From Limnomonas spitsbergensis (taxonomy: Eukaryota; Chlorophyta; Chlorophyceae; Chlamydomonadales): a stretch of DNA of 64,000 nt. The stretch is from assembly GCA_037349105.1 (NCBI GenBank), contig JAYJMM010000021.1, forward strand, positions 1,922,001 to 1,986,000, written 5' to 3'. The notes below the pieces were generated by a model, which searched no databases, was not told the DNA's origin, and saw nothing but the letters and a program-made list of their open reading frames with translations. Both the position numbers and the translations under genes were made by a program. Shown here one piece after another: positions 1 to 64,000 of the stretch. Each line of letters begins with the position of its first letter. Position 1 is the stretch's first letter.

Positions 1-1680
1 AACTGGCAGTAAAGCAGCCAGCGTGGAGGGTATCCTTGGAGGGGCCTGTGCTGGAGGTGGCCGATAAGCGGGAGGGAGTGCAGCGCAACGGATGAGGTAT
101 ACTGCCGCGTTGATCAGCTCCTGGCAAGGGCCATGCGGATGGTGGCTGGATGACCAGCTGCTGGTCGTACTAGGGTGTCCCAACCTTTGAATTTGTGCCC
201 TGAGGAGGATCACCCTCATCCGCCACAACTGGAGGGGATACGCAGAAGCACATCCGAAGTGAATAAAAGCTGACCATTGTACCTGCAGTCAGTCAGAGTG
301 GGCGGCAGACCTCAGCCTGAGCTTGAAATTTGGGGAAAATTACTAGGGCACCGGTATGGTACACACCGCGAGTGAACGGAACGTAGCAGACTGCTTATCA
401 GTAGTGAAAGTGCGATGACACTATGTGCCATGATGTTGCACTTTGACGGCCAGTATGAGGGATGCGAGGGTAAAAGATCAATCATACGAGTCATGCATCG
501 GACTACCAGCATAACACCAGAGTTGTACTGAGTGGCATGCACCGCACCATGGATGAGGTGGACTAAGTGACAACTGGATCAAGGAGGCTTTATTCCCATC
601 CCTGTCCCCCCTCTTCATTTTTTTTTGCCAATCGGTGACAGGCCCCCATGCACACGCCCTCCTGTGGGCTAGACAACACGCATGGTAAGGAAGCATTCAT
701 GGGGATGATGGTGACTGCAAGTGCTAAAAGTCAGGACCAGCTAAGGATCACGTCCTGCTGGCTCATCAGAGCCTTGCAAATAGAGAGATGCAGGGCGTGA
801 TGCCAGCAGCATACTGCAGGCAGAAAATCAAATCGCCGATATCAAGGTGCAAAGAGGTGACTGATGCTTAATAAGGTAAATACTAATACGTCGCCAACAG
901 TATGGCAATGGAGTACGGCATTCTCTGTCCACTCTCTGTAGTGTGCTATTTAGCTAACGTAAAGAACCAGGGCAGTAAGTTGAATGTTCATGTTTTCCAT
1001 CCAACGGGGAGGGGGGGGGGGGGTAAACTACGACTAAGCAAGGTTAAGCCCCCTCCAATTGCTTGTTCGTGTGTACGGCCCCGGAACCGCCCCGCCCCTA
1101 CGGACTATATGGGGTAGTAGTTACCGGGGGTCGGGAAAATAGTGACTTCTGTAGGGGAAAAAGCGTGGAAGTAGGGGGAAAGTAGGCATCTCGCGCAGCG
1201 CTGCGCTTGCTATTAATGTAGCTACTTATTTGGGGGAAGGTGCACCTCTGGGTGAAGTTGCGGCCAGCAGTCTCCCTTGTGGAGGAAGTAGCCTGCACCA
1301 GCCCGTCGAATGTCAGTGGACACCGAGCGAATGAAATCAAAATTAGGGTACCTATATTAAACATTTCGCTAAGCAAATCCAGACTGGTCACTAGTCGACC
1401 AAAAGGTGGTGCACAGTCATGGCACACTGGCACACCTCTCACACTTCTGTCGGCATGCACAAAATCAGCAAGCACACAAGAATCAACAAGCCTCATTGTC
1501 ATTTAAGAGGCAACCAATAATTATAATGCCATAAGTTGGCACCCACCAGCATCCAACCCCATGCAAAGATACTCATTCATACCTATGCGGCATCATGAAA
1601 AGATGAGGACAGTCATTAAAGAATGCACTGAAACAATTTGCTCAGTCTCATAACACTCGTCCCCTACACTTAAGAAGCTA
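1..1680. other. No gene recognised
   Basis: I see no coding chain here. Open frames are short and lack recognisable motifs. A 13-14 bp G run lies near 1010-1022. The stretch may hold the downstream flank of the degenerate minus-strand gene that ends at 1681. Confidence 0.5.
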
Positions 1681-2469
1681 CTACTCTACTCTAGGCTTCT
1701 TCTTGCCGTTCACAAAGGCCTGGTATGCCGGGCATGTGACCCGGTGCTTGCTGAGAACCAGACCATCCTGGCCAGGCTTCCAACCACAACGGCAGGACTT
1801 GGGTCCCTGGCCCTGCTTGTTGGGCCTCTCTAGATTCGCCGTGCTAGGGTGTGCTGGGCGGGATCCTGGATCAGGCTGCTGGCTAGGCTCCAGGTTCTCT
1901 CCCTTCCTCTTGGCGCTGGCCTTGGCAGCCACCATCATGTGCCCAAATGCAGAAATGACGTTCTGCACAATAGGAGAGACAACATGTGGGGCAAGTGCAG
2001 TGGAAGACAGAGCCTCCATCATGCCAGCTGCCCCCCTCCGGCTCAACTCCCTCGCAACTGTCCGGTCAAATGCTGCAAGCTGCTTTTCAGTCTTGGGGTT
2101 CAAAGCATTGCCTTGCTGCCCGGCAATCTGAGGAACTTGCAAGGCATTGATGACCTCCTGATTGTACTCCCTGACCATGCTGACAAAATCTGTTTTAACA
2201 CCCCTGGTGTGTTTGGGTAGGCTCTCATTGAACATAGCAATCTCCGCAGTGGTGCTGATGGGGCTGCTGCAACTGAGGATGGTGGCACGTCGAGCACCCA
2301 TGTGTTGTCTCACCCACATTCCCTTCCTATGCCTTGGCTTCGCAACTCCCACCTTGTTGTTGCATGCTCGACTGGTCTCCAGCGGCCTCCTCAGCCTGGA
2401 GCACTCAGCCTGTGTGACACCTGGCAGGGGGGATGGAGTGCATGCTGCTCCTTGTCCTGACCCCTGGTG

Positions 2470-2860
2470 GGTGGAGGGAGCCCCGGCTGCTACTAGCTGC
2501 TGCAGCAATGCCGGCAGGAGAGACCTCTGAAGGGGGGGGGAGGAAGAGGCAGCTACTCCTGGCTGCACAAACACCCCATGCCCCGACCCTTGGTGGGTGG
2601 AGGGAGCCCCGGTTGCTACTAGCTGCTGCAGCAATGCAGGCAGGTGAGACCTCTGAAGGGGGGGGGAGGCAGAGGCAGCTGCTCCTAGCTACTGTAGCAA
2701 TGCGGGCAGGGGAGACCACTCAAGGGGGGGGGGAGGCAGAGGCAGTTGCTCCTGGCTGCATGAACCCCCCATGCCCTGACCCCTGGTGGGGAGACCTCTG
2801 AAGGGGGGGGGGGGCAGAGGCCACATGGAAGGGAGAGGGGGCACCTGTCGGCCCCAGCTT
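2470..2860. repeat. Irregular G-rich tandem repeat
   Basis: Four to five partial copies share AGCTGCTGCAGCAATG, GAGACCTCTGAAG and a following run of 8-10 G. Spacing is irregular, roughly 63-130 bp. The repeat lies inside the degenerate Cys-rich gene and generates spurious open frames on both strands. Confidence 0.8.
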
Positions 2861-3262
2861 TTGCAATGCTGCCTACACAAGCTGCAAAAGCTGGTCAGGC
2901 TGAGACTGGGCCATCTTGGAGACAGCATCTTGCAGGTCTGCACCCTTCCCAAGAGAAAGCAGGTCCTCCAGAGGCGGGGCATCTGCTACCTTCCATGCAT
3001 GCGGTGCCCCACGGCGGTTGCTGTACATCTGCCGTCCTGCCTTGATGATCTCTGTATCAGGCATGTTGCTGGGGACTAGCTTGGTCTGAAGGTGATCAAA
3101 CAAGAACTTCTCCTCCGTGGGGGGGGGATCATTCACACCAGGGAAGGGCTAGTCATTGCCGGCAGACTGGGCTGCAGTATTGGCAGTCACCATCAGAGGA
3201 AGGTCATAGCAACTGTAGTCGCGCTCCCCGGCACACGCAGCTGTCCTGTCTTCAGTTCTCAA

Positions 3263-3460
3263 ATCAGAGCAGTTGCATTTGCCATGCATGCTTGTATCCA
3301 ATCATAAAGCACAAACTGTATCAATCAGAGCAGTTGCATTTGCCATGCATGCTTGTACCTAATTATAAAGCACAGGCTGTATCAAATCAGAGCAGTTGCA
3401 TTTGCCATGCATGCTTGTATCCAATCATAAAGCACAGACTGTAACAAATCAAAGCATGCT
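3263..3460. repeat. 61-62 bp tandem repeat, three copies plus a partial
   Basis: ATCAGAGCAGTTGCATTTGC recurs at about 3263, 3324 and 3386, each followed by CATGCATGCTTGTA and AAAGCACA. A truncated copy follows near 3447. It sits between two coding blocks of the degenerate minus-strand gene. Confidence 0.9.
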
Positions 3461-4216
3461 AGCTTTATGTTCAACCCTATGCACCTCTGGCCTGGAGATC
3501 ATGGTAGCTTTGGCCATGGCCTTCTTCCGCTCTGCATGCTCAATAACAGCGTGAGCCCAGGAGCGCATGCGCATGTCATTGGCGACGCGGACCATGTGGG
3601 CAGTGCTGCTGCCGTTGCAAGATCCTGCACTGAAGTACAGGGCTGCTGTGTTGGTCAAACCAGCATTGGCAGATTGGAAGACCTTGAAGGGGAAGCTGTG
3701 AGCCACAGCAGCCGGGAGCAGGCTCCTCATCTCCGGGTCTACGTCGGAGTATGCTTTCTTGCAGGACTTGCAGTACCAGCGCCGACAGACAAGGTACGTG
3801 TCAAGGTCCTCAGCACCAAGACCTTTGACGAGCTTCGCTGTGTCGCCCGACCCATGGCCGTCCAGCTTCCCAGAGCAGCTAGGACACTTGCGAGGATGTG
3901 CTGCTTCCCCATGCAACAGCAGTGGGTCCCACCTCTGCACTTTCACGAACTACAAAGCTTCGTCCCAGTCGGACGTGCTCTGGTGTCTGCTGGACTTGAC
4001 ACTGCACGGCTCAAAGATGAAGGACCCATTCAAGAGCTGTTTCGCTGGACAGCTGGGCCCCTTGATGCTGCCTTTGCACAGCTGCCATGGCTCCACAATG
4101 GCATCGATGACATCGATGACGACCCGCTGCAGTTCCTGTGGCGTGATGTCAGTGGAATCGTATCCCAGCTGCAGCTCCAGGTCACAGATTACCGTTCCAA
4201 CGAGATTAAATTGCAA

Positions 4217-5811
4217 GGTCCTTTAATGACTGGCCTTAATAACTGGCCTGCATTCTTCCCCTTGTTGGGACAGACACGAAAGGTCCTGTGCGTACTCATG
4301 TTGAAAGCATTGGGTATGAGCCTGAATTGGATGTGTATTAACCGGGGAGACGCGGTATTGACTCTGGCACGATATATATTTTCAAAAGAAGTCACAGTGA
4401 CATCTTGCAACTTCTTCCCTTTTTGCCCCTGTTCATACCAGAGGTGACTTGCCTACTTTACTGCCTAGACCCCAGGTGACCCCACGAGGTGACCCCGTCC
4501 GCACCTGCACATGCCCTCTGAAAAGTCACAAACCCGACTGCTCTGCCGTTTTTAGTACTGCGCAGTAGCACCTCTGATTATTTGTCCACTTGTCGGCCAG
4601 CTGTCGATTCCTTGCCGGCGGAAATTGTGTGTCTCGTGCCTTTTTGCCAGCCCATGAAGTCTTGAGCAAAATACCCGAGTGACTGACAGAAAGGAAGGAA
4701 CGGAAAGGGATTGCTAACCGATTTCAGTTGAAGTATGGGGCCTTGTCGAGGTTTTGAAGGTCGAATGCGAGTTCATTTTGCCACCGATGCAAGTGAATCT
4801 TAGCGCAAAACGCTAGTCAGCTGCCTTTGTATCATTTGTTTGACACCCGTGAAAGCAGTCGTTTAGACTTCGGACATGGTTCAGCAGCGTGGCAGCCGTA
4901 AAGACAGCCTTGCTTGTTTGATGGTACTTATCGAAGTAAGAAGTCACGAATAGTAGCCTGTTCAGTCCATAGCGTCATGAAGCAAGCACACCCGATGTAG
5001 CCGGGGCCTCGATTAATCCGTACCCTACTAGTTCCATGCCAGGCCCTGTGAGAGAACAGCAGCACAGCACGCCGCTGACGCTGTTAAACGCGCTATTCGA
5101 AATCAGAAGCGGCGGAGAGAACGGTGCGCCTCCTGTTGTTCGCGCTGTTTGTCTGTTCAAGTGGAACTATGCATGAGCGCAATAGTCTGATGGCGCTGAA
5201 CCACAAAACATATCCCGTCAACAACCCTTGCGGATGCAGCCCGTGCATGCCAATTTTTTGGGCGGTGACAAGCAAACCGCTATCAGCTACATTTCAGCGA
5301 ACAACCAGAGGCCATGTCTGCTGGCAATCAGCCCAAGGCAAGCCACAGGGCGGCTCAGCAAAAGTGGTCCATCACTCACTACCACAAACAATAATGCATG
5401 TTTCAAGTATTGCAACACTCCACCACCACGCGTCACTCGGGCAAAGCGCCACGCAGGCGCTCATTACAATATCATATTTTTGGAGGTGGTCGGACGGAAC
5501 TAACGGGGTGCACCGTGACATCCTCTGGCAAACATAAATGACAGGCGCTTTGGGGTTTACGCCCAGCACCCGAAACGAAACTCGTCGAAGTCGGTCATGT
5601 TGTGAAATTGTCCATGACACTGCAATTATTCGTATTCGAACTGTTGATATGATGAATGTAGCTCTTCCTGAAATCGTTCATCGGGATGGTGTCAAGCGGC
5701 CTGATGCCCTGCTGTACTCGGCGATGGCGAAAGCCGAGGTTGGTCACAGGGATATACAGGTTGGAACAAACTGCCCTAGTCATAACAATCTCTCTATTCA
5801 CGTTCCCGTAG
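4217..5811. other. Intergenic, no gene recognised
   Basis: No motif or splice chain is recognised. The plus-strand frames at 5124-5537 and 5538-5816 could include 5' exons or leader of the methyltransferase-like gene that follows. Nothing in their translations supports that. Confidence 0.4.
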
Positions 5812-5820
5812 AATAAAGTG

Positions 5821-7650
5821 GGAGGTGGAGAGGGGCTGGAGGGAGTTTACGGCAGCATCACTAGAGTGGGCACCTCATTGGTCCTGAATGCATTCAAAGA
5901 GCACTCTGACTTTGGATCAGAGAGTGTCCTCCTAGACATCGGATCAGGCCTCGGAAGGTGAGGTGTTCCAGCTTGTGTCATGGACTGTCATCTGCCAAGA
6001 AATAAGACAGTATGTTCATGCAGCCGCCCGTTGCATGCATGCATGCAGGCCACTTCTGCATGCAATTGTCCACAGTGGCATTTCTGCAACATACGGCATT
6101 GAGGTAAGCTGCAGGGGGGCAGGAAGGTGTGTCCCAAGAGTGTACATGTATGACTCCTTGAGTCTTTGCTCGTTAGATCTGCAAGTGTGAGGTTTAGCCT
6201 CGCACGCCATTTGATATGTAGACTTCACATCCAAATAGAGCACATTGCCATTCCTGTGAGTGCAAGGGGTGCATGAAGTGATCCCCAACAACTAGATTGG
6301 GGAATTAGGCATGGTTAGTTAGCGGTCATGGTTAATTAGCCGTCTGACATGCACACTTTGCTTTCTGATGAAGGTGGATCCCGTCAAGTGTCAGAAGGCA
6401 TGCCCTTTTGTGAGACTCAGCGTGGGTGAAATGTCCGGTCATGACATCGTTTTCCCCAAGAGCAGTTTACCCAAGTTCATCTGCGCACCTATTGAGCAGG
6501 TCGGAGCCCCAAATCATTTTGATGCTCTACTGAGGGAAACCTACAAGATTATCATCCACCGTAATCTCTTACATTGTCTCGTGTACCGTTATGCGTATCA
6601 AAGTGGATAAGAATCCAATATTCCATATTGGTGCCCAAGGTATCCCGAAGTATCAGCTTGCCTGTGGCCAAAATGCTTTCCCCTTCAGATACCATCCCTG
6701 GAGCCTGCCACCCACATTTACTCGGCATGGGAGGGTTTTGCTAGAGCCGCCATGGAGGCAGTTGGAAAGCTCTTTGCTGCATCCAGGACGGCAAAGGTGA
6801 GATTGACCAAACCCTTAGTACAGCTCAATCAGAAGTCGCTAGGTTCATGGACAAGGCCATGCGGTGGTGCAATCTTATGACTGGGCTCATTCTGATCATG
6901 GCCCATGCGGTGGTGCAATCGTATGACAGGGTTTAATTTGATCATGGCCCGTGGTACAGGCCCCTGACAGCCCTTAGACTCGACCCTAAGCTTCCCCCAC
7001 GTGTATTGCAGGCTATCACCATCGTGCAACGCTCGTTCAGGAGCCGTGACCCCGCAGAAGAGATGGAGGAGATGGGCTTTGGGACGGTCCGGCTAGTGGC
7101 TTGCATACCTGTCTACATGGCAGGCAGCAGGCGCCGCCTCACAGCGTACTGCTTTGTGCGGGATGCTCCGCCAGCTGTCTCAGGTGTTCACACCGTTCAC
7201 ACTTCGCATCATGCTGAACCTGTTGCGGCGAGCCCTGCCGGTGACCTGTCCATGATGCCCTGCTTCCAACCCCATAACGTGATGGACGTGCTAGCAGCCC
7301 AGGCCAGGGAGCGGGCCAAGACCAAGGCGGCAGCTTCGGAGCAGGCGCAACAGCGGCGGGCTGCGTCAGAAGACAATGCGGGCGCGTGCAATGTGGCCGC
7401 TTCACTGGGCAGCGGGAGGCAGCAGTCACGTGGTCGGAGCGGGGCCGCGGTCAAGGCTAAGGCTTCATTTGCCTGTGTTAAGGCTGAGGCTCGCAGCCGC
7501 AGCCGCAGCCGGGTGGCCAAGGACATCAAGCCCTTTGAAAATGATAAGCAGCAGGAGGATTTCAGTGGGAGCCAGACATCGGACCGGACAGTGACGGTGG
7601 AGGAATCCCATCACGGATATGGTCTCCGCAGGAGGGGCGTTGCCTTATAG
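5821..7650 (+). CDS. SAM-dependent methyltransferase-fold protein (partial model)
   Basis: Exons seen: about 5821-5957, 6049-6103, 6374-6409, 6689-6796 and 7012-7650 (stop). Phases join across each listed junction. The first exon has GVYGSITRVG, then VLLDIGSGLGR, the glycine-rich SAM-binding motif I of Rossmann methyltransferases. It continues into PLLHAIVHSG and a GIE motif. The fourth exon carries PATHIYSAWEG, typical of a DOT1-like class I methyltransferase group found in algae and protists (from memory). The fifth begins AITIVQRSF and ends in a low-complexity Arg/Ser/Ala tail with RSRSRSR. The N-terminus is not resolved, because an in-frame TAG at 5809 forces an upstream splice. The family usually has about 40 residues between CQKACPF and PSLEPATHIY, so an exon between 6410 and 6688 is probably missing from this model. 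The substrate is unknown. The Arg/Ser tail hints at nuclear location, which is inference only. Confidence 0.65.
6846..6965. repeat. Two-copy tandem repeat in the methyltransferase intron
   Basis: CATGCGGTGGTGCAATC recurs at about 6858 and 6903. Each copy is followed by TATGAC and GATCATGGCC, with a period near 46-48 bp. It is intronic, between the exons ending 6796 and starting 7012. Confidence 0.8.
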
Positions 7651-8682
7651 ATGCTGCTAATAGGCGATGCGGTGGCAAAGCATCTAATTCTTGCCAGACC
7701 ATCTGCTGGGTAAACTCTCGATAGCTGCCTCGTGTGATAAAATCATTTCATTAACGTACGATTTTATTTGCAGCTCGTTTGGTACTAACAAGGCTTGTGG
7801 GACTTGTCGTAAAACACGCTTTCCACTTCACTTCGTTACATACAACCATGCCCTACCATTTGGCTCTGCCCTTTCTTTCTAGCCTCCATTTTTGTATGCT
7901 AATTTGTTGTCGGCTCCAGATAGCTATATCATATTGAGTACTCGTATCTAATATCAATGTGCCACATATTGGTTGGGCACGATTGAGTTTAGAGGTCGCT
8001 GCTTGACACTTAAATACCGGGTTACATTGCCTATTACCTTTTATCAAAAGTGTTTGTTGAAGCAAACGATTTGCCCCGGGGTAACTTGTCTTCACACACT
8101 GCTACTCTGTGCTCTTTACTAGGATAAATAACTTTCAGATGAGGTTTCAAACCCGCAGGTCCCAAGTGAATTGCGATTTTGAAAGTCACTAAAAACAATT
8201 GTTACACGGGACAAGTGCCTGCAAATAGGTTTTGAGTACCAGTAAGAATTTAATTAGGATAACAAAATTGTATGGGTAATCCCTGAGGGCTTCCGACCAG
8301 AAAGCAACCACGCCATGGCCTAGTCATAATGCAGATGATTATACCGGTGAATAACCCAGATAATTGACTTGAGCACACGAAAAGTAAACCGCTCCCTGCT
8401 CTCCAGATACCCGGTACAACAAGAAATATGATATGACTGATATGAGCTAATTATCAGTAGTCCCGAATGCTCCAAAAGGAATACAAATGTGCTCGGTAGG
8501 CAAAGAAATTGGAGGAACACAGCCATGACCAGAGGACACGGCACACCCTAGCTCAGCTCCCCGCCCCGATTCTGTACATTGGAACCTGTACAATATATAA
8601 CATTCGAATCGAAGCCTACAGCTGTTGGGTGCTGTGCACTCCCTCTCTCTTGCTGTAACAAGCAACATTTTAGGCATTCAAC
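7651..8682. other. Tail-to-tail intergenic region
   Basis: It separates the stop codons of two convergent genes, at 7650 on plus and 8683 on minus. The sequence is more AT-rich than the exons. No coding chain, RNA gene or repeat array is recognised. Confidence 0.6.
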
Positions 8683-11600
8683 TCATGGTCTATCACACAT
8701 CACAGAGGCCAGAGATCTCAATTTCGAATGCCGAATCAGTGCTGCCCCAGTAGCCTCACAGCATTGGTGCTGAACATGCCTTTGTGGATTTTCTGATGCG
8801 TCATTAGGTGTGGCCAGTTCCGTGGCTTGACGTGGAGCTTGCGAGGCAGGCTCAGCAGCACTTGCTGTCTCCCTCCTCTCTGAGTCAATGTCATGCAGCC
8901 ACTCTCTCATGTCCTGAAGGTGCAACAGGAGGAGGTACAGCACAAGGAGGAAGTTCGGCATCCTCTTTGCAAGTGGAGGTGCACCCTGTAATAGGAGGCT
9001 CTCTCAGCTTCATTGCTCTTGAAATCCTGCGGAGCATAAGATTTGATACATGGGACAAGTGCCGAAGAAACAGTTCAAGCGTTAATTAACTTAACCACAT
9101 GGTGGAATGAACCAGTAGCCCCGTGGGACTTCCAGCCTGCCAACAACCACATCATGCAGCAAGGCATGGCATGCAATTGCAAAAGTAGGAAAAGCTTTCC
9201 TCTCAGACTTCAATACTATCACCCGTTGACCACAGCCCGAACCCCGCCAACAGCCTCGTCCTCTTCATATATTGCCAGGGAAGCCGCTCTCAGATTCCAA
9301 GGGGATTCCCTCTTCCCTCTCACCTGCAACGTGTCAATGTCTTGAAGTTTGGGGAGGGTGTCCAGGGGCGCAATAGTGAGACCAGCAGCAGCGGCCCTGG
9401 ATAATGTGTCCGACAGGACAGAGGAGGAACTCCACGCCATGTCCTGGGGTGCAGAAGGGTGGGAAAGGTGGAACGCGTAAGCCGTCCACATCAGGCATAT
9501 CATCATTGCGTCTAGATCACTTGGAAAGGAGGGTTGGCAAGACGCTAGCAGGCGCAGGCAGTCGCGTGCAGCGCTGACAAGAGCGAAGAGGGGCGAATGT
9601 GCGAACGATGAGCAGTCACAATGTGCTCCTGCAAAGCGTCAGCCTCCTGATGGTGATCAGTGTTTCTTTTCTCGTGATTCAGCTACCTGTCAGCTACACT
9701 CCGGCCTCCGGCCGAAGGCCCCATTTGTCGCCAGCCATGCTGCCTTGGCCACGAGTCATAGGCCTGCCCAAGTTTGGTCCCAATCGGGCCTCCGCGGCCG
9801 TGGAGCGGCCTGCCCAAGGTGGCCTTGTAGCCGAAAAAAGAAACACTTGTGGTGATGACCCTGCTCACCTGGACAAGGCTTGCCTTTACACTGTGTGCGG
9901 GGGGTCAGCCCTGTCATGGTGTAAAACTATCATGGTTTGGGTCTGGCTCACCTGGAAGAGGCTGGTCTCCACACGTTCAGCCAGCCCCAACAGATAGTAG
10001 CCGCCATCCTTAGCAGGGCCCACCACCATCTGATGCAGGCAAGACACACGAGGGGTTTAGGACAATAACCACATCAGGGAATGGACGTCATCCTTGGCAG
10101 GCCCACCTCCATACAAAGGGGATTGCATGGCCGCACGCATAAGGGTGGCAGTGCATGATGTGACAATCGCATCAGGGAATGGACGTCATCCTTGGCAGGC
10201 CCACCTACATACAAAGGGGATTGCATGGCCGCACGCATAAGGGTGGCAGTGCATGATGTGACAATCGCATCAGGGAATGGACGTCATCCTTGGCAGGCCC
10301 ACCTCCATACGAGGGGAATGCATGCATCAGGGATTGTGTTTTGAGCGGAAGGGCATACATGAGACGCAGCGGGGCCATGATGAGGGTACAAGAATGGCTC
10401 AGCTTTATAGGTCGTTAGGTACAATAGTTTGAAAACATGTGTTCCCCGTCTCTTCCCAGCCGCACATTGTGGCTGTCGAGCGCATTGGCTGCGGTGTCCA
10501 GGACTTGCGCGCTGATGTCAGGAATATCAGTCCCAATAATCAACACCTGTGAGGGTCGGAATTCAGGGACCAAGGATCAGCACCAGGGATGGCTGGAGGA
10601 TAGGGTGAGGGAGTTTTGTTTGTGAGCCATTGGGCTGCCAGGTTGAGATGTTTCTGTCTCGGCCGGCCTAGGCTCGGAAGCCCATCAGGTCATAGGCGCC
10701 TGAATTAGGCGGACCGCTGATGCAATACTGTTCATACCAGTCTTTTTGTAAGGCGATATATGGCCTCAGGCGACAAATACGGGCAACAAACATATAACTA
10801 AACTTTGAAATCTGTAGCCCAGTCGAAAAACGTCACTAGGGGGAGAGAGAGGGAGGGAGAGAGGGAGAGAGAAGGGGAGACAGAGTAGGGAAGAAGTGAT
10901 CTCGTCAGTGATCTTGCTGTGATCTCGCCAGGCTCAGCCAAGGACGAGCGGACTTTCTCTGGCCTGAAGTTTGTCAAGAAGGATCAGCCAAGAAGTAGTA
11001 CCTCAGCCATTCAGCCAATATAGTCAGCGCTGTAGGAGACTAGCAGTGTAGACATAAGCAGATAAAACCTCTTTCACTGACTGACCAACTTATTAATTGG
11101 ACAGTGTACATGTATCAATTGACTGACTGAGTGAGGGCAACTGACTGGGTCAATTGGCCATATTATAAGCATTTGCAGTGAAGAAATTCATAAATGCACC
11201 ACATGATGTCTCTGAGCCCTGGGGGCTTCGCCCCCGGACCCCCAGGCGGGGGGGCTCGGGCGCCCCACCGCACCCTCCCCACCGCTGCTTCGCCGCGGCG
11301 CTGGCGCGGTCACACTTTATTCACACTTGGGGCTACAACACAATTAATTGCTGAAACGAAGACAAAAAACTGGTTCATACTTAAAACACAATTTTGGCAC
11401 CCTTGTAGTTTTCCAACCCAGCAATTAAGGCCTCGCTTGCGTGGCCAACAAACCCAAGACTTTTACGAGCTGCATTGTGAGGTGGGTGGGTACCTTCCGA
11501 ATCCAGGGCTTTTACGAGCTCCATGATGAGGCGGGGGATGCCTCAAATACCCATATCTCTTTCGAGCTCCAAAGGCGGGGGGGATGCCTTAGGGATCCAT

Positions 11601-13302
11601 GGCCCTAATGATTTCTATTGTGAGGCAGGGTGTACCTTGCTTATCCCCGGCTTCAGCAACGCCTGCTGCAAGGCATGTTGCATCTTGACACCCAGGTCCG
11701 GGGTCTCGATCTGGGGGCAGATCACAGTCGTCTGCGTGCCAGAGGGGAGCCGGGTCAGAATTAGTTCAGACAGCCTGATGATGAGAAGCAAGAATACAAT
11801 GATGTGCCAGGGGGGGGTACGACACAGGGTGCAGGGCTTGACTGGTGCAAGGTGCAGCCTGCAGCCTGCAATGCAACGTGTAGCGTGATCCGCCTTTGCC
11901 GTGATAAGAAGACTTTCATGGCCAAGACTGAAGATCGCTTTTTAAGCAAGTAGGAAGCTAGTGGTGTATCACTTGCAATTGGCAGAGACAGAATCACCGG
12001 GAAATTAGAATTTAGGTCATTCCCCCCATATCCTTCATCCAACAGAACAGGAGCAAGCAATACGCATGGCAAACTTAAATTTGCAGAGCAGATCTGTGCC
12101 GGTTTTCAGCCAGGTGCATTAGCCTTATCAGTACGGTTCCGCTACATACAAGTATCGAGCATTCTCTAGGCAATATCATACTGGCGGGAGGCAACGATTA
12201 CCGAAGTTTATGGTAGTACCGGAACCAGTCAAGTAAATTAAAAATCAAAACAAAAAGAGAAATTGCATCTCATTAAGAGAACAGCCAAACACGTTGTCAG
12301 CATGCCAATACTGTATGCCCCGGCCACCACCACCCTGCCTCAGCCCCACACACCACACCACTAATTATCAATCTTTCATACCACCATAAACCCAGCAGGC
12401 CACACCGTTGGGCCTCCTTGTCACATACACTAGACCTCCATGCCCCAATACGCAACCAACACTACACAGCCAGTGTGTGAATGTTTAGGCGACAAGTCCA
12501 CCTTGGGCAGGCCACACGGCGGTTGCCTAGGGCCGGATTGGGGGCATACCTAATCCAGCCTACAGACACCAGCCCTAGCAATATGGCTGGCCGTGCATGG
12601 GGAATCTGGCTGGAGGCCAGGAAGGAGCTGAACCATGCAAAATAATCGAACAACATACTGCGCATAGCACACAGCTTAGTCCACACTAAACATCAACCAA
12701 TAAGTACTGCTTAGCACACTGCGCCCCAAAATCCATAACCTTCCAATAACAAGGCCCAGTACGTCATATATCAGATGGCACATTTAATACGGTAGCAAAT
12801 GGCCGCAACTCGGCTTCAAGCAGCTTCATAGTTCTGGCGCCTGGAATCAGTTTTTATTCATAAGAGTTGCCTGGACAGCAAGGTCGAGTTGCCTGTGCAA
12901 CAAGGTCAAGTTGCGTCTCCCCACTCCCCAGCCCAAGTCCACCTCTGGAAGCACACCATGCACCCACTCCTGCACCAAAGCGGTATTATCACCATGGCTG
13001 TGATGCACCTCCAGGTACAATCCAGAGCTGCAAGTACACGAACGTTGCTTAAAGCTCATTTAGGTGGTCCCCTGGGACACGCTTAATGCAGCAAGTAAGA
13101 AGGCCATCCTAGTCGAGTCGAGTTCCGGCCCCGGGCTTCACCTGCTGGCAACATGCATGGCATGCTCTGCGCATGCTTTGTAGAAAGTGCACGCATTGTC
13201 TGGACCGACTGTGGCTGCTAGCCTCGTTTTGACCCTGCCAGGGACTGGAAGCCTAGCGAAAATGATGAGGCACGAGTCAGAAGATTGCACAAAATTTGCC
13301 AT
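8683..13302 (-). CDS. TIGR04282/DUF2064-type glycosyltransferase
   Basis: Seven exons on the minus strand: 13302-13142, 13027-12943, 11731-11636, 10546-10466, 10029-9952, 9443-9324 and 8913-8683. All splices are GT-AG, the phases close, and the product is 283 residues. Residues 12-28 contain LIIFARLPVPGRVKTRL, the nucleotide-sugar-binding N-terminus of this family. PDLGVKM follows at 93-99, then GTDIPD at 119-124 and GPAKDGGYYLLGL at about 145-157. The C-terminal part has WSSSSVLSDTL and LQDIDTLQDMREWL. Bacterial members are about 200-230 residues and belong to the GT-A glycosyltransferase superfamily; the acceptor is unknown. The last exon adds about 60 residues of low-complexity tail. Introns 3 and 4 carry tandem copies of neighbouring splice junctions (see findings). 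The gene starts 98 bp from the divergent LPA2 gene. Confidence 0.88.
10072..10325. repeat. 98-bp tandem repeat derived from the exon 5 acceptor
   Basis: Three units start at about 10072, 10169 and 10268. Each contains CATCAGGGAATGGACGTCAT, then CCTTGGCAGGCCCACCT. The latter resembles the real acceptor junction of glycosyltransferase exon 5 at 9998-10032 (CCATCCTTAGCAGGGCCCACC). The array is in the intron immediately upstream of that exon. Confidence 0.85.
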
Positions 13303-13400
13303 GGATCAATCTAGGAGCTGTCGCTTTGTGAGGGAGAATCTGCGACCGTGACATCGACGTCATCCAAGAACCGTACCATCGAACCCTAGCTTGAACCCCA
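13303..13400. promoter_or_regulatory. Short divergent promoter region
   Basis: Only 98 bp separate the ATG of the minus-strand glycosyltransferase from the first in-frame ATG of the plus-strand LPA2 gene. If LPA2 starts at 13491 the gap is 188 bp. A shared bidirectional promoter is inferred from spacing. No TATA box is obvious. Confidence 0.5.
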
Positions 13401-14485
13401 ATGTCAGCACTAGTCGCGGCCACTCAGATTGAGCCCAAACGTTATTTGCTGACGCCGCAACAACGCTTGCAATCAGCCATTTATTATCCTATGGCCATGT
13501 CAACTTCTGCTTTGCGATCAGTTCGGGGGGTGAATGTTCGGGGGGTGCACGCTTCCGTTTGCCCTCGCATCCTCGCCTTCCAACCCAGATTTGTGTGCAA
13601 CGCATCGAAAGGCTTTGGTACTGAGGCAGCATCTGAGAAAGCGCCGGTAAATAACGCTAATCGAGTGTGTGGACAGTCCATTTACTCCTCTCAGCCAGAC
13701 AATTGATCCCCATCTCTCTCCGCTGCCCTGCAGGAGGCACCTGCTGCACTAGAAGCAGACGCCAGCTCTGTGGATGCGCTGGAAGATCAGATTGTGAGCA
13801 CTGGGGCGTCTTGCAGGCTCGCAGCATGCATGCGACTGCATCTAGCCCTGGCATGGTAATTGGATCTACAGCCATGAATCTACCACATCTACCGCCACAT
13901 GCGTTCATGTCTCCATGCTAAGATCATTAGGAGGTTCAGGAGCTGTGCTAATCCTGCAACCTGTGCTTCCAGAGGAACCGCCGCCCCAAGAAGTCCGGCA
14001 GGATTGAGCCCCAGGTCAAGGTTAATGCACCTGTAGTGGATGCCGTGTCTGGCCAAACACCCATGACGGTGGAGAACCAGGCCGAGACAGTGGGGGTCCT
14101 CGCACTCTTTTACTTCTTCCTGACGATCCTGATTGAGGGGCTTGCCCTCGCCGCCTCGGTACGAACCTCAGGGCACAAGGGTGAAACAAATCTGTCTCGA
14201 CTTGTCGCCTTTTCCATCCATCTGCCCATGTCCCGCTATATTCAAATGTTCCAGAGCTGCCCAGCAGTTGCCTTAATCCTCATGCATGATGGGCATGACA
14301 GCTATTTGGTTGAATGAACGTGTGAGTTTTCCTGCACGCAGGGATTCCTCCCCGAGTCAATGGATGTGTGGGTGCAGGAGAACATCTACCCGAACTTCTC
14401 ATGGACAGTACTGGGCTTCCTAGGAGCCTCCTCCATATATGGTCTGTATAAAACAGGCAAGCTGCCTGGACAAAAGCAGATGTAG
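13401..14485 (+). CDS. LPA2: LPA2-like photosystem II assembly factor, chloroplast
   Basis: Four exons: 13401-13646, 13734-13793, 13973-14158 and 14342-14485. All junctions are phase 0 GT-AG and the product is 211 residues. The N-terminal about 75 residues are rich in Ser, Ala and Arg and poor in acids, as in chloroplast transit peptides. Then comes RNRRPKKSGRIEP, a basic stretch before the membrane part. Helix 1 is at about 142-164 and ends ILIEGLALAAS. GFLPESMD follows, and helix 2 is at about 185-201 (WTVLGFLGASSIYGLYK). The IEGLALAASGFLP junction is characteristic of LOW PSII ACCUMULATION 2, a thylakoid protein that assists CP43 assembly in plants. ATG 13491 is an alternative start that would give a shorter presequence. 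Confidence 0.85.
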
Positions 14486-16094
14486 ATCCGATGAGCCTCT
14501 GCTTGAATGCTCAACCTGCTCTGAGAAGGCAACAAACCAAATGCACTTAGGCATGGCATGCCTGCGGACCATGCAAGCAAGCATCATGGGCCTGATTTGG
14601 CTATGGTTTGCCAAGTCTTATTTACATACAATGTCACCCATTCTGGAAGCCTGTCTAGTAGGACGAAAGTGGTTGGCCATCCGATAGTCATGGCCCAGGC
14701 ATGTTCGATGTTGCTGATGTCTCGTACTTTCGGTGGACTGTTTTTTTTGCATAAGATGTGGCTGTTATTATTACTTTCGGAAACTTTAATTTCCGTTTTT
14801 TGTCTGGCTGATTTCGACCCCCCTGCAGTCTCAACACCGCTAACCTTGTTCAACATAACATTTATTTGGGCTGCACGAATGTGCCTACAGTGTGATCACA
14901 AAGGCTGTTGCGCCACGATATCCAACTGTGAGCAGAATATGTTGGCACTCAGCTAGTCAGCTAGGGCAGTGATGACCCCAAGGTAGGGTACTACTCCTGA
15001 ATTGCAGCTCAACAAGGCATCAGCCTCAAAACATGTGCATACCGTGGGCTTGAACCATCGGTATATTGTACGTCTAAGTCCAACACCCCCTCACACCAAT
15101 AGAGAGTACGGCATGCCTGAGCCTGCCATCCTCGTAATTACGCAATTGTTTTAAGCCTGAGGAATCAAGGGATAGAGTATCACCTTCCGGCTGAAAGAGC
15201 AATGTCATGCATCTGCCTGGAAGTGAGTGGGACCCAGGGTACTGATCCGGATGCCAGGTTGGTATATTAAGCTCGGTGCAACCGGGTGGTTCTCATCCTT
15301 GTAACATTCGGCCCGTGTTAGAATGCCAAGCATGTAAGCTAGATGTCAGGCAAGATTTTTATGTCAGCTCTGGGGGAAATGCGCCCGAGCATGACAAAGG
15401 CCAGAGTGGTCGGTGTACCCATCATAAAGACAGCATCACACAAAACAAGCCTAGGAGTGTTCCGTTTTAGGGTCGGTTCACCCCCCCTCAGTACAGACCT
15501 TAGAGTGGTCGTTTGATTTCACACTTCAGGCAGAGATTGCTGGGGAGGGGTTGCTGTTTGGCCCAAGCAGACCGCCAGTCCGTTTCAAAGCTCCAGAACT
15601 TCTGATGGGGAAGGGCGCCTGGCCCCTCAACCTTACAAGTCTCCTGACATACAGTCTAACAAGCAGGGGTGACAAAACAAGCTGACACACAAATAACGGT
15701 AGACAAAATACAGTCTCTTGAGATTGCAGCACACAAAAATACTATGAAATCTGGGCGCAAAGGTTACGCCAAAAGCATCACTCAATGTTGCATCCGCATC
15801 CACACCGCTACCATTGCCATCCAATGACATTCTGCATCAAGGGACGTGCTTAACCACAGCCAGGGCCAACGCGTCTTGCCATGTCATGCAGGATCGCAGG
15901 TCTATCGTGATCAGGCTTTCTCAAGCCTCTTTCAGGACCCACGCCAAATAGGCCGCAAGGCACATTGGCACATTGCAAACTAAAGAAGTGAGGAAGGTTA
16001 GGCTAATAGCTCCAGCAGCAGCATTCGGATGGCCCCAATCTGGCGCACTAGGCAATTACCAGGTATCGTCTTTAATGGAAATTTGAGTCCAGCA
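14486..16094. other. Tail-to-tail intergenic region
   Basis: It lies between the stops of LPA2 (+) and the GCK-domain gene (-). It contains short unsupported frames only. No repeat array or RNA gene is recognised. At 1.6 kb it is longer than most intergenic gaps in the window. Confidence 0.5.
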
Positions 16095-17097
16095 TCAGTT
16101 TCCGCTGCTGCCTGCTGGGCTGTCCGTCTCCTCCTCCGTTTTCTCATCCCCCAGGAGCATGGACAGAAAAGGCTCGTAGTACTCCGAGTTGTCCATCGCG
16201 CACTGAATAAATATTTTAAACTGCAAGGCAGACATTTCCCAAGGAACTGCATTAGACGTGCTCGCTCATCCATCCCCTAGCAGTATCCCAGGTGCCTCTA
16301 ACACCCAGGCAGGGTCAATGACATCACACCTCTGGGCCCGGCTCAAAAAGGCTCGGCCGCGTGGGCGCCCAACTGTCTAGTTGGGAGAGAAAAAAATATA
16401 AGGCCTGGGGGAGGAATGAAAGAGAGGAAGACCTAGGAGAGGGATAATACCCCCCCCCCCAAAAAGGAAAGGCAGTCCGAAGAAAAGAATCCGCTGCCTT
16501 CAAACAGACAACACCATCACGACTGGGCATGCATGGGATACCTTAGCAATCACCGTGAAAGAGCAGCCTTCTGGAAGCCAGATGCGGCACATGACGCAAA
16601 AGCTACAGCTGGGGAACGAAAAGCGCCACACATATTGGCGCTACATAATCCCCACAAAAGGAGCGTGGCCCTCGTCTCACGCTCGCATGCAGCAGGAAAG
16701 CCTCACGGTTCAGTCCAGCAGCATGGCCACGAGCACAGTGGATCTCACCTGGTCATGGCACACATCCACGTAGTCCACACCTTCCTTCTTAGCTGCCTCT
16801 CTGCATGCTGTCCATGCCTGCTCAGGCAGGGGGGACGAGCAAGGATATGTCCTTGAGCCGCGTGAGACTGCTACAGGGGCACAGGCAGCAGAAGAAAAAC
16901 TGAATCATGGGACCAACCTGATGCTGATCTTTGCAGTCGCCTGCCTCTATGAATTGGCATATGGGGCACTGCGCCGTCTCCTCGGATGGCTGCTGGGGAT
17001 CAGCTGGGCTGCTGTCCGCTGCACTATCTGAGCTGCTGGCTCCACTGCTACTTGCGACATCGGATGATGACTCTTCTTTCTTGGTAGGTCCAGGCAT
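16095..17097 (-). CDS. GCK-domain protein
   Basis: Three exons on minus: 17097-16918, 16817-16749 and 16220-16095. All are phase 0 GT-AG and the product is 124 residues. The first 40 residues are a Ser/Asp/Pro-rich, probably disordered, leader. The rest is a GCK (Gly-Cys-Lys-rich) domain: CPICQFIEAGDCKDQ at 44-58, then AWTACREAAKKEG, VDVCHDQ, a cysteine at residue 90, and NSEYYEPFL. The six cysteines at 44, 47, 55, 65, 80 and 90 match the family's spacing as I remember it. The function of GCK domains is not established; they occur in small plant and protist proteins. An in-frame ATG further upstream at 17193 would add 32 residues; I prefer 17097 because the upstream part resembles leader sequence. 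Intron 2 contains a retroelement tail fragment. Confidence 0.85.
16310..16400 (+). mobile_element. Retroelement 3'-tail fragment
   Basis: CACCTCTGGGCCCGGCTCAA, then GGCTCGGCCGCGTGGGCGCC and TTGGGAGAGAAAA. This is clearly homologous to 49245-49320 and, inverted, to 50740-50825 and 51340-51430. It lies in an intron of the GCK-domain gene. The link to a non-LTR element rests on the copy adjoining the reverse-transcriptase remnant at 49.6-50.4 kb. Confidence 0.65.
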
Positions 17098-17327
17098 TAT
17101 GGATTTCACAGCAGTTGTACCATATGAAAGTCTTTGATGTCCCATGTCCGGCCCAAGCGCTAAACAAAAGTAGCAAAGTGTGAACCGCCACATGGGTGTG
17201 GGGCCCAGCTCCTGGTGTCGAGCTGCCCGAGGTTGAGGCGCTCATTGCCTGACCAATGCGCGCATCTTGGGGCGTGGACAGATTGAGATTCAGCAAGTTT
17301 CGCTCCAGCAAGCAAGTCGTCGTCGCG
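17098..17327. promoter_or_regulatory. Divergent promoter region
   Basis: The intergenic span is 230 bp between the GCK-domain start (17097, minus) and the dihydrouridine synthase start (17328, plus). It is 158 bp if the in-frame ATG at 17256 is used. A shared promoter is inferred from spacing only. Confidence 0.45.
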
Positions 17328-20300
17328 ATGTCGACCCGCAGCCCTCAGTTAGCCGGTCGGCAGCTTCTTAGCGTGGCCCCAATGATGGACTGGACGGACC
17401 TGCACTACCGACAGCTTGCTCGAATCATATCTCGAAGGACATGGCTGTGGACCGAAATGGTGTGTGCTGGCAACTGCCGCTTTCGCTTCCATTCGCTGGC
17501 GGACGTACACCGCGCGCACATGCCTGACGCTGCCTTGCATTCTGCTTGCGCCAGGTGGTTGACAAGACCATCTTGCACACACCCTTCCTTGAAAAGTTCC
17601 TCTGGTTCCCTCCTGAGCAGCACCCTATCGTGTGCCAGGTAGGTCTACTTGGCTTCAGCTGGAGATGGTTGTGGTGGGCCTAATGCATGCATCCTGACCC
17701 TTAGAGGCTGAGTGTAGTGGCCAGTGTCGCTAAAGAGCATACCTATCACGCGCCCTCCCATGCCTCCCATGTGCTGTCTCCCGCCCCATGGGCAAAATGC
17801 CCCCAGGGGCCCCAGCATGCCTATTATGCGCCCTCCCATGCCTCCCATGTGCTGACTCCCGTCCCATGGGCGAAATGCTCCCAGCATGGGTCCATAGACC
17901 CCTCTCCTGGGCTTGACTGCCCAGGCCTGTGTTTGACATCAGAGAGTCGTTGCCTGCATCTAGCAGTCTAGCAGTGCATTGATAACGTTGTTTGGTGCAA
18001 TTGGCGCACCGCTCCCCACTTCGTTGTCGACCCATCTTTAGACGTGTAGTAGGAGCCTCTGCAATATAGTACCATAACACCTCACTGTCTCACCCTCGCC
18101 TCCCTTTCCTTTTCCGTTCCCCACCAAACCTTTGCCTCACTCTTACAGAGCAAGCTCCCTGCCTCACTGCCCCGCCTCCCCCCTCGTCTCCCCCTTTCCC
18201 ATTCTTTCCTCCTCAGCTAGGCGGCAGTGACCCTGCTTTACTGGCAGCTGCAGTGAGGAAGGTGGTCGAATATGGCTATGATGAGATCAACCTCAACTGC
18301 GGTTGCCCTAGGTATAGGGGGGGGGGAGGGGCTGAACTGTATTAGGAGAGGATCTGGCCTAGGCACATTGAAGGGGGAGGCAGGATACCTGGCCCTGGTA
18401 CTGGGTGTGAGGAGGGACAGGGTGAGGAGGGGCAGGAGGAGAGGGTCCTTGACCTTGGCACAGGGAGGGAGAAGGGGTAGTAGGACAGCAGCCGGAGTGT
18501 GAATATCGGTATATGTGTTTGCATCTATGGCAAGGGGATGGGGTTGCTGCCGCACCTGGTCACCTTCAAGGAGCAATACAGGCTGAGGGGCTGCAATGCA
18601 ACCTTGGCCTCTCGCCTAGAACGAGGCGCACTGTCTAGGAAATCAGTTGTGTTGCCTTAAGAAATCAGTTGTGTTGCCTTAGGTAAGCCTGCTGCTTTAC
18701 AAATCTAGTCAGAATAGGCAAACATGGCTGGTGACCAGGCTTGTGACGTTCAAAGATCGCTGACAATGCTGTTTTGGAACTGGACAGGATGCTGGTGGAT
18801 CAATTGAGGTGATAGCCTCTAAACATAGGCTTGCTTTGCATGTGCAATGTGAAGACCGATGTCTGCCCTTTGAATTTCATGCGTGACACGCTCCTCCTTT
18901 ATGTGGCCTGCCCTAAGCCCGGCAGCACGTGGCCTTCTTGACCCTCTGCCTGCTTCTGGACCCGTTCCTGCTGCAGCGATCGAGTGGCTGGCGCCGGCTG
19001 CTTTGGGGCATCTCTCATGCTGCAGCCTGAGCTTGTGGCAGCATGCATGAAGGCCATGGCGGAGGCCAGCAACGGCGTCCCCGTCACGGTCAAGTGCAGG
19101 CAAGTCTAGCCTCTAGAGAGGAGAAGGAGAGGGAGGGGGGAGGGGGAATGCAGCATGTATGGAGCAATGGCATCCTCGTCACAGTTAAATGCAGGCAAGC
19201 CTAGCCTCTCGAGAGGAGAAGGAATGGGAGGGTTGAGGGTTTGCATGAAGGCTGTGGTGGAGACCAGGATCTGCGTCCCCATCACATACAAGTGCAGGTT
19301 AGTCTATAGAGGAAGAGGAGGAATAAGGAGGGGGTAGCTGGTGTGATGGTGTGTCCGTTTGAGCTGGGGCAAACGGGTCCAGCTCATGCAGACTCATATA
19401 CACACCACCTTCTCCCCCTGGGACGGGTTTTCAATGTGTCAAGAGTATTGCAGCGGTCTAAACCCTAAACCCTTAACCCTGTCTGCTGGCGGATGGGCAT
19501 GTTATCTGGATGCAAGCACCGCCCTCTCCAGCCCCCTCCTGGGGGCCTTCGGGTTAAGGCCAGCCTTTAAACCCTGAGCCTTGTGGCCCGTCACCCCTGG
19601 CACCTCTAAAAGGCGAGAATCCTCCAATCTGTCCCTAGGGGAAAGCTTGTCCCTGTCTGGTGTGTCTGTGAATGAGAGAGAGAGAGGGGGGGGTAATCAC
19701 CCCCCTCCCCCCTTGTTTATGAGAGAGAGAGAGAGGGGGGGGGGTAATCACCCCCCTCCCCCCTTGTTTATGAGAGAGAGGGGGGGGGTAATCACCCCCC
19801 TCCCCCCTTGTTTATGAGAGAGAGGGGGGGGGGGTAATCACCCCCCTCCCCCCTTGTTTATGAGAGAGAGAGGGGGGGTAATCACCCCCCTCCCCCCTTG
19901 TTTATGAGAGAGAGAGAGAGGGGGGGGGGTAATCACCCCCCTCCCCCCTTGTTTATGAGAGAGGGGGGGGGGTAATCACCCCCCTCCCCCCTTGTTTATG
20001 AGAGAGAGGGGGGGGGGGGGGGGTAATCACCCCCCTCCCCCCTTGTTTATGAGAGAGAGGGGGGGTAATCACCCCCCTCCCCCCTTGTTTATGAGAGAGA
20101 GGGGGGGGGGTAATCACCCCCCTCCCCCCTTGTTTATGAGAGAGGGGGGGGGGGGGAATCACCCCCCTCCCCCCTTGTTTATGAGGGAGAGAGGGGGGGG
20201 GGGTAATCACCCCCCTCCCCCCTTGTTTATGAGAGAGAGGGGGGGGGGGGGTAATCACCCCCCTCCCCCCTTGTTTATGAGAGAGAGAGGGGGGGTTATC

Positions 20301-23300
20301 ACCCCCCTCCCCCCTTGTTTATGAGAGAGAGAGAGAGGGGGGGGGGGTAATCACCCCCCTCCCCCCTTGTTTATGAGAGAGAGGGGGGGGGTAATCACCC
20401 CCCTCCCCCCTTGTTTATGAGAGAGAGGGGGGGGGGGTAATCACCCCCCTCCCCCCTTGTTTATGAGAGAGAGAGGGGGGGTAATCACCCCCCTCCCCCC
20501 TTGTTTATGAGAGAGAGAGAGAGGGGGGGGGGTAATCACCCCCCTCCCCCCTTGTTTATGAGAGAGGGGGGGGGGTAATCACCCCCCTCCCCCCTTGTTT
20601 ATGAGAGAGAGGGGGGGGGGGGGTAATCACCCCCCTCCCCCCTTGTTTATGAGAGAGAGGGGGGGTAATCACCCCCCTCCCCCCTTGTTTATGAGAGAGA
20701 GGGGGGGGGTAATCACCCCCCTCCCCCCTTGTTTATGAGAGGGGGGGGGGGGGGTAATCACCCCCCTCCCCCCTTGTTTATGAGGGAGAGAGGGGGGGGG
20801 GGGTAATCACCCCCCTCCCCCCTTGTTTATGAGAGAGAGGGGGGGGGGGGGGGGTAATCACCCCCCTCCCCCCTTGTTTATGAGAGAGAGAGGGGGGGTT
20901 ATCACCCCCCTCCCCCCTTGTTTATGAGAGAGAGGGGGGGTAATCACCCCCCTCCCCCCTTGTTTATGAGAGAGGGGGGGGTAATCACCCCCCTCCCCCC
21001 TTGTTTATGAGAGAGAGGGGGGGGGGGGGTAATCACCCCCCTCCCCCCTTGTTTATGAGAGAGAGGGTGGGTAATCACCCCCCTCCCCCCTTGTTTATGA
21101 GAGAGGGGGGGGGTAATCACCCCCCTCCCCCCTTGTTTATGAGAGAGAGGGGGGGGGTAATCACCCCCCTCCCCCCTTGTTTATGAGAGAGAGGGGGGGT
21201 AATCACCCCCCTCCCCCCTTGTTTATGAGAGAGGGGGGGGGGGGGTAATCACCCCCCTCCCCCCTTGTTTATGAGAGAGAGGGGGGGTAATCACCCCCCT
21301 CCCCCCTTGTTTATGAGAGAGGGGGGGGTAATCACCCCCCTCCCCCCTTGTTTATGAGAGAGAGGGGGGGTAATCACCCCCCTCCCCCCTTGTTTATGAG
21401 AGAGAGGGGGGGGGGGGGGGTAATCACCCCCCTCCCCCCTTGTTTATGAGAGAGGGGGGGGGGTAATCACCCCCCTCCCCCCTTGTTTATGAGAGAGGGG
21501 GGGGGTAATCACCCCCCTCCCCCCTTGTTTATGAGAGAGAGGGGGGGGGGGGGGGGGTAATCACCCCCCTCCCCCCTTGTTTATGAGAGAGGGGGGGGGT
21601 AATCACCCCCCTCCCCCCTTGTTTATGAGAGAGAGAGAGAGGGGGGGGGGGGTAATCACCCCCCTCCCCCCTTGTTTATGAGAGAGAGGGGGGGGGTAAT
21701 CACCCCCCTCCCCCCTTGTTTATTTGAGAGAGGGGGGGGGGGGTAATCACCCCCCTCCCCCCTTGTTTATGAGAGAGAGAGGGGGGGTAATCACCCCCCT
21801 CCCCCCTTGTTTATGAGAGAGAGAGAGAGGGGGGGGGGTAATCACCCCCCTCCCCCCTTGTTTATGAGAGAGGGGGGGGGGTAATCACCCCCCCCCCCTT
21901 GTTTATGAGAGAGAGGGGGGGGGGGGGGGGGGGGGTAATCACCCCCCTCCCCCCTTGTTTATGAGAGAGAGGGGGGGTAATCACCCCCCTCCCCCCTTGT
22001 TTATGAGAGAGAGGGGGGGGGTAATCACCCCCCTCCCCCCTTGTTTATGAGAGAGGGGGGGGGGTAATCACCCCCCTCCCCCCTTGTTTATGAGGGAGAG
22101 AGGGGGGGGGGGGGTAATCACCCCCCTCCCCCCTTGTTTATGAGAGAGAGGGGGGGGGGGGGGTAATCACCCCCCTCCCCCCTTGTTTATGAGAGAGAGG
22201 GGGGGTAATCACCCCCCTCCCCCCTTGTTTATGAGAGAGGGGGGGGTAATCACCCCCCTCCCCCCTTGTTTATGAGAGAGAGGGGGGGGGGGGGGGGGTA
22301 ATCACCCCCCTCCCCCCTTGTTTATGAAAGAGAGGGGGGGTAATCACCCCCCTCCCCCCTTGTTTATGAGAGAGAGGGGGGGGTAATCACCCCCCTCCCC
22401 CCTTGTTTATGAGAGAGAGGGGGGGGGGGTAATCACCCCCCTCCCCCCTTGTTTATGAGAGAGAGGGGGGGTAATCACCCCCCTCCCCCCTTGTTTATGA
22501 GAGAGGGGGGGGGGGGGGGTAATCACCCCCCTCCCCCCTTGTTTATGAGAGAGAGGGGGGGTAATCACCCCCCTCCCCCCTTGTTTATGAGAGAGGGGGG
22601 GTAATCACCCCCTCCCCCCTTGTTTATGAGAGAGAGGGGGGGTAATCACCCCCCTCCCCCCTTGTTTATGAGAGAGAGGGGGGGTAATCACCCCCCTCCC
22701 CCCTTGTTTATGAGAGAGAGGGGGGGGGGGGGTAATCACCCCCCTCCCCCCTTGTTTATGAGAGAGGGGGGGGGGGGTAATCACCCCCCTCCCCCCTTGT
22801 TTATGAGAGAGGGGGGGGGGGTAATCACCCCCCTCCCCCCTTGTTTATGAGAGAGAGGGGGGGGGGGGTAATCACCCCCCTCCCCCCTTGTTTATGAGAG
22901 AGGGGGGGGGTAATCACCCCCCTCCCCCCTTGTTTATGAGAGAGAGGGGGGGGGGGGGTAATCACCCCCCTCCCCCCTTGTTTATGAGAGAGAGGGGGGG
23001 GGGGGGTAATCACCCCCCTCCCCCCTTGTTTATGAGAGAGGGGGGGGGGGGTAATCACCCCCCTCCCCCCTTGTTTATGAGAGAGAGAGGGGGTAATCAC
23101 CCCCCTCCCCCCTTGTTTATGAGAGAGAGGGGGGGGGGGTAATCACCCCCCTCCCCCCTTGTTTATGAGAGAGAGAGGGGGGGGGGGGGGGGGGTAATCA
23201 CCCCCCTCCCCCCTTGTTTATGAGAGAGAGGGGGGGGGTAATCACCCCCCTCCCCCCTTGTTTATGAGAGAGAGGGGGGGGGGGGGGTAATCACCCCCCT

Positions 23301-26300
23301 CCCCCCTTGTTTATGAGAGAGAGGGGGGGGGTAATCACCCCCCTCCCCCCTTGTTTATGAGAGAGAGGGGGGGGGGGGTAATCACCCCCCTCCCCCCTTG
23401 TTTATGAGAGAGAGGGGGGGTAATCACCCCCCTCCCCCCTTGTTTATGAGAGAGAGGGGGGGTAATCACCCCCCTCCCCCCTTGTTTATGAGAGAGAGGG
23501 GGGGTAATCACCCCCCTCCCCCCTTGTTTATGAGAGAGAGAGGGGGGGTAATCACCCCCCTCCCCCCTTGTTTATGAGAGAGGGGGGGGGGGGGGGTAAT
23601 CACCCCCCTCCCCCCTTGTTTATGAGAGAGGGGGGGTAATCACCCCCCTCCCCCCTTGTTTATGAGAGAGAGAGGGGGGGTTATCACCCCCCTCCCCCCT
23701 TGTTTATGAGATAGAGAGGGGGGGTTATCACCCCCCTCCCCCCTTGTTTATGAGAGAGAGGGGGGGGGTAATCACCCCCCTCCCCCCTTGTTTATGAGAG
23801 AGAGGGGGGGGGTAATCACTCCCTTCCCCCCTTGTTTATGAGAGAGAGGGGGGGTAATCACCCCCCTCCCCCCTTGTTTATGAGAGAGAGGGGGGGGTAA
23901 TCACCCCCCTCCCCCCTTGTTTATGAGAGAGAGGGGGGGGGTAATCACTCCCCTCCCCCCTTGTTTATGAGAGAGAGGGGGGGGTAATCACCCCCCTCCC
24001 CCCTTGTTTATGAGAGAGGGGAGGGGGGGTAATCACCCCCCTCCCCCCTTGTTTATGAGAGAGAGGGGGGGGGGTAATCACCCCCCTCCCCCCTTGTTTA
24101 TGAGAGAGAGGGGGGGGGGGTAATCACCCCCCTCCCCCCCTGTTTATGAGATCATGTGAGTGTTTGCGTCTCTGTGTGGGTGGTTCCTCAGGGTTTTGTG
24201 TGAGGGTGTGACGGTGTGTGTGTTTCTCCGTCATAATCATGTGTGTGTCTCCCTCCTCAGGCTGGGTGTGGATGAGGTGGACAGCTATGAGCAGCTGCAC
24301 ACCTTTGTGAGAACCGTCTCGGAAGGCGCCCCGGTGCAGCACTTCATCGTGCATGCACGCAAGTGCTTCCTACAGGGACTCAACCCGCACCAGAACCGCA
24401 CGGTGCCGCCATTGAGGCACGAGTGGGTGTACTCTTTAAGGTGAGCCGGGGGAGGAGGAGGGGGGGGGGCAGGCTGGCCAGGTACAAATCTTGTGCATGG
24501 TGTACGGTGTGCTTTTGGTTTGTTCATGAATCCTGAACCTATGATTACGTGATGTCAGGAATCAGGACTGGCATTGTGCATGATGAAAGGGGTATATTAT
24601 GTAAAGCAAATACGGTAGTCTCTTGTAGGATATAAAAACGACCTATTATGGACAGCACTTGACATAAGAAGAACATGATATTGGGGTGGACTGGCGATGG
24701 TGGCATGCCCTCAGTTACCTCACTCCCTCTGCACCCTCCCACCCGGACCTGTCCAGTGCATCCCCTCCCCCTGCCCTTCCCCCTCTGCACCCTCCCACCC
24801 GGACCTGTCCAGTGCATCCCCTCCCCCTGCCCTTCCCCCTCTGCACCCTCCCACCCGGACCTGTCCAGTGCATCCCCTCCCCCTGCCCTTCCCCCTCTGC
24901 ACCCTCCCACCCGGACCTGTCCAGTGCATCCCCTCCCCCTGCCCTTCCCCCTCTGCACCCTCCCACCCGGACCTGTCCAGTGCATCCCCTCCCCCTGCCC
25001 TTCCCCCTCTGCACCCTCCCACCCGGACCTGTCCAGTGCATCCCCTCCCCCTGCCCTTCCCCCTCTGCACCCTCCCACCCGGACCTGTCCAGTGCATCCC
25101 CTCCCCCTGCCCTTCCCCCTCTGCACCCTCCCACCCGGACCTGTCCAGTGCATCCCCTCCCCCTGCCCTTCCCCCTCTGCACCCTCCCACCCGGACCTGT
25201 CCAGTGCATCCCCTCCCCCTGCCCTTCCCCCTCTGCACCCTCCCACCCGGACCTGTCCAGTGCATCCCCTCCCCCTGCCCTTCCCCCTCTGCACCCTCCC
25301 ACCCGGACCTGTCCAGTGCATCCCCTCCCCCTGCCCTTCCCCCTCTGCACCCTCCCACCCGGACCTGTCCAGTGCATCCCCTCCCCCTGCCCTTCCCCCT
25401 CTGCACCCTCCCACCCGGACCTGTCCAGTGCATCCCCTCCCCCTGCCCTTCCCCCTCTGCACCCTCCCACCCGGACCTGTCCAGTGCATCCCCTCCCCCT
25501 GCCCTTCCCCCTCTGCACCCTCCCACCCGGACCTGTCCAGTGCATCCCCTCCCCCTGCCCTTCCCCCTCTGCTGCAGGCGGGACTTCCCGGACCTCAGGT
25601 TTAGCCTCAATGGCGGCGTGCAGAGCAGCACGGAGGCCAAGGCAGCCATCCTGTATGGGGGACCCTTCCCAACGCCTGGCCATGTGGAATCCCGCCTGGG
25701 GGAGCAGCTAGCTAAGCAGCAGCTAGCTAAGCAGCAGCAGCAGCAGGACCAGGACGCCGCAGCGGGGCAGGCGGGGGCGACAGCATCGGCGGCTGACTGT
25801 GACACCGAGGCGCAAGCGGGGAGGGCAGCGGAGCCTGTTGCTGCCTGTGGCACTGGGGCTGACTGCGTCGGTGATAAGGACCAGCTCCCTAGGACATCAG
25901 ATACTTTAAATGGCGACTGCGGGAGAGAGGCAGGTGGCGGCGAGGGCGGGGAGCCAGCAGGCCCCAGTTACATCACGATAAATCCGTCCGACGGGCTGAT
26001 CGAGGGGGTCATGATTGGGCGGGCAGCGTACAGCGATCCGTGGGCCTGCCTGTCGGACGCTGACCGAGCGGTGTTTGGGGAGCCGAGCAATCCTGTGGCC
26101 AACAGGCGGGAGGTGAGGGGGGCCCGTGCCTTGCCTGCGCATGGGACTAGGGGCTGCAGTGCTTGCTGATGGGTGCTTCTGCTGGCGTGGGTGAACAGCG
26201 TGCGCACCGCACCTCTGGGTGGTTGGGAGCCGTGGATCCTTGCTGCAGGCACAGGGTGCAGGGGCCCTTTATCCATGCTTCCTTGCTGCAGGCACAGGGT

Positions 26301-27255
26301 GCAGGGGCCCTTTATCCATGCTTCCTACGAGCCTACCGGTATACGATGTGACTTATTTGTAGCAATTGCATTTACTTGTTGCAATTGCATTTTTTTTTAA
26401 CAATTGCTTCTATATGTAGCCTCCATGCCTGATGCATGCCCGTCGAGTGTGCAGCCCTGGCTGTGCGCCGCGCCACAGAGGGTTCGAACAGATGCTGACT
26501 ACAGAAATGCAAACATGCGTGTGTTGTGGAAACGACCCTCGTGTCCTGATCCCCAACGAGTGCCTCTCTCAATCCCTCTCGGCGCTGGGCCAGGTTCTCG
26601 AGCAGTATGTCCAGTACGCAGACTCTGTGATTGGCAAGTTCGGCACCAAGCCGGACGGCTACCGTGAGCCAAGTGTCCGGCTGTTGTTCAAGCCGCTGTT
26701 GGGGCTGTTCCATGCTGAGGCGGGATCGAAGCGGTGGAAGGCAGCTGTGGACGGTGTGCTCAAGCAGGTGGGTGTCCGGTTAGCAGCCTCAGGTTGAGCT
26801 TGCCCATGTTACATGCCTAGTCCCCTTTGCTTGTCTGCTCACCTACAATCCTTACCTTACTGTGATCATTGTGTCATTGCGACCGCTACCTGCACTCCCT
26901 AAGGCTTCCCAGCTGACATGAGTTATTTGCCGCACCCTCCTTGTCTCCTCTGGGACAGGATCCTCCGTCTGTTGCCCATGTACTGGCGCTGACGCTGCAT
27001 CATATCCCAGAGGAGGTGCTGGATGCGCCGCCGAGAGTGACGGATGAGCTGCCCCAGTGCTCCTTTGGGGACATGGCTGCCTCACAGGACAGGGCGGGGT
27101 TCAGCCAAACCCTCACTGCGCTCAAGCGAGCAGCGATGGACGCGGCCGGGCCGCATCATTCGGGCGCACGTGGAGGGAAGCGGTCCGCAGCGGAGCGGCC
27201 TGCTGCGCTTGAGGATGGCACGGCACCTCCCCGTGCGCCGGTGATGGCCTCATGA
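17328..27255 (+). CDS. DusA-type tRNA-dihydrouridine synthase
   Basis: Eight exons: 17328-17459, 17555-17638, 18217-18311, 18977-19099, 24261-24440, 25578-26112, 26594-26767 and 26959-27255. The product is 539 residues. The enzyme would reduce uridine to dihydrouridine in tRNA D-loops with FMN and NADPH. Motifs: APMMDWTD at 17-24 (FMN site), LGGSDP at 73-78, NLNCGCPSDR with catalytic Cys102, VKCRLGVD with Lys143, HARK at 176-179, NRTVPPLRHEWVY, and GVMIGRAAYSDPW from about residue 348. This is the DusA subgroup, usually about 330-350 residues. The excess is a Gln/Ala-rich insert within exon 6 (about residues 240-340) and a 98-residue C-terminal extension. Intron 4 uses a GC donor (AG|GCAAGT) and is 5.16 kb, mostly satellite. 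ATG 17256 is in frame upstream and could supply an organelle presequence. Confidence 0.9.
19042..19310 (+). repeat. Three degenerate tandem copies of the exon 4 donor junction
   Basis: The real exon 4 end (GTCACGGTCAAGTGCAG, then GCAAGTCTAGCC) is followed by two decayed copies. One ends GTTAAATGCAG|GCAAGCCTAGCC with its donor at 19195. The other ends ACAAGTGCAG|GTTAGTCTA with its donor at 19298. Periods are about 95 and 103 bp. GCATGAAGG and GGAG-rich segments are also shared. Confidence 0.85.
19455..19480. repeat. Short interstitial telomere-like tract
   Basis: GTCTAAACCCTAAACCCTTA followed by ACCC, the complement strand of TTTAGGG-type repeats, about three degenerate units. TTTAAACCC recurs near 19566. 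It lies in intron 4 of the dihydrouridine synthase gene, just before the large satellite. Confidence 0.6.
19675..24150. repeat. About 100-copy hairpin minisatellite
   Basis: The unit is about 40-50 bp: a G run of 6-20, TAATCA, CCCCCCTCCCCCC, TTGTTTATG and a GA run. G-run and GA-run lengths vary between units, while the C-rich half is nearly invariant. The G run and C run flank TAATCA, so each unit can fold as a hairpin on either strand. Rare variants include TTATCA, AATCACTCCC and TTATTTGAG. It fills intron 4 of the dihydrouridine synthase gene. The Arg/Gly/Pro-rich frames inside it are artefacts. Confidence 0.97.
24725..25574. repeat. 56-bp minisatellite, about 15 copies
   Basis: Near-perfect 56-bp units begin CCCTCTGCACCCTCCCACCC, continue GGACCTGTCCAGTGCATCCC and end CTCCCCCTGCCCTTC. 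The array runs directly into the acceptor of dihydrouridine synthase exon 6, whose junction also reads CCCTCTGC ... CAG|GCGGGACTTCCCGGACCT. The unit length is not a multiple of three, so the long open frames on both strands rotate and are artefacts. Confidence 0.97.
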
Positions 27256-28917
27256 CGTGTGAGCTTAGGAGACGTCTCTGGTTGCCAGCGCTGGTCAATG
27301 TGTTTAATGTTATATTTAGGTACTTTAGGAGAGGAATGAATTCGTTGCAGGTGAGAAAATCATCATGCGCTCAGGAGCTTGGTTCAAAGTCAATAAATAT
27401 GGCTCATGCACCCTATGTAGCCTTGAGTTGTGATACCAGAAGCATTTGATTCAGGCTGTGCATACACGCTCAGGCAGAGATATGGAGGCTAGGGAGATCG
27501 TGACTAAGACAAGACGAGTATTTTACCAACTAGTGGAGGCATATCCTCGATCCGCGTGTGTGTCAGACCACGGGTTTGACGTTTGACCGAACTCCTGGCA
27601 CACTTTTGGATGCCTAGCCGCCAGTCCGAGGGTCCCCGGCTACATTGGCTGCTCCCTCCCTCCCCCCCAGTCTACAATGCTGGTTGCCCGTGCTGACGGT
27701 GCAACTCAGGACCCTGCTCCAAAAGACTCAGCCGCGAGGTCGCCCGAGCGCCCGGTTAGGAGAAAAAGGAAATATGATTCCCTAGAGCTTGAAATGTGTA
27801 AGACTGTAAGCCGCAACAATGCCTTGCGTCCCTCGACCACATGTGCCACAAAAGCTGGGGCTTCTTGCCCATGCCTGTCCCACTTAACTTGTGGAAGTGT
27901 GGCACCATCTGAGGGCTCTCCCCCCCACTCCCTTAGCATCTCCTTGATAGCGCAGCAACAATGCTGTTAAACCCTGTCAATCTCGTGCCCAAAGAAGATC
28001 GGCTGGTATGTCGTTCCAGAGGTAGCACTTCATTCTTTGGTGTTAGTCTTCTCTGGTGCACCTGCACATCCATTGTGATAGCCTACGGGGGACTACAGCT
28101 GGACTAATGTCCATTTATAATTTCCCAGGGCCTGGGTACTTGCCTTGTCATCACCTGATCAGTTAGCTCGTTTGAGCCCCGTAGCGCCAAATGGACGCAA
28201 AATTGGATCCAGTCAGAACGTCATAATCGTGTTACAAGGTCGTCTCTGGAGAGGATGTGCCTTATCAGCTTAAAATTAGACCTCACAATACCACAGCCAC
28301 CAGTGACTCATGACAAGGGCAGACCAGGGTAACTGCAATTCAAAACCCTAAACAAAATTTCCTCCAAAGAGAAAGACCCATGCACCTGTCGCCATTTCCA
28401 CACAAAATATACTGTGCCCTGCAAATAACATGATGGTCATGCTGTGACAGGTGGATTTGGTTGCTGCGTGGTTTCATGTGCCCATAGACCCAGACATAAA
28501 CTTGTGACACAGCAGCAGATATGAGGAAATTTGAATTCCACTTCGTGTCGATCGAGAATGGACGAGGAGAGAGGGAGATGAGGGAAAGATAAAGCAGGCC
28601 CCCAAACAAAACTAGAAAGTGCTGAAAGTTCAGGTCAGGCCAAAAATGAATGGGCCACCAAGAAAGTTCAAACAAAGGATAGGAAGCTCTAAAGAAACTC
28701 CCTTCACTCTAAAATACAGCACTGCATTGGCGGATTCCCCATCCCCCTGATCACATTCAGTTCTTAAAACACACACATACACAGTTCATGGCCGCCTACC
28801 CCAGCGCGAACTTACAGATATAATTAAATAAAGCATCTGATGTGCAGATTAATAGATCCAGCACAACCTCAGCTCAATCAAGTGGACAGGGGTTCAAGAG
28901 AGGTAGTTTTCACTGAT
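27256..28917. other. Tail-to-tail intergenic region
   Basis: It separates the dihydrouridine synthase stop (27255, plus) from the ABC1-like kinase stop (28918, minus). A 97-residue plus-strand frame at 27677-27970 has a basic RRKRKY patch but no recognised motif. I do not call it a gene. Confidence 0.5.
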
Positions 28918-31900
28918 TCACGCCGACTTCTGCCTGCTCCAGCTCGAACCCAAGCTGGAGGGCCGCTGCGGCGGCGGTGCCGGTGGTGGCGTGACCGGCA
29001 CCGCCAGCCCAAACTTGCCCGGCTCCAGATCCTCTGCCAGCCTCAGGGCCATCCTGCGCACCAGCTGCCGGATAAAGAGCTCCACCGTCACCTGCACCCC
29101 CGGCAGCAGGTCGGGCAGCAGCGGCATCATCTCCCCTGCAGCCCGCAACGTATTGCGGCCGGCCGCGGCCACATTGGGAAGGCCCATCATCAGGGACGGC
29201 TGCATCAGGTCCAGGATGGCGCGCAGCGTGTTGAGCGCCTGCCGGTCCTCCTTGGTCAGCGCGACAGCAGGCTCTATGTACTGCAGCATCTCCATCGGCA
29301 GCGGCAGCGGCATCAGCATCGCCCGCAGCGGCCCTAGGGCCTCCACGCTGCGCAGTGCCGTCACTGCAGTCGCACTGCCCATGACCAGCCGCAGCGCCTC
29401 AGAAAGGGCCTCGCGGCTCATGGCATCAATCACGGCAACCAGCTCTTCCACAATCAGCTCTTGAGCGTAGGAGCCGTCCTTTGCAAACACAACCTTGAGG
29501 GCTTCCCGCATGGTTTCGTTGAGGACCGGAGCCTCGTCGCCAAAACCCGAGCGCGCCGAGCCCTTGATGCGCTCCTCATACTCTGAGCCGCGCAGGCCGC
29601 TGCTCTCCGTCGAGGTGGAGAAATGGCTGAACGAGGACATGAGGCTCTGCAGCCGTGCAACATTCAGCCGCTGCCCGTCACCGTAAAGCAGCTGACGCAG
29701 TGCGGCGCGCATTCGAGGGTTGTTGTCCGTCAGCAGTCGGCGGGACAGGTACGGCATGCACTCCTGGACAATACTGTACGAGGGGTCGCTCTTCAGCGCA
29801 ATGCCCTCAATCGTGCCAAACGCGCGAAGCACGTTGGTGAAGTAGGGTGGGATGCACAGCTGATAGTTCATCGCAACGCCCTGCAGCTGCAGGAACAGTG
29901 TCGTGAAGTTAAGGCCGGCCTTGCCGAGGCCCCCTCCGTTGAGAATCTTGCTCATGACCTGCTTGAGCACCGGTGTGATATGCTTTGCTGCCTCCGGGTC
30001 CATATCATTGGGCATGAAGCCTGCGCAGGCAGGGTCAGAAGAAGCAGGGGTGAAGCACACGCACAGCTGTCGAGGGGCGCTGACTGAGGACAAGCTGCGG
30101 GCATTGGCTGTTCCAACAGCGCACATGCTATGTCTGCTCCCCTGGGCAGGTGGCAGTGGTTCTCACCGAGGGTGACTAGGTCCTGGAACAGCGCGTCCCA
30201 GTCCTCCATCGTCAAGTGGGCAATGAACTCCACCAGCCCGATGCGCTGGTTCTCGTTCACTTCGGTCATCAGGCCAAAGTCGAGGATGACCAACCGGCCG
30301 TCGTGCGTCCGCATCAGGTTGCCTGACACAGGCAGAGGTGGAGAGAAGGTTGGCGGTGGGGGCAAAGATGGTGTGGCGAAGCAAGGACCTCAGCTGCGTC
30401 GCGCCTGCATACAAGCTGGGACAAAAGCGCCTGGCAGACGCGCAAAGGGGCATCCCTTCTTCAGCATGAGCCAGAGCTCGCCGAGGTGGCTGCGCCGCTC
30501 AGGGTCATGCAGATAACCTTACAGATTTTGTCTGCCTAATAGCCTCAAATATCCCAAATGCGTATACCTGTGTATCAGCCTTGCAGCTGGTGTGAGCCTG
30601 ATCGCTTTATGGCCACAAACACGCCTCAGCCCAGCCTTCACCTCATGGTGGCATGATACCGCATGATGCGGCGCAATACGACATAGGTTCAGCCCGATTG
30701 TACTACCATAGTGCCACAATACAACACAATACGGCTCGATACGGCACAGGTTCAGCCGGATTGTGCTACCCTGCCTCACCTGGGTGGGGGTCTGCGTGCA
30801 GCAGGCCTGTCTCCATGAGCTGGATGAGGTAGCAGTTCAGGAAGACGCCTGCCAGGGCTTTGATCTCCTGGGGCTTGCAGTCCGTCAGCTTGTCCCCAAC
30901 AATCCACTCCGAAACAATGATCTGCTCACGAATGCAAGCCCAGCAGTTGCAGGCCATAGGTCAGGGGTGGCTGGAGGTGAGACATGCAAAGAATGTGCAC
31001 AGCAGCTATACAAGAGGGCACATGAGCTTCCCCCCGATGATGCATTATTGTGAAATTCCCTTCCCCTGAAACATTAACACACTTAGCCGTGGGTAGCTGC
31101 CCACCTTGTTGCTTGTCAGCTCAGGGTAGACGGAGGCCACGACGACACCCTGCAGGCTGGTCATCTGTTGCTGGAAGGTCATGGTGTTGTGCGCCTCAAG
31201 CTGGTAGTCCATTTCCTGCTCACAAAAAGCAGGGCATCATGATGTTCATTCCCTGCTAAAAATGGAGGGCATCATGATTTCCTCTCCGGCACGACCCTCG
31301 CAGGGTCCTCCTCCCCACGTGGAAGAAGCGCAGAATCCCCCCTACACTTGTTAACATTGATAGACACAAGAAATGCAATGTACCGAAGAACAATCGGAGG
31401 AAGCGCAGGGGTCAATCCTCCCACCGAGTAAAGCTCCTCACCCCCCTCCCCCACCTGAAAAAAACGCAGGGCCCAATCATCCAGTGTGAGCGCCCACTGG
31501 TCGCTCATGCCTGGGATCTTAGCCAGGAGCCCAGCTGCCCGACGCAGCAAGAAAATGTCGAGCGCGGCGCTCTCAAGGATGCCGGGCCGCTGCACCTTCA
31601 CAGCCACCTCACCACTGCCAAACTCCTGCCTGAGCTTGCCCCGGTACACCTGGCCACAAAGCACAAGAGCATCGTCAGGGGGCGTTAACATGCCTGTTTA
31701 AATAATTTAAGCTCCCACTACTTATTCAAGTGTCCTGAAGCAGATCAGCATCAGAGAATTTTCAGGGCATCGTCAGGGCAAACCCTCTGCAGAGTGCGCC
31801 AGTGTGCCTTTTTGCATACGGTAGAAGGCGGGGGGGCGTCTGCAGCGTTGCAGGGCTGCCTAGGGATTTCCACCTGCCCATCTGCCCACCTGTCCTAGGG

Positions 31901-34300
31901 ACGCTGCGGCCAGCGGCTCCTCACTGAGCCACTCAAACACTGTGTCCACCGGCCTGCCCAGCCCGTCCTCCAGAACCACTCGCGCCTCCATGGTGCTGAA
32001 AGTGGGCACGTTGTCCTGCAGGCGGCTGAGCTCATCCAGGTAGACTTGCGGGAGCATGTCCACACGCGTTGAGAAAGCCTGGGCGATCTGCGACAGTGAG
32101 CAGATCAAGTAGCCATGTCAAATAAGCAGCAAGAGTGGCGCTACTGGCCATAAAAGCAGGTGCAAGCAGCCACGTAAGATGAGCTGCAGCAGGAGTGACA
32201 GTCCTGGCCATGCAGGATCCAAGATGAAAAGATGGTGCCAGGAATGCAGGCTCCTGCTTCTCCACTTCCTCTCTGCCCGCAGCCGCTGCAAGTCTCGACA
32301 GTTCCCTCGTCCCCAAGCCGCAACACACCTCCAGGAGTTCCTCAGCACATCGGTACTGCCTACCTTGATAGAAGTGGCACCCATGCTCTCCACAATCTTG
32401 CGGAGCTCAGTAGCGCGGTTCCCCATGTTGGACTCCCACCGCCCCACACGGGCGTCCACAAATATCGCGACGAGGAATCCGACCAGCTTTGACACAACTT
32501 CAGCGGCGCGCACAACGACCTTCATGGGACGCTTAGAGAAGTAGGCAGCCATAGCATCGGGGTCGTAACGGGCAGGCGGCAGATCATCCATGCTCGAACT
32601 GGGCTGTGACTGAAAATCGCCGCCCTTGGGAATGCACGCCAGGATGAGGGCAATTACCCCCATGGTGATGGCAACCAGTCCCTCAAACGTAATGGGTGAG
32701 TCCTGTGCATGGCCACCACGAGGTTGATCAGTTTTCCAGTCTACAAACACAGATGTTCATTTGCTGCATACTACAAGACCATGACCATCAACATTGGCCC
32801 ATGCAACGCAACCCATGGCCTCACATGGAGCTTTACCTGGTGAATGTATGTAATTTCCAGGTCCAATGCGGATGACATGGCCTTATATGGAGCTTAACCT
32901 GGTGAATGTATGTAATTTCCAGGTCCAATGCGGATGACATGGCCTTATATGGAGCTTAACCTGGTGAATGTATGTACACTCCATGTCCAATATGGTGACA
33001 GGGTTCATTCCATAAATGCCTAGTTACAGGGACCCCTCTACCCAATTGTCTAATGTTCTGCGTTGCTTAACCCACCTTCGTAGCATCCTGGAAGGCCGCC
33101 TGCGCCTCAGCCATAGCGTCAATGCTGTAGGCACCGCCCGATTCCTCCATGCGTGCAATGGCCACCAGCTGCTGCACACCCAGCACAAGGGCACTGGTCA
33201 GGGAGCCTGCCTGCTCGCCCGCCTCGTGGTCTAGCAGCTCGCGCAGTCCAGTCAGAAGGGAATTCATGCTGGACTGAAGCGTCAGGAAGGAGGCTGGATC
33301 GATGTGCTGCAGCGTCGACAGTCGCTGGGCAGCTAGGGACGCAAGGGCCTGGAGGCCTGCAGCCTGCGGACCGGCAAGCACGGCTGCAGCATCGCTCCAT
33401 GAGCCTGCAGATGCTGCGATATCCTGCCAACCTGCATGGGGAATTGGAGACATGGGGATCGTGACAGCGGCAGCAGAGGGAATCGTTTCACAGATTGGTA
33501 ACACAAATCGTCTGCACCATGGGTGTTCCTGGATTATGTTGTGGAAAGGGCGTAGTTCTGTAGCGTACCTTGCTGCGCGGCGATCACGACATCCGGATCC
33601 AAAGACAGGGCGTCGCTGGGCAAAGTGGCGGTGAATGGAGTGGTCGCTGAGACCTGAAAAGCAAAGAGAGTCATGAGCATTCCGTATCTAAGGTCCCGAT
33701 CCGAGATAATCTGAAGGGCCCACCACATATTGTTACCTGGTGCACGAGGCTGCCTGCGTCCACAGCTGAATGGACATCCGTTCCTGTTAGATGCGACACG
33801 CTGTACACGCTGCTTGAGTCTGTGTGACACATGATGAGAGCACACCGTGATTGTTGTTGCGCGAGCGTTTATCATGACATCAAACAAATATCGTGTGATT
33901 TTACTGTATGTGTTTCATTATTAACAGCCCCTCCCCTGCTTCTCATGCCGGTATGAGAATAATCATGAAGTTCAAGTCCCCCCACCTAGTACGTGATGAA
34001 GTGCTTGGATGAAATGAGAGACGCTGTGCGCCTGGCCAGGTAGAGAGCCCTCTGATGCTCGAAGAATGAGATCGCTTGCCGTGTTTGCCACCTCGATAGC
34101 CGAATTTGAGTCGCAAGGCAGGGCCAAAAGAGCGAAGCTTGACACTGGAAGACTAAAATGCCTAGAAACAGAGATACACCTGGTCCTGGAAGAAAATAAC
34201 GGAGGATCCAGTTGAAAACTTCTGACATCTTTTCACAAAGTATAGGCAACACCTGGGCAGTCGGCGTACCTTGGAATTGTGAAAGAGACAAGCGAGCCAT
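28918..34300 (-). CDS. ABC1-like (ABC1K/UbiB) atypical kinase, probably plastid
   Basis: Eleven minus-strand exons: 34300-34270, 33783-33737, 33653-33569, 33431-33072, 32740-32364, 32087-31890, 31649-31455, 31215-31105, 30921-30780, 30322-30167 and 30020-28918. All phases close and the product is 934 residues. Kinase landmarks: K300-I-A-Q303, the family's KxGQ motif with Ala for Gly; AAASLGQ at 360-366, the Ala-rich loop replacing the Gly loop; VAVK with Lys384; EMDY at 432-435; HADPHPGN at 510-517; DFG at 530-532. A hydrophobic segment at 196-211 precedes the kinase domain. The 366-residue C-terminal exon has IPPYF and SRRLLTD, as in plant plastoglobule ABC1K proteins, which regulate prenylquinone metabolism. 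Plastid location is inferred from that resemblance; the short N-terminus is not a clear transit peptide. It shares a divergent upstream region with the FtsZ-like gene. Confidence 0.88.
31216..31480. repeat. Junction-derived duplications around kinase exons 7 and 8
   Basis: Two small families. The exon 8 acceptor (CATTTCCTGCTCACAAAAAG, then GGCATCATGAT) has a second copy at about 31248-31280 (CATTCCCTGCTAAAAATGG, then GGGCATCATGAT). The exon 7 donor region at about 31448-31482 (CACCTGAAAAAAACGCAGGG, then CCAATC) has decayed copies at about 31305-31340 and 31385-31425 (GGAAGCGCAGGGGTCAATC). Confidence 0.7.
32815..33000. repeat. Intronic tandem repeat, three copies of about 62-63 bp
   Basis: ACCTGGTGAATGTATGTAAT recurs with TTCCAGGTCCAATGCGGATG and ACATGGCCTTATATGGAGCT. 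The third copy diverges (GTATGTACACTCC). It lies in the kinase intron between the exons at 33072 and 32740 and includes CAGGT motifs, but does not match either flanking junction. Confidence 0.9.
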
Positions 34301-34409
34301 GAGGCAATTTCAAGCGGCCACAGCCCTGCTGCAGCTTCATTTTTCTTTGCAGGTGTCTGGCTAATACGCCGAAAAAGTTGACAAGGCTGATTCGTGTTGA
34401 ACCACCGAA
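34301..34409. promoter_or_regulatory. Short divergent promoter region
   Basis: 109 bp lie between the kinase ATG (34300, minus) and the first in-frame ATG of the FtsZ-like gene (34410, plus). The gap is 331 bp if the FtsZ-like protein starts at ATG 34632. Both flanking genes are probably plastid-related, so co-expression from a shared promoter is plausible but not shown. Confidence 0.45.
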
Positions 34410-37400
34410 ATGCGCCTTTTATTGCGTATCTCCCTGATATTTGTCCTCTCTAGAGAGCTCTCTTTGAATGTTGTGTTGGCGTGCCATGTGTCCGTACTTC
34501 AAGGAATTACGAATTTGACAGATTATGTGCGACAGATTCCACCGTGTCTCGAGCCTGGGCCGGTGTCTCTCTTGACTGCACTGGGTATCCTGCCAACGAT
34601 CGATCCTATGCTTTCGAACTGGACATCTCCAATGCCTCCTGGGAGCTTCATTGTGTCCCGCTTCAGGAAAGCATTGGGACCTTCGCTCCTTCCGTCGACA
34701 GGAAGGCAGATTCGTCGACTGAGAGCGGTGAATGCACGCCATGTCCCATCCTCCCTTGGGAATCCTGGGGCATCATTTGGACAAGCTAAGCAAATGAAAA
34801 TGCCGTAGGTGCATCATGGATCAGTTGTGGAGGGTAATGAGCAGAGCCCCATGCATCAGGTGATAACTGCAGCAAATCCCATTCTGTGTCCTCCCAGCAC
34901 CAGCCCCCTTTTCTCCAACAGTCCATCCTCGACATGTCCTCTGCCCATCATGTTTCTAACAGGCAACAGCTGCCTCATGCTGTGACTTGAAAGTGATAGG
35001 CATCGGGTCGAGGGGAGTGAGTGCTTTAAGGAAGTTGTCAGGTGAGCCTGATTGAAACAAGTCAAAGGCTCAGCGTGCCTGACTATGTCTACAACAGTCT
35101 CCTCGGATGTCCATGTTAGTCATAATTAATCCATGTGACTTACCGGTATCCTTTGTCCATGCATGTTACTGATCCTTTTGTCCACAGGCTCTTTTACCTC
35201 TCATCTGGAGACAGAGCTCTGGGCCATCGACAGCGACAAAAAGGCAAGGATACAACACATGCAGCATTGTATATAATGCAAGGCTGCTTATGCAGCCTTC
35301 TATCAACACGATTCCCCCCCTTTTACGCTTCACCTCTCCTCCCTGCAGAGCCTTGCGGGTGTCAGCCCCTCCATCAAAACCATTGATGTGCAGCAGTGTG
35401 ACGACACCGTGCTAGCAGCTGAGGAGCTACAGAAGTTTGGAATGGCGCTCACGCCGGCGCAACAGAAGCTTCAAGGCCCTGCCCCTAACCAAGGTCAGGA
35501 AGGCCTCGAGCAGAAACAACATACCGGTGCAGCACTTACGGTACTTATGCATGAATGGAAGTGAGCAAGACACCTCCTTATCACCCTGTCCATATTCCTG
35601 TATTCCTGCTGAAGCCTAATGCTCTACTCTCGCAGGTGTTGCGTTTGTGCTTGGATCGGCATCAGGCAGCCCAGGCGGAGCAACGTTGGTGGGTACCCCA
35701 GGCCAGTGTTTATCACTCAGAAATGCATCCCCTCCTGAATCAGGGTGTTTATTTGCATGGCCCATGCAACTAGAGGCAAAGTCCAGCCCGGGTCATGCAT
35801 CACTCTTTGCCCCCAACAAGCTCATGCCCTGTGTTCCCTGGACCTCTATGTTCTCACAGATGCTGCAAGTGGTGAACCACCTCCGCCGCTGCGGTTACTT
35901 CGTGGGCGTGGCATTGACGCGGCCGTTCACGTTTGAGGGGGCGCGCAAGGTGGAGCAGGCAGATGCTCTGATCGAAGCCATGGAGGATGTGGCGTCTCTG
36001 GTGGTGGGTTAGGGGGGACTAAGAGGGGGCTTAAACATAGATTAAATCTGGTGGGCTAGAGAATTATTGCTTGCCATGCTGGCATGCCATGTCCACACCT
36101 GGATCGCCCCGTGGGTTACTGGGTTCGCACTTTCACACTCTAGCTGCGATATGATTCGAAAAAAGCTCCAACGCATGCTGGACAGCATGATTGGCAGAAG
36201 TTTGACAATTTAGAGGGGTGAAGAGCACAGCTGGGGCTGTTCACCAGACTGTTGGGTATTCAGTACTTCACACAATCTGCTCATTGCTGGTGGCTAGCAG
36301 ATCCATCACCCCACTCTGCATGCTCTAGGTCCCAGCATGCCCCCCTCCCCCCTCACCTGTCCCCAAAGGTGGTCATTGATCAGAATGTTTTGACGAGGGC
36401 GAGCTCAGAGCTGACCATGACTGAAGCAAGCGCAATTTCAGACAACACCCTGGAGTATACCGTGCGCTCCCTCCTGTGGGCTCTAAGAGCCCCCGAGATA
36501 CTCAAGGCCACAAACGGTGCGGTCCACAAGCAGGCAGGGTGACAACAGCACCTCCTACCAGTGTTTGTTAAAGTGATCCCCTCAGTCAATCAGTCCTCCA
36601 GACCGCATTTGGTGGACCGCCGAGCACTTGGGTAGCCACCACTGGGCCAAAGGGGACCCAACCTTAACCAGCCTACAGCTAGTGGTCCGAGCAGCTGCAG
36701 GCCCCCTCGGCCGTAAGCTGTGATGTGGCTGAAGTGTCATTAATGAACCGTGTCTTCTGTATTGCCGACTGGTCCAAGATGCCCACTAGGTGTGTTGCCC
36801 TGTTGCCAGCGAGGCATGCTTTGATCATCCAAAACTCAGCCAGGCGGCGGCGAAGGTGAGCAGGCTATGCCGGCTTCCTTAGGAAGTGTGTTTGGAGGAT
36901 GGCGTTAATTGTCACCATTCAAAACGTGATGAATGGTTTCGTGACTGAGAGGAGGCTAGAGGCCTAGGGCTCTGGGCCAGTCAGCAATGCTTGCAGGCCT
37001 GCCCGTCAAGGCATACGTGCCTCCTCCCCTCCCACGCTCTCAGGCGCTTTCGTCTGGCATGGCCGTGACCTGCGCCTCATGAAGCGCCCGCTGTTCCCGC
37101 CCATGATGCATCTCATCACGTGTCCCGGCGTTGGGAACCTCGGGCGTGGACGTGCGGCCATCCCTGCTTCGGTGGTGCAGCAGGCAGGACTGCCCAGTGC
37201 ACTCAGCACACTGGCGGAGGATGCAGTCAAGGTGACGGCAGTGTGGGTGGGGGGGGTGGCATCGGTGCGGCCTGGAAGCCTGACGCTGGAATCAGGGCTA
37301 GACTGGAGCTAGTGCAGAACCCACAGGTTCAAAAACTGATCGACCAACTGCTCGAGCTTCATTGTGCCTGGAGACAGATTCCGGCGAGCTCAAGCTGGCC

Positions 37401-39769
37401 TCTGCCCAACTCATCCCTTTTTCCTCAACCCTCCAGGCTGCTTCCGAATCCCCGTTCCTCGAGGGCAAGGCATCGTGCTGCACTGCCGCGCTGTGCGTGC
37501 TGCTGCTGCCGCACTCCGTGATGGACGCAAGCCTCATGCAAGATCGTCTGCCGGGCCTCAATGACAACCAGCGGGAGTATGCACTTCGCTCGGCAATACA
37601 GGTACAGCAGTGGCAGGGCACGCAGCTTGACAGGGCCTGGGGCTCTCATGCTTGAAGATAGTGCACAGATCTTGCTTTTGCCAAATGAAATGCAGAGGAG
37701 GGACTACCAGGACTAAGCAATGTTCTTGATGCCTATGGCCGTGGAGGATGCTAACACCTGGGCTCGAAATAAGCTCGCCCCCCCCCCCCTTTTCGAGCTT
37801 ATGTTTCCTGCCTCGTTCCTTGCAGTCCAGCATGCTCCTCATGGTTCATTCCTGCTGCCCTGCAAGTCACCTCACACTCAACCTTGCATACATGTGTCAG
37901 GTGGCCGCTCTGGCAGTACAGGAGATAGCCGGGCCGCAGTGCACAGATATTATTGTGTGCCCACAGTTTCGCGACGAGGCGGAGGATGCGAGCAGCCTCG
38001 ATGCTCATGAGGATACCCTCCACATTGAGTGCACGCTGCTGATGCTGCAGGCCATTGAGGAAGCTGGTGGGATGGGGGAAGGGAGGAGGCTGTTGGGGTA
38101 GAGGGGAGGAGGAGGCTGAGGGGATGTGGGGGAGGAGGAGGCTGGAGGGGTAAAGCGGAGGAGGAGGCTGGGGGGGGTAGAGGGGAGGGAGGAGGTTGGG
38201 GGGAGGGAGGAGGCAGGGTCACGGCCTCATGGGGTGTCTGCATTGGCCGTCAAAATTCCATCCTATATTGTAATGTTTGGCCAGCCCATCTGCATCTTGC
38301 CGTCCCAAAATATGGCAACCTTAATAGCTAGGCGAGTGACCTGGTCTGCATTTCCATGTCCCTTTAGCCAGATTTAGCTCCAGAGCCAGTGGCCTACTTA
38401 ATGCAGGTTAATGGATGTCCCTGATGTGGTGCATTGTGCATTAGGGCATGCGGCTCTGGTGGGTACCCAGCGCTGGTGCCTGTTGGCCTGACTGTCATCC
38501 CTTGCTGCCCATGACTTAAGGTGTCATGACTCATGAGCGTTTGAGGACATGCTGCTTGTCTGCCTGCCTTGTCGCAGCTGTTTCAAAGGGCATGGCATCC
38601 AAGCCAGCCTCATCCCGCCCCATGCCAGCTCCTCCCAACCCAATGACTCGATTGAACCTCTCCGGTAGCAGTGCGCCACGGCCTGTCCCTGATCCAGCGC
38701 GCACTGGCCAGGCATCAACAGGAGTCCGCACAGTGCTGGGAGCTGGGGCAGGCGTCAGCAGATCTGCAGGTGCTGCGGCACCTGGGGCAGCTGTCCCCGT
38801 AGCTGCCAGTGGCGTCCACGTAAGGAACAAGACCAACTGGAATGCTATGTCCATGATCGCTGGTGGCTCCCCTGTGCCGGCCCAGGGACCCCAGCAGCAA
38901 ACACGCCATGTACCACTGGGCAGCAACATGGCCTCGGCGGCTGGGCTGTTGGCTGCAAGAAGAGAGGCTGAGCAGAATAAGCAGCGGTCAGCTGGGCTAA
39001 GGATGGGCCAGCCAGCAGTGCCGGCTTCAGCTCCCCGGCCTGCCCTTGGCTCATCATCATCATCGTCCCCGCCTGAGCCTGTGAAGGGCAACGGCGCCTA
39101 CTGGGATGCAGCTGCTGCGGCCATCCCACGCATGGCGGACAATTTGGTGGGTGCAGCTCGGGAACGGGAAATAACACAATCAGTACTTTGATATATAAGT
39201 TTTTTTGCCGCTGGGGGTTTTGAAGTTGAGTGAAAAAATACGTGGCAGGTATTCACATGAATGATGAACCACTAGCAGACACTGCTGAAGCTCAAGAGTC
39301 AAGACACAAGATCTAGGACGTTTTCATGAATGGCACCCAGTATTTTGAATGCACCGACTGTCTGGAGGTGGCTGACAGGCGGCAATCACAGTGCCAATTG
39401 AGACCCAACCATGACACGACAATGGCCGACTGGCCGTCGGCTCAAGGAACAGAGGATGCTGGACTAGGAGCCCTGAGCAGAAGACTGGGATGTAGCTGCT
39501 GTGCCCATGATATAACATTGGTGGCTCCCCTTCCGCAGGTTGCCTCCATGGTTGCTCAGTCTTTGGATCTCCCACCTCGGGCTGCAAGATGGCGCCACCA
39601 GCAACGCCACCAAACCACAGCCACGTCTGGTGAAAGGAGCCGCAACCCGGTACCCGGGCCCACGGACGCAACCGAGAAAAACGCACTTAGCTCTGATGAG
39701 GCTGACAAGCCAGGGATGGACGTCAGGGCCCGTGTGGCAGGCATGCTTGAGAAAGAGCGAGACTTCTAG
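34410..39769 (+). CDS. FtsZ-like protein, ARC3-type (plastid division)
   Basis: Twelve exons: 34410-34727, 34963-35041, 35188-35243, 35349-35493, 35636-35688, 35860-36000, 36369-36516, 37044-37231, 37437-37601, 37901-38066, 38578-39146 and 39539-39769. Phases close and the product is 752 residues. KVIGIGSRG at 116-124 corresponds to the FtsZ N-terminal nucleotide-binding strand and loop, with the GIGSR form seen in plant ARC3. AIDSDKKSL follows (FtsZ: NTDxQxL). LGSASGSPGG at about 205-214 replaces the GGGTGTG tubulin signature. VALTRPFTFEGARK, VVIDQNVL, SDNTLEYTV, SESPFLEG and DIIVCPQFRDE also align with FtsZ landmarks. The C-terminal 265 residues are Ala/Pro/Ser-rich, with no MORN repeats. 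Exon 1 and its start are the weakest part; a Ser/Arg-rich start at 34632 would look like a transit peptide. One intron has a GC donor (35244). Confidence 0.7.
36024..36130 (+). mobile_element. MITE-related fragment in an FtsZ-like gene intron
   Basis: GGTGGGCTAGAGAATTATTG, then CTTGCCATGCTGGCATGCCA, matches the terminal inverted repeat of the element at 46.9-47.5 kb. Only one end is recognised here. Confidence 0.65.
38056..38222 (+). repeat. Tandem copies of the exon 10 donor of the FtsZ-like gene
   Basis: The exon end GAGGAAGCTG|GTGGGATGGGG is followed by five or six units of roughly 25-33 bp. Each begins GAGGAGGCTG or GAGGAGGTTG and continues with T/A/G-rich GGGGTAGAG or GGGATGTGG. The unit is the junction itself with one recurrent A-to-G change. 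Confidence 0.85.
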
Positions 39770-40234
39770 ATTGGCTTTAAATTGGCCGTTGAATTTGTAG
39801 CTAGCAGCTGTAGGAGCATACCTTAGTCGCAATATGGACAGCAGATAGAGAGTAGAAACGTCTACACCTGTATACTTCTTTGCAAATTGTTTCAACAAGG
39901 AGACCGTGGCCAAACTCTAATGAAATGAATACAAGTTAGGTGCCCAAGTAATTTAAGTAACAGGGCTCGTGATGAGGGATATAAATGCTGTGCCCAAAAT
40001 ATGTATGTTTCATTAAGCTGAGAAGCTAGTGACCTCAAGGAATAACACACAAGACCATCGACCTGGGATCCCCTGCAATTGCTGCTTTTAATGCAGTGCT
40101 GTTTCTTATGCATCATATGCACGCGTCTAATGCGGAGCGTCTTCAAAGCTTCTAAAGGATCTTGACAAACAAGATTATTCAAATCCTCTACAGATCATAA
40201 TTATTTTTCAATTAGGGTTCTAAACATACACGTG
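39770..40234. other. Tail-to-tail intergenic region
   Basis: 465 bp, AT-rich, lie between the FtsZ-like stop (plus) and the ankyrin-RING stop (minus). No coding chain or repeat is recognised. Confidence 0.6.
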
Positions 40235-43200
40235 TTATTGCTGGCTGCTGGGAGCAGCTGTGAAGTTGTGGATCAGGGAGCGGCAGAAGGGGCACAAGGA
40301 GGGCTTCTTGATGTCAGATGTGCATATCTTCAGCGCACACGCGCCTGCGCATTGGGAGATGAAAAAAGGATATCAGGCAGGTCAGAGCTTCTCCGATGGG
40401 CCTCAACTGATGCTGCAGAGGCCCATCAGAGGGGGACCCTGTCCCGCACTTGCTAAACACAGTCTTCAACAGCAACAAACGATCAGGCTTCATGCAGGCG
40501 ACTTGAAACGCGGGGCTGGAAGTGAACTCCTACAAACTGCCTTCCCCGCATGCAATACTAAACCTCAACACCCAACAAGGACCGCCCCCTCACCGCACAG
40601 TCGATGCTTGCAGGGGCCGACAGTGAGGTCCGGCAGCGCCTCCAAGCACACGCCACACTCCTCGTCATAATACTCCAAGGGGCCCCCGCCGCCGCCCCCG
40701 CCACTAGCTCCTCGCAGCATCACAACCTCATCTTCCAGGGCCACATTGCCTGCATCTCGTCGGGCCTGCTCTCTCTCACTATGAGCTCCGGAATCACTGC
40801 AACACCTTTCAAGCCCAAGGCCCCTTTCGATCTGATCGAGGTCGTCCAACATCACGTCCACCCGTCCGTCTGGACTCGTGGCTCCTAAAGAGGTGCGCTG
40901 GAAGGGACCTCCCATGGCGGCATGGCAGGCCGGGGGGCTGCCGCTAGGTGGGCTGCCGCCCCTAACCGCCCGCTGCTGCAGGCCACCCACAATGACAAGC
41001 TCGGAATATATCTCACTCGTAGCGGCCAACGTGATGCTGCCTCTTGCTTCTCTGCCTCTAGAATCCGTCGCAGCATAAGCTCGGCACTCAGTAGGGGTTG
41101 GTATCCCAACTCTACTGCTGCTTCCTTCTGATGCCACTCCATCACTCTGCCTGACAGGTCCGCCCAGCTTCAGAGGACTCCGTGAAGAAGAGGCTGCTGC
41201 CCATCCTGCCCCTGCAGCAGCGTCCACCAACAGCTGCGAGAGTTGCTCCCTCAGCAGCTGCTCATCCTGGTCCGCGTCTCTCAGGGCTTCGTCCACCATC
41301 ATGCCGGGGAGGGCCGCCTGTCGAACCGGAGGCTCCAGCAGGCGCGAAGGGGAGCGGGGCACGCCACCCAAGGAGGAGGCACGAGACAGGGGGCGGGAGA
41401 CGCTACGGCTGGCGGCCACCTGGCCGGGCGTGGCGGGTGCCAGCGGGGACGTGGCGTGCAGCGGAGAGCGGGCGGATACAGCCGACCCTTCTTGTGGCCC
41501 AGCAAGGTCCTCCTCGGCGCTGATGATCAGTTGAGACACGGCCAGCTGGCGGCGGGACTGCTTGCGGCTTGCTGGACTGCCGGCGGCTGAGGTCGCGCGG
41601 CTGGGATGCGGCTGGCCGGCGGCTGATACCTCTGCAGCCTCTCTGATAAGGTTGTGGATAGTGCTGGCCAGCAAGCGGTTCACGGCCTCAGTGGCGATGG
41701 TCTTGAGGGCAGGTGTCCCATATATCCTGCGGTGAGGGTGGCTGGTGGGAGTCAGTGAGGCAGGGCTCCCTCTCCCTACAACACAAATGCTTTTTTTGAA
41801 TGTTTTTCATATGGATATACAGAAACAACATCACCTGACAACTAAGTGTGATGTCCCGGGCCCTTCCCCGAACCCTGTGGGTGACGCGTTTTTTCCCTAG
41901 GACCCCCCAGGAGTCATGCACACCTGGGTGTGTGGTGGTCGACATTGCCAAACAGGCGCTCCAAGGAGATGGACGGGCGCAGCAGCATGGCCAGCGGGGC
42001 AAACCCCATTCGCTGGGCAATCTGCAGGGGGGGCAGGACGGGACCCAGGTCGGAACAAAACACAAATCAAACACCGGTAAAACCAGCACCCGGCGTCGGG
42101 CCAACCACACACTCGATGAATCAATCTCTCCCCTCCCCTTATGTCGATCAGGAAGTGGGGCGGTATCTGGCACTAAGTCAGAGCCCTGCGGGTGCACAGC
42201 TCATGCTCAGTGTGTTCCTAGGCCGGGGCAGGTCTCTGCACCTGGTACGGCATCTGCATCATATCGTTGGTGCGCATCCGGGGGTCATCTGCGCTTGCGA
42301 CGATGAGAGCCACGTCCTCGCCATACTCCAGCAGCAGTGGCTCGACAACCCGCTCGTACTGCAGGGGCGGAGGGCAGCAAGGCAGCAGGGGGGTGGCAGC
42401 AGGGCAGCAGGGCAGCAGCTGCAGAGGCCCATAACCGGCAGGCATGGCACCCAGAAGAAACTCAATTTGCTTACTATGAACCGCCAGCAGCACCACCTGA
42501 GACATCGAATCTGGGCAGAGGGGATGTGAAACCAACCCAGGTGTCCCCTGGAGGGCGGCCCCTCTGTCCCTCACATGTGTTTTGAGCAGCAGGTTGCAGA
42601 TCTCCACGCTGCCCCGTGTCGCGGCCAGGTGCAGCGGAGTGGAGCCAGGCCGGCAGGGCAGCAGGATGTCCGGTTGAGGCTGTGTGCCCGACTGGACGGT
42701 GATGTCGGCGTCATGCTGGAGCAGGATCTGGAAGGAAAGCACAAGGAGGGCGTCAATGGGTGTTGCAACTCCTAGCAAATGGGCAGGCTACTGCTCAGCT
42801 GGTCAAGGCCAGAGCAACTAACAACGAAATGTCAGTGAATCTTGAAAAAATCTAGCCTTCCCAACAAAAATTCACACAGAGGAAATACCGATTTATTAAA
42901 AAACACTTGTGGGACATTCCAGGTAAGAGATCAGCAGACATTTCTTTTCAAGCTGTGCATGGCAGGGCAGGGGCACAAGCGGCCCGGTCGCCCGGATACA
43001 GGTTTTGTTTCCCAGTAGCTCACCCTAAGCCATGCCTATGGCCTGACGCGGAGCTCATTTAATCCATGCCCATGGCGTCCTACTTCTTTTTTTACCTGGA
43101 CATGTTTTGCCTCATGTCCAAAGAGCACCTGAACAGGGGTCAGGCCATGACAGTGGCAGCCTGGCAGGCCCAGTCAGGAGGGCCGCACCTCACCTGCATA

Positions 43201-46200
43201 ATCCCAAGTAGCATAATGTCCAAACACTTGCCCCACACATCGGCCCCGCCAGCAGAGCCGCGACTCACCTGCTTAATCCCCAAACACTTGCCCCACACAT
43301 CGGCCCCACCAGCAGAGCCGCGCCTCACTTGCATAATGTCCAAACACTTGCCCCACACATCGGCCCCGCCAGCAGAGCCGCGACTCACCTGCTTAATCCC
43401 CAAACACTTGCCCCACACATCGGCCCCACCAGCAGAGCCGCGCCTCACTTGCATAATGTCCAAACACTTGCCCCACACATCGGCCCCGCCAGCAGAGCCG
43501 CGCCTCACTTGCATAATGTCCAAACACTTGCCCCACACATCGGCCCAGCCAGCAGAGCCGCGCCTCACTTGCGTAATGTCCAAACACTTGCCCCACACAT
43601 CGGCCCAGCCAGCAGAGCCGCGCCTCACCTGCATGATTCCAAATCGCTTGCCCCACACCGCCATATGCAATGGTGTCAGGCCTGCCACATTGCCCTGGTT
43701 CACAGCAGCCCTGCAGCAACGGGGGAGGGGACCGGCATGATGAGGACAGGTTGGGAACAGCAGGATACATCTTGGGGGACATGGACATGGACACGGGCAC
43801 CTGTCTTCAGGAAGGGCCGGGGGGGTAGCCGGTTTTTGCCGGGAAGGATATTTTGTTAGGCCGGCCCAAGCCGGCCGGCGCTCGAAAAGTGGCCGGCAGT
43901 GTGGATTTTTTTTATCACTTCAAAAAAACGGAATTAACCGTTTTGTTCTCTCTGACTAGTACTGACAGGTACCTGCCCAGCAGTCTGTCAATACTAGTAT
44001 ATCGGTTGCGCACATTGAAATGAACATGGCCAATACCGCATGGCCATGCACTTTTAGGGTGACCTTCACGGACCGGTATTAACCGGTACTAGACTATCGA
44101 CCAGCCACGCACACTGACAGACGTCTGCGAAGGTGGGACTGGCGCACAGGCAGGGCAACGAAGCTGTCCACGCTTGACAGACATTCGCAAATGGATGGAT
44201 CAATACTTGGTTTCCGAACGAGCCCTAAGCAAGCGAGCCCCAGAGTCCCACACGGAGTGAAATTTGTGACCTGGGATATAGACAAGATCATTTATTTACC
44301 AAATGAAGGAATCGTTGCTTTTCTTGCGTGCGATTCCCAGTAATGGGCGTAAGCGTGTCCCGACCGAAAGTCGACTTTGGACGTGGAGCAACGACACGCA
44401 CGCTTGCAAAACACCATCAGAAATCGTAGTGCCACCGATGTACAGCTTTAGACATGCCAAGCAGTCTCAGGCGTCAAGAGACGGGTGCGTGAGTTATCGG
44501 CGATTCGGTTGTTGGAACAGACGGACGGACGGACAAAAATGGCAGGTGTGGATCCCTTAATGCTGCTATAGACAGCACTCGGTTTTATCAGTCTTTTCGA
44601 GGGAAGTTCTTGCCGGGGAGACTGTGGGAGAATGTAAAAAAACCTCGCCGCCGGGGGCGTTGTCAGCCAAACCCCCATTTTCGCCGGGGTATGCCGGAAA
44701 AGGGGTTCGCTGGCTCACCGGCCGAAGGCCCATTTCCCCCGGCGCCAGGCCCGGCGTCCCTTCCCTGCCTCTCTTACAACTAACGAACTTGCAATAGGCA
44801 GGTGGTGACCCAGCAGCAAGAAAAAAAGAAAGCTACGCCCGTGGGAGGCGTGAGAGCTAAGGAAACAGCGCAGCCTGGGCCAAAGCCACTTCCACGTTAC
44901 CCAGCAGCAACAGGAGCGCAGCAGACAGGACGCACCCAACAAGCACGTTGCCTGAGGTCAATGCGAATGAGAAAATGCCCCTCACTCCACGCAAACGACA
45001 TATCAGTAAATTCCCATCTCCACTCGTGTTCATCTGACCTGGCCGCCACCCCTGCATCCACTCCCTCTGGCAAGGCAAAGTCCAGCAGCATGAACGCGAT
45101 GGACAGGTGCCCCCACCAAGCCGCTATGTGCAGTGGGAGATTTCCCCGGAGGTCAGGAATGGTGCGGTCGGCGCCGTTAGTGATCAGCAGCCTATATCAG
45201 CGGGGGGGAGGCTGCTGTTGGTCCAGCATCCACACATCTGTACGCACCCTCACAACTAATGTCTAGTGCACTTGAAGTATATAGCATGACATCTTACTCC
45301 AGAGCACAGCCTTGCACTTAACTGTGTGTGCCTCCGTAGGACACTACTCTTCATCCATTGCACACTTTATGTACATCAGCATGCCATCTCAGACCTAGCT
45401 GTCCTAAGGGACCTTACAGCATTCACCCTAAAGCCTTGTTTCCGAAAGCTGTCAGACTCCCAGAGGACAAGTGCACAGAAGGCAGCAGGGCAGTGTCATG
45501 AGTGGCCCAGCGAGGAGGCAAGCTGAGGATGCCAGGGGGTGAGCATGGTTGGCGGCAATGCTTCAGGGATACTCCTTCATCAGCACTGGTAATGGAATTA
45601 TTAATATATGATGGAGGTCCGCCCCAGCCGCCCAGCTGTAGCAGCTGCCTACCTGGCGGCATAATCAGTGTGCCCCAAGGCTGCCTACCTGGCACAATCA
45701 GTGTACCCCAAGGCTGCCTACCTGGCACAATCAGTGTGCCCCAAGGCTGCCTACCTGGCACAATCAATGTGCCCCAAGGCTGCCTACCTGGCACAATCAG
45801 TGTGCCCCAAGGCTGCCTACCTGGCATAATCAGTGTGCCCCAAGGCTGCCTACCTGGCACAATCAGTGTGCCCCAAGGCTGCCTACCTGGCACAATCAGT
45901 GTGCCCCAAGGCTGCTGCCATGAAGAGAGGCGTCTGGCCTCTCACGTCCTGAGGGTGAGGCAGCATTGCCAATGGAGCAAGTTAAGAGGCGAGGGATGAA
46001 GGTGAGAGGAGGGCCTGAGGGGTGACATGAGACGACAGGCGTGCACGCCATGAGACGAGAGGCATGCATGCCATGAACATCAGGCATGCAAACCCTGAAA
46101 TGGCATGCATTTCAGCTGGGTGGGCCAAGGGTCTATAGTTGTTCCGTTTGCCATGCATGCATCCACCAAGGCGCCTTTCAAAAAGGGCAAGTCACCTGAG

Positions 46201-46698
46201 CGTTCAGAATATTGCGGATGCTTCCTGGATCATCCTCCACGTCGCCTGTTGCATGGGGGAGGGGGGCGGTGCTCACTCATGGACAGATAAGTGCATCGGC
46301 ACTTCACCAGGCATGGCTACTAGGGGTGGGCTAAATGGGATGCCAGCTCTGCGGCTGTTGAGTAGGGACGATATTTTGAAGCGCACCATTCTCGGCGCTG
46401 CGAACAGATTCCTGGCACGCGAGAATCTCCAGCACGGCCACCAGGACGACTAGATGACCTTCTTCGGCTGCGCATGCCGAGGTGGAAACTGTCAGAAAAC
46501 CCGCACATGACTCGACCCTCCCTTAAAACCCAGCATCGCACCAGCGAGGTGCAGGGCATTTTTATGGCCGAGCAATGTGACGGATTTGGCTAAGCTTGGA
46601 TTGTCGAGGAGAGTCGTTTGTGCGATGCCATGGTTGCCTTCCCGGACAGCCTCAAGGAACACCTCTGGGGCCTTCTTACTGAGGCAACCAAAGCATGC
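40235..46698 (-). CDS. Ankyrin-repeat RING E3 ligase, XBAT/XB3-type (5' exon missing)
   Basis: Eleven minus-strand exons: 46698-46542, 46458-46387, 46245-46196, 45948-45887, 45191-45039, 43710-43629, 42727-42575, 42358-42242, 42021-41924, 41726-40594 and 40344-40235. Phases close over 2187 nt. Ankyrin units are visible: NALHLAG; RGQTPLFMAAALGHTDCARLL; GADRTIPDLRGNLPLHIAAW; GLTPLHMAVWGK; GSTPLHLAATRGSVEICNLL. A 377-residue exon follows, mostly Ser/Ala/Arg-rich linker, and ends in the RING start CGVCLEAL and CKHRLCGACALKIC. The last exon completes it with CPFCRSLI. The pattern C-x2-C ... C-x-H ... C-x2-C ... C-x2-C ending FCR matches plant XBAT/XB3 ubiquitin ligases. The first exon found starts in frame after a TAG, so the initiator Met lies in an unlocated upstream exon. 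Substrates are unknown. Confidence 0.82.
43199..43640 (-). repeat. 60-bp tandem copies of the ankyrin exon 6 donor
   Basis: Seven units of exactly 60 bp follow the real junction on the minus strand. Each repeats the exon end (GTGTGGGGCAAG ... ATGCAA or AAGCAG) plus the donor GTGAGG or GTGAGT and the first intron bases. Read through, the copies stay open in frame and encode 20-residue units beginning WGKCL. Two copies have the ideal donor CAG|GTGAGT. Confidence 0.95.
43835..44790. other. Ankyrin-RING intron segment bounded by CCGG-rich sequence
   Basis: Both ends carry CCGGC-rich imperfect palindromes (GGCCGGCCCAAGCCGGCCGG near 43860; CACCGGCCGAAGGCCCATTT near 44717). The interior differs from the exons in composition and has no recognised gene. 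An inserted element is possible, but no clean terminal repeats or target duplication were found. Confidence 0.35.
45655..45912 (-). repeat. 33-bp tandem copies of the ankyrin exon 4 donor
   Basis: The exon 4 end and donor on minus (CAGCCTTGGGGCACACTGAT, TGTGCCAG|GTAGGC) recur about seven more times with a 33-bp period, with only A/G-type changes (GCCAG versus GCCAT). Each copy has a GTAGGC donor and an in-frame TAG. Confidence 0.95.
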
Positions 46699-46944
46699 CT
46701 ACAGCACATGAAGCTCATCAGGTTAAGTTGTTAAAATGCAAGTTCAGTCTCCCTCACGAGGGATGAGATCACAAGAGTAGCGTGCGTCAGCAGACAACCC
46801 CAAGCTGAGGAGGGTTGGACTTACATGCATCTTATGAAACTCGGGAGTTTGCACAATTGTTCACGTAACGTTGACACCAGGAGTTGGCACACTGTCTATA
46901 AGATCTGTATTTAAAGGTTTCGGCGCGTTTGTACAAAGTGAGGG

Positions 46945-47538
46945 GGGCCTAAATTTAGTCCAAGTCGGGTGGGCTAGAGAATCATTACTCGCCACGTTGG
47001 CATGCCAGGTCTACTCCTGGATCCCCAGCGTGGTGACCAGCGAATAATATTAACTTCTCGCCACCGTTGCGCTCGAAACCCCTTGCATGCTCGAAGCGGT
47101 ATGATCTGTGGTCAAGCGTGCGATCAATCTTGTTCCTATCAAGTGCACAAGTTAGCCCACAGATCGCCCACAGATCGCTCATCATCCGTCGCTCCACGCT
47201 ATAAATAGGTAGCCCGATCAGGAATTATCGAAATCAACTCTTACCTTGAAACTCAGTAGGACCTAACGCAAGCCATCTATCTGCTAGTAGGTGGCATACC
47301 GTAGCTCAGCAGCCACCTACGAATGCCCCAGTGTCTACTGCTGCCCAGCATTTGCAGCCTCCACCCGCCCCTCGTTAATGAGCCGCGTCAATGACCGCAT
47401 GGCGGTGTGCTAGGCGAACGGCAAACTAGGCGAAATGCTGTTGGTCGCCACGCTGGCGATCAAGGAGTCCAGAAAGCATGCCAGCGTGGCGAGATATGAT
47501 TCTCTAGCCCACCCGACTTGGACTAAGTTTAACAGCCC
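46945..47538. mobile_element. MITE-like element with about 55-60 bp inverted ends
   Basis: The left end is TTTAGTCCAAGTCGGGTGGG, CTAGAGAATCAT, ..CTCGCCACG and TGGCATGCC, at about 46950-47010. Its near-perfect reverse complement is at about 47476-47535. The interior, about 465 bp, has no recognised coding sequence. A partial relative lies at 36024-36130. Target-site duplication was not resolved. Confidence 0.75.
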
Positions 47539-47539
47539 G

Positions 47540-48245
47540 TTTCCGAAAAGTTCCGGGGTCTTTCCGGGGTGAAACGGGCACCCCGGAAAAGTTCCGGGAA
47601 AAGTTCCGGGGTGCTTCGATGCCGTACATTTACCCTGGAAATCAGCTTTTTTTTTCGGGGACCTCCCCCCTCTCCCCGGAAAAATTCCGGGGTCTTTGCA
47701 TTGTCCAGCTGGCATGATCCTTCGAAAGTTCGAATCGTCACGTTGATATAGCGCGCGCATTGCGGTAGTTTTTACATGGTTCATCTGGGCGGCGTTGTGT
47801 GGACAGGGTGTAGGGGAAGTGATCGTTGCGACGATCTTGTGGCCGATATGGGCAAAGGACGCATCATAGAGGCTGAAGATGCGCAGTCTGTAACGACTGG
47901 TTTGAAGGGCAGCTTCGCAAAACATGCCTATCCTCTTGCTCGGCAGTGGAGCTCGGGAAGTTCAACTGTGCGCGCCTTAAGCCGTACAGAAAAGGGTGTC
48001 GCGACACTCCGGAAAAGGACCTGACGTCCCAGGCGTCCCAGAGGCATCCCAGACCCACTTGGGATGATATCCATGGATGCGTCCCAGGAATCGTCTCGAA
48101 GCGTATCGGCGTATCCTATATTTCTTTTTATCCATGGACGCGTCCCAGAATCGTCCCAGAAAGCGTCCATGGACGCATCCCGGGATGCCTCCTGGGATGT
48201 GAGCCAGGATGCCTACTGGGACGTGAGCCAGGATGCTTTCTAGAA
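47540..48245. repeat. Palindromic CCGGAA cluster and CATGGACGC/TGGGA repeats
   Basis: Between 47540 and 47700, TTCCGGGG and CCCCGGAA recur many times in both orientations, giving nested inverted repeats (CTTTCCGGGGTG against CACCCCGGAAAAG). Between 48020 and 48245, short repeats of CATGGACGC, TCCCAG and a 24-bp duplication (GGGA[T/C]GTGAGCCAGGATGC) are seen. No gene is recognised. Confidence 0.7.
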
Positions 48246-49240
48246 TGTTAGAAATTACGCATTTTGGGATGCTTGATTCACAGCTTGAGGCAGTAGCCAT
48301 GGCACATTTTGCAGCCAATCACGTATTTACAATTTGGATCACGAACCCTGTCTAGCAGCTTCCTCATGATCATTCGAGTCTGAAAGGTACCATTTTGTTC
48401 AAAAACAGACTTTAATTGAAGTAGCACACGAGGAAGCTGGAATCCAAGTACAGCTGACGTACCGTCGGAGGAGGCGAACAGTACGTGTGCAGACAAGCAG
48501 AGCAAAAACCTTGTACCGGTCAACAGAAAGAACATGCATGTCATGACAATTAAAGGATTGAGGACGACATACGTGCATGCGGTCAGCCATTTGCTCATTG
48601 CATCCCTCAGGGGAAAAAATTTACTTAGCTCACCGCACCATCCCTGAGCACCGGTTGCAGCTTAACACTTAGCAAATTTTAATTCTTATCAACTTAACTC
48701 GTTGAAGCTCTTTCATTGCCGGCAATGGTAGCAACAGTTTTAGTGACATTTTTAGCAACAGTTATTGTGACACGTGAAGTGGTGGAAATGGTTATGGCAG
48801 TTAAAGTGGTTGAAGTGGTTGAGGTGGTTAGGATGTGCACCCCACCATTGCCAACCAAGCCGGTCATGGATGGGTTCATATAACACCTCAGCACCAACAT
48901 GTTAAGGTAATAGCAAGCATTGACAGGAAGCTCATGGGAAGGTGCGCGATGCGATGCATGTGACGTGACTATGCTCCTGGACCCGGAGAATCAGACTGCT
49001 GTATCCAGGAGTTCCCGGGGGAGTTCTTCTTGGATGAAACACGTGGCCCTAGAGCCAGGAGGATCTCCGGTGCCTTTTAAAAAAACGTTTCTTTTCCCTC
49101 CCCAAAACTTTCCAAATCACCGGCAAGCTTTGCCCCTCTTAATCTTGTTCATACGTACCGGTAGTGATAACCATATCTATATGCCCGTTAAATTATTGGG
49201 TGGTGACCCTGGGGCTGCCCTGGACAGGCCTGTCAGGTCA
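48246..49240. other. No gene recognised
   Basis: No coding chain is supported. A GTT/GGT-rich degenerate microsatellite (AAGTGGTTGA repeats) lies at about 48770-48835. The missing first exon of the ankyrin-RING gene could lie somewhere upstream of 46700, including here, but I could not identify it. Confidence 0.4.
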
Positions 49241-49244
49241 ATAA

Positions 49245-50371
49245 CGTTACACCTCTGGGCCCGCTCAAAGCTCGGCCGCGTGGACGCCCAACTGTTCAGA
49301 AGGGAGAAAATAACACACTAAAAGGAAGAGGGGGGGGAAGGAACAAAAGGAGAGACCGGGAAGGCAGAGAAGAGTCCGACACCTGAGTTCCACCAGAGAC
49401 TGGCCCTCAACAAAGCCTATGAGAAAAGAAAAGTCCACAAAAGCAAGCGTATCCCACCCCTGCTTGGCCGCGAGGGCGCCCCACTGATCAGAAGGGAGAA
49501 GAGAAGAAACTAAAAAGGGGGCAAACAACAACAACAAAAAGAAGAAGAAAGGATCAAAAGGGAAGGCCAGAAAGGCAAACGACTCCGGCGCCTCAGAATC
49601 CCTGGAGACTAACCCTCAACAATGCCCACAGCACAGTCCACAAAAGCAAGTGCATCCCACCCCTGCTCAGCCTGGTACAGCTGGTGGAAGTTAGTGGCAG
49701 CGCCCGGAGGACCTGCCCACCCCCGCTCCCGTAACTGCTCCCTGACACTAGGGCACTGGAAGCACATATAGCGCATCCTCCACCTGGTCTCTATCCCCCC
49801 GTGCCCAACACCGCTGGCAGCAGCGTGCCTCTCGCCGCTGACCGTTGCGCCGTCCTCTGGTATCAGCCGTGCTGATCGCGCCGAGCCGCAGTCACAAATT
49901 TATGCGCACAGAAGCACACCCCCTTTGGCTAGTGCGGCTCTTGGCTTGCGGCTGCACGGCACCCGCTGTGGACTGGAACCAGGCGCGGTAGATCGCCGCA
50001 GATCTGTGCTTGGTGGTAGGGTCCCTGGGGTCCCCACCGCCGCTTGCGTCCAGCCGTGCTTGCTCGTAGGCTGCGTCAACGAGTGCCAACACCTCTGTGA
50101 CGGGTAGATGTTGTAGGGCAGCTGCTGCCTTGCGCAAGGTGGAGGTGGCTGTCCCCCGCTCCAGCACCTCTAATGCACCCAGCAGATCAGAGCACCAGGT
50201 GCGGCCGCCAGTGCCCTGGCTGACTGCAAGCTGCATATCTGCTGCCATGGCTTGAGCCATGAGAGGGCTGTATTGCTGTGCCGCCGGTGCCACCGCTGCA
50301 TTGTAGAAGCGGAGGATATAGGTCCACCAGACTCGCTGTAGTGGCTGGAGCTGCATGCTTGTCAGGTACAT
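49245..50371 (-). mobile_element. Non-LTR retroelement 3' remnant
   Basis: The minus-strand frame 50371-49892 starts LTSMQLQPLQRVWWTYILRF and continues LRFYNAAV and SDLLGALEVL. This resembles the region after the reverse transcriptase core in algal LINE-type ORF2 proteins (from memory). Downstream, to about 49640, degraded coding is visible only with frameshifts (DQVEDALYV, FQCPSVREQL), like the Cys/His end of such proteins. The last 400 bp consist of two copies of a roughly 205-bp tail, each with a QGWD(T/A)LAFVD coding relic and a CTCGGCCGCG motif. No reverse transcriptase catalytic motif lies in the window, so the copy is 5' truncated. Confidence 0.6.
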
Positions 50372-50739
50372 AAGGCTGTTTGGAGGTTTGCGCTCCGGGA
50401 TGATCGCTGTAAAACGACCACCCCAGATCTGTCGAAAAGTCTATGAGAGGTGTGCGGCTGTTTTCCCCGGGGCCTAATCGGAAATGGGCTGTAAGCTTTG
50501 AAGCCCCAAGCCAAGTGGAATGCCAACCAATCTGGTTGTGGGCGTAAGAGGGAGCCCTGAGTGTGTTATACCCAGGGATACAAGGAACCGTATGCGAACT
50601 TGGGAACTCATTAGGATTGCTTTAATAATCATATTCAAGAGAGCCATGCCTTAGCCCCTTGGCGCAGCATTTGTGCTGTTGCTCCAGCTTGGGCTTGTCG
50701 TTACATAACTGGGCCGAACTCTGGCCACTTTATTCCCCC

Positions 50740-50825
50740 CTTTCCTCTTTTCCTGCCCTTATTTGTAAGGCGCCCACGTAGCTGAGCTTTTTGAGCAGGG
50801 CCCATAGGTGTAACGCCATTGATCT
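50740..50825 (-). mobile_element. Retroelement tail copy (inverted)
   Basis: On the minus strand it reads ACCTATGGGCCCTGCTCAAA, then AGCTCAGCTACGTGGGCGCC. It is homologous to the tails at 16.3 and 49.2 kb in opposite orientation and to 51340-51430 in the same orientation. Confidence 0.6.
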
Positions 50826-51339
50826 GTGGGCCCTGCTCAAATGGCTATTGCACTGCTGCTCGCGAGCCTGCTTCCTCACAAGCCTGTAGCTGTGTTACCC
50901 CAGACCCTTGGTTCGTTAGTCATGTGCAACGGAGTTACCCCGCTTTGTACAGTTGCGCGAGGGCTAGTGGTTGGCCCGAGTGTTATGGGGCTCTGTCTCT
51001 TCCCAACCTCTTTCCTTCCTCTGGTATGTGCAAGTTTTCTCTTTCAGGGCGGGGGGGCCCTCCTCCTGGACAGGTGAAAATCCTAAATATCCCCCACCAA
51101 AGAATCCCCCTCTTAAACGCCATGCTGCTGCGGTGCTACAACGACTGACCAACTCCACCGCAACCTGAACCCTCCCATCCGCCCTTTGCCAAATTGGACT
51201 GCGGCGGGATGCAAATGAAGGGCCCAACATGCCATACGTTACACACATAATTGCGTCTCTGTCAACAATACCTGGGGGGCAAACCCTGATGCACAAGTCC
51301 TGTCCGCCCAGCCCGGGCAGTCATACTGATCTACCTTTA

Positions 51340-51430
51340 TTTCCACATTTTCCTCTTTTTCCTGCCCCTATTAGTTAGGCGCCCACGCAGCCGAGCCTTT
51401 CTGAGCAGGGCCCAGAGGTGTATAGTCATT
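51340..51430 (-). mobile_element. Retroelement tail copy (inverted)
   Basis: On minus it reads ACCTCTGGGCCCTGCTCAGA, AAGGCTCGGCTGCGTGGGCG, then CCTAACTAATAGGGG. It belongs to the same tail family as 16310, 49245 and 50740. Confidence 0.65.
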
Positions 51431-51536
51431 GACTTATCTACCTTGTTTCGTGGCCTGGCCAGTGGCCCGTCAAAATTGGAAAACCTGAAGTCATCGTCCC
51501 CCCACTGGCATCGCAACAGGCAAATGCACTGTAGGA

Positions 51537-52235
51537 CACACCAAGCTACGACCATCAGGTGGTCGCAGGTTGGGAGCCATCCCCTGCTGATCAGGTGGTC
51601 GCAAGTTAGGAGCCATCCCCTGCTGATCAGGTGGTCGCAGGTTAGGAGCCATCCCCTGCTGATCAGGTGGTCGCAGGTTAGGAGCCATCCCCTGCTGATC
51701 AGGTGGTCGCAGGTTGGGAGCCATCTCCTGTTGATCAGGTGGTCGCAGGTTGGGAGCCATCCCCTGCTGATCAGGTGGTCGCAGGTTGGGAGCCATCCCC
51801 TGTTGATCAGGTGGTCGCAGGTTGGGAGCCATCCCCTGCTGATCAGGTGGTCGCAGGTTGGGAGCCATCCCCTGTTGATCAGGTGGTCGCAGGTTGGGAG
51901 CCATCCCCTGTTGATCAGGTGGTCGCAGGTTAGGAGCCATCCCCTGTTGATCAGGTGGTCGCAGGTTGGGAGCCATCCCCTGTTGATCAGGTGGTCGCAG
52001 GTTGGGAGCCATCCCCTGTTGATCAGGTGGTCGCAGGTTAGGAGCCATCCCCTGCTGATCAGGTGGTCGCAGGTTGGGAGCCATCCCCTGCTGATCAGGT
52101 GGTCGCAGGTTGGGAGCCATCCCCTGTTGATCAGGTGGTCGCAGGTTGGGAGCCATCCCCTGCTGATCAGGTGGTCGCAGGTTGGGAGCCATCCCCTTTT
52201 GATCAGGTGGTCGCAGGTTGGGACCCGTCCCCTGT
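51537..52235. repeat. 36-bp minisatellite abutting the VPS13 stop codon
   Basis: About 19 units of TGGTCGCAGGTTGGGAGCCA, TCCCCTGCTGATCAGG, with G/A and C/T variants at a few fixed positions (TTGGGAG or TTAGGAG; CTGCTGAT or CTGTTGAT). It ends within about 10-25 bp of the VPS13 stop at 52239. All six frames are nearly open because 36 is a multiple of three; these frames are not genes. Confidence 0.95.
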
Positions 52236-52238
52236 TCA

Positions 52239-55200
52239 TCAGTAGATGGGCGTAAGCGCTGGCAGCTGCGGGCGGTTGTACGACTTAGCCGCGAGGAAGG
52301 TACGCGCCGGGTTATCCACGGGCCACAGGCTACAGCACCAGTACTGGTTGTCGCTGCTGGCGCCCGACCACAGCGCTGCCTCCGAGGTTGTCGTCGCGTT
52401 GACGAGGTCGCGTCGCACGCAGCGCACCAGGCCCAGTGGAGGCTCCTCCATATCAGGCCAGGCCACACAGCCCATCTGACAGGGTGGAGGACACGGAGTA
52501 CTTTTGTGTGTGTGTGGGAGGGGGATTTCAGGGTTTCCACCTGCCCAGGAGGTGGGTCCCCCAGCCTTGGAAGAGAAAAGCTTGCACATCACCGAGGAAG
52601 ATAAGTGGTCGGGACAAGACAGAGCCCTCGTAATACTCAGGCCATCCTCCAGCCCTCTTGCAACTGTACAAGCCTGTGCTCAATCAGGGGCTGGCAGGAC
52701 GCAGCCTTCACATACAAATATACCAGCAGCCCCTTGCGTGGGTGAGGGTTTAGGGCTTAGGGTTTAGGGTAAGGGTTTAGGGTAGAGGGTTGAGGGCTTA
52801 AGGGATATCACCCGTGTGCCTTGGTGGCCAAAGCAGGTTGCATGCCCCCCACATACCATGCAGCCCCTATCAACCCGCCATCACTGGAAGCCTCACAGGT
52901 TCCTATGGGCACACAGCATCGTTTTTGGGGGCAGCGGCCGCCACCTCACCCCCCTAAGTCATGTTTGTTTAGCGCTCTCCTACGAGCACGCCCCGGGGCT
53001 TGCGAGCGCTCCATGCAGCTGTGAGGGGACAGCAGTCTCTATATGCAACCCTGAATGTGCACATTTCCTGCCAATGAACACATTGCTCCTAAGCCAGGGC
53101 TCAAGCTTGGGGTCTCGACCCTTCTTCACCTACATTCCCCGCCCGACCCCCTGGGGTCCCATGAGCGCACCTCTACATAGCCGCGAGGAGGCAGAGGCTT
53201 CCATATGGTGACTGGAGGGGTAGCACTGTCCCGGAAGACCAAGGAGAAGCCAATGGGCTGGACCAGCCGAGCACCCTCTGGAGGGGGCAGTCAGGCAGTT
53301 GGGAAGTTTAGCAGTTGGACACAGGCACATTTAATCTTGGCTATCCTCAGCAAACTGCTCTGCCATTGACCTGCACCTCCTTCATGTCAATCTAGGCAGA
53401 CACAATCCACAGCAGAACCAGGGTGTGTGCGTGTGGTGGTAGGAGCAGGGCGAGACAGGGCATATGAAAGAGCTGTGACATCTGATATGCAGCCATCTTG
53501 AACAGGAGAAAGTCCCTCCCCTTGCACCCCATCCTCAACCTTCCCGTTCCCCTCCCTTCCCCCTGTTCCCACTTGCCGCTCTCCTTCCTTCTCTCTGTCC
53601 CCGATTCCCACTCTCCCCACTCCCCCCCTTCCCTGTTCCCCTCCCTCCCCCCTGTCCTCACCTGCCACTCTCCTTCCTTCTCTCTTCCCACTCTTCCCCT
53701 TCCCCGTTCCCCTCCCTCCCCCCTGTCCCCACCTGCCACTCTCCTTCCTTCTCTCTTCCCACTCTCCCCCCTTCCCCACTCTCCTCCCTCCCCCCCGTCC
53801 CCACCTGCCACTCGCCTTCCTTCTCTCTTCCCACTCTCCCCCCTTCCCCGCTCTCCTCCGTCCCCTCTGTCCCCACCTGCCACTCTCCTTCCTTCCCACC
53901 CTCCTTCCTCCCTTTCCCCTTCTCTCCTCCCTCCCCACTGTCCCCACCTGCCACTCTCCTTCCTTCCCACTCTCCTTCCTCCCTTTCCCCTTCTCTCCTC
54001 CCTCCCCCCTGTCCCACCTCCCGGCGCATCTCCGTCTCCTCCAACCAGCGGGTCACGGTACAACCTCACAGGATGAACCGGAGCATCCTTCCCCACCACC
54101 GCCACATCCCCCAGAGCAACGTAGCCCGGTGGACCCACAGGCCGCCAGACGGACATGGGACGTGACGGCCGCGCCGTGGCTGCCGGTGCCCCCGGTGGGG
54201 TGGAGGTGCCCGCACCCGGCTGCCTGTACCATACCAGACGAAACTCGAGCGAGAGCAGCGTGTCGGGATGCTGCTGGCCCGTGGCGTCAGCGCCCCCCTG
54301 CCCGGACCTCAGCATCAGCAGCGCCGAGCTGCTGCTGAGCTCGCGCCAGCTGGCGGCTTCGGAGCGCGGAGAGACGTAGTGCTGGTAGCGGCAGGCCTGG
54401 ATTGCGTTGAGAACCTCCTGGGCCTGCCCGCTGCTCGGCCTGCCAAGGAGAAGTAACAGCGAGATGGGGGAACAGCAGATGTCAGCAAAATGTTGTGTTG
54501 CACTTCGTGGGCTTGCCCACAGCTGGTCTGCCACGGAGAAGAAAGAGCGGGGAGCAGCTGCAGCAGTCAGCAAAGCAGGCTTTTTTTTGTTGCAGCTTCA
54601 ACGCATCTCCACACACTGGTTTGTATTGAGGAGGCGAAGTCACCACACAGACCGGAGGCGTCTGGACTCTGGACTGCGGTTTGGCATTCTGGCGCTCTAT
54701 GAGAGACATGGCAGGTACATCCGTTCTGCATGCCCCCCTGTACACATTTCCCAAGTGCATAGATCTGTACTACACCCCCCAGAGGGTAGATCCAAACCGC
54801 ACATACCGAAGCGGGTAGATCTACACCGCATCCTGAACCACGTAGACAGCATACTAGATCCAGTAGATCCGTAACACAGAAAGAAAGAAAACTTCGCCCC
54901 GCAGGGTCGTGAAGGTTCAGGGAGCAGCGCGGCATGGGATCTGTAACACGTCCTTACCCATGAGGCGCACAGCACCGTAGATTTGATTATTTGCCTGCCC
55001 TTCGATATGAATTTACTGTTTATTTCATGCTTCTCTCGGGCAAACATTTAACAAGAGCTCTTAATTTCCGTCTGAAACTGGCGTTGACAAGAAATAACTC
55101 GTAGATTGAATGAATCCCTCACCCCTAAACAACTATTCATTGCGAGGAGAGGCAATTCAAATCTACGGTAGTACCGCACTCCCCATTTTACGAGTTGGAA

Positions 55201-58200
55201 TCTAACTCTGTCCCTTTCGACACTTGCCTGTATTCATAGTGCTACCCTCCCCACTGAGTGGCCTCCGAAACCTGACCTGCATCGGATGTCGTGTAAGATG
55301 CTGTTTTCCCTCCCGCCTCGCACTTTGCGGTGAATGAGGATCCCGTCTGGCGGCATGCCCGCCCGCTGCTGATGCCAAGTCAGCTCCACAGCCAACACGG
55401 CCTTCCAGGGAAGCTGCCAGATGACCTGAAAGGGAGGCGGGAAGAAACAGGGGCAATGTGGGGTGGGTGTGAGGCGGGTGGGAGCAGGGGCAGGATGGGG
55501 TGGGTGGGAGCCTGGGAGGAGGATGGGTAGGAGCAGGGTGGGGGCAGGAGCAGCGGCAGAAGCAGGTGCATGTTAGGGTGCGGGGGTGGTAAGAGCAGGA
55601 TCGGAGTCAGGGGAAGGGTGTGTAGGAGCAGGAACAGGGAGCAGCAGCAGCCCTTGGTTCATTGCGGCTGTTGCCTCTCAATCAGAGCCCGGGCTGGATG
55701 GGCTCAGAATATTTAAGATGAACCCTAGGGGGTCATAGCCTTGTCTCACCTCTGCACCTGACACCTGCTGCCCCACCTCACTTCTTTACCTGCTGCCCTG
55801 CATCACTTCTCCACCTGCTGCTCTGCTCCCCTGTCTCACCTCTCCACCTGGCACTTCCGTGACATGAGTCAGCTCCCCGGTCATGACACGCGACTGCAGC
55901 CAAATGAAATCTGTGCAGGATGGGAGAGCAGAGGGGGCCACATCAGGGGTGGTGGCAGCGTGAAATAAACCAAAATCAAATGAAACCCAGCTCCATCAAA
56001 CCCTGTCATTCTCTACAGGTTTACAGCCTTAGTGGAGACATGCAAAACCTCCTCCAAGGTTGACACCTGTCTGAATGTTATTCTCACCTCCCTTTTCACC
56101 CACCTCCCTGCACCCACACTCTCATCCCCTGCACCCCTCCCCCTCATCCCTGTAAGCACCCACCCCCTCCTTCCCCCCGCAGCCCCCCTGCCTCCCCCCT
56201 TGCCCCTTCACCTACCCACCCCCCTTGCCCTTTCACCCCCCTCCTCATCCCGTCCCCTCTGCGCACCCACCCTGCGCGTCCAGCAGCATAACTCTCTTGT
56301 TGGTGACCACCAGCACGTGCGGGCTTGTCATCACAAAGTGGTGTTCATACAGGTCGTGGCGGAAGGGGAAGTCTGAGCTCATTCCGCTCCCGCCCCCATT
56401 GCCCGCCCCGGCGCGGGGACCGCCCAGCCGCTGCAGCGCGGCCGGCATAAGGGTGGGCAGCTGCGGCATGCCCGTCTCGTACAACAGCGACTGACCCAGC
56501 GCACCATGGAGGTTGAATGGGCGCAGCACACGATCGCCTGCGCAACCAGGTCCGGGATGAAGCGGGTGGGGTTAAGGGGACAAGGACAGAGAGGAGGAAG
56601 GGGCACAGCACACGATCGCCTGCACAACCAGGTAGGTCTGGGGATGAAGCGGGTGGGGTCGGGGGATAAGGACAGAGAGGGGAAAGGGGGGACAGGGCGG
56701 GTGTGGGTGTGTTGGGAGAGGGGGCTTAGGGGGACAAGGACAGATCGAGGTACACAGGCTTGAGGATGGGGAAGTGTGGGGTCAAATCTCTGCGTAGGCA
56801 AGAGGGTATGTGTGCCCATCAGCCCTGTCCAGGTGCAGGGGAGAAATAGTGCCTGGGCGGCAGGGTGCCAGGGTGCCAGGGTGCCAGGGTGCCGGGGTGC
56901 CAGGGTGCCAGGGTGCCAGGGCGTCAGGGCATCAGGGCATCAGGGTGCCAGGGCGTCAGGGCGCCATGGTGCCAGGGTGCCAGGGTGCCAGGGCGTCAGG
57001 GTGACAGGGTGCCAGGGCGTCAGGGCGTCAGGGCGTCAGGGCGTCAGGGTGCCAGGGTGCCAGGGTGCCAGGGTGCCAGGGCGTCAGGGCGTCAGGGCAT
57101 CAGGACATCAGGGCATCAGGGCATCAGGGCGTCAGGGTGCCAGGGTGCCAGGGCGTCAGGGCGTCAGGGTGCCAGGGTGCCAGGGTGCCAGGGTGCCAGG
57201 GTGCCAGGGCGTCAGGGCGTCAGGGTGCCAGGGTGCCAGGGTGCGAGGGCGTCAGGGCGTCAGGGCGTCAGGGTGCCAGGGCGTCAGGGCGTCAGGGCGT
57301 CAGGGTGCCAGGGCGTCAGGGTGCCAGGGTGCCAGGGCGTCAGGGCGTCAGGGCGTCAGGGTGCCAGGGTGCCAGGGTGCCATGGCGTCAGGGTGCCAGG
57401 GTGCCAGGGTGCCAGGGTGCCAGGGTGCCAGGGTGCCTGGGCGTCAGGGTGCCAGGGCGCCAGGGCGCCAGGGTGCCAGGGTGCCAGGGTGCCAGGGTGC
57501 CAGGGCGTCAGGGTGCCAGGGTGCCAGGGTGCCAGGGTGCCAGGGTGCCAGGGCGTCAGGGTGCCAGGGTGCCAGGGTGCCAGGGCGCCAGGGCGCCAGG
57601 GCGCCAGGGCGTCAGGGCGTCAGGGCTTCAGGGTGCCAGGGTGCCAAGGTGCCAGGGCGTCAGGGTGCCAGGGTGCCAGGGCGTCAGGGCGTCAGGGCGT
57701 CAGGGTGCCAGGGTGCCAGGGCGCCAGGGCGCCAGGGTGCCAGGGTGCCAGGGTGCCAGGGCGTCAGGGTGCCAGGGTGCCAGGGTGCCAGGGCGTCAGG
57801 GCGTCAGGGTGCCAGGGTGCCAGGGCGTCAGGGTGCCAGGGTGCCAGGGAGCCAGGGTGCCAGGGTGCCAGGGTGCCAGGGCGTCAGGGCGTCAGGGTGC
57901 CAGGGTGCCAGGGTGCCAGGGTGCAAGGGCGTCAGGGCGTCAGGGTGCCAGGGTGCCAGGGCGTTAGGGCGTCAGGGTGCCAGGGTGCCAGGGCGTCAGG
58001 GTGCCAGGGTGCCAGGGTGCCAGGGCGTCAGGGCGCCAGGGTGCCATGGCGTCAGGGCGTCCGGGTGCCAGGGTGCCAGGGCGTCAGGGTGCCAGGGTGC
58101 CAGGGCGTCAGGGCGTCAGGGTGCCAGGGTGCCAGGGCGTCAGGGTGCCAGGGTGCCAGGGCGTCAGGGCGTCAGGGCGTTAGGGTGCCAGGGTGCCAGG

Positions 58201-61200
58201 GCGTCAGGGCGTCAGGGTGCCAGGGTGTGGAGGTCATAGTCAGATGTAGAGGTTTGTAGTTTTGGTTACATCTTGCAGGAGTGCACAGATAAGGTGCAGG
58301 TCCACACAGGGAGATCCACAGCATAGCCCCACCCTCAAGATCCTAGTTTTAGGGTTAAGATCCCATCCCCCCCCCCCCCCCCGTGCGCGCCTGTGAAGGG
58401 ACGTGGCAGGCGCCTGCGCCCTGTCTTGCGTCCTCCACTGGTCATGGTGTTCTTCACCGTGGCATACGTGGAGTCCAGGCCCTCAGTCACCTGGCAGGAG
58501 GAGGAGGGGGGGAGGGGAGGGGCAGCAGGAGATGAACATATGAGCCGTTTGGTAAAAATAAAGAAAAATAGTTGCACCACACGGGTACCAGGAGTGTTGA
58601 TATCCCTGGGAAAACTTGAGGAACCACTTTGAAAAAAATGCCCGATGGATGGGCAGGTAGGCGTATATAATCTGAGTAGGCCAGCCAAACACACAATACC
58701 TTGCAGTGCTGTACAAACAATACCTTGCAGTGCTGTACAAACAATACCTTGCAGTGCTGTACAAACAATACCTTGCAGTGCTGTACAAACAATACCTTGC
58801 AGTGCTGTACAAACAATACCTTGCAGTGCTGTACAAACAATACCTTGCAGTGCTGTACAAACAATACCTTGCAGTGCTGTACAAACAATACCTTGCAGTG
58901 CTGTACAAACAATACCTTGCAGTGCTCTACAAACAATACCTTGCAGTGCTCTACAAACAATACCTTGCAGTGCTGTACAAACAATACCTTGCAGTGCTCT
59001 ACAAACAATACCTTGCAGTGCTGTACAAACAATACCTTGCAGTGCTCTACAAACAATACCTTGCAGTGCTGTACAAACAATACCTTGCAGTGCTGTACAA
59101 ACAATACCTTGCAGTGCTGTACAAACAATACCTTGCAGTGCTGTACAAACAATACCTTGCAGTGCTGTACAAACAATACCTTGCAGTGCTGTACAAACAA
59201 TACCTTGCAGTGCTCTACAAACAATACCTTGCAGTGCTCTACAAACAATACCTTGCAGTGCTGTACAAACAATACCTTGCAGTGCTGTACAAACAATACC
59301 TTGCAGTGCTGTACAAACAATACCTTGCAGTGCTCTACAAACAATACCTTGCAGTGCTCTACAAACAATACCTTGCAGTGCTGTACAAACAATACCTTGC
59401 AGTGCTGTACAAACAATACCTTGCAGTGCTGTACAAACAATACCTTGCAGTGCTGTACAAACAATACCTTGCAGTGCTGTACAAACAATACCTTGCAGTG
59501 CTGTACAAACAATACCTTGCAGTGCTGTACAAACAATACCTTGCAGTGCTGTACAAACAATACCTTGCAGTGCTGTACAAACAATACCTTGCAGTGCTGT
59601 ACAAACAATACCTTGCAGTGCTGTACAAACAATACCTTGCAGTGCTGTACAAACAATACCTTGCAGTGCTCTACAAACAATACCTTGCAGTGCTGTACAA
59701 ACAATACCTTGCAGTGCTGTACAAACAATACCTTGCAGTGCTGTACAAACAATACCTTGCAGTGCTCTACAAACAATACCTTGCAGTGCTCTACAAACAA
59801 TACCTTGCAGTGCTGTACAAACAATACCTTGCAGTGCTGTACAAACAATACCTTGCAGTGCTGTACAAACAATACCTTGCAGTGCTGTACAAACAATACC
59901 TTGCAGTGCTGTACAAACAATACCTTGCAGTGCTCTACAAACAATACCTTGCAGTGCTGTACAAACAATACCTTGCAGTGCTCTACAAACAATACCTTGC
60001 AGTGCTGTACAAACAATACCTTGCAGTGCTCTACAAACAATACCTTGCAGTGCTGTACAAACAATACCTTGCAGTGCTGTACAAACAATACCTTGCAGTG
60101 CTCTACAAACAATACCTTGCAGTGCTGTACAAACAATACCTTGCAGTGCTGTACAAACAATACCTTGCAGTGCTGTACAAACAATACCTTGCAGTGCTGT
60201 ACAAACAATACCTTGCAGTGCTCTACAAACAATACCTTGCAGTGCTGTACAAACAATACCTTGCAGTGCTGTACAAACAATACCTTGCAGTGCTCTACAA
60301 ACAATACCTTGCAGTGCTGTACAAACAATACCTTGCAGTGCTCTACAAACAATACCTTGCAGTGCTGTACAAACAATACCTTGCAGTGCTGTAAGTCGCC
60401 AAGACTGTCCAGACAGTGCGCATCTATTCCTGGACTCTGAACAGGGCTCTATATTTGAAATCTTTTCAATCCACTAGGCACAAGGAGGCGCTGGAGGCTT
60501 GCTTCCCCCCACCCCTCCGGCACTCACGCAAGACGCAGGAAAAGCAGCCAGGCCAGGATATGAGATCACCCAGAACCCTTCATCTGGCAACATGGCTGCT
60601 CCTCCGACCGGCTCCTCCGATCGGCTCTGCGGCAAAAGACCCTCCCCCTTTTGACTACCGGCATGCCCTTGCTCAATTTCCCGCCCCATTCGTCCGCCTA
60701 ACCGCCTGACCCATTCCGAGCAACCGCCTGCTACCCCTTACTGCCTGCCCTGCTGCACTAGCCAGCTCGCGCTCTTCCACCCACCCAATTGTTTGCACCT
60801 GCCCGGTTTCACCCGCCCGCCCGCCCCTTTCCAATCACCCGCATGCCTCATTCCAAGCGCCGCCCGTCTGCCTCAACCGTCTACCCACCTTAGAGAAAGC
60901 GCTGAGTGTCCCTGACACGGGTGCGGCCACAGCCCCCGCAACACCTCGCAACACACCGCCGAAGAAGCCCGACACCCCGCCCCTCTCCGCCCCTTGGACC
61001 GGCTTGGACACGATGCCCACTGCACCCTGTAAGCATCAGCAGCGGGACCAGGTGGGTGGGTGGGTGAGTGGACATGCCAGTTCGAGAAAGGGTGGGTGGG
61101 TGGGTGCATGGACATCTTAGTTGGTGCAAGCCAGCAGGACCCCACATCTGTCCTGTGCTGCCAGCATGACCCCATATCATCCCAGGCGAGGCGCACCTGC

Positions 61201-63095
61201 ATCAAGGAGCGTGCCAGGGAGAGCCCACCCTCCACCACACCGTCACCGACGCCTGTGACGTGCTGCTGTCCAGCACCACCACCACCACCTCCCGCCTCCC
61301 GGGAGCTCCCCCCGCCCCCGCGTGAAGCCCCGCTTCCGCCGGGCCCCACAGAGCCGCTACTCCTAGCGCCGCCTCCCCCTTTCGAGCTCCCTCCCCCTCC
61401 TCCTCCTCCTCCTCCTCCTCCTCCCCCTCCGCCGTTGCCGCTCCCGCGGCTTCCCCCCGAGTCAGCCAGGGAGGACACGAGGTGGCTCCCAGCCGCCAGG
61501 ATCTTGGAGGTGGATCCAAACACGCCGTAGTTCCGGAGCAGGCTGAAGGCAATGCTGAGCATGCGCTGCTGCAGCTGTTCTGTTATCTGCAGGGAAGCAG
61601 GTGTGGAGGTGTAAGTGTGAGAGGGTGTGAAGGTGTGAGGGTGGAGTCAAGCACGCGCAACTGCAACTGATCCTCCATCTGCAGGGGTCTAGGTGTGAAT
61701 GTGTGAAGGAGTGTAAAGGTGTGAAGGCCATGTCCAGTATGCCCTGCTGCAGCTGATCCATGTGCAGGGAGCAGGGGTGAAGGGATCAAAGTGTGAATGG
61801 GGGTATGGAGGGAGAGTCCACTCCCCCCCCCACACACCTGCTCGAATGAGAACCTTTCACAAACCCTCAGACCTTGATTCCTTCACACATAGCCCTGCTC
61901 CCATCTCTAGGGCTGGTATATACCGTATATTTCACTGGTATATACATGTATTTACATATACGGTATAAGCAATACGTGTACGGTGTACGGTAAGCGGTAC
62001 ACGGTAAGGTATATGGGCAACCAGCTGAACCCCTCCCCTCCCCCCCCCTCTGCTGCTAGCTCTCACCTGCCTCAGCAGCACCTCCTTGGTCTCCGTGATG
62101 CGCTCGCCCTCGATACCCGGCAGGGTCAGGGCCAGGTCCTCCATGTTAGCAAACTCCAGGCCCAGGCTCAGCCACTGAAGAAGGAGGGTGGGGGAGCGGG
62201 GGAGGAGGGCAGGGGAGCAAAAGGTGAGCGGGACGTGGGGGGAGGTAGGTGAGCGGGAGATGAGGGCAGGGGAGCAAAAGGTGAGCGGGAGGTGGGGGGA
62301 GGTGGGTGAGCGGGAGATGAGGGCAGGGGAGCAAAAGGTGAGCGGGAGACAAGGGCAGGTGAGTGGGGGGGAGGGCGGGTGAGCCGAAAATAAAGGCTCT
62401 AATTTGCGTGTGTGGACAGGTCCATAAAAAAGGGGTCGTCCGTTGAGTGGGGCCTCCATCCCACCTCGTCTCATCCACTGAAGGGGGAGCACCGGGGCAC
62501 AGAAGAGGACAGCCTTTCTTGAGGGTCTGGGTAGGCTAAGGTGGATATGGCAGTCAAATAAGATTGGGTAAAATCCCTCCCAGAGTCATGTACGACATAA
62601 TCGACATAGTAAGGTGTGGCGTTTCTGTTCAAACTGTTTGTAGCATTTCAAAACTAAAACAGCAATATGGAGTTGCACCTGAGCAGCCAGCCTGAGGCCC
62701 TGTGCCTGCATTTCTCATCCCCCAGGGGAAGCTTCCCTCTCCTAGCGCTCGCCCTTGATCAGGGGCCCCTGACCAAGGGCTGGGTCCATCAGCAGCCACA
62801 CCAGCAGCCACACCAGCAGCGTGTGAAACATGTCCAGTCCCGCGATTGCTTGCACTCCAAGCTTCTGGTGTTCTTTGCCAACAGGTCTCTTCCAGCGTTC
62901 TGTATGACGGACGCCCCTCTCCCCTTGCTCAAGGCACACACGCATGTGGAGCCATCCACCAGGGGCTCTTTCAGTGCTTTGCGTGTTTCACCTCATGAGG
63001 TCCCCGCTCACCTGGCTGGAGGAGCGCGGTCGAGTGGAAACGTCCGTCTTGAAGCTGAGACGCAGCGGGAGATCCTCCATGTTCAGCAGGTCAAT
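52239..63095 (-). CDS. VPS13-type lipid-transfer protein, C-terminal part (5' partial)
   Basis: Eleven minus-strand exons: 63095-63012, 62174-62067, 61586-61197, 61026-60889, 58490-58391, 56537-56271, 55910-55840, 55425-55277, 54439-54018, 53277-53171 and 52475-52239. Phases close over 2073 nt, giving 690 residues. LLNMEDLPLRLSF and FANMEDLALTL match the VPS13 amphipathic C-terminal region. GAVGIVSKPVQGAERGGVSG and FFGGVLRGVAGAV match the ATG2_C-like helices; RLPRPFTGDRVLRPFNLHG is the RxPR..D.vlRPyn motif. LVVTNKRVMLLDAQ, VIWQLPW and ILIHRKV form the PH-like domain. Two later segments carry WRPVGPPGYVALGDVAVVG and IWKPLPPRGYVEMGC, a repeated WxPxPPxGY-type domain. VPS13 proteins bridge membranes and move lipids in bulk. 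A poly-Gly tract interrupts exon 61586-61197. The intron after 58391 uses a GC donor. More of the gene lies beyond 64000. Confidence 0.88.
52743..52803 (+). repeat. Interstitial telomere-like TTTAGGG tract
   Basis: GGGTTTAGGGCTTAGGGTTT, then AGGGTAAGGGTTTAGGGT, about eight degenerate heptamers of the plant/green-algal telomere type. It is inside the last VPS13 intron. Confidence 0.8.
53535..54017 (-). repeat. About 70-bp purine-rich minisatellite after the VPS13 exon 9 donor
   Basis: Six to seven degenerate units on minus contain GAGAGTGGCAGGTGGGGACA, G-runs and GAGGGAGG(G/A)GA. The array begins at the exon 9 donor (GGGAG|GTGGGACAGGGGGGAG), and most units contain a CAG|GTGGGG donor-like step. 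One strand is nearly pure purine, so frames stay open artificially. Confidence 0.85.
56857..58226 (+). repeat. 8-bp G-rich minisatellite, about 170 copies
   Basis: Octamers CAGGGTGC and CAGGGCGT alternate irregularly, with rarer CAGGGCAT, CAGGGCGC and single changes. GGG recurs every 8 bases (G3-N5-G3-N5), a potential G-quadruplex on the plus strand. It lies in the VPS13 intron between exons 58391 and 56537. Collagen-like frames here are artefacts of 24-base periodicity. Confidence 0.97.
58697..60392. repeat. 24-bp two-state minisatellite, about 70 copies
   Basis: Units of AATACCTTGCAGTGCTGTAC + AAAC are almost perfectly conserved, except that one base is either G or C (GCTGTAC or GCTCTAC). 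Roughly a quarter of units have the C form. It lies in the VPS13 intron between exons 60889 and 58490. The 560-630 residue frames on both strands are artefacts. Confidence 0.98.
61587..61790 (-). repeat. Two decayed upstream copies of a VPS13 exon start
   Basis: On minus, the real exon start (TGCAG|ATAACAGAACAGCTGCAG) is preceded by TGCAGATGGAGGATCAGTTG at about 61680 and TGCACATGGATCAGCTGCAG at about 61765. Translations MDQLQQGILDMAF and EDQLQLRVLDS echo the real EQLQQRMLSIAF. Each copy is followed by TCACAC-rich intron sequence. Confidence 0.85.
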
Positions 63096-64000
63096 CTGAT
63101 GAGAGAGAGGGGGCAAGGAGCAGGTCAATCTGATGAGAGAAAGGGGGCAAGGAGCAGGTCATTCTGATGAAAAGGGGGGAGCGGCAGAGAGCAGGTCCAC
63201 ATGAAGAGGATGGTATTTACAAATCAGCAATAAAGGAGGTCCACCATGTCAAGCAGATCCCCTCAGGGGAGGAGGAGGGGGGACGGGGCCAACCAGATGG
63301 GGCGTGGAGAGTGGGTGGGTCCACCATGTCAAGCAGATCCCCTCAGGGGAGGAGGAGGGGGGACGAGGCCAACCAGATGGGGCGTGGAGAGTGGGTGGGT
63401 CCACCATGTCAAGCAGATCCCCTCATGGGAGGAGGAGGGGGGACGAGGCCAACCAGATGGGGCGTGGAGAGTGGGTGGGTCCACCATGTCAAGCAGATCC
63501 CCTCAGGGGAGGAGGAGGGGGGACGAGGCCAACCAGATGGGGCGTGGAGAGTGGGTGGGTCCACCATGTCAAGCAGATCCCCTCAGGGGAGGAGGAGGGG
63601 GGACGGGGCCAACCAGATGGGGCGTGGAGAGTGGGTGGGTCCACCATGTCAAGCAGATCCCCTCAGGGGAGGAGGAGGGGGGACGGGGCCAACCAGATGG
63701 GGCGTGGAGAGTGGGTGGGTCCACCATGTCAAGCAGATCCCCTCAGGGGAGGAGGAGGGGGGACGGGGCCAACCAGATGGGGCGTGGAGAGTGGGTGGGT
63801 CCACCATGTCAAGCAGATCCCCTCAGGGGAGGAGGAGGGGGGACGGGGCCAACCAGATGGGGCGTGGAGAGTGGGTGGGTCCACCATGTCAAGCAGATCC
63901 CCTCAGGAGGGGAGGAGGGGGGACGGGGCCAACCAGATGGGGCGTGGAGAGTGGGTGGGACCTCCATGTCAAGCAGATCCCCTCAGGGGAGGAGGAGGGG
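63012..64000 (-). repeat. Acceptor copies and 80-bp minisatellite upstream of a VPS13 exon
   Basis: The exon acceptor CTCATCAG|ATTGACCTGCT has further copies 32-33 bp and about 64 bp upstream (near 63128 and 63160). From 63241 to the window end, an 80-bp unit repeats about 9.5 times with few changes (minus: GGGGATCTGCTTGACATGGT, GGACCCACCCACTCTCC). Its CTGCTTGACATGG core resembles the exon's CTGCTGAACATGG. The array runs off the window. Confidence 0.9.

What the first reader, a model, noticed from the sequence alone, without database searches (positions are those of the whole stretch)
9324..63170. Recurrent tandem duplication of splice junctions across the window
At more than a dozen exon-intron junctions in six genes (glycosyltransferase, dihydrouridine synthase, ABC1K, FtsZ-like, ankyrin-RING, VPS13), the adjacent tandem repeat is a copy of the junction: exon edge plus donor or acceptor. 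Copies range from 2 (decayed) to about 15. Ordinary minisatellites should not prefer splice sites. Tandem duplication of AGGT-bearing exon sequence is a known hypothesis for intron gain; here the duplications sit on existing junctions and expand introns. This may be a genome-wide process in this alga, for example replication slippage or R-loop-linked repair at splice sites. It could supply redundant or competing splice sites.
Basis: partly seen in the sequence, partly recalled or inferred. Interest (0 to 1): 0.9.

Follow-up and report, generated by a model that had tools for sequence, protein, structure and literature searches.

The report
Junction copies from blind tandem duplication
In this likely green-algal genome, 44 of 456 splice junctions checked carry a nearby copy of their own exon edge and splice signal, most likely because short DNA stretches are duplicated in tandem without regard to splice sites and mainly those that introns can hide survive.

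Summary
The copies are real; the claimed preference for splice junctions is not. Of seven window arrays placed against exons, four cross a junction (DUS donor, ABC1K acceptor, ankyrin donor, VPS13 C-terminal acceptor), one stops 5 nt short and two lie inside introns. The other listed junctions stay unplaced. I mapped 229 introns by homology (222 in dynein heavy-chain genes, 7 in DUS). Tandem arrays cross a junction 20 times; uniform placement predicts 24.5 (p = 0.88). A more sensitive search finds exon-edge copies at about 12% of junctions, almost never inverted or in non-adjacent introns, while intron-interior windows are copied more often (17-21%). Copied exon is at most 62 nt in 44 junction-spanning copies. 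Most likely, tandem duplication is frequent and blind to splice sites, and selection on exons filters the outcome. The copies leave decoy splice sites: 39 of 44 keep the dinucleotide and 25 of 44 score at least as well as the real site. Such boundary-spanning repeats are known from amphioxus as 'mirages'. One result is unexplained: 48 arrays end within 15 nt of a junction without crossing, against 20.7 expected. No RNA was available.

The parts
19068..19239 (+). 95-nt repeat, 1.8 copies by TRF (a third, decayed copy is visible by eye to about 19340): last 32 nt of DUS exon 4, its GC donor and the intron start
   Evidence: exon edge fixed by three homologues
18977..19099 (+). DUS exon 4, whose donor (GCAAGT at 19100) is copied
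19727..24151 (+). 42-nt array, about 98 copies, inside DUS intron 19100-24260; not at a junction
24725..25572 (+). 56-nt array, 15.1 copies, pyrimidine-rich, ends 5 nt before the DUS acceptor AG at 25577; no exon letters
26237..26326 (+). 43-nt repeat inside DUS intron 26113-26593; acceptor-like but not a junction
31210..31278 (-). 35-nt repeat over the acceptor of an ABC1K exon (exon starts at 31215)
   Evidence: the join RFFQ/EMDYQLEAHN lies within the ABC1 domain
32814..32991 (-). 62-nt array inside an ABC1K intron (about 32741-33075), 73 and 84 nt from its ends; not a junction
   Evidence: ORF reading only
43211..43658 (-). 60-nt array, 7.5 copies: last 30 nt of an ankyrin exon plus donor (first intron base 43628) and 30 intron nt
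56519..56689 (-). 86-nt repeat, 2.0 copies, over the acceptor of an exon with a VPS13_C match (exon start inferred at 56537)
63085..63170 (-). 34-nt repeat, 2.5 copies, that reads as an acceptor copy (11 exon nt); not validated by a homologue
   Evidence: reading only

Best explanation
Junction copies here are most likely the by-product of frequent local tandem duplication of stretches of roughly 30-250 nt that ignores splice sites, with selection on exons deciding which duplications remain. A duplication wholly inside an exon would alter the protein and is mostly lost (inferred). One inside an intron is hidden. One that straddles a junction leaves the outer junction next to intact coding sequence, and the extra exon edge and splice signal fall inside the intron (shown by sequence in 42 of 228 introns), where splicing is predicted to remove them provided the outer site is used. 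Duplications that carry more than about 60 nt of exon are missing, which suggests that a decoy with much exon context would be harmful (inferred). Some copies later expand into arrays; in the ankyrin array the intron part has stayed uniform while the exon part differs from it.
For: Uniform-placement test: 203 arrays, 20 cross a junction, 24.5 expected, p = 0.88; donors 11 against 12.3, acceptors 9 against 12.2. Sensitive test: exon edges 28/228 and 26/228, intron-interior windows 101/588; second run 29/228, 27/228 and 125/592. Direction and place fit tandem duplication: reverse complement 0/228 and 0/228, non-adjacent introns 0/181 and 0/181 in the first run; at most 1 in any such cell of the other three runs. 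The copying rate falls smoothly into the exon on both sides: donor 0.152 just inside the intron, 0.139, 0.093, 0.026, 0.007, 0.013 going into the exon; acceptor 0.126, 0.119, 0.086, 0.033, 0.007, 0.000. Exon share of the unit is at most 0.57 in 19 crossing arrays of period 20 or more, where 7.9 above that are expected. Splice dinucleotide intact in 39 of 44 copies, 35.1 expected from the identity of the rest, so no sign that the decoys are kept or removed for their signal.
Against: 48 arrays end within 15 nt of a junction without crossing it by 6 nt, 20.7 expected, none of 20,000 simulations as high; counting both kinds, 68 reach a junction against 45.1. Blind placement alone does not predict this pile-up. 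It holds for arrays of balanced composition too (14 against 6.2, p = 0.0023), so the purine and pyrimidine tracts at intron ends do not account for all of it. The expected slower divergence on the exon side is not established: the drop in identity, 0.833 to 0.667, is no larger than in an interior control, 0.846 to 0.718, p = 0.41. Introns come from homology, not RNA, and 222 of 229 are from one gene family.
Confidence: 0.72

Rival explanations
1. Splice junctions attract duplication, for example through R-loops or slippage at splice signals.
For: Array ends cluster within 15 nt of junctions on the intron side, 48 against 20.7; several such arrays repeat the donor itself, as in L024 and g4.
Against: Crossing is not enriched, 20 against 24.5. 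Exon edges are copied less than interiors. Windows at the intron ends, 41/226 and 38/227, are copied no more often than interior windows, 77/396.
Confidence: 0.08
2. The pile-up of array ends just inside junctions comes from the purine-rich intron start and the pyrimidine-rich intron end, which favour repeat formation, on top of blind duplication elsewhere.
For: Pyrimidine share rises from 0.379 in the first 30 nt to 0.724 in the last 30; arrays abutting donors average 0.33 and those abutting acceptors 0.74, interior ones 0.54. TRs near intron ends are reported for green algae (PMC3887541, abstract and passages seen).
Against: Arrays of balanced composition also show the excess, 14 against 6.2.
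Confidence: 0.4
3. The array ends pile up because homogenisation within an array stops at the exon, which is held by selection, so that old junction-crossing arrays come to end at the junction.
For: Ankyrin array: copies 1-6 match the junction unit at 0.90-1.00 in the intron part but 0.60-0.70 in the exon part; L029 shows 0.90 against 0.40. Boundary units of amphioxus mirages are excluded from homogenisation (PMC3087553, passages).
Against: Most of the other nine crossing arrays with at least 2.5 copies do not show it.
Confidence: 0.25
4. The copies are kept because they regulate splicing as competing sites.
For: 25 of 44 decoys score at least as well as the real site.
Against: Shifts show no clear preference for multiples of three (18, 11, 15) and splice dinucleotides are about as intact as the rest, 39 against 35.1.
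Confidence: 0.04
5. The introns themselves arose by tandem duplication of AGGT-bearing exon sequence.
For: None found here; a known model (PMC2891723 and PMC3087553, passages).
Against: Exon tail against intron tail and exon head against intron head: 0 of 228 introns reach 18 identities of 28 or 29; means equal the shuffled ones. Old gains would have decayed beyond this test.
Confidence: 0.02

Closest known systems
Amphioxus 'mirages' (Adh3, BflGb6, BflGb9; PMC3087553, passages seen)
   Same: Tandem repeats spanning exon-intron boundaries, both 5' and 3'; units of tens to about 160 nt; many copies keep AG or GT signals.
   Different: A likely green alga, not a lancelet; seen here in 42 of 228 introns and tested against a placement null. 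Normal splicing, haplotype length change and somatic instability were shown there and could not be tested here.
Tandem repeats near intron ends in C. reinhardtii and V. carteri (PMC3887541, abstract, passages and one section seen)
   Same: Repeats concentrate toward intron ends in green algae; here array ends also cluster within 15 nt of junctions.
   Different: That study took units of 1-50 bp and positions scaled to intron length and, in the passages I saw, did not ask whether exon letters are included; the word 'splice' was not found by the search of its text, though 'splicing' appears.
Intron gain by tandem duplication of proto-splice sites (PMC2891723, passages; PMC4974935, listing only)
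   Same: Tandem duplication of sequence that carries splice signals.
   Different: Here existing introns are lengthened; no intron shows the gain signature.
Introners (PMC9860276, listing only)
   Same: Repeated sequence linked to introns.
   Different: Copies stay in the adjacent intron; 0 of 181 in non-adjacent introns of the same gene in each of two comparisons (first run).

Membership tests
Mirage (boundary-spanning minisatellite of amphioxus) | Tandem repeat unit spans an exon-intron boundary | tested here: met
   20 crossing arrays in 229 introns; 4 in the window
Mirage (boundary-spanning minisatellite of amphioxus) | Both donor and acceptor boundaries affected | tested here: met
   11 donors, 9 acceptors; 22 and 22 copies
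Mirage (boundary-spanning minisatellite of amphioxus) | Copies keep splice signals | tested here: met
   39 of 44
Mirage (boundary-spanning minisatellite of amphioxus) | Inner units homogenised, boundary unit excluded | tested here: inconclusive
   Clear in the ankyrin array and L029, not in most of the others
Mirage (boundary-spanning minisatellite of amphioxus) | Regular splicing of the mRNA is kept | not testable with these tools
   No RNA held
Mirage (boundary-spanning minisatellite of amphioxus) | Copy number differs between haplotypes | not testable with these tools
   One assembly only
Splice-site-targeted duplication | Arrays cross junctions more often than random placement | tested here: not met
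   20 against 24.5, p = 0.88; exon edges below interiors
Splice-site-targeted duplication | Array ends concentrate at junctions | tested here: met
   48 against 20.7, intron side only; other causes possible
Intron gain by tandem exon duplication | Intron tail resembles exon tail, intron head resembles next exon head | tested here: not met
   0 of 228
Introner | Dispersed copies in many introns | tested here: not met
   0 of 181 and 0 of 181 exon edges match a non-adjacent intron in the first run, at most 1 of 181 in the others; only exon edges were tested, not whole introns

The most novel reading that the evidence does not exclude
This alga's introns hold a natural library of duplicated junctions in which otherwise near-identical splice sites compete, and the cap of about 60 nt on copied exon is the footprint of exon context deciding which site wins: copies with more exon are used, break the protein and are purged.
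Probability: 0.3. Interest if true: 0.62.

Novelty: new member of a known kind. Interest (0 to 1): 0.42.

Why it matters
If right, minisatellites in introns do not need a link to splicing to explain copies of splice junctions; blind duplication and exon selection suffice. It also gives a large natural set of duplicated splice sites, several at each chosen shift and strength, with which the old question of how the spliceosome picks among near-identical sites could be tested in one genome. In the eight literature searches answered I saw no report of boundary-spanning repeats in an alga or of a placement test; listings are capped and subscription papers are mostly missing.

Tried and rejected
Rejected: junction preference; intron gain by tandem duplication; a slower exon-side divergence as proof of constraint, because an interior control shows about the same drop; in-frame shifts as a sign of use. 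A first, smaller test with two dynein genes and DUS gave 10 crossings against 10.3 expected among 81 arrays.

Left out before counting: introns found with one of two references only (12 in g1, 11 in g2); with fewer than four of five references (48 in g3, 34 in g4); introns of the short D6 loci with fewer than 10 of 14 references, nearer than 120 nt to a locus end, or in five loci that overlap g1-g4. The minus-strand D6 loci were first aligned on the wrong strand and redone. Arrays of period under 10 were left out. One intron too near a sequence end was dropped for the sensitive test (228 of 229). Of 54 significant exon-edge matches, 10 were dropped because the realignment did not span the splice dinucleotide. 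One search aligned introns with themselves and was replaced. One search failed and was mended.

Not done: VPS13 and ABC1K exon maps by family search, a composition-preserving shuffle of introns, comparison with another alga, RNA.

Full report
What was asked. I separated two questions: are the copies there, and do repeats prefer junctions?

Source. The window is G000:C21:1922001-1986000 of a 260.2 Mb assembly in 124 contigs. The DUS protein finds Chlamydomonas eustigma at 63% identity over 99% of its length and Haematococcus lacustris at 77% over 47%; a dynein piece finds H. lacustris at 90%.

The window. TRF gives 81 rows. I wrote a spliced protein-to-DNA aligner and fixed DUS with three homologues; all seven introns I use are found with the C. 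eustigma protein, six of them with all three, the seventh (26113-26593) with two of three. In DUS one of eight arrays touching introns crosses a junction, the GC donor after exon 4; the 56-nt array stops 5 nt before the acceptor; the 43-nt 'acceptor' repeat is inside an intron. The ABC1K, ankyrin and VPS13 joins were read from ORFs and checked with Pfam: ABC1 (7.9e-34), Ank (8.9e-15) and VPS13_C (2.9e-06), and for ABC1K also against solved ABC1 proteins, best 1.7e-12. For VPS13 only the exon was checked; its acceptor position is inferred. Other listed junctions were not placed.

The sample. A search for dynein heavy chains, chosen for their length and not for repeats, gave 32 matches that I group into 16 loci. 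Four genes were taken in large stretches and the rest as short loci. Dynein references came from two protein searches. I kept introns on which references agree: 42 and 58 (two of two references), 42 and 33 (at least four of five), 47 from short loci (at least 10 of 14) and 7 of DUS: 229 in all, 224 GT and 5 GC donors, median 419 nt.

Test one. TRF arrays of period 10 or more touch these introns 203 times, in 131 introns. If the duplicated unit falls anywhere that overlaps the intron, with other expansions taken out, 24.5 should cross a junction by 6 nt or more on both sides; 20 do (p = 0.88). Donors 11 against 12.3; acceptors 9 against 12.2. For periods of 40 or more, 17 against 17.8.

Test two. 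TRF misses decayed pairs, so I compared 30-nt exon edges with the adjacent intron, using the edges of other junctions as the null. In the first run 28 of 228 donors and 26 of 228 acceptors stand out. Reverse complements give 0 and 0; non-adjacent introns 0 of 181 twice; exon windows 45-75 nt inside give 1 of 228. Interior intron windows give 101 of 588. Four runs with other seeds and window lengths agree: edges are copied less than interiors, Fisher p = 0.018, 0.0002, 0.004, 0.0008; windows in one intron are not independent, so these p values are approximate. Copies are therefore frequent, local and direct, as tandem duplication would give, but do not favour junctions.

Shape. Going into the exon the rate falls from 0.139 and 0.119 at the edge to 0.026 and 0.033 at 38-62 nt and at most 0.013 beyond (151 donors, 151 acceptors). 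In 44 junction-spanning copies the exon part is at most 62 nt, medians 33 and 30. In 19 crossing arrays of period 20 or more the exon share is at most 0.57, while 7.9 above that are expected. I read this as selection against copies with much exon; decay and array turnover may add to it.

Decoys. 44 copies in 42 of 228 introns span the splice dinucleotide. It is intact in 39, 35.1 expected from the identity of the rest. By simple site models 31 score above the tenth percentile of real sites and 25 at least as high as their own real site; shifts modulo three are 18, 11, 15. Whether any is used is unknown.

What does not fit. 48 arrays end within 15 nt of a junction without crossing it by 6 nt, against 20.7; those that cross or reach number 68 against 45.1. 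Introns run from purine-rich to pyrimidine-rich, and arrays at the ends share that bias, but balanced arrays show the excess too (14 against 6.2). In the ankyrin array and in L029 the exon part of the unit differs from the array more than the intron part does, as if turnover stopped at the exon; most other multi-copy arrays do not show this. An apparent slower divergence on the exon side of the 44 copies is matched by an interior control (p = 0.41) and is not claimed.

Known relatives. Boundary-spanning minisatellites were named 'mirages' in amphioxus; there RT-PCR suggested that regular splicing is kept and haplotypes differ in copy number (PMC3087553, passages). Repeats near intron ends were reported for C. 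reinhardtii and V. carteri (PMC3887541, abstract, passages and methods section). The intron-gain signature is absent in 228 introns.

Limits. 222 of 229 introns are from one gene family; junctions are homology-based; no second genome and no RNA were at hand; the null assumes uniform duplication within and across an intron.

Noticed in passing
19727-24151: 42-nt array of about 98 copies whose unit holds a run of G, TAATCA and a run of C, so each unit could form a hairpin.
   Followed up: no
56849-58227 and 58689-60393: An 8-nt array (172 copies) and a 24-nt array (71 copies); ORFs of several hundred residues run through the second in both strands and through the first on the plus strand.
   Followed up: no
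52745-52800: Short telomere-like AGGGTTT repeats inside the contig.
   Followed up: no
229 sampled introns: Introns shift from purine-rich (pyrimidine share 0.379 in the first 30 nt) to pyrimidine-rich (0.724 in the last 30), for the 213 longer than 170 nt.
   Followed up: partly
19100; 229 sampled introns: Five of 229 introns have GC donors, among them the DUS donor that is duplicated.
   Followed up: partly
43211-43658: The ankyrin array has a 60-nt unit and an open frame through its copies, so use of inner donors would stay in frame.
   Followed up: no
L039-L043 (C122:57001-107000, minus strand): A dynein heavy chain gene with N-terminal Kelch-like exons; its best hits with names include flagellar outer-arm dyneins.
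   Followed up: no
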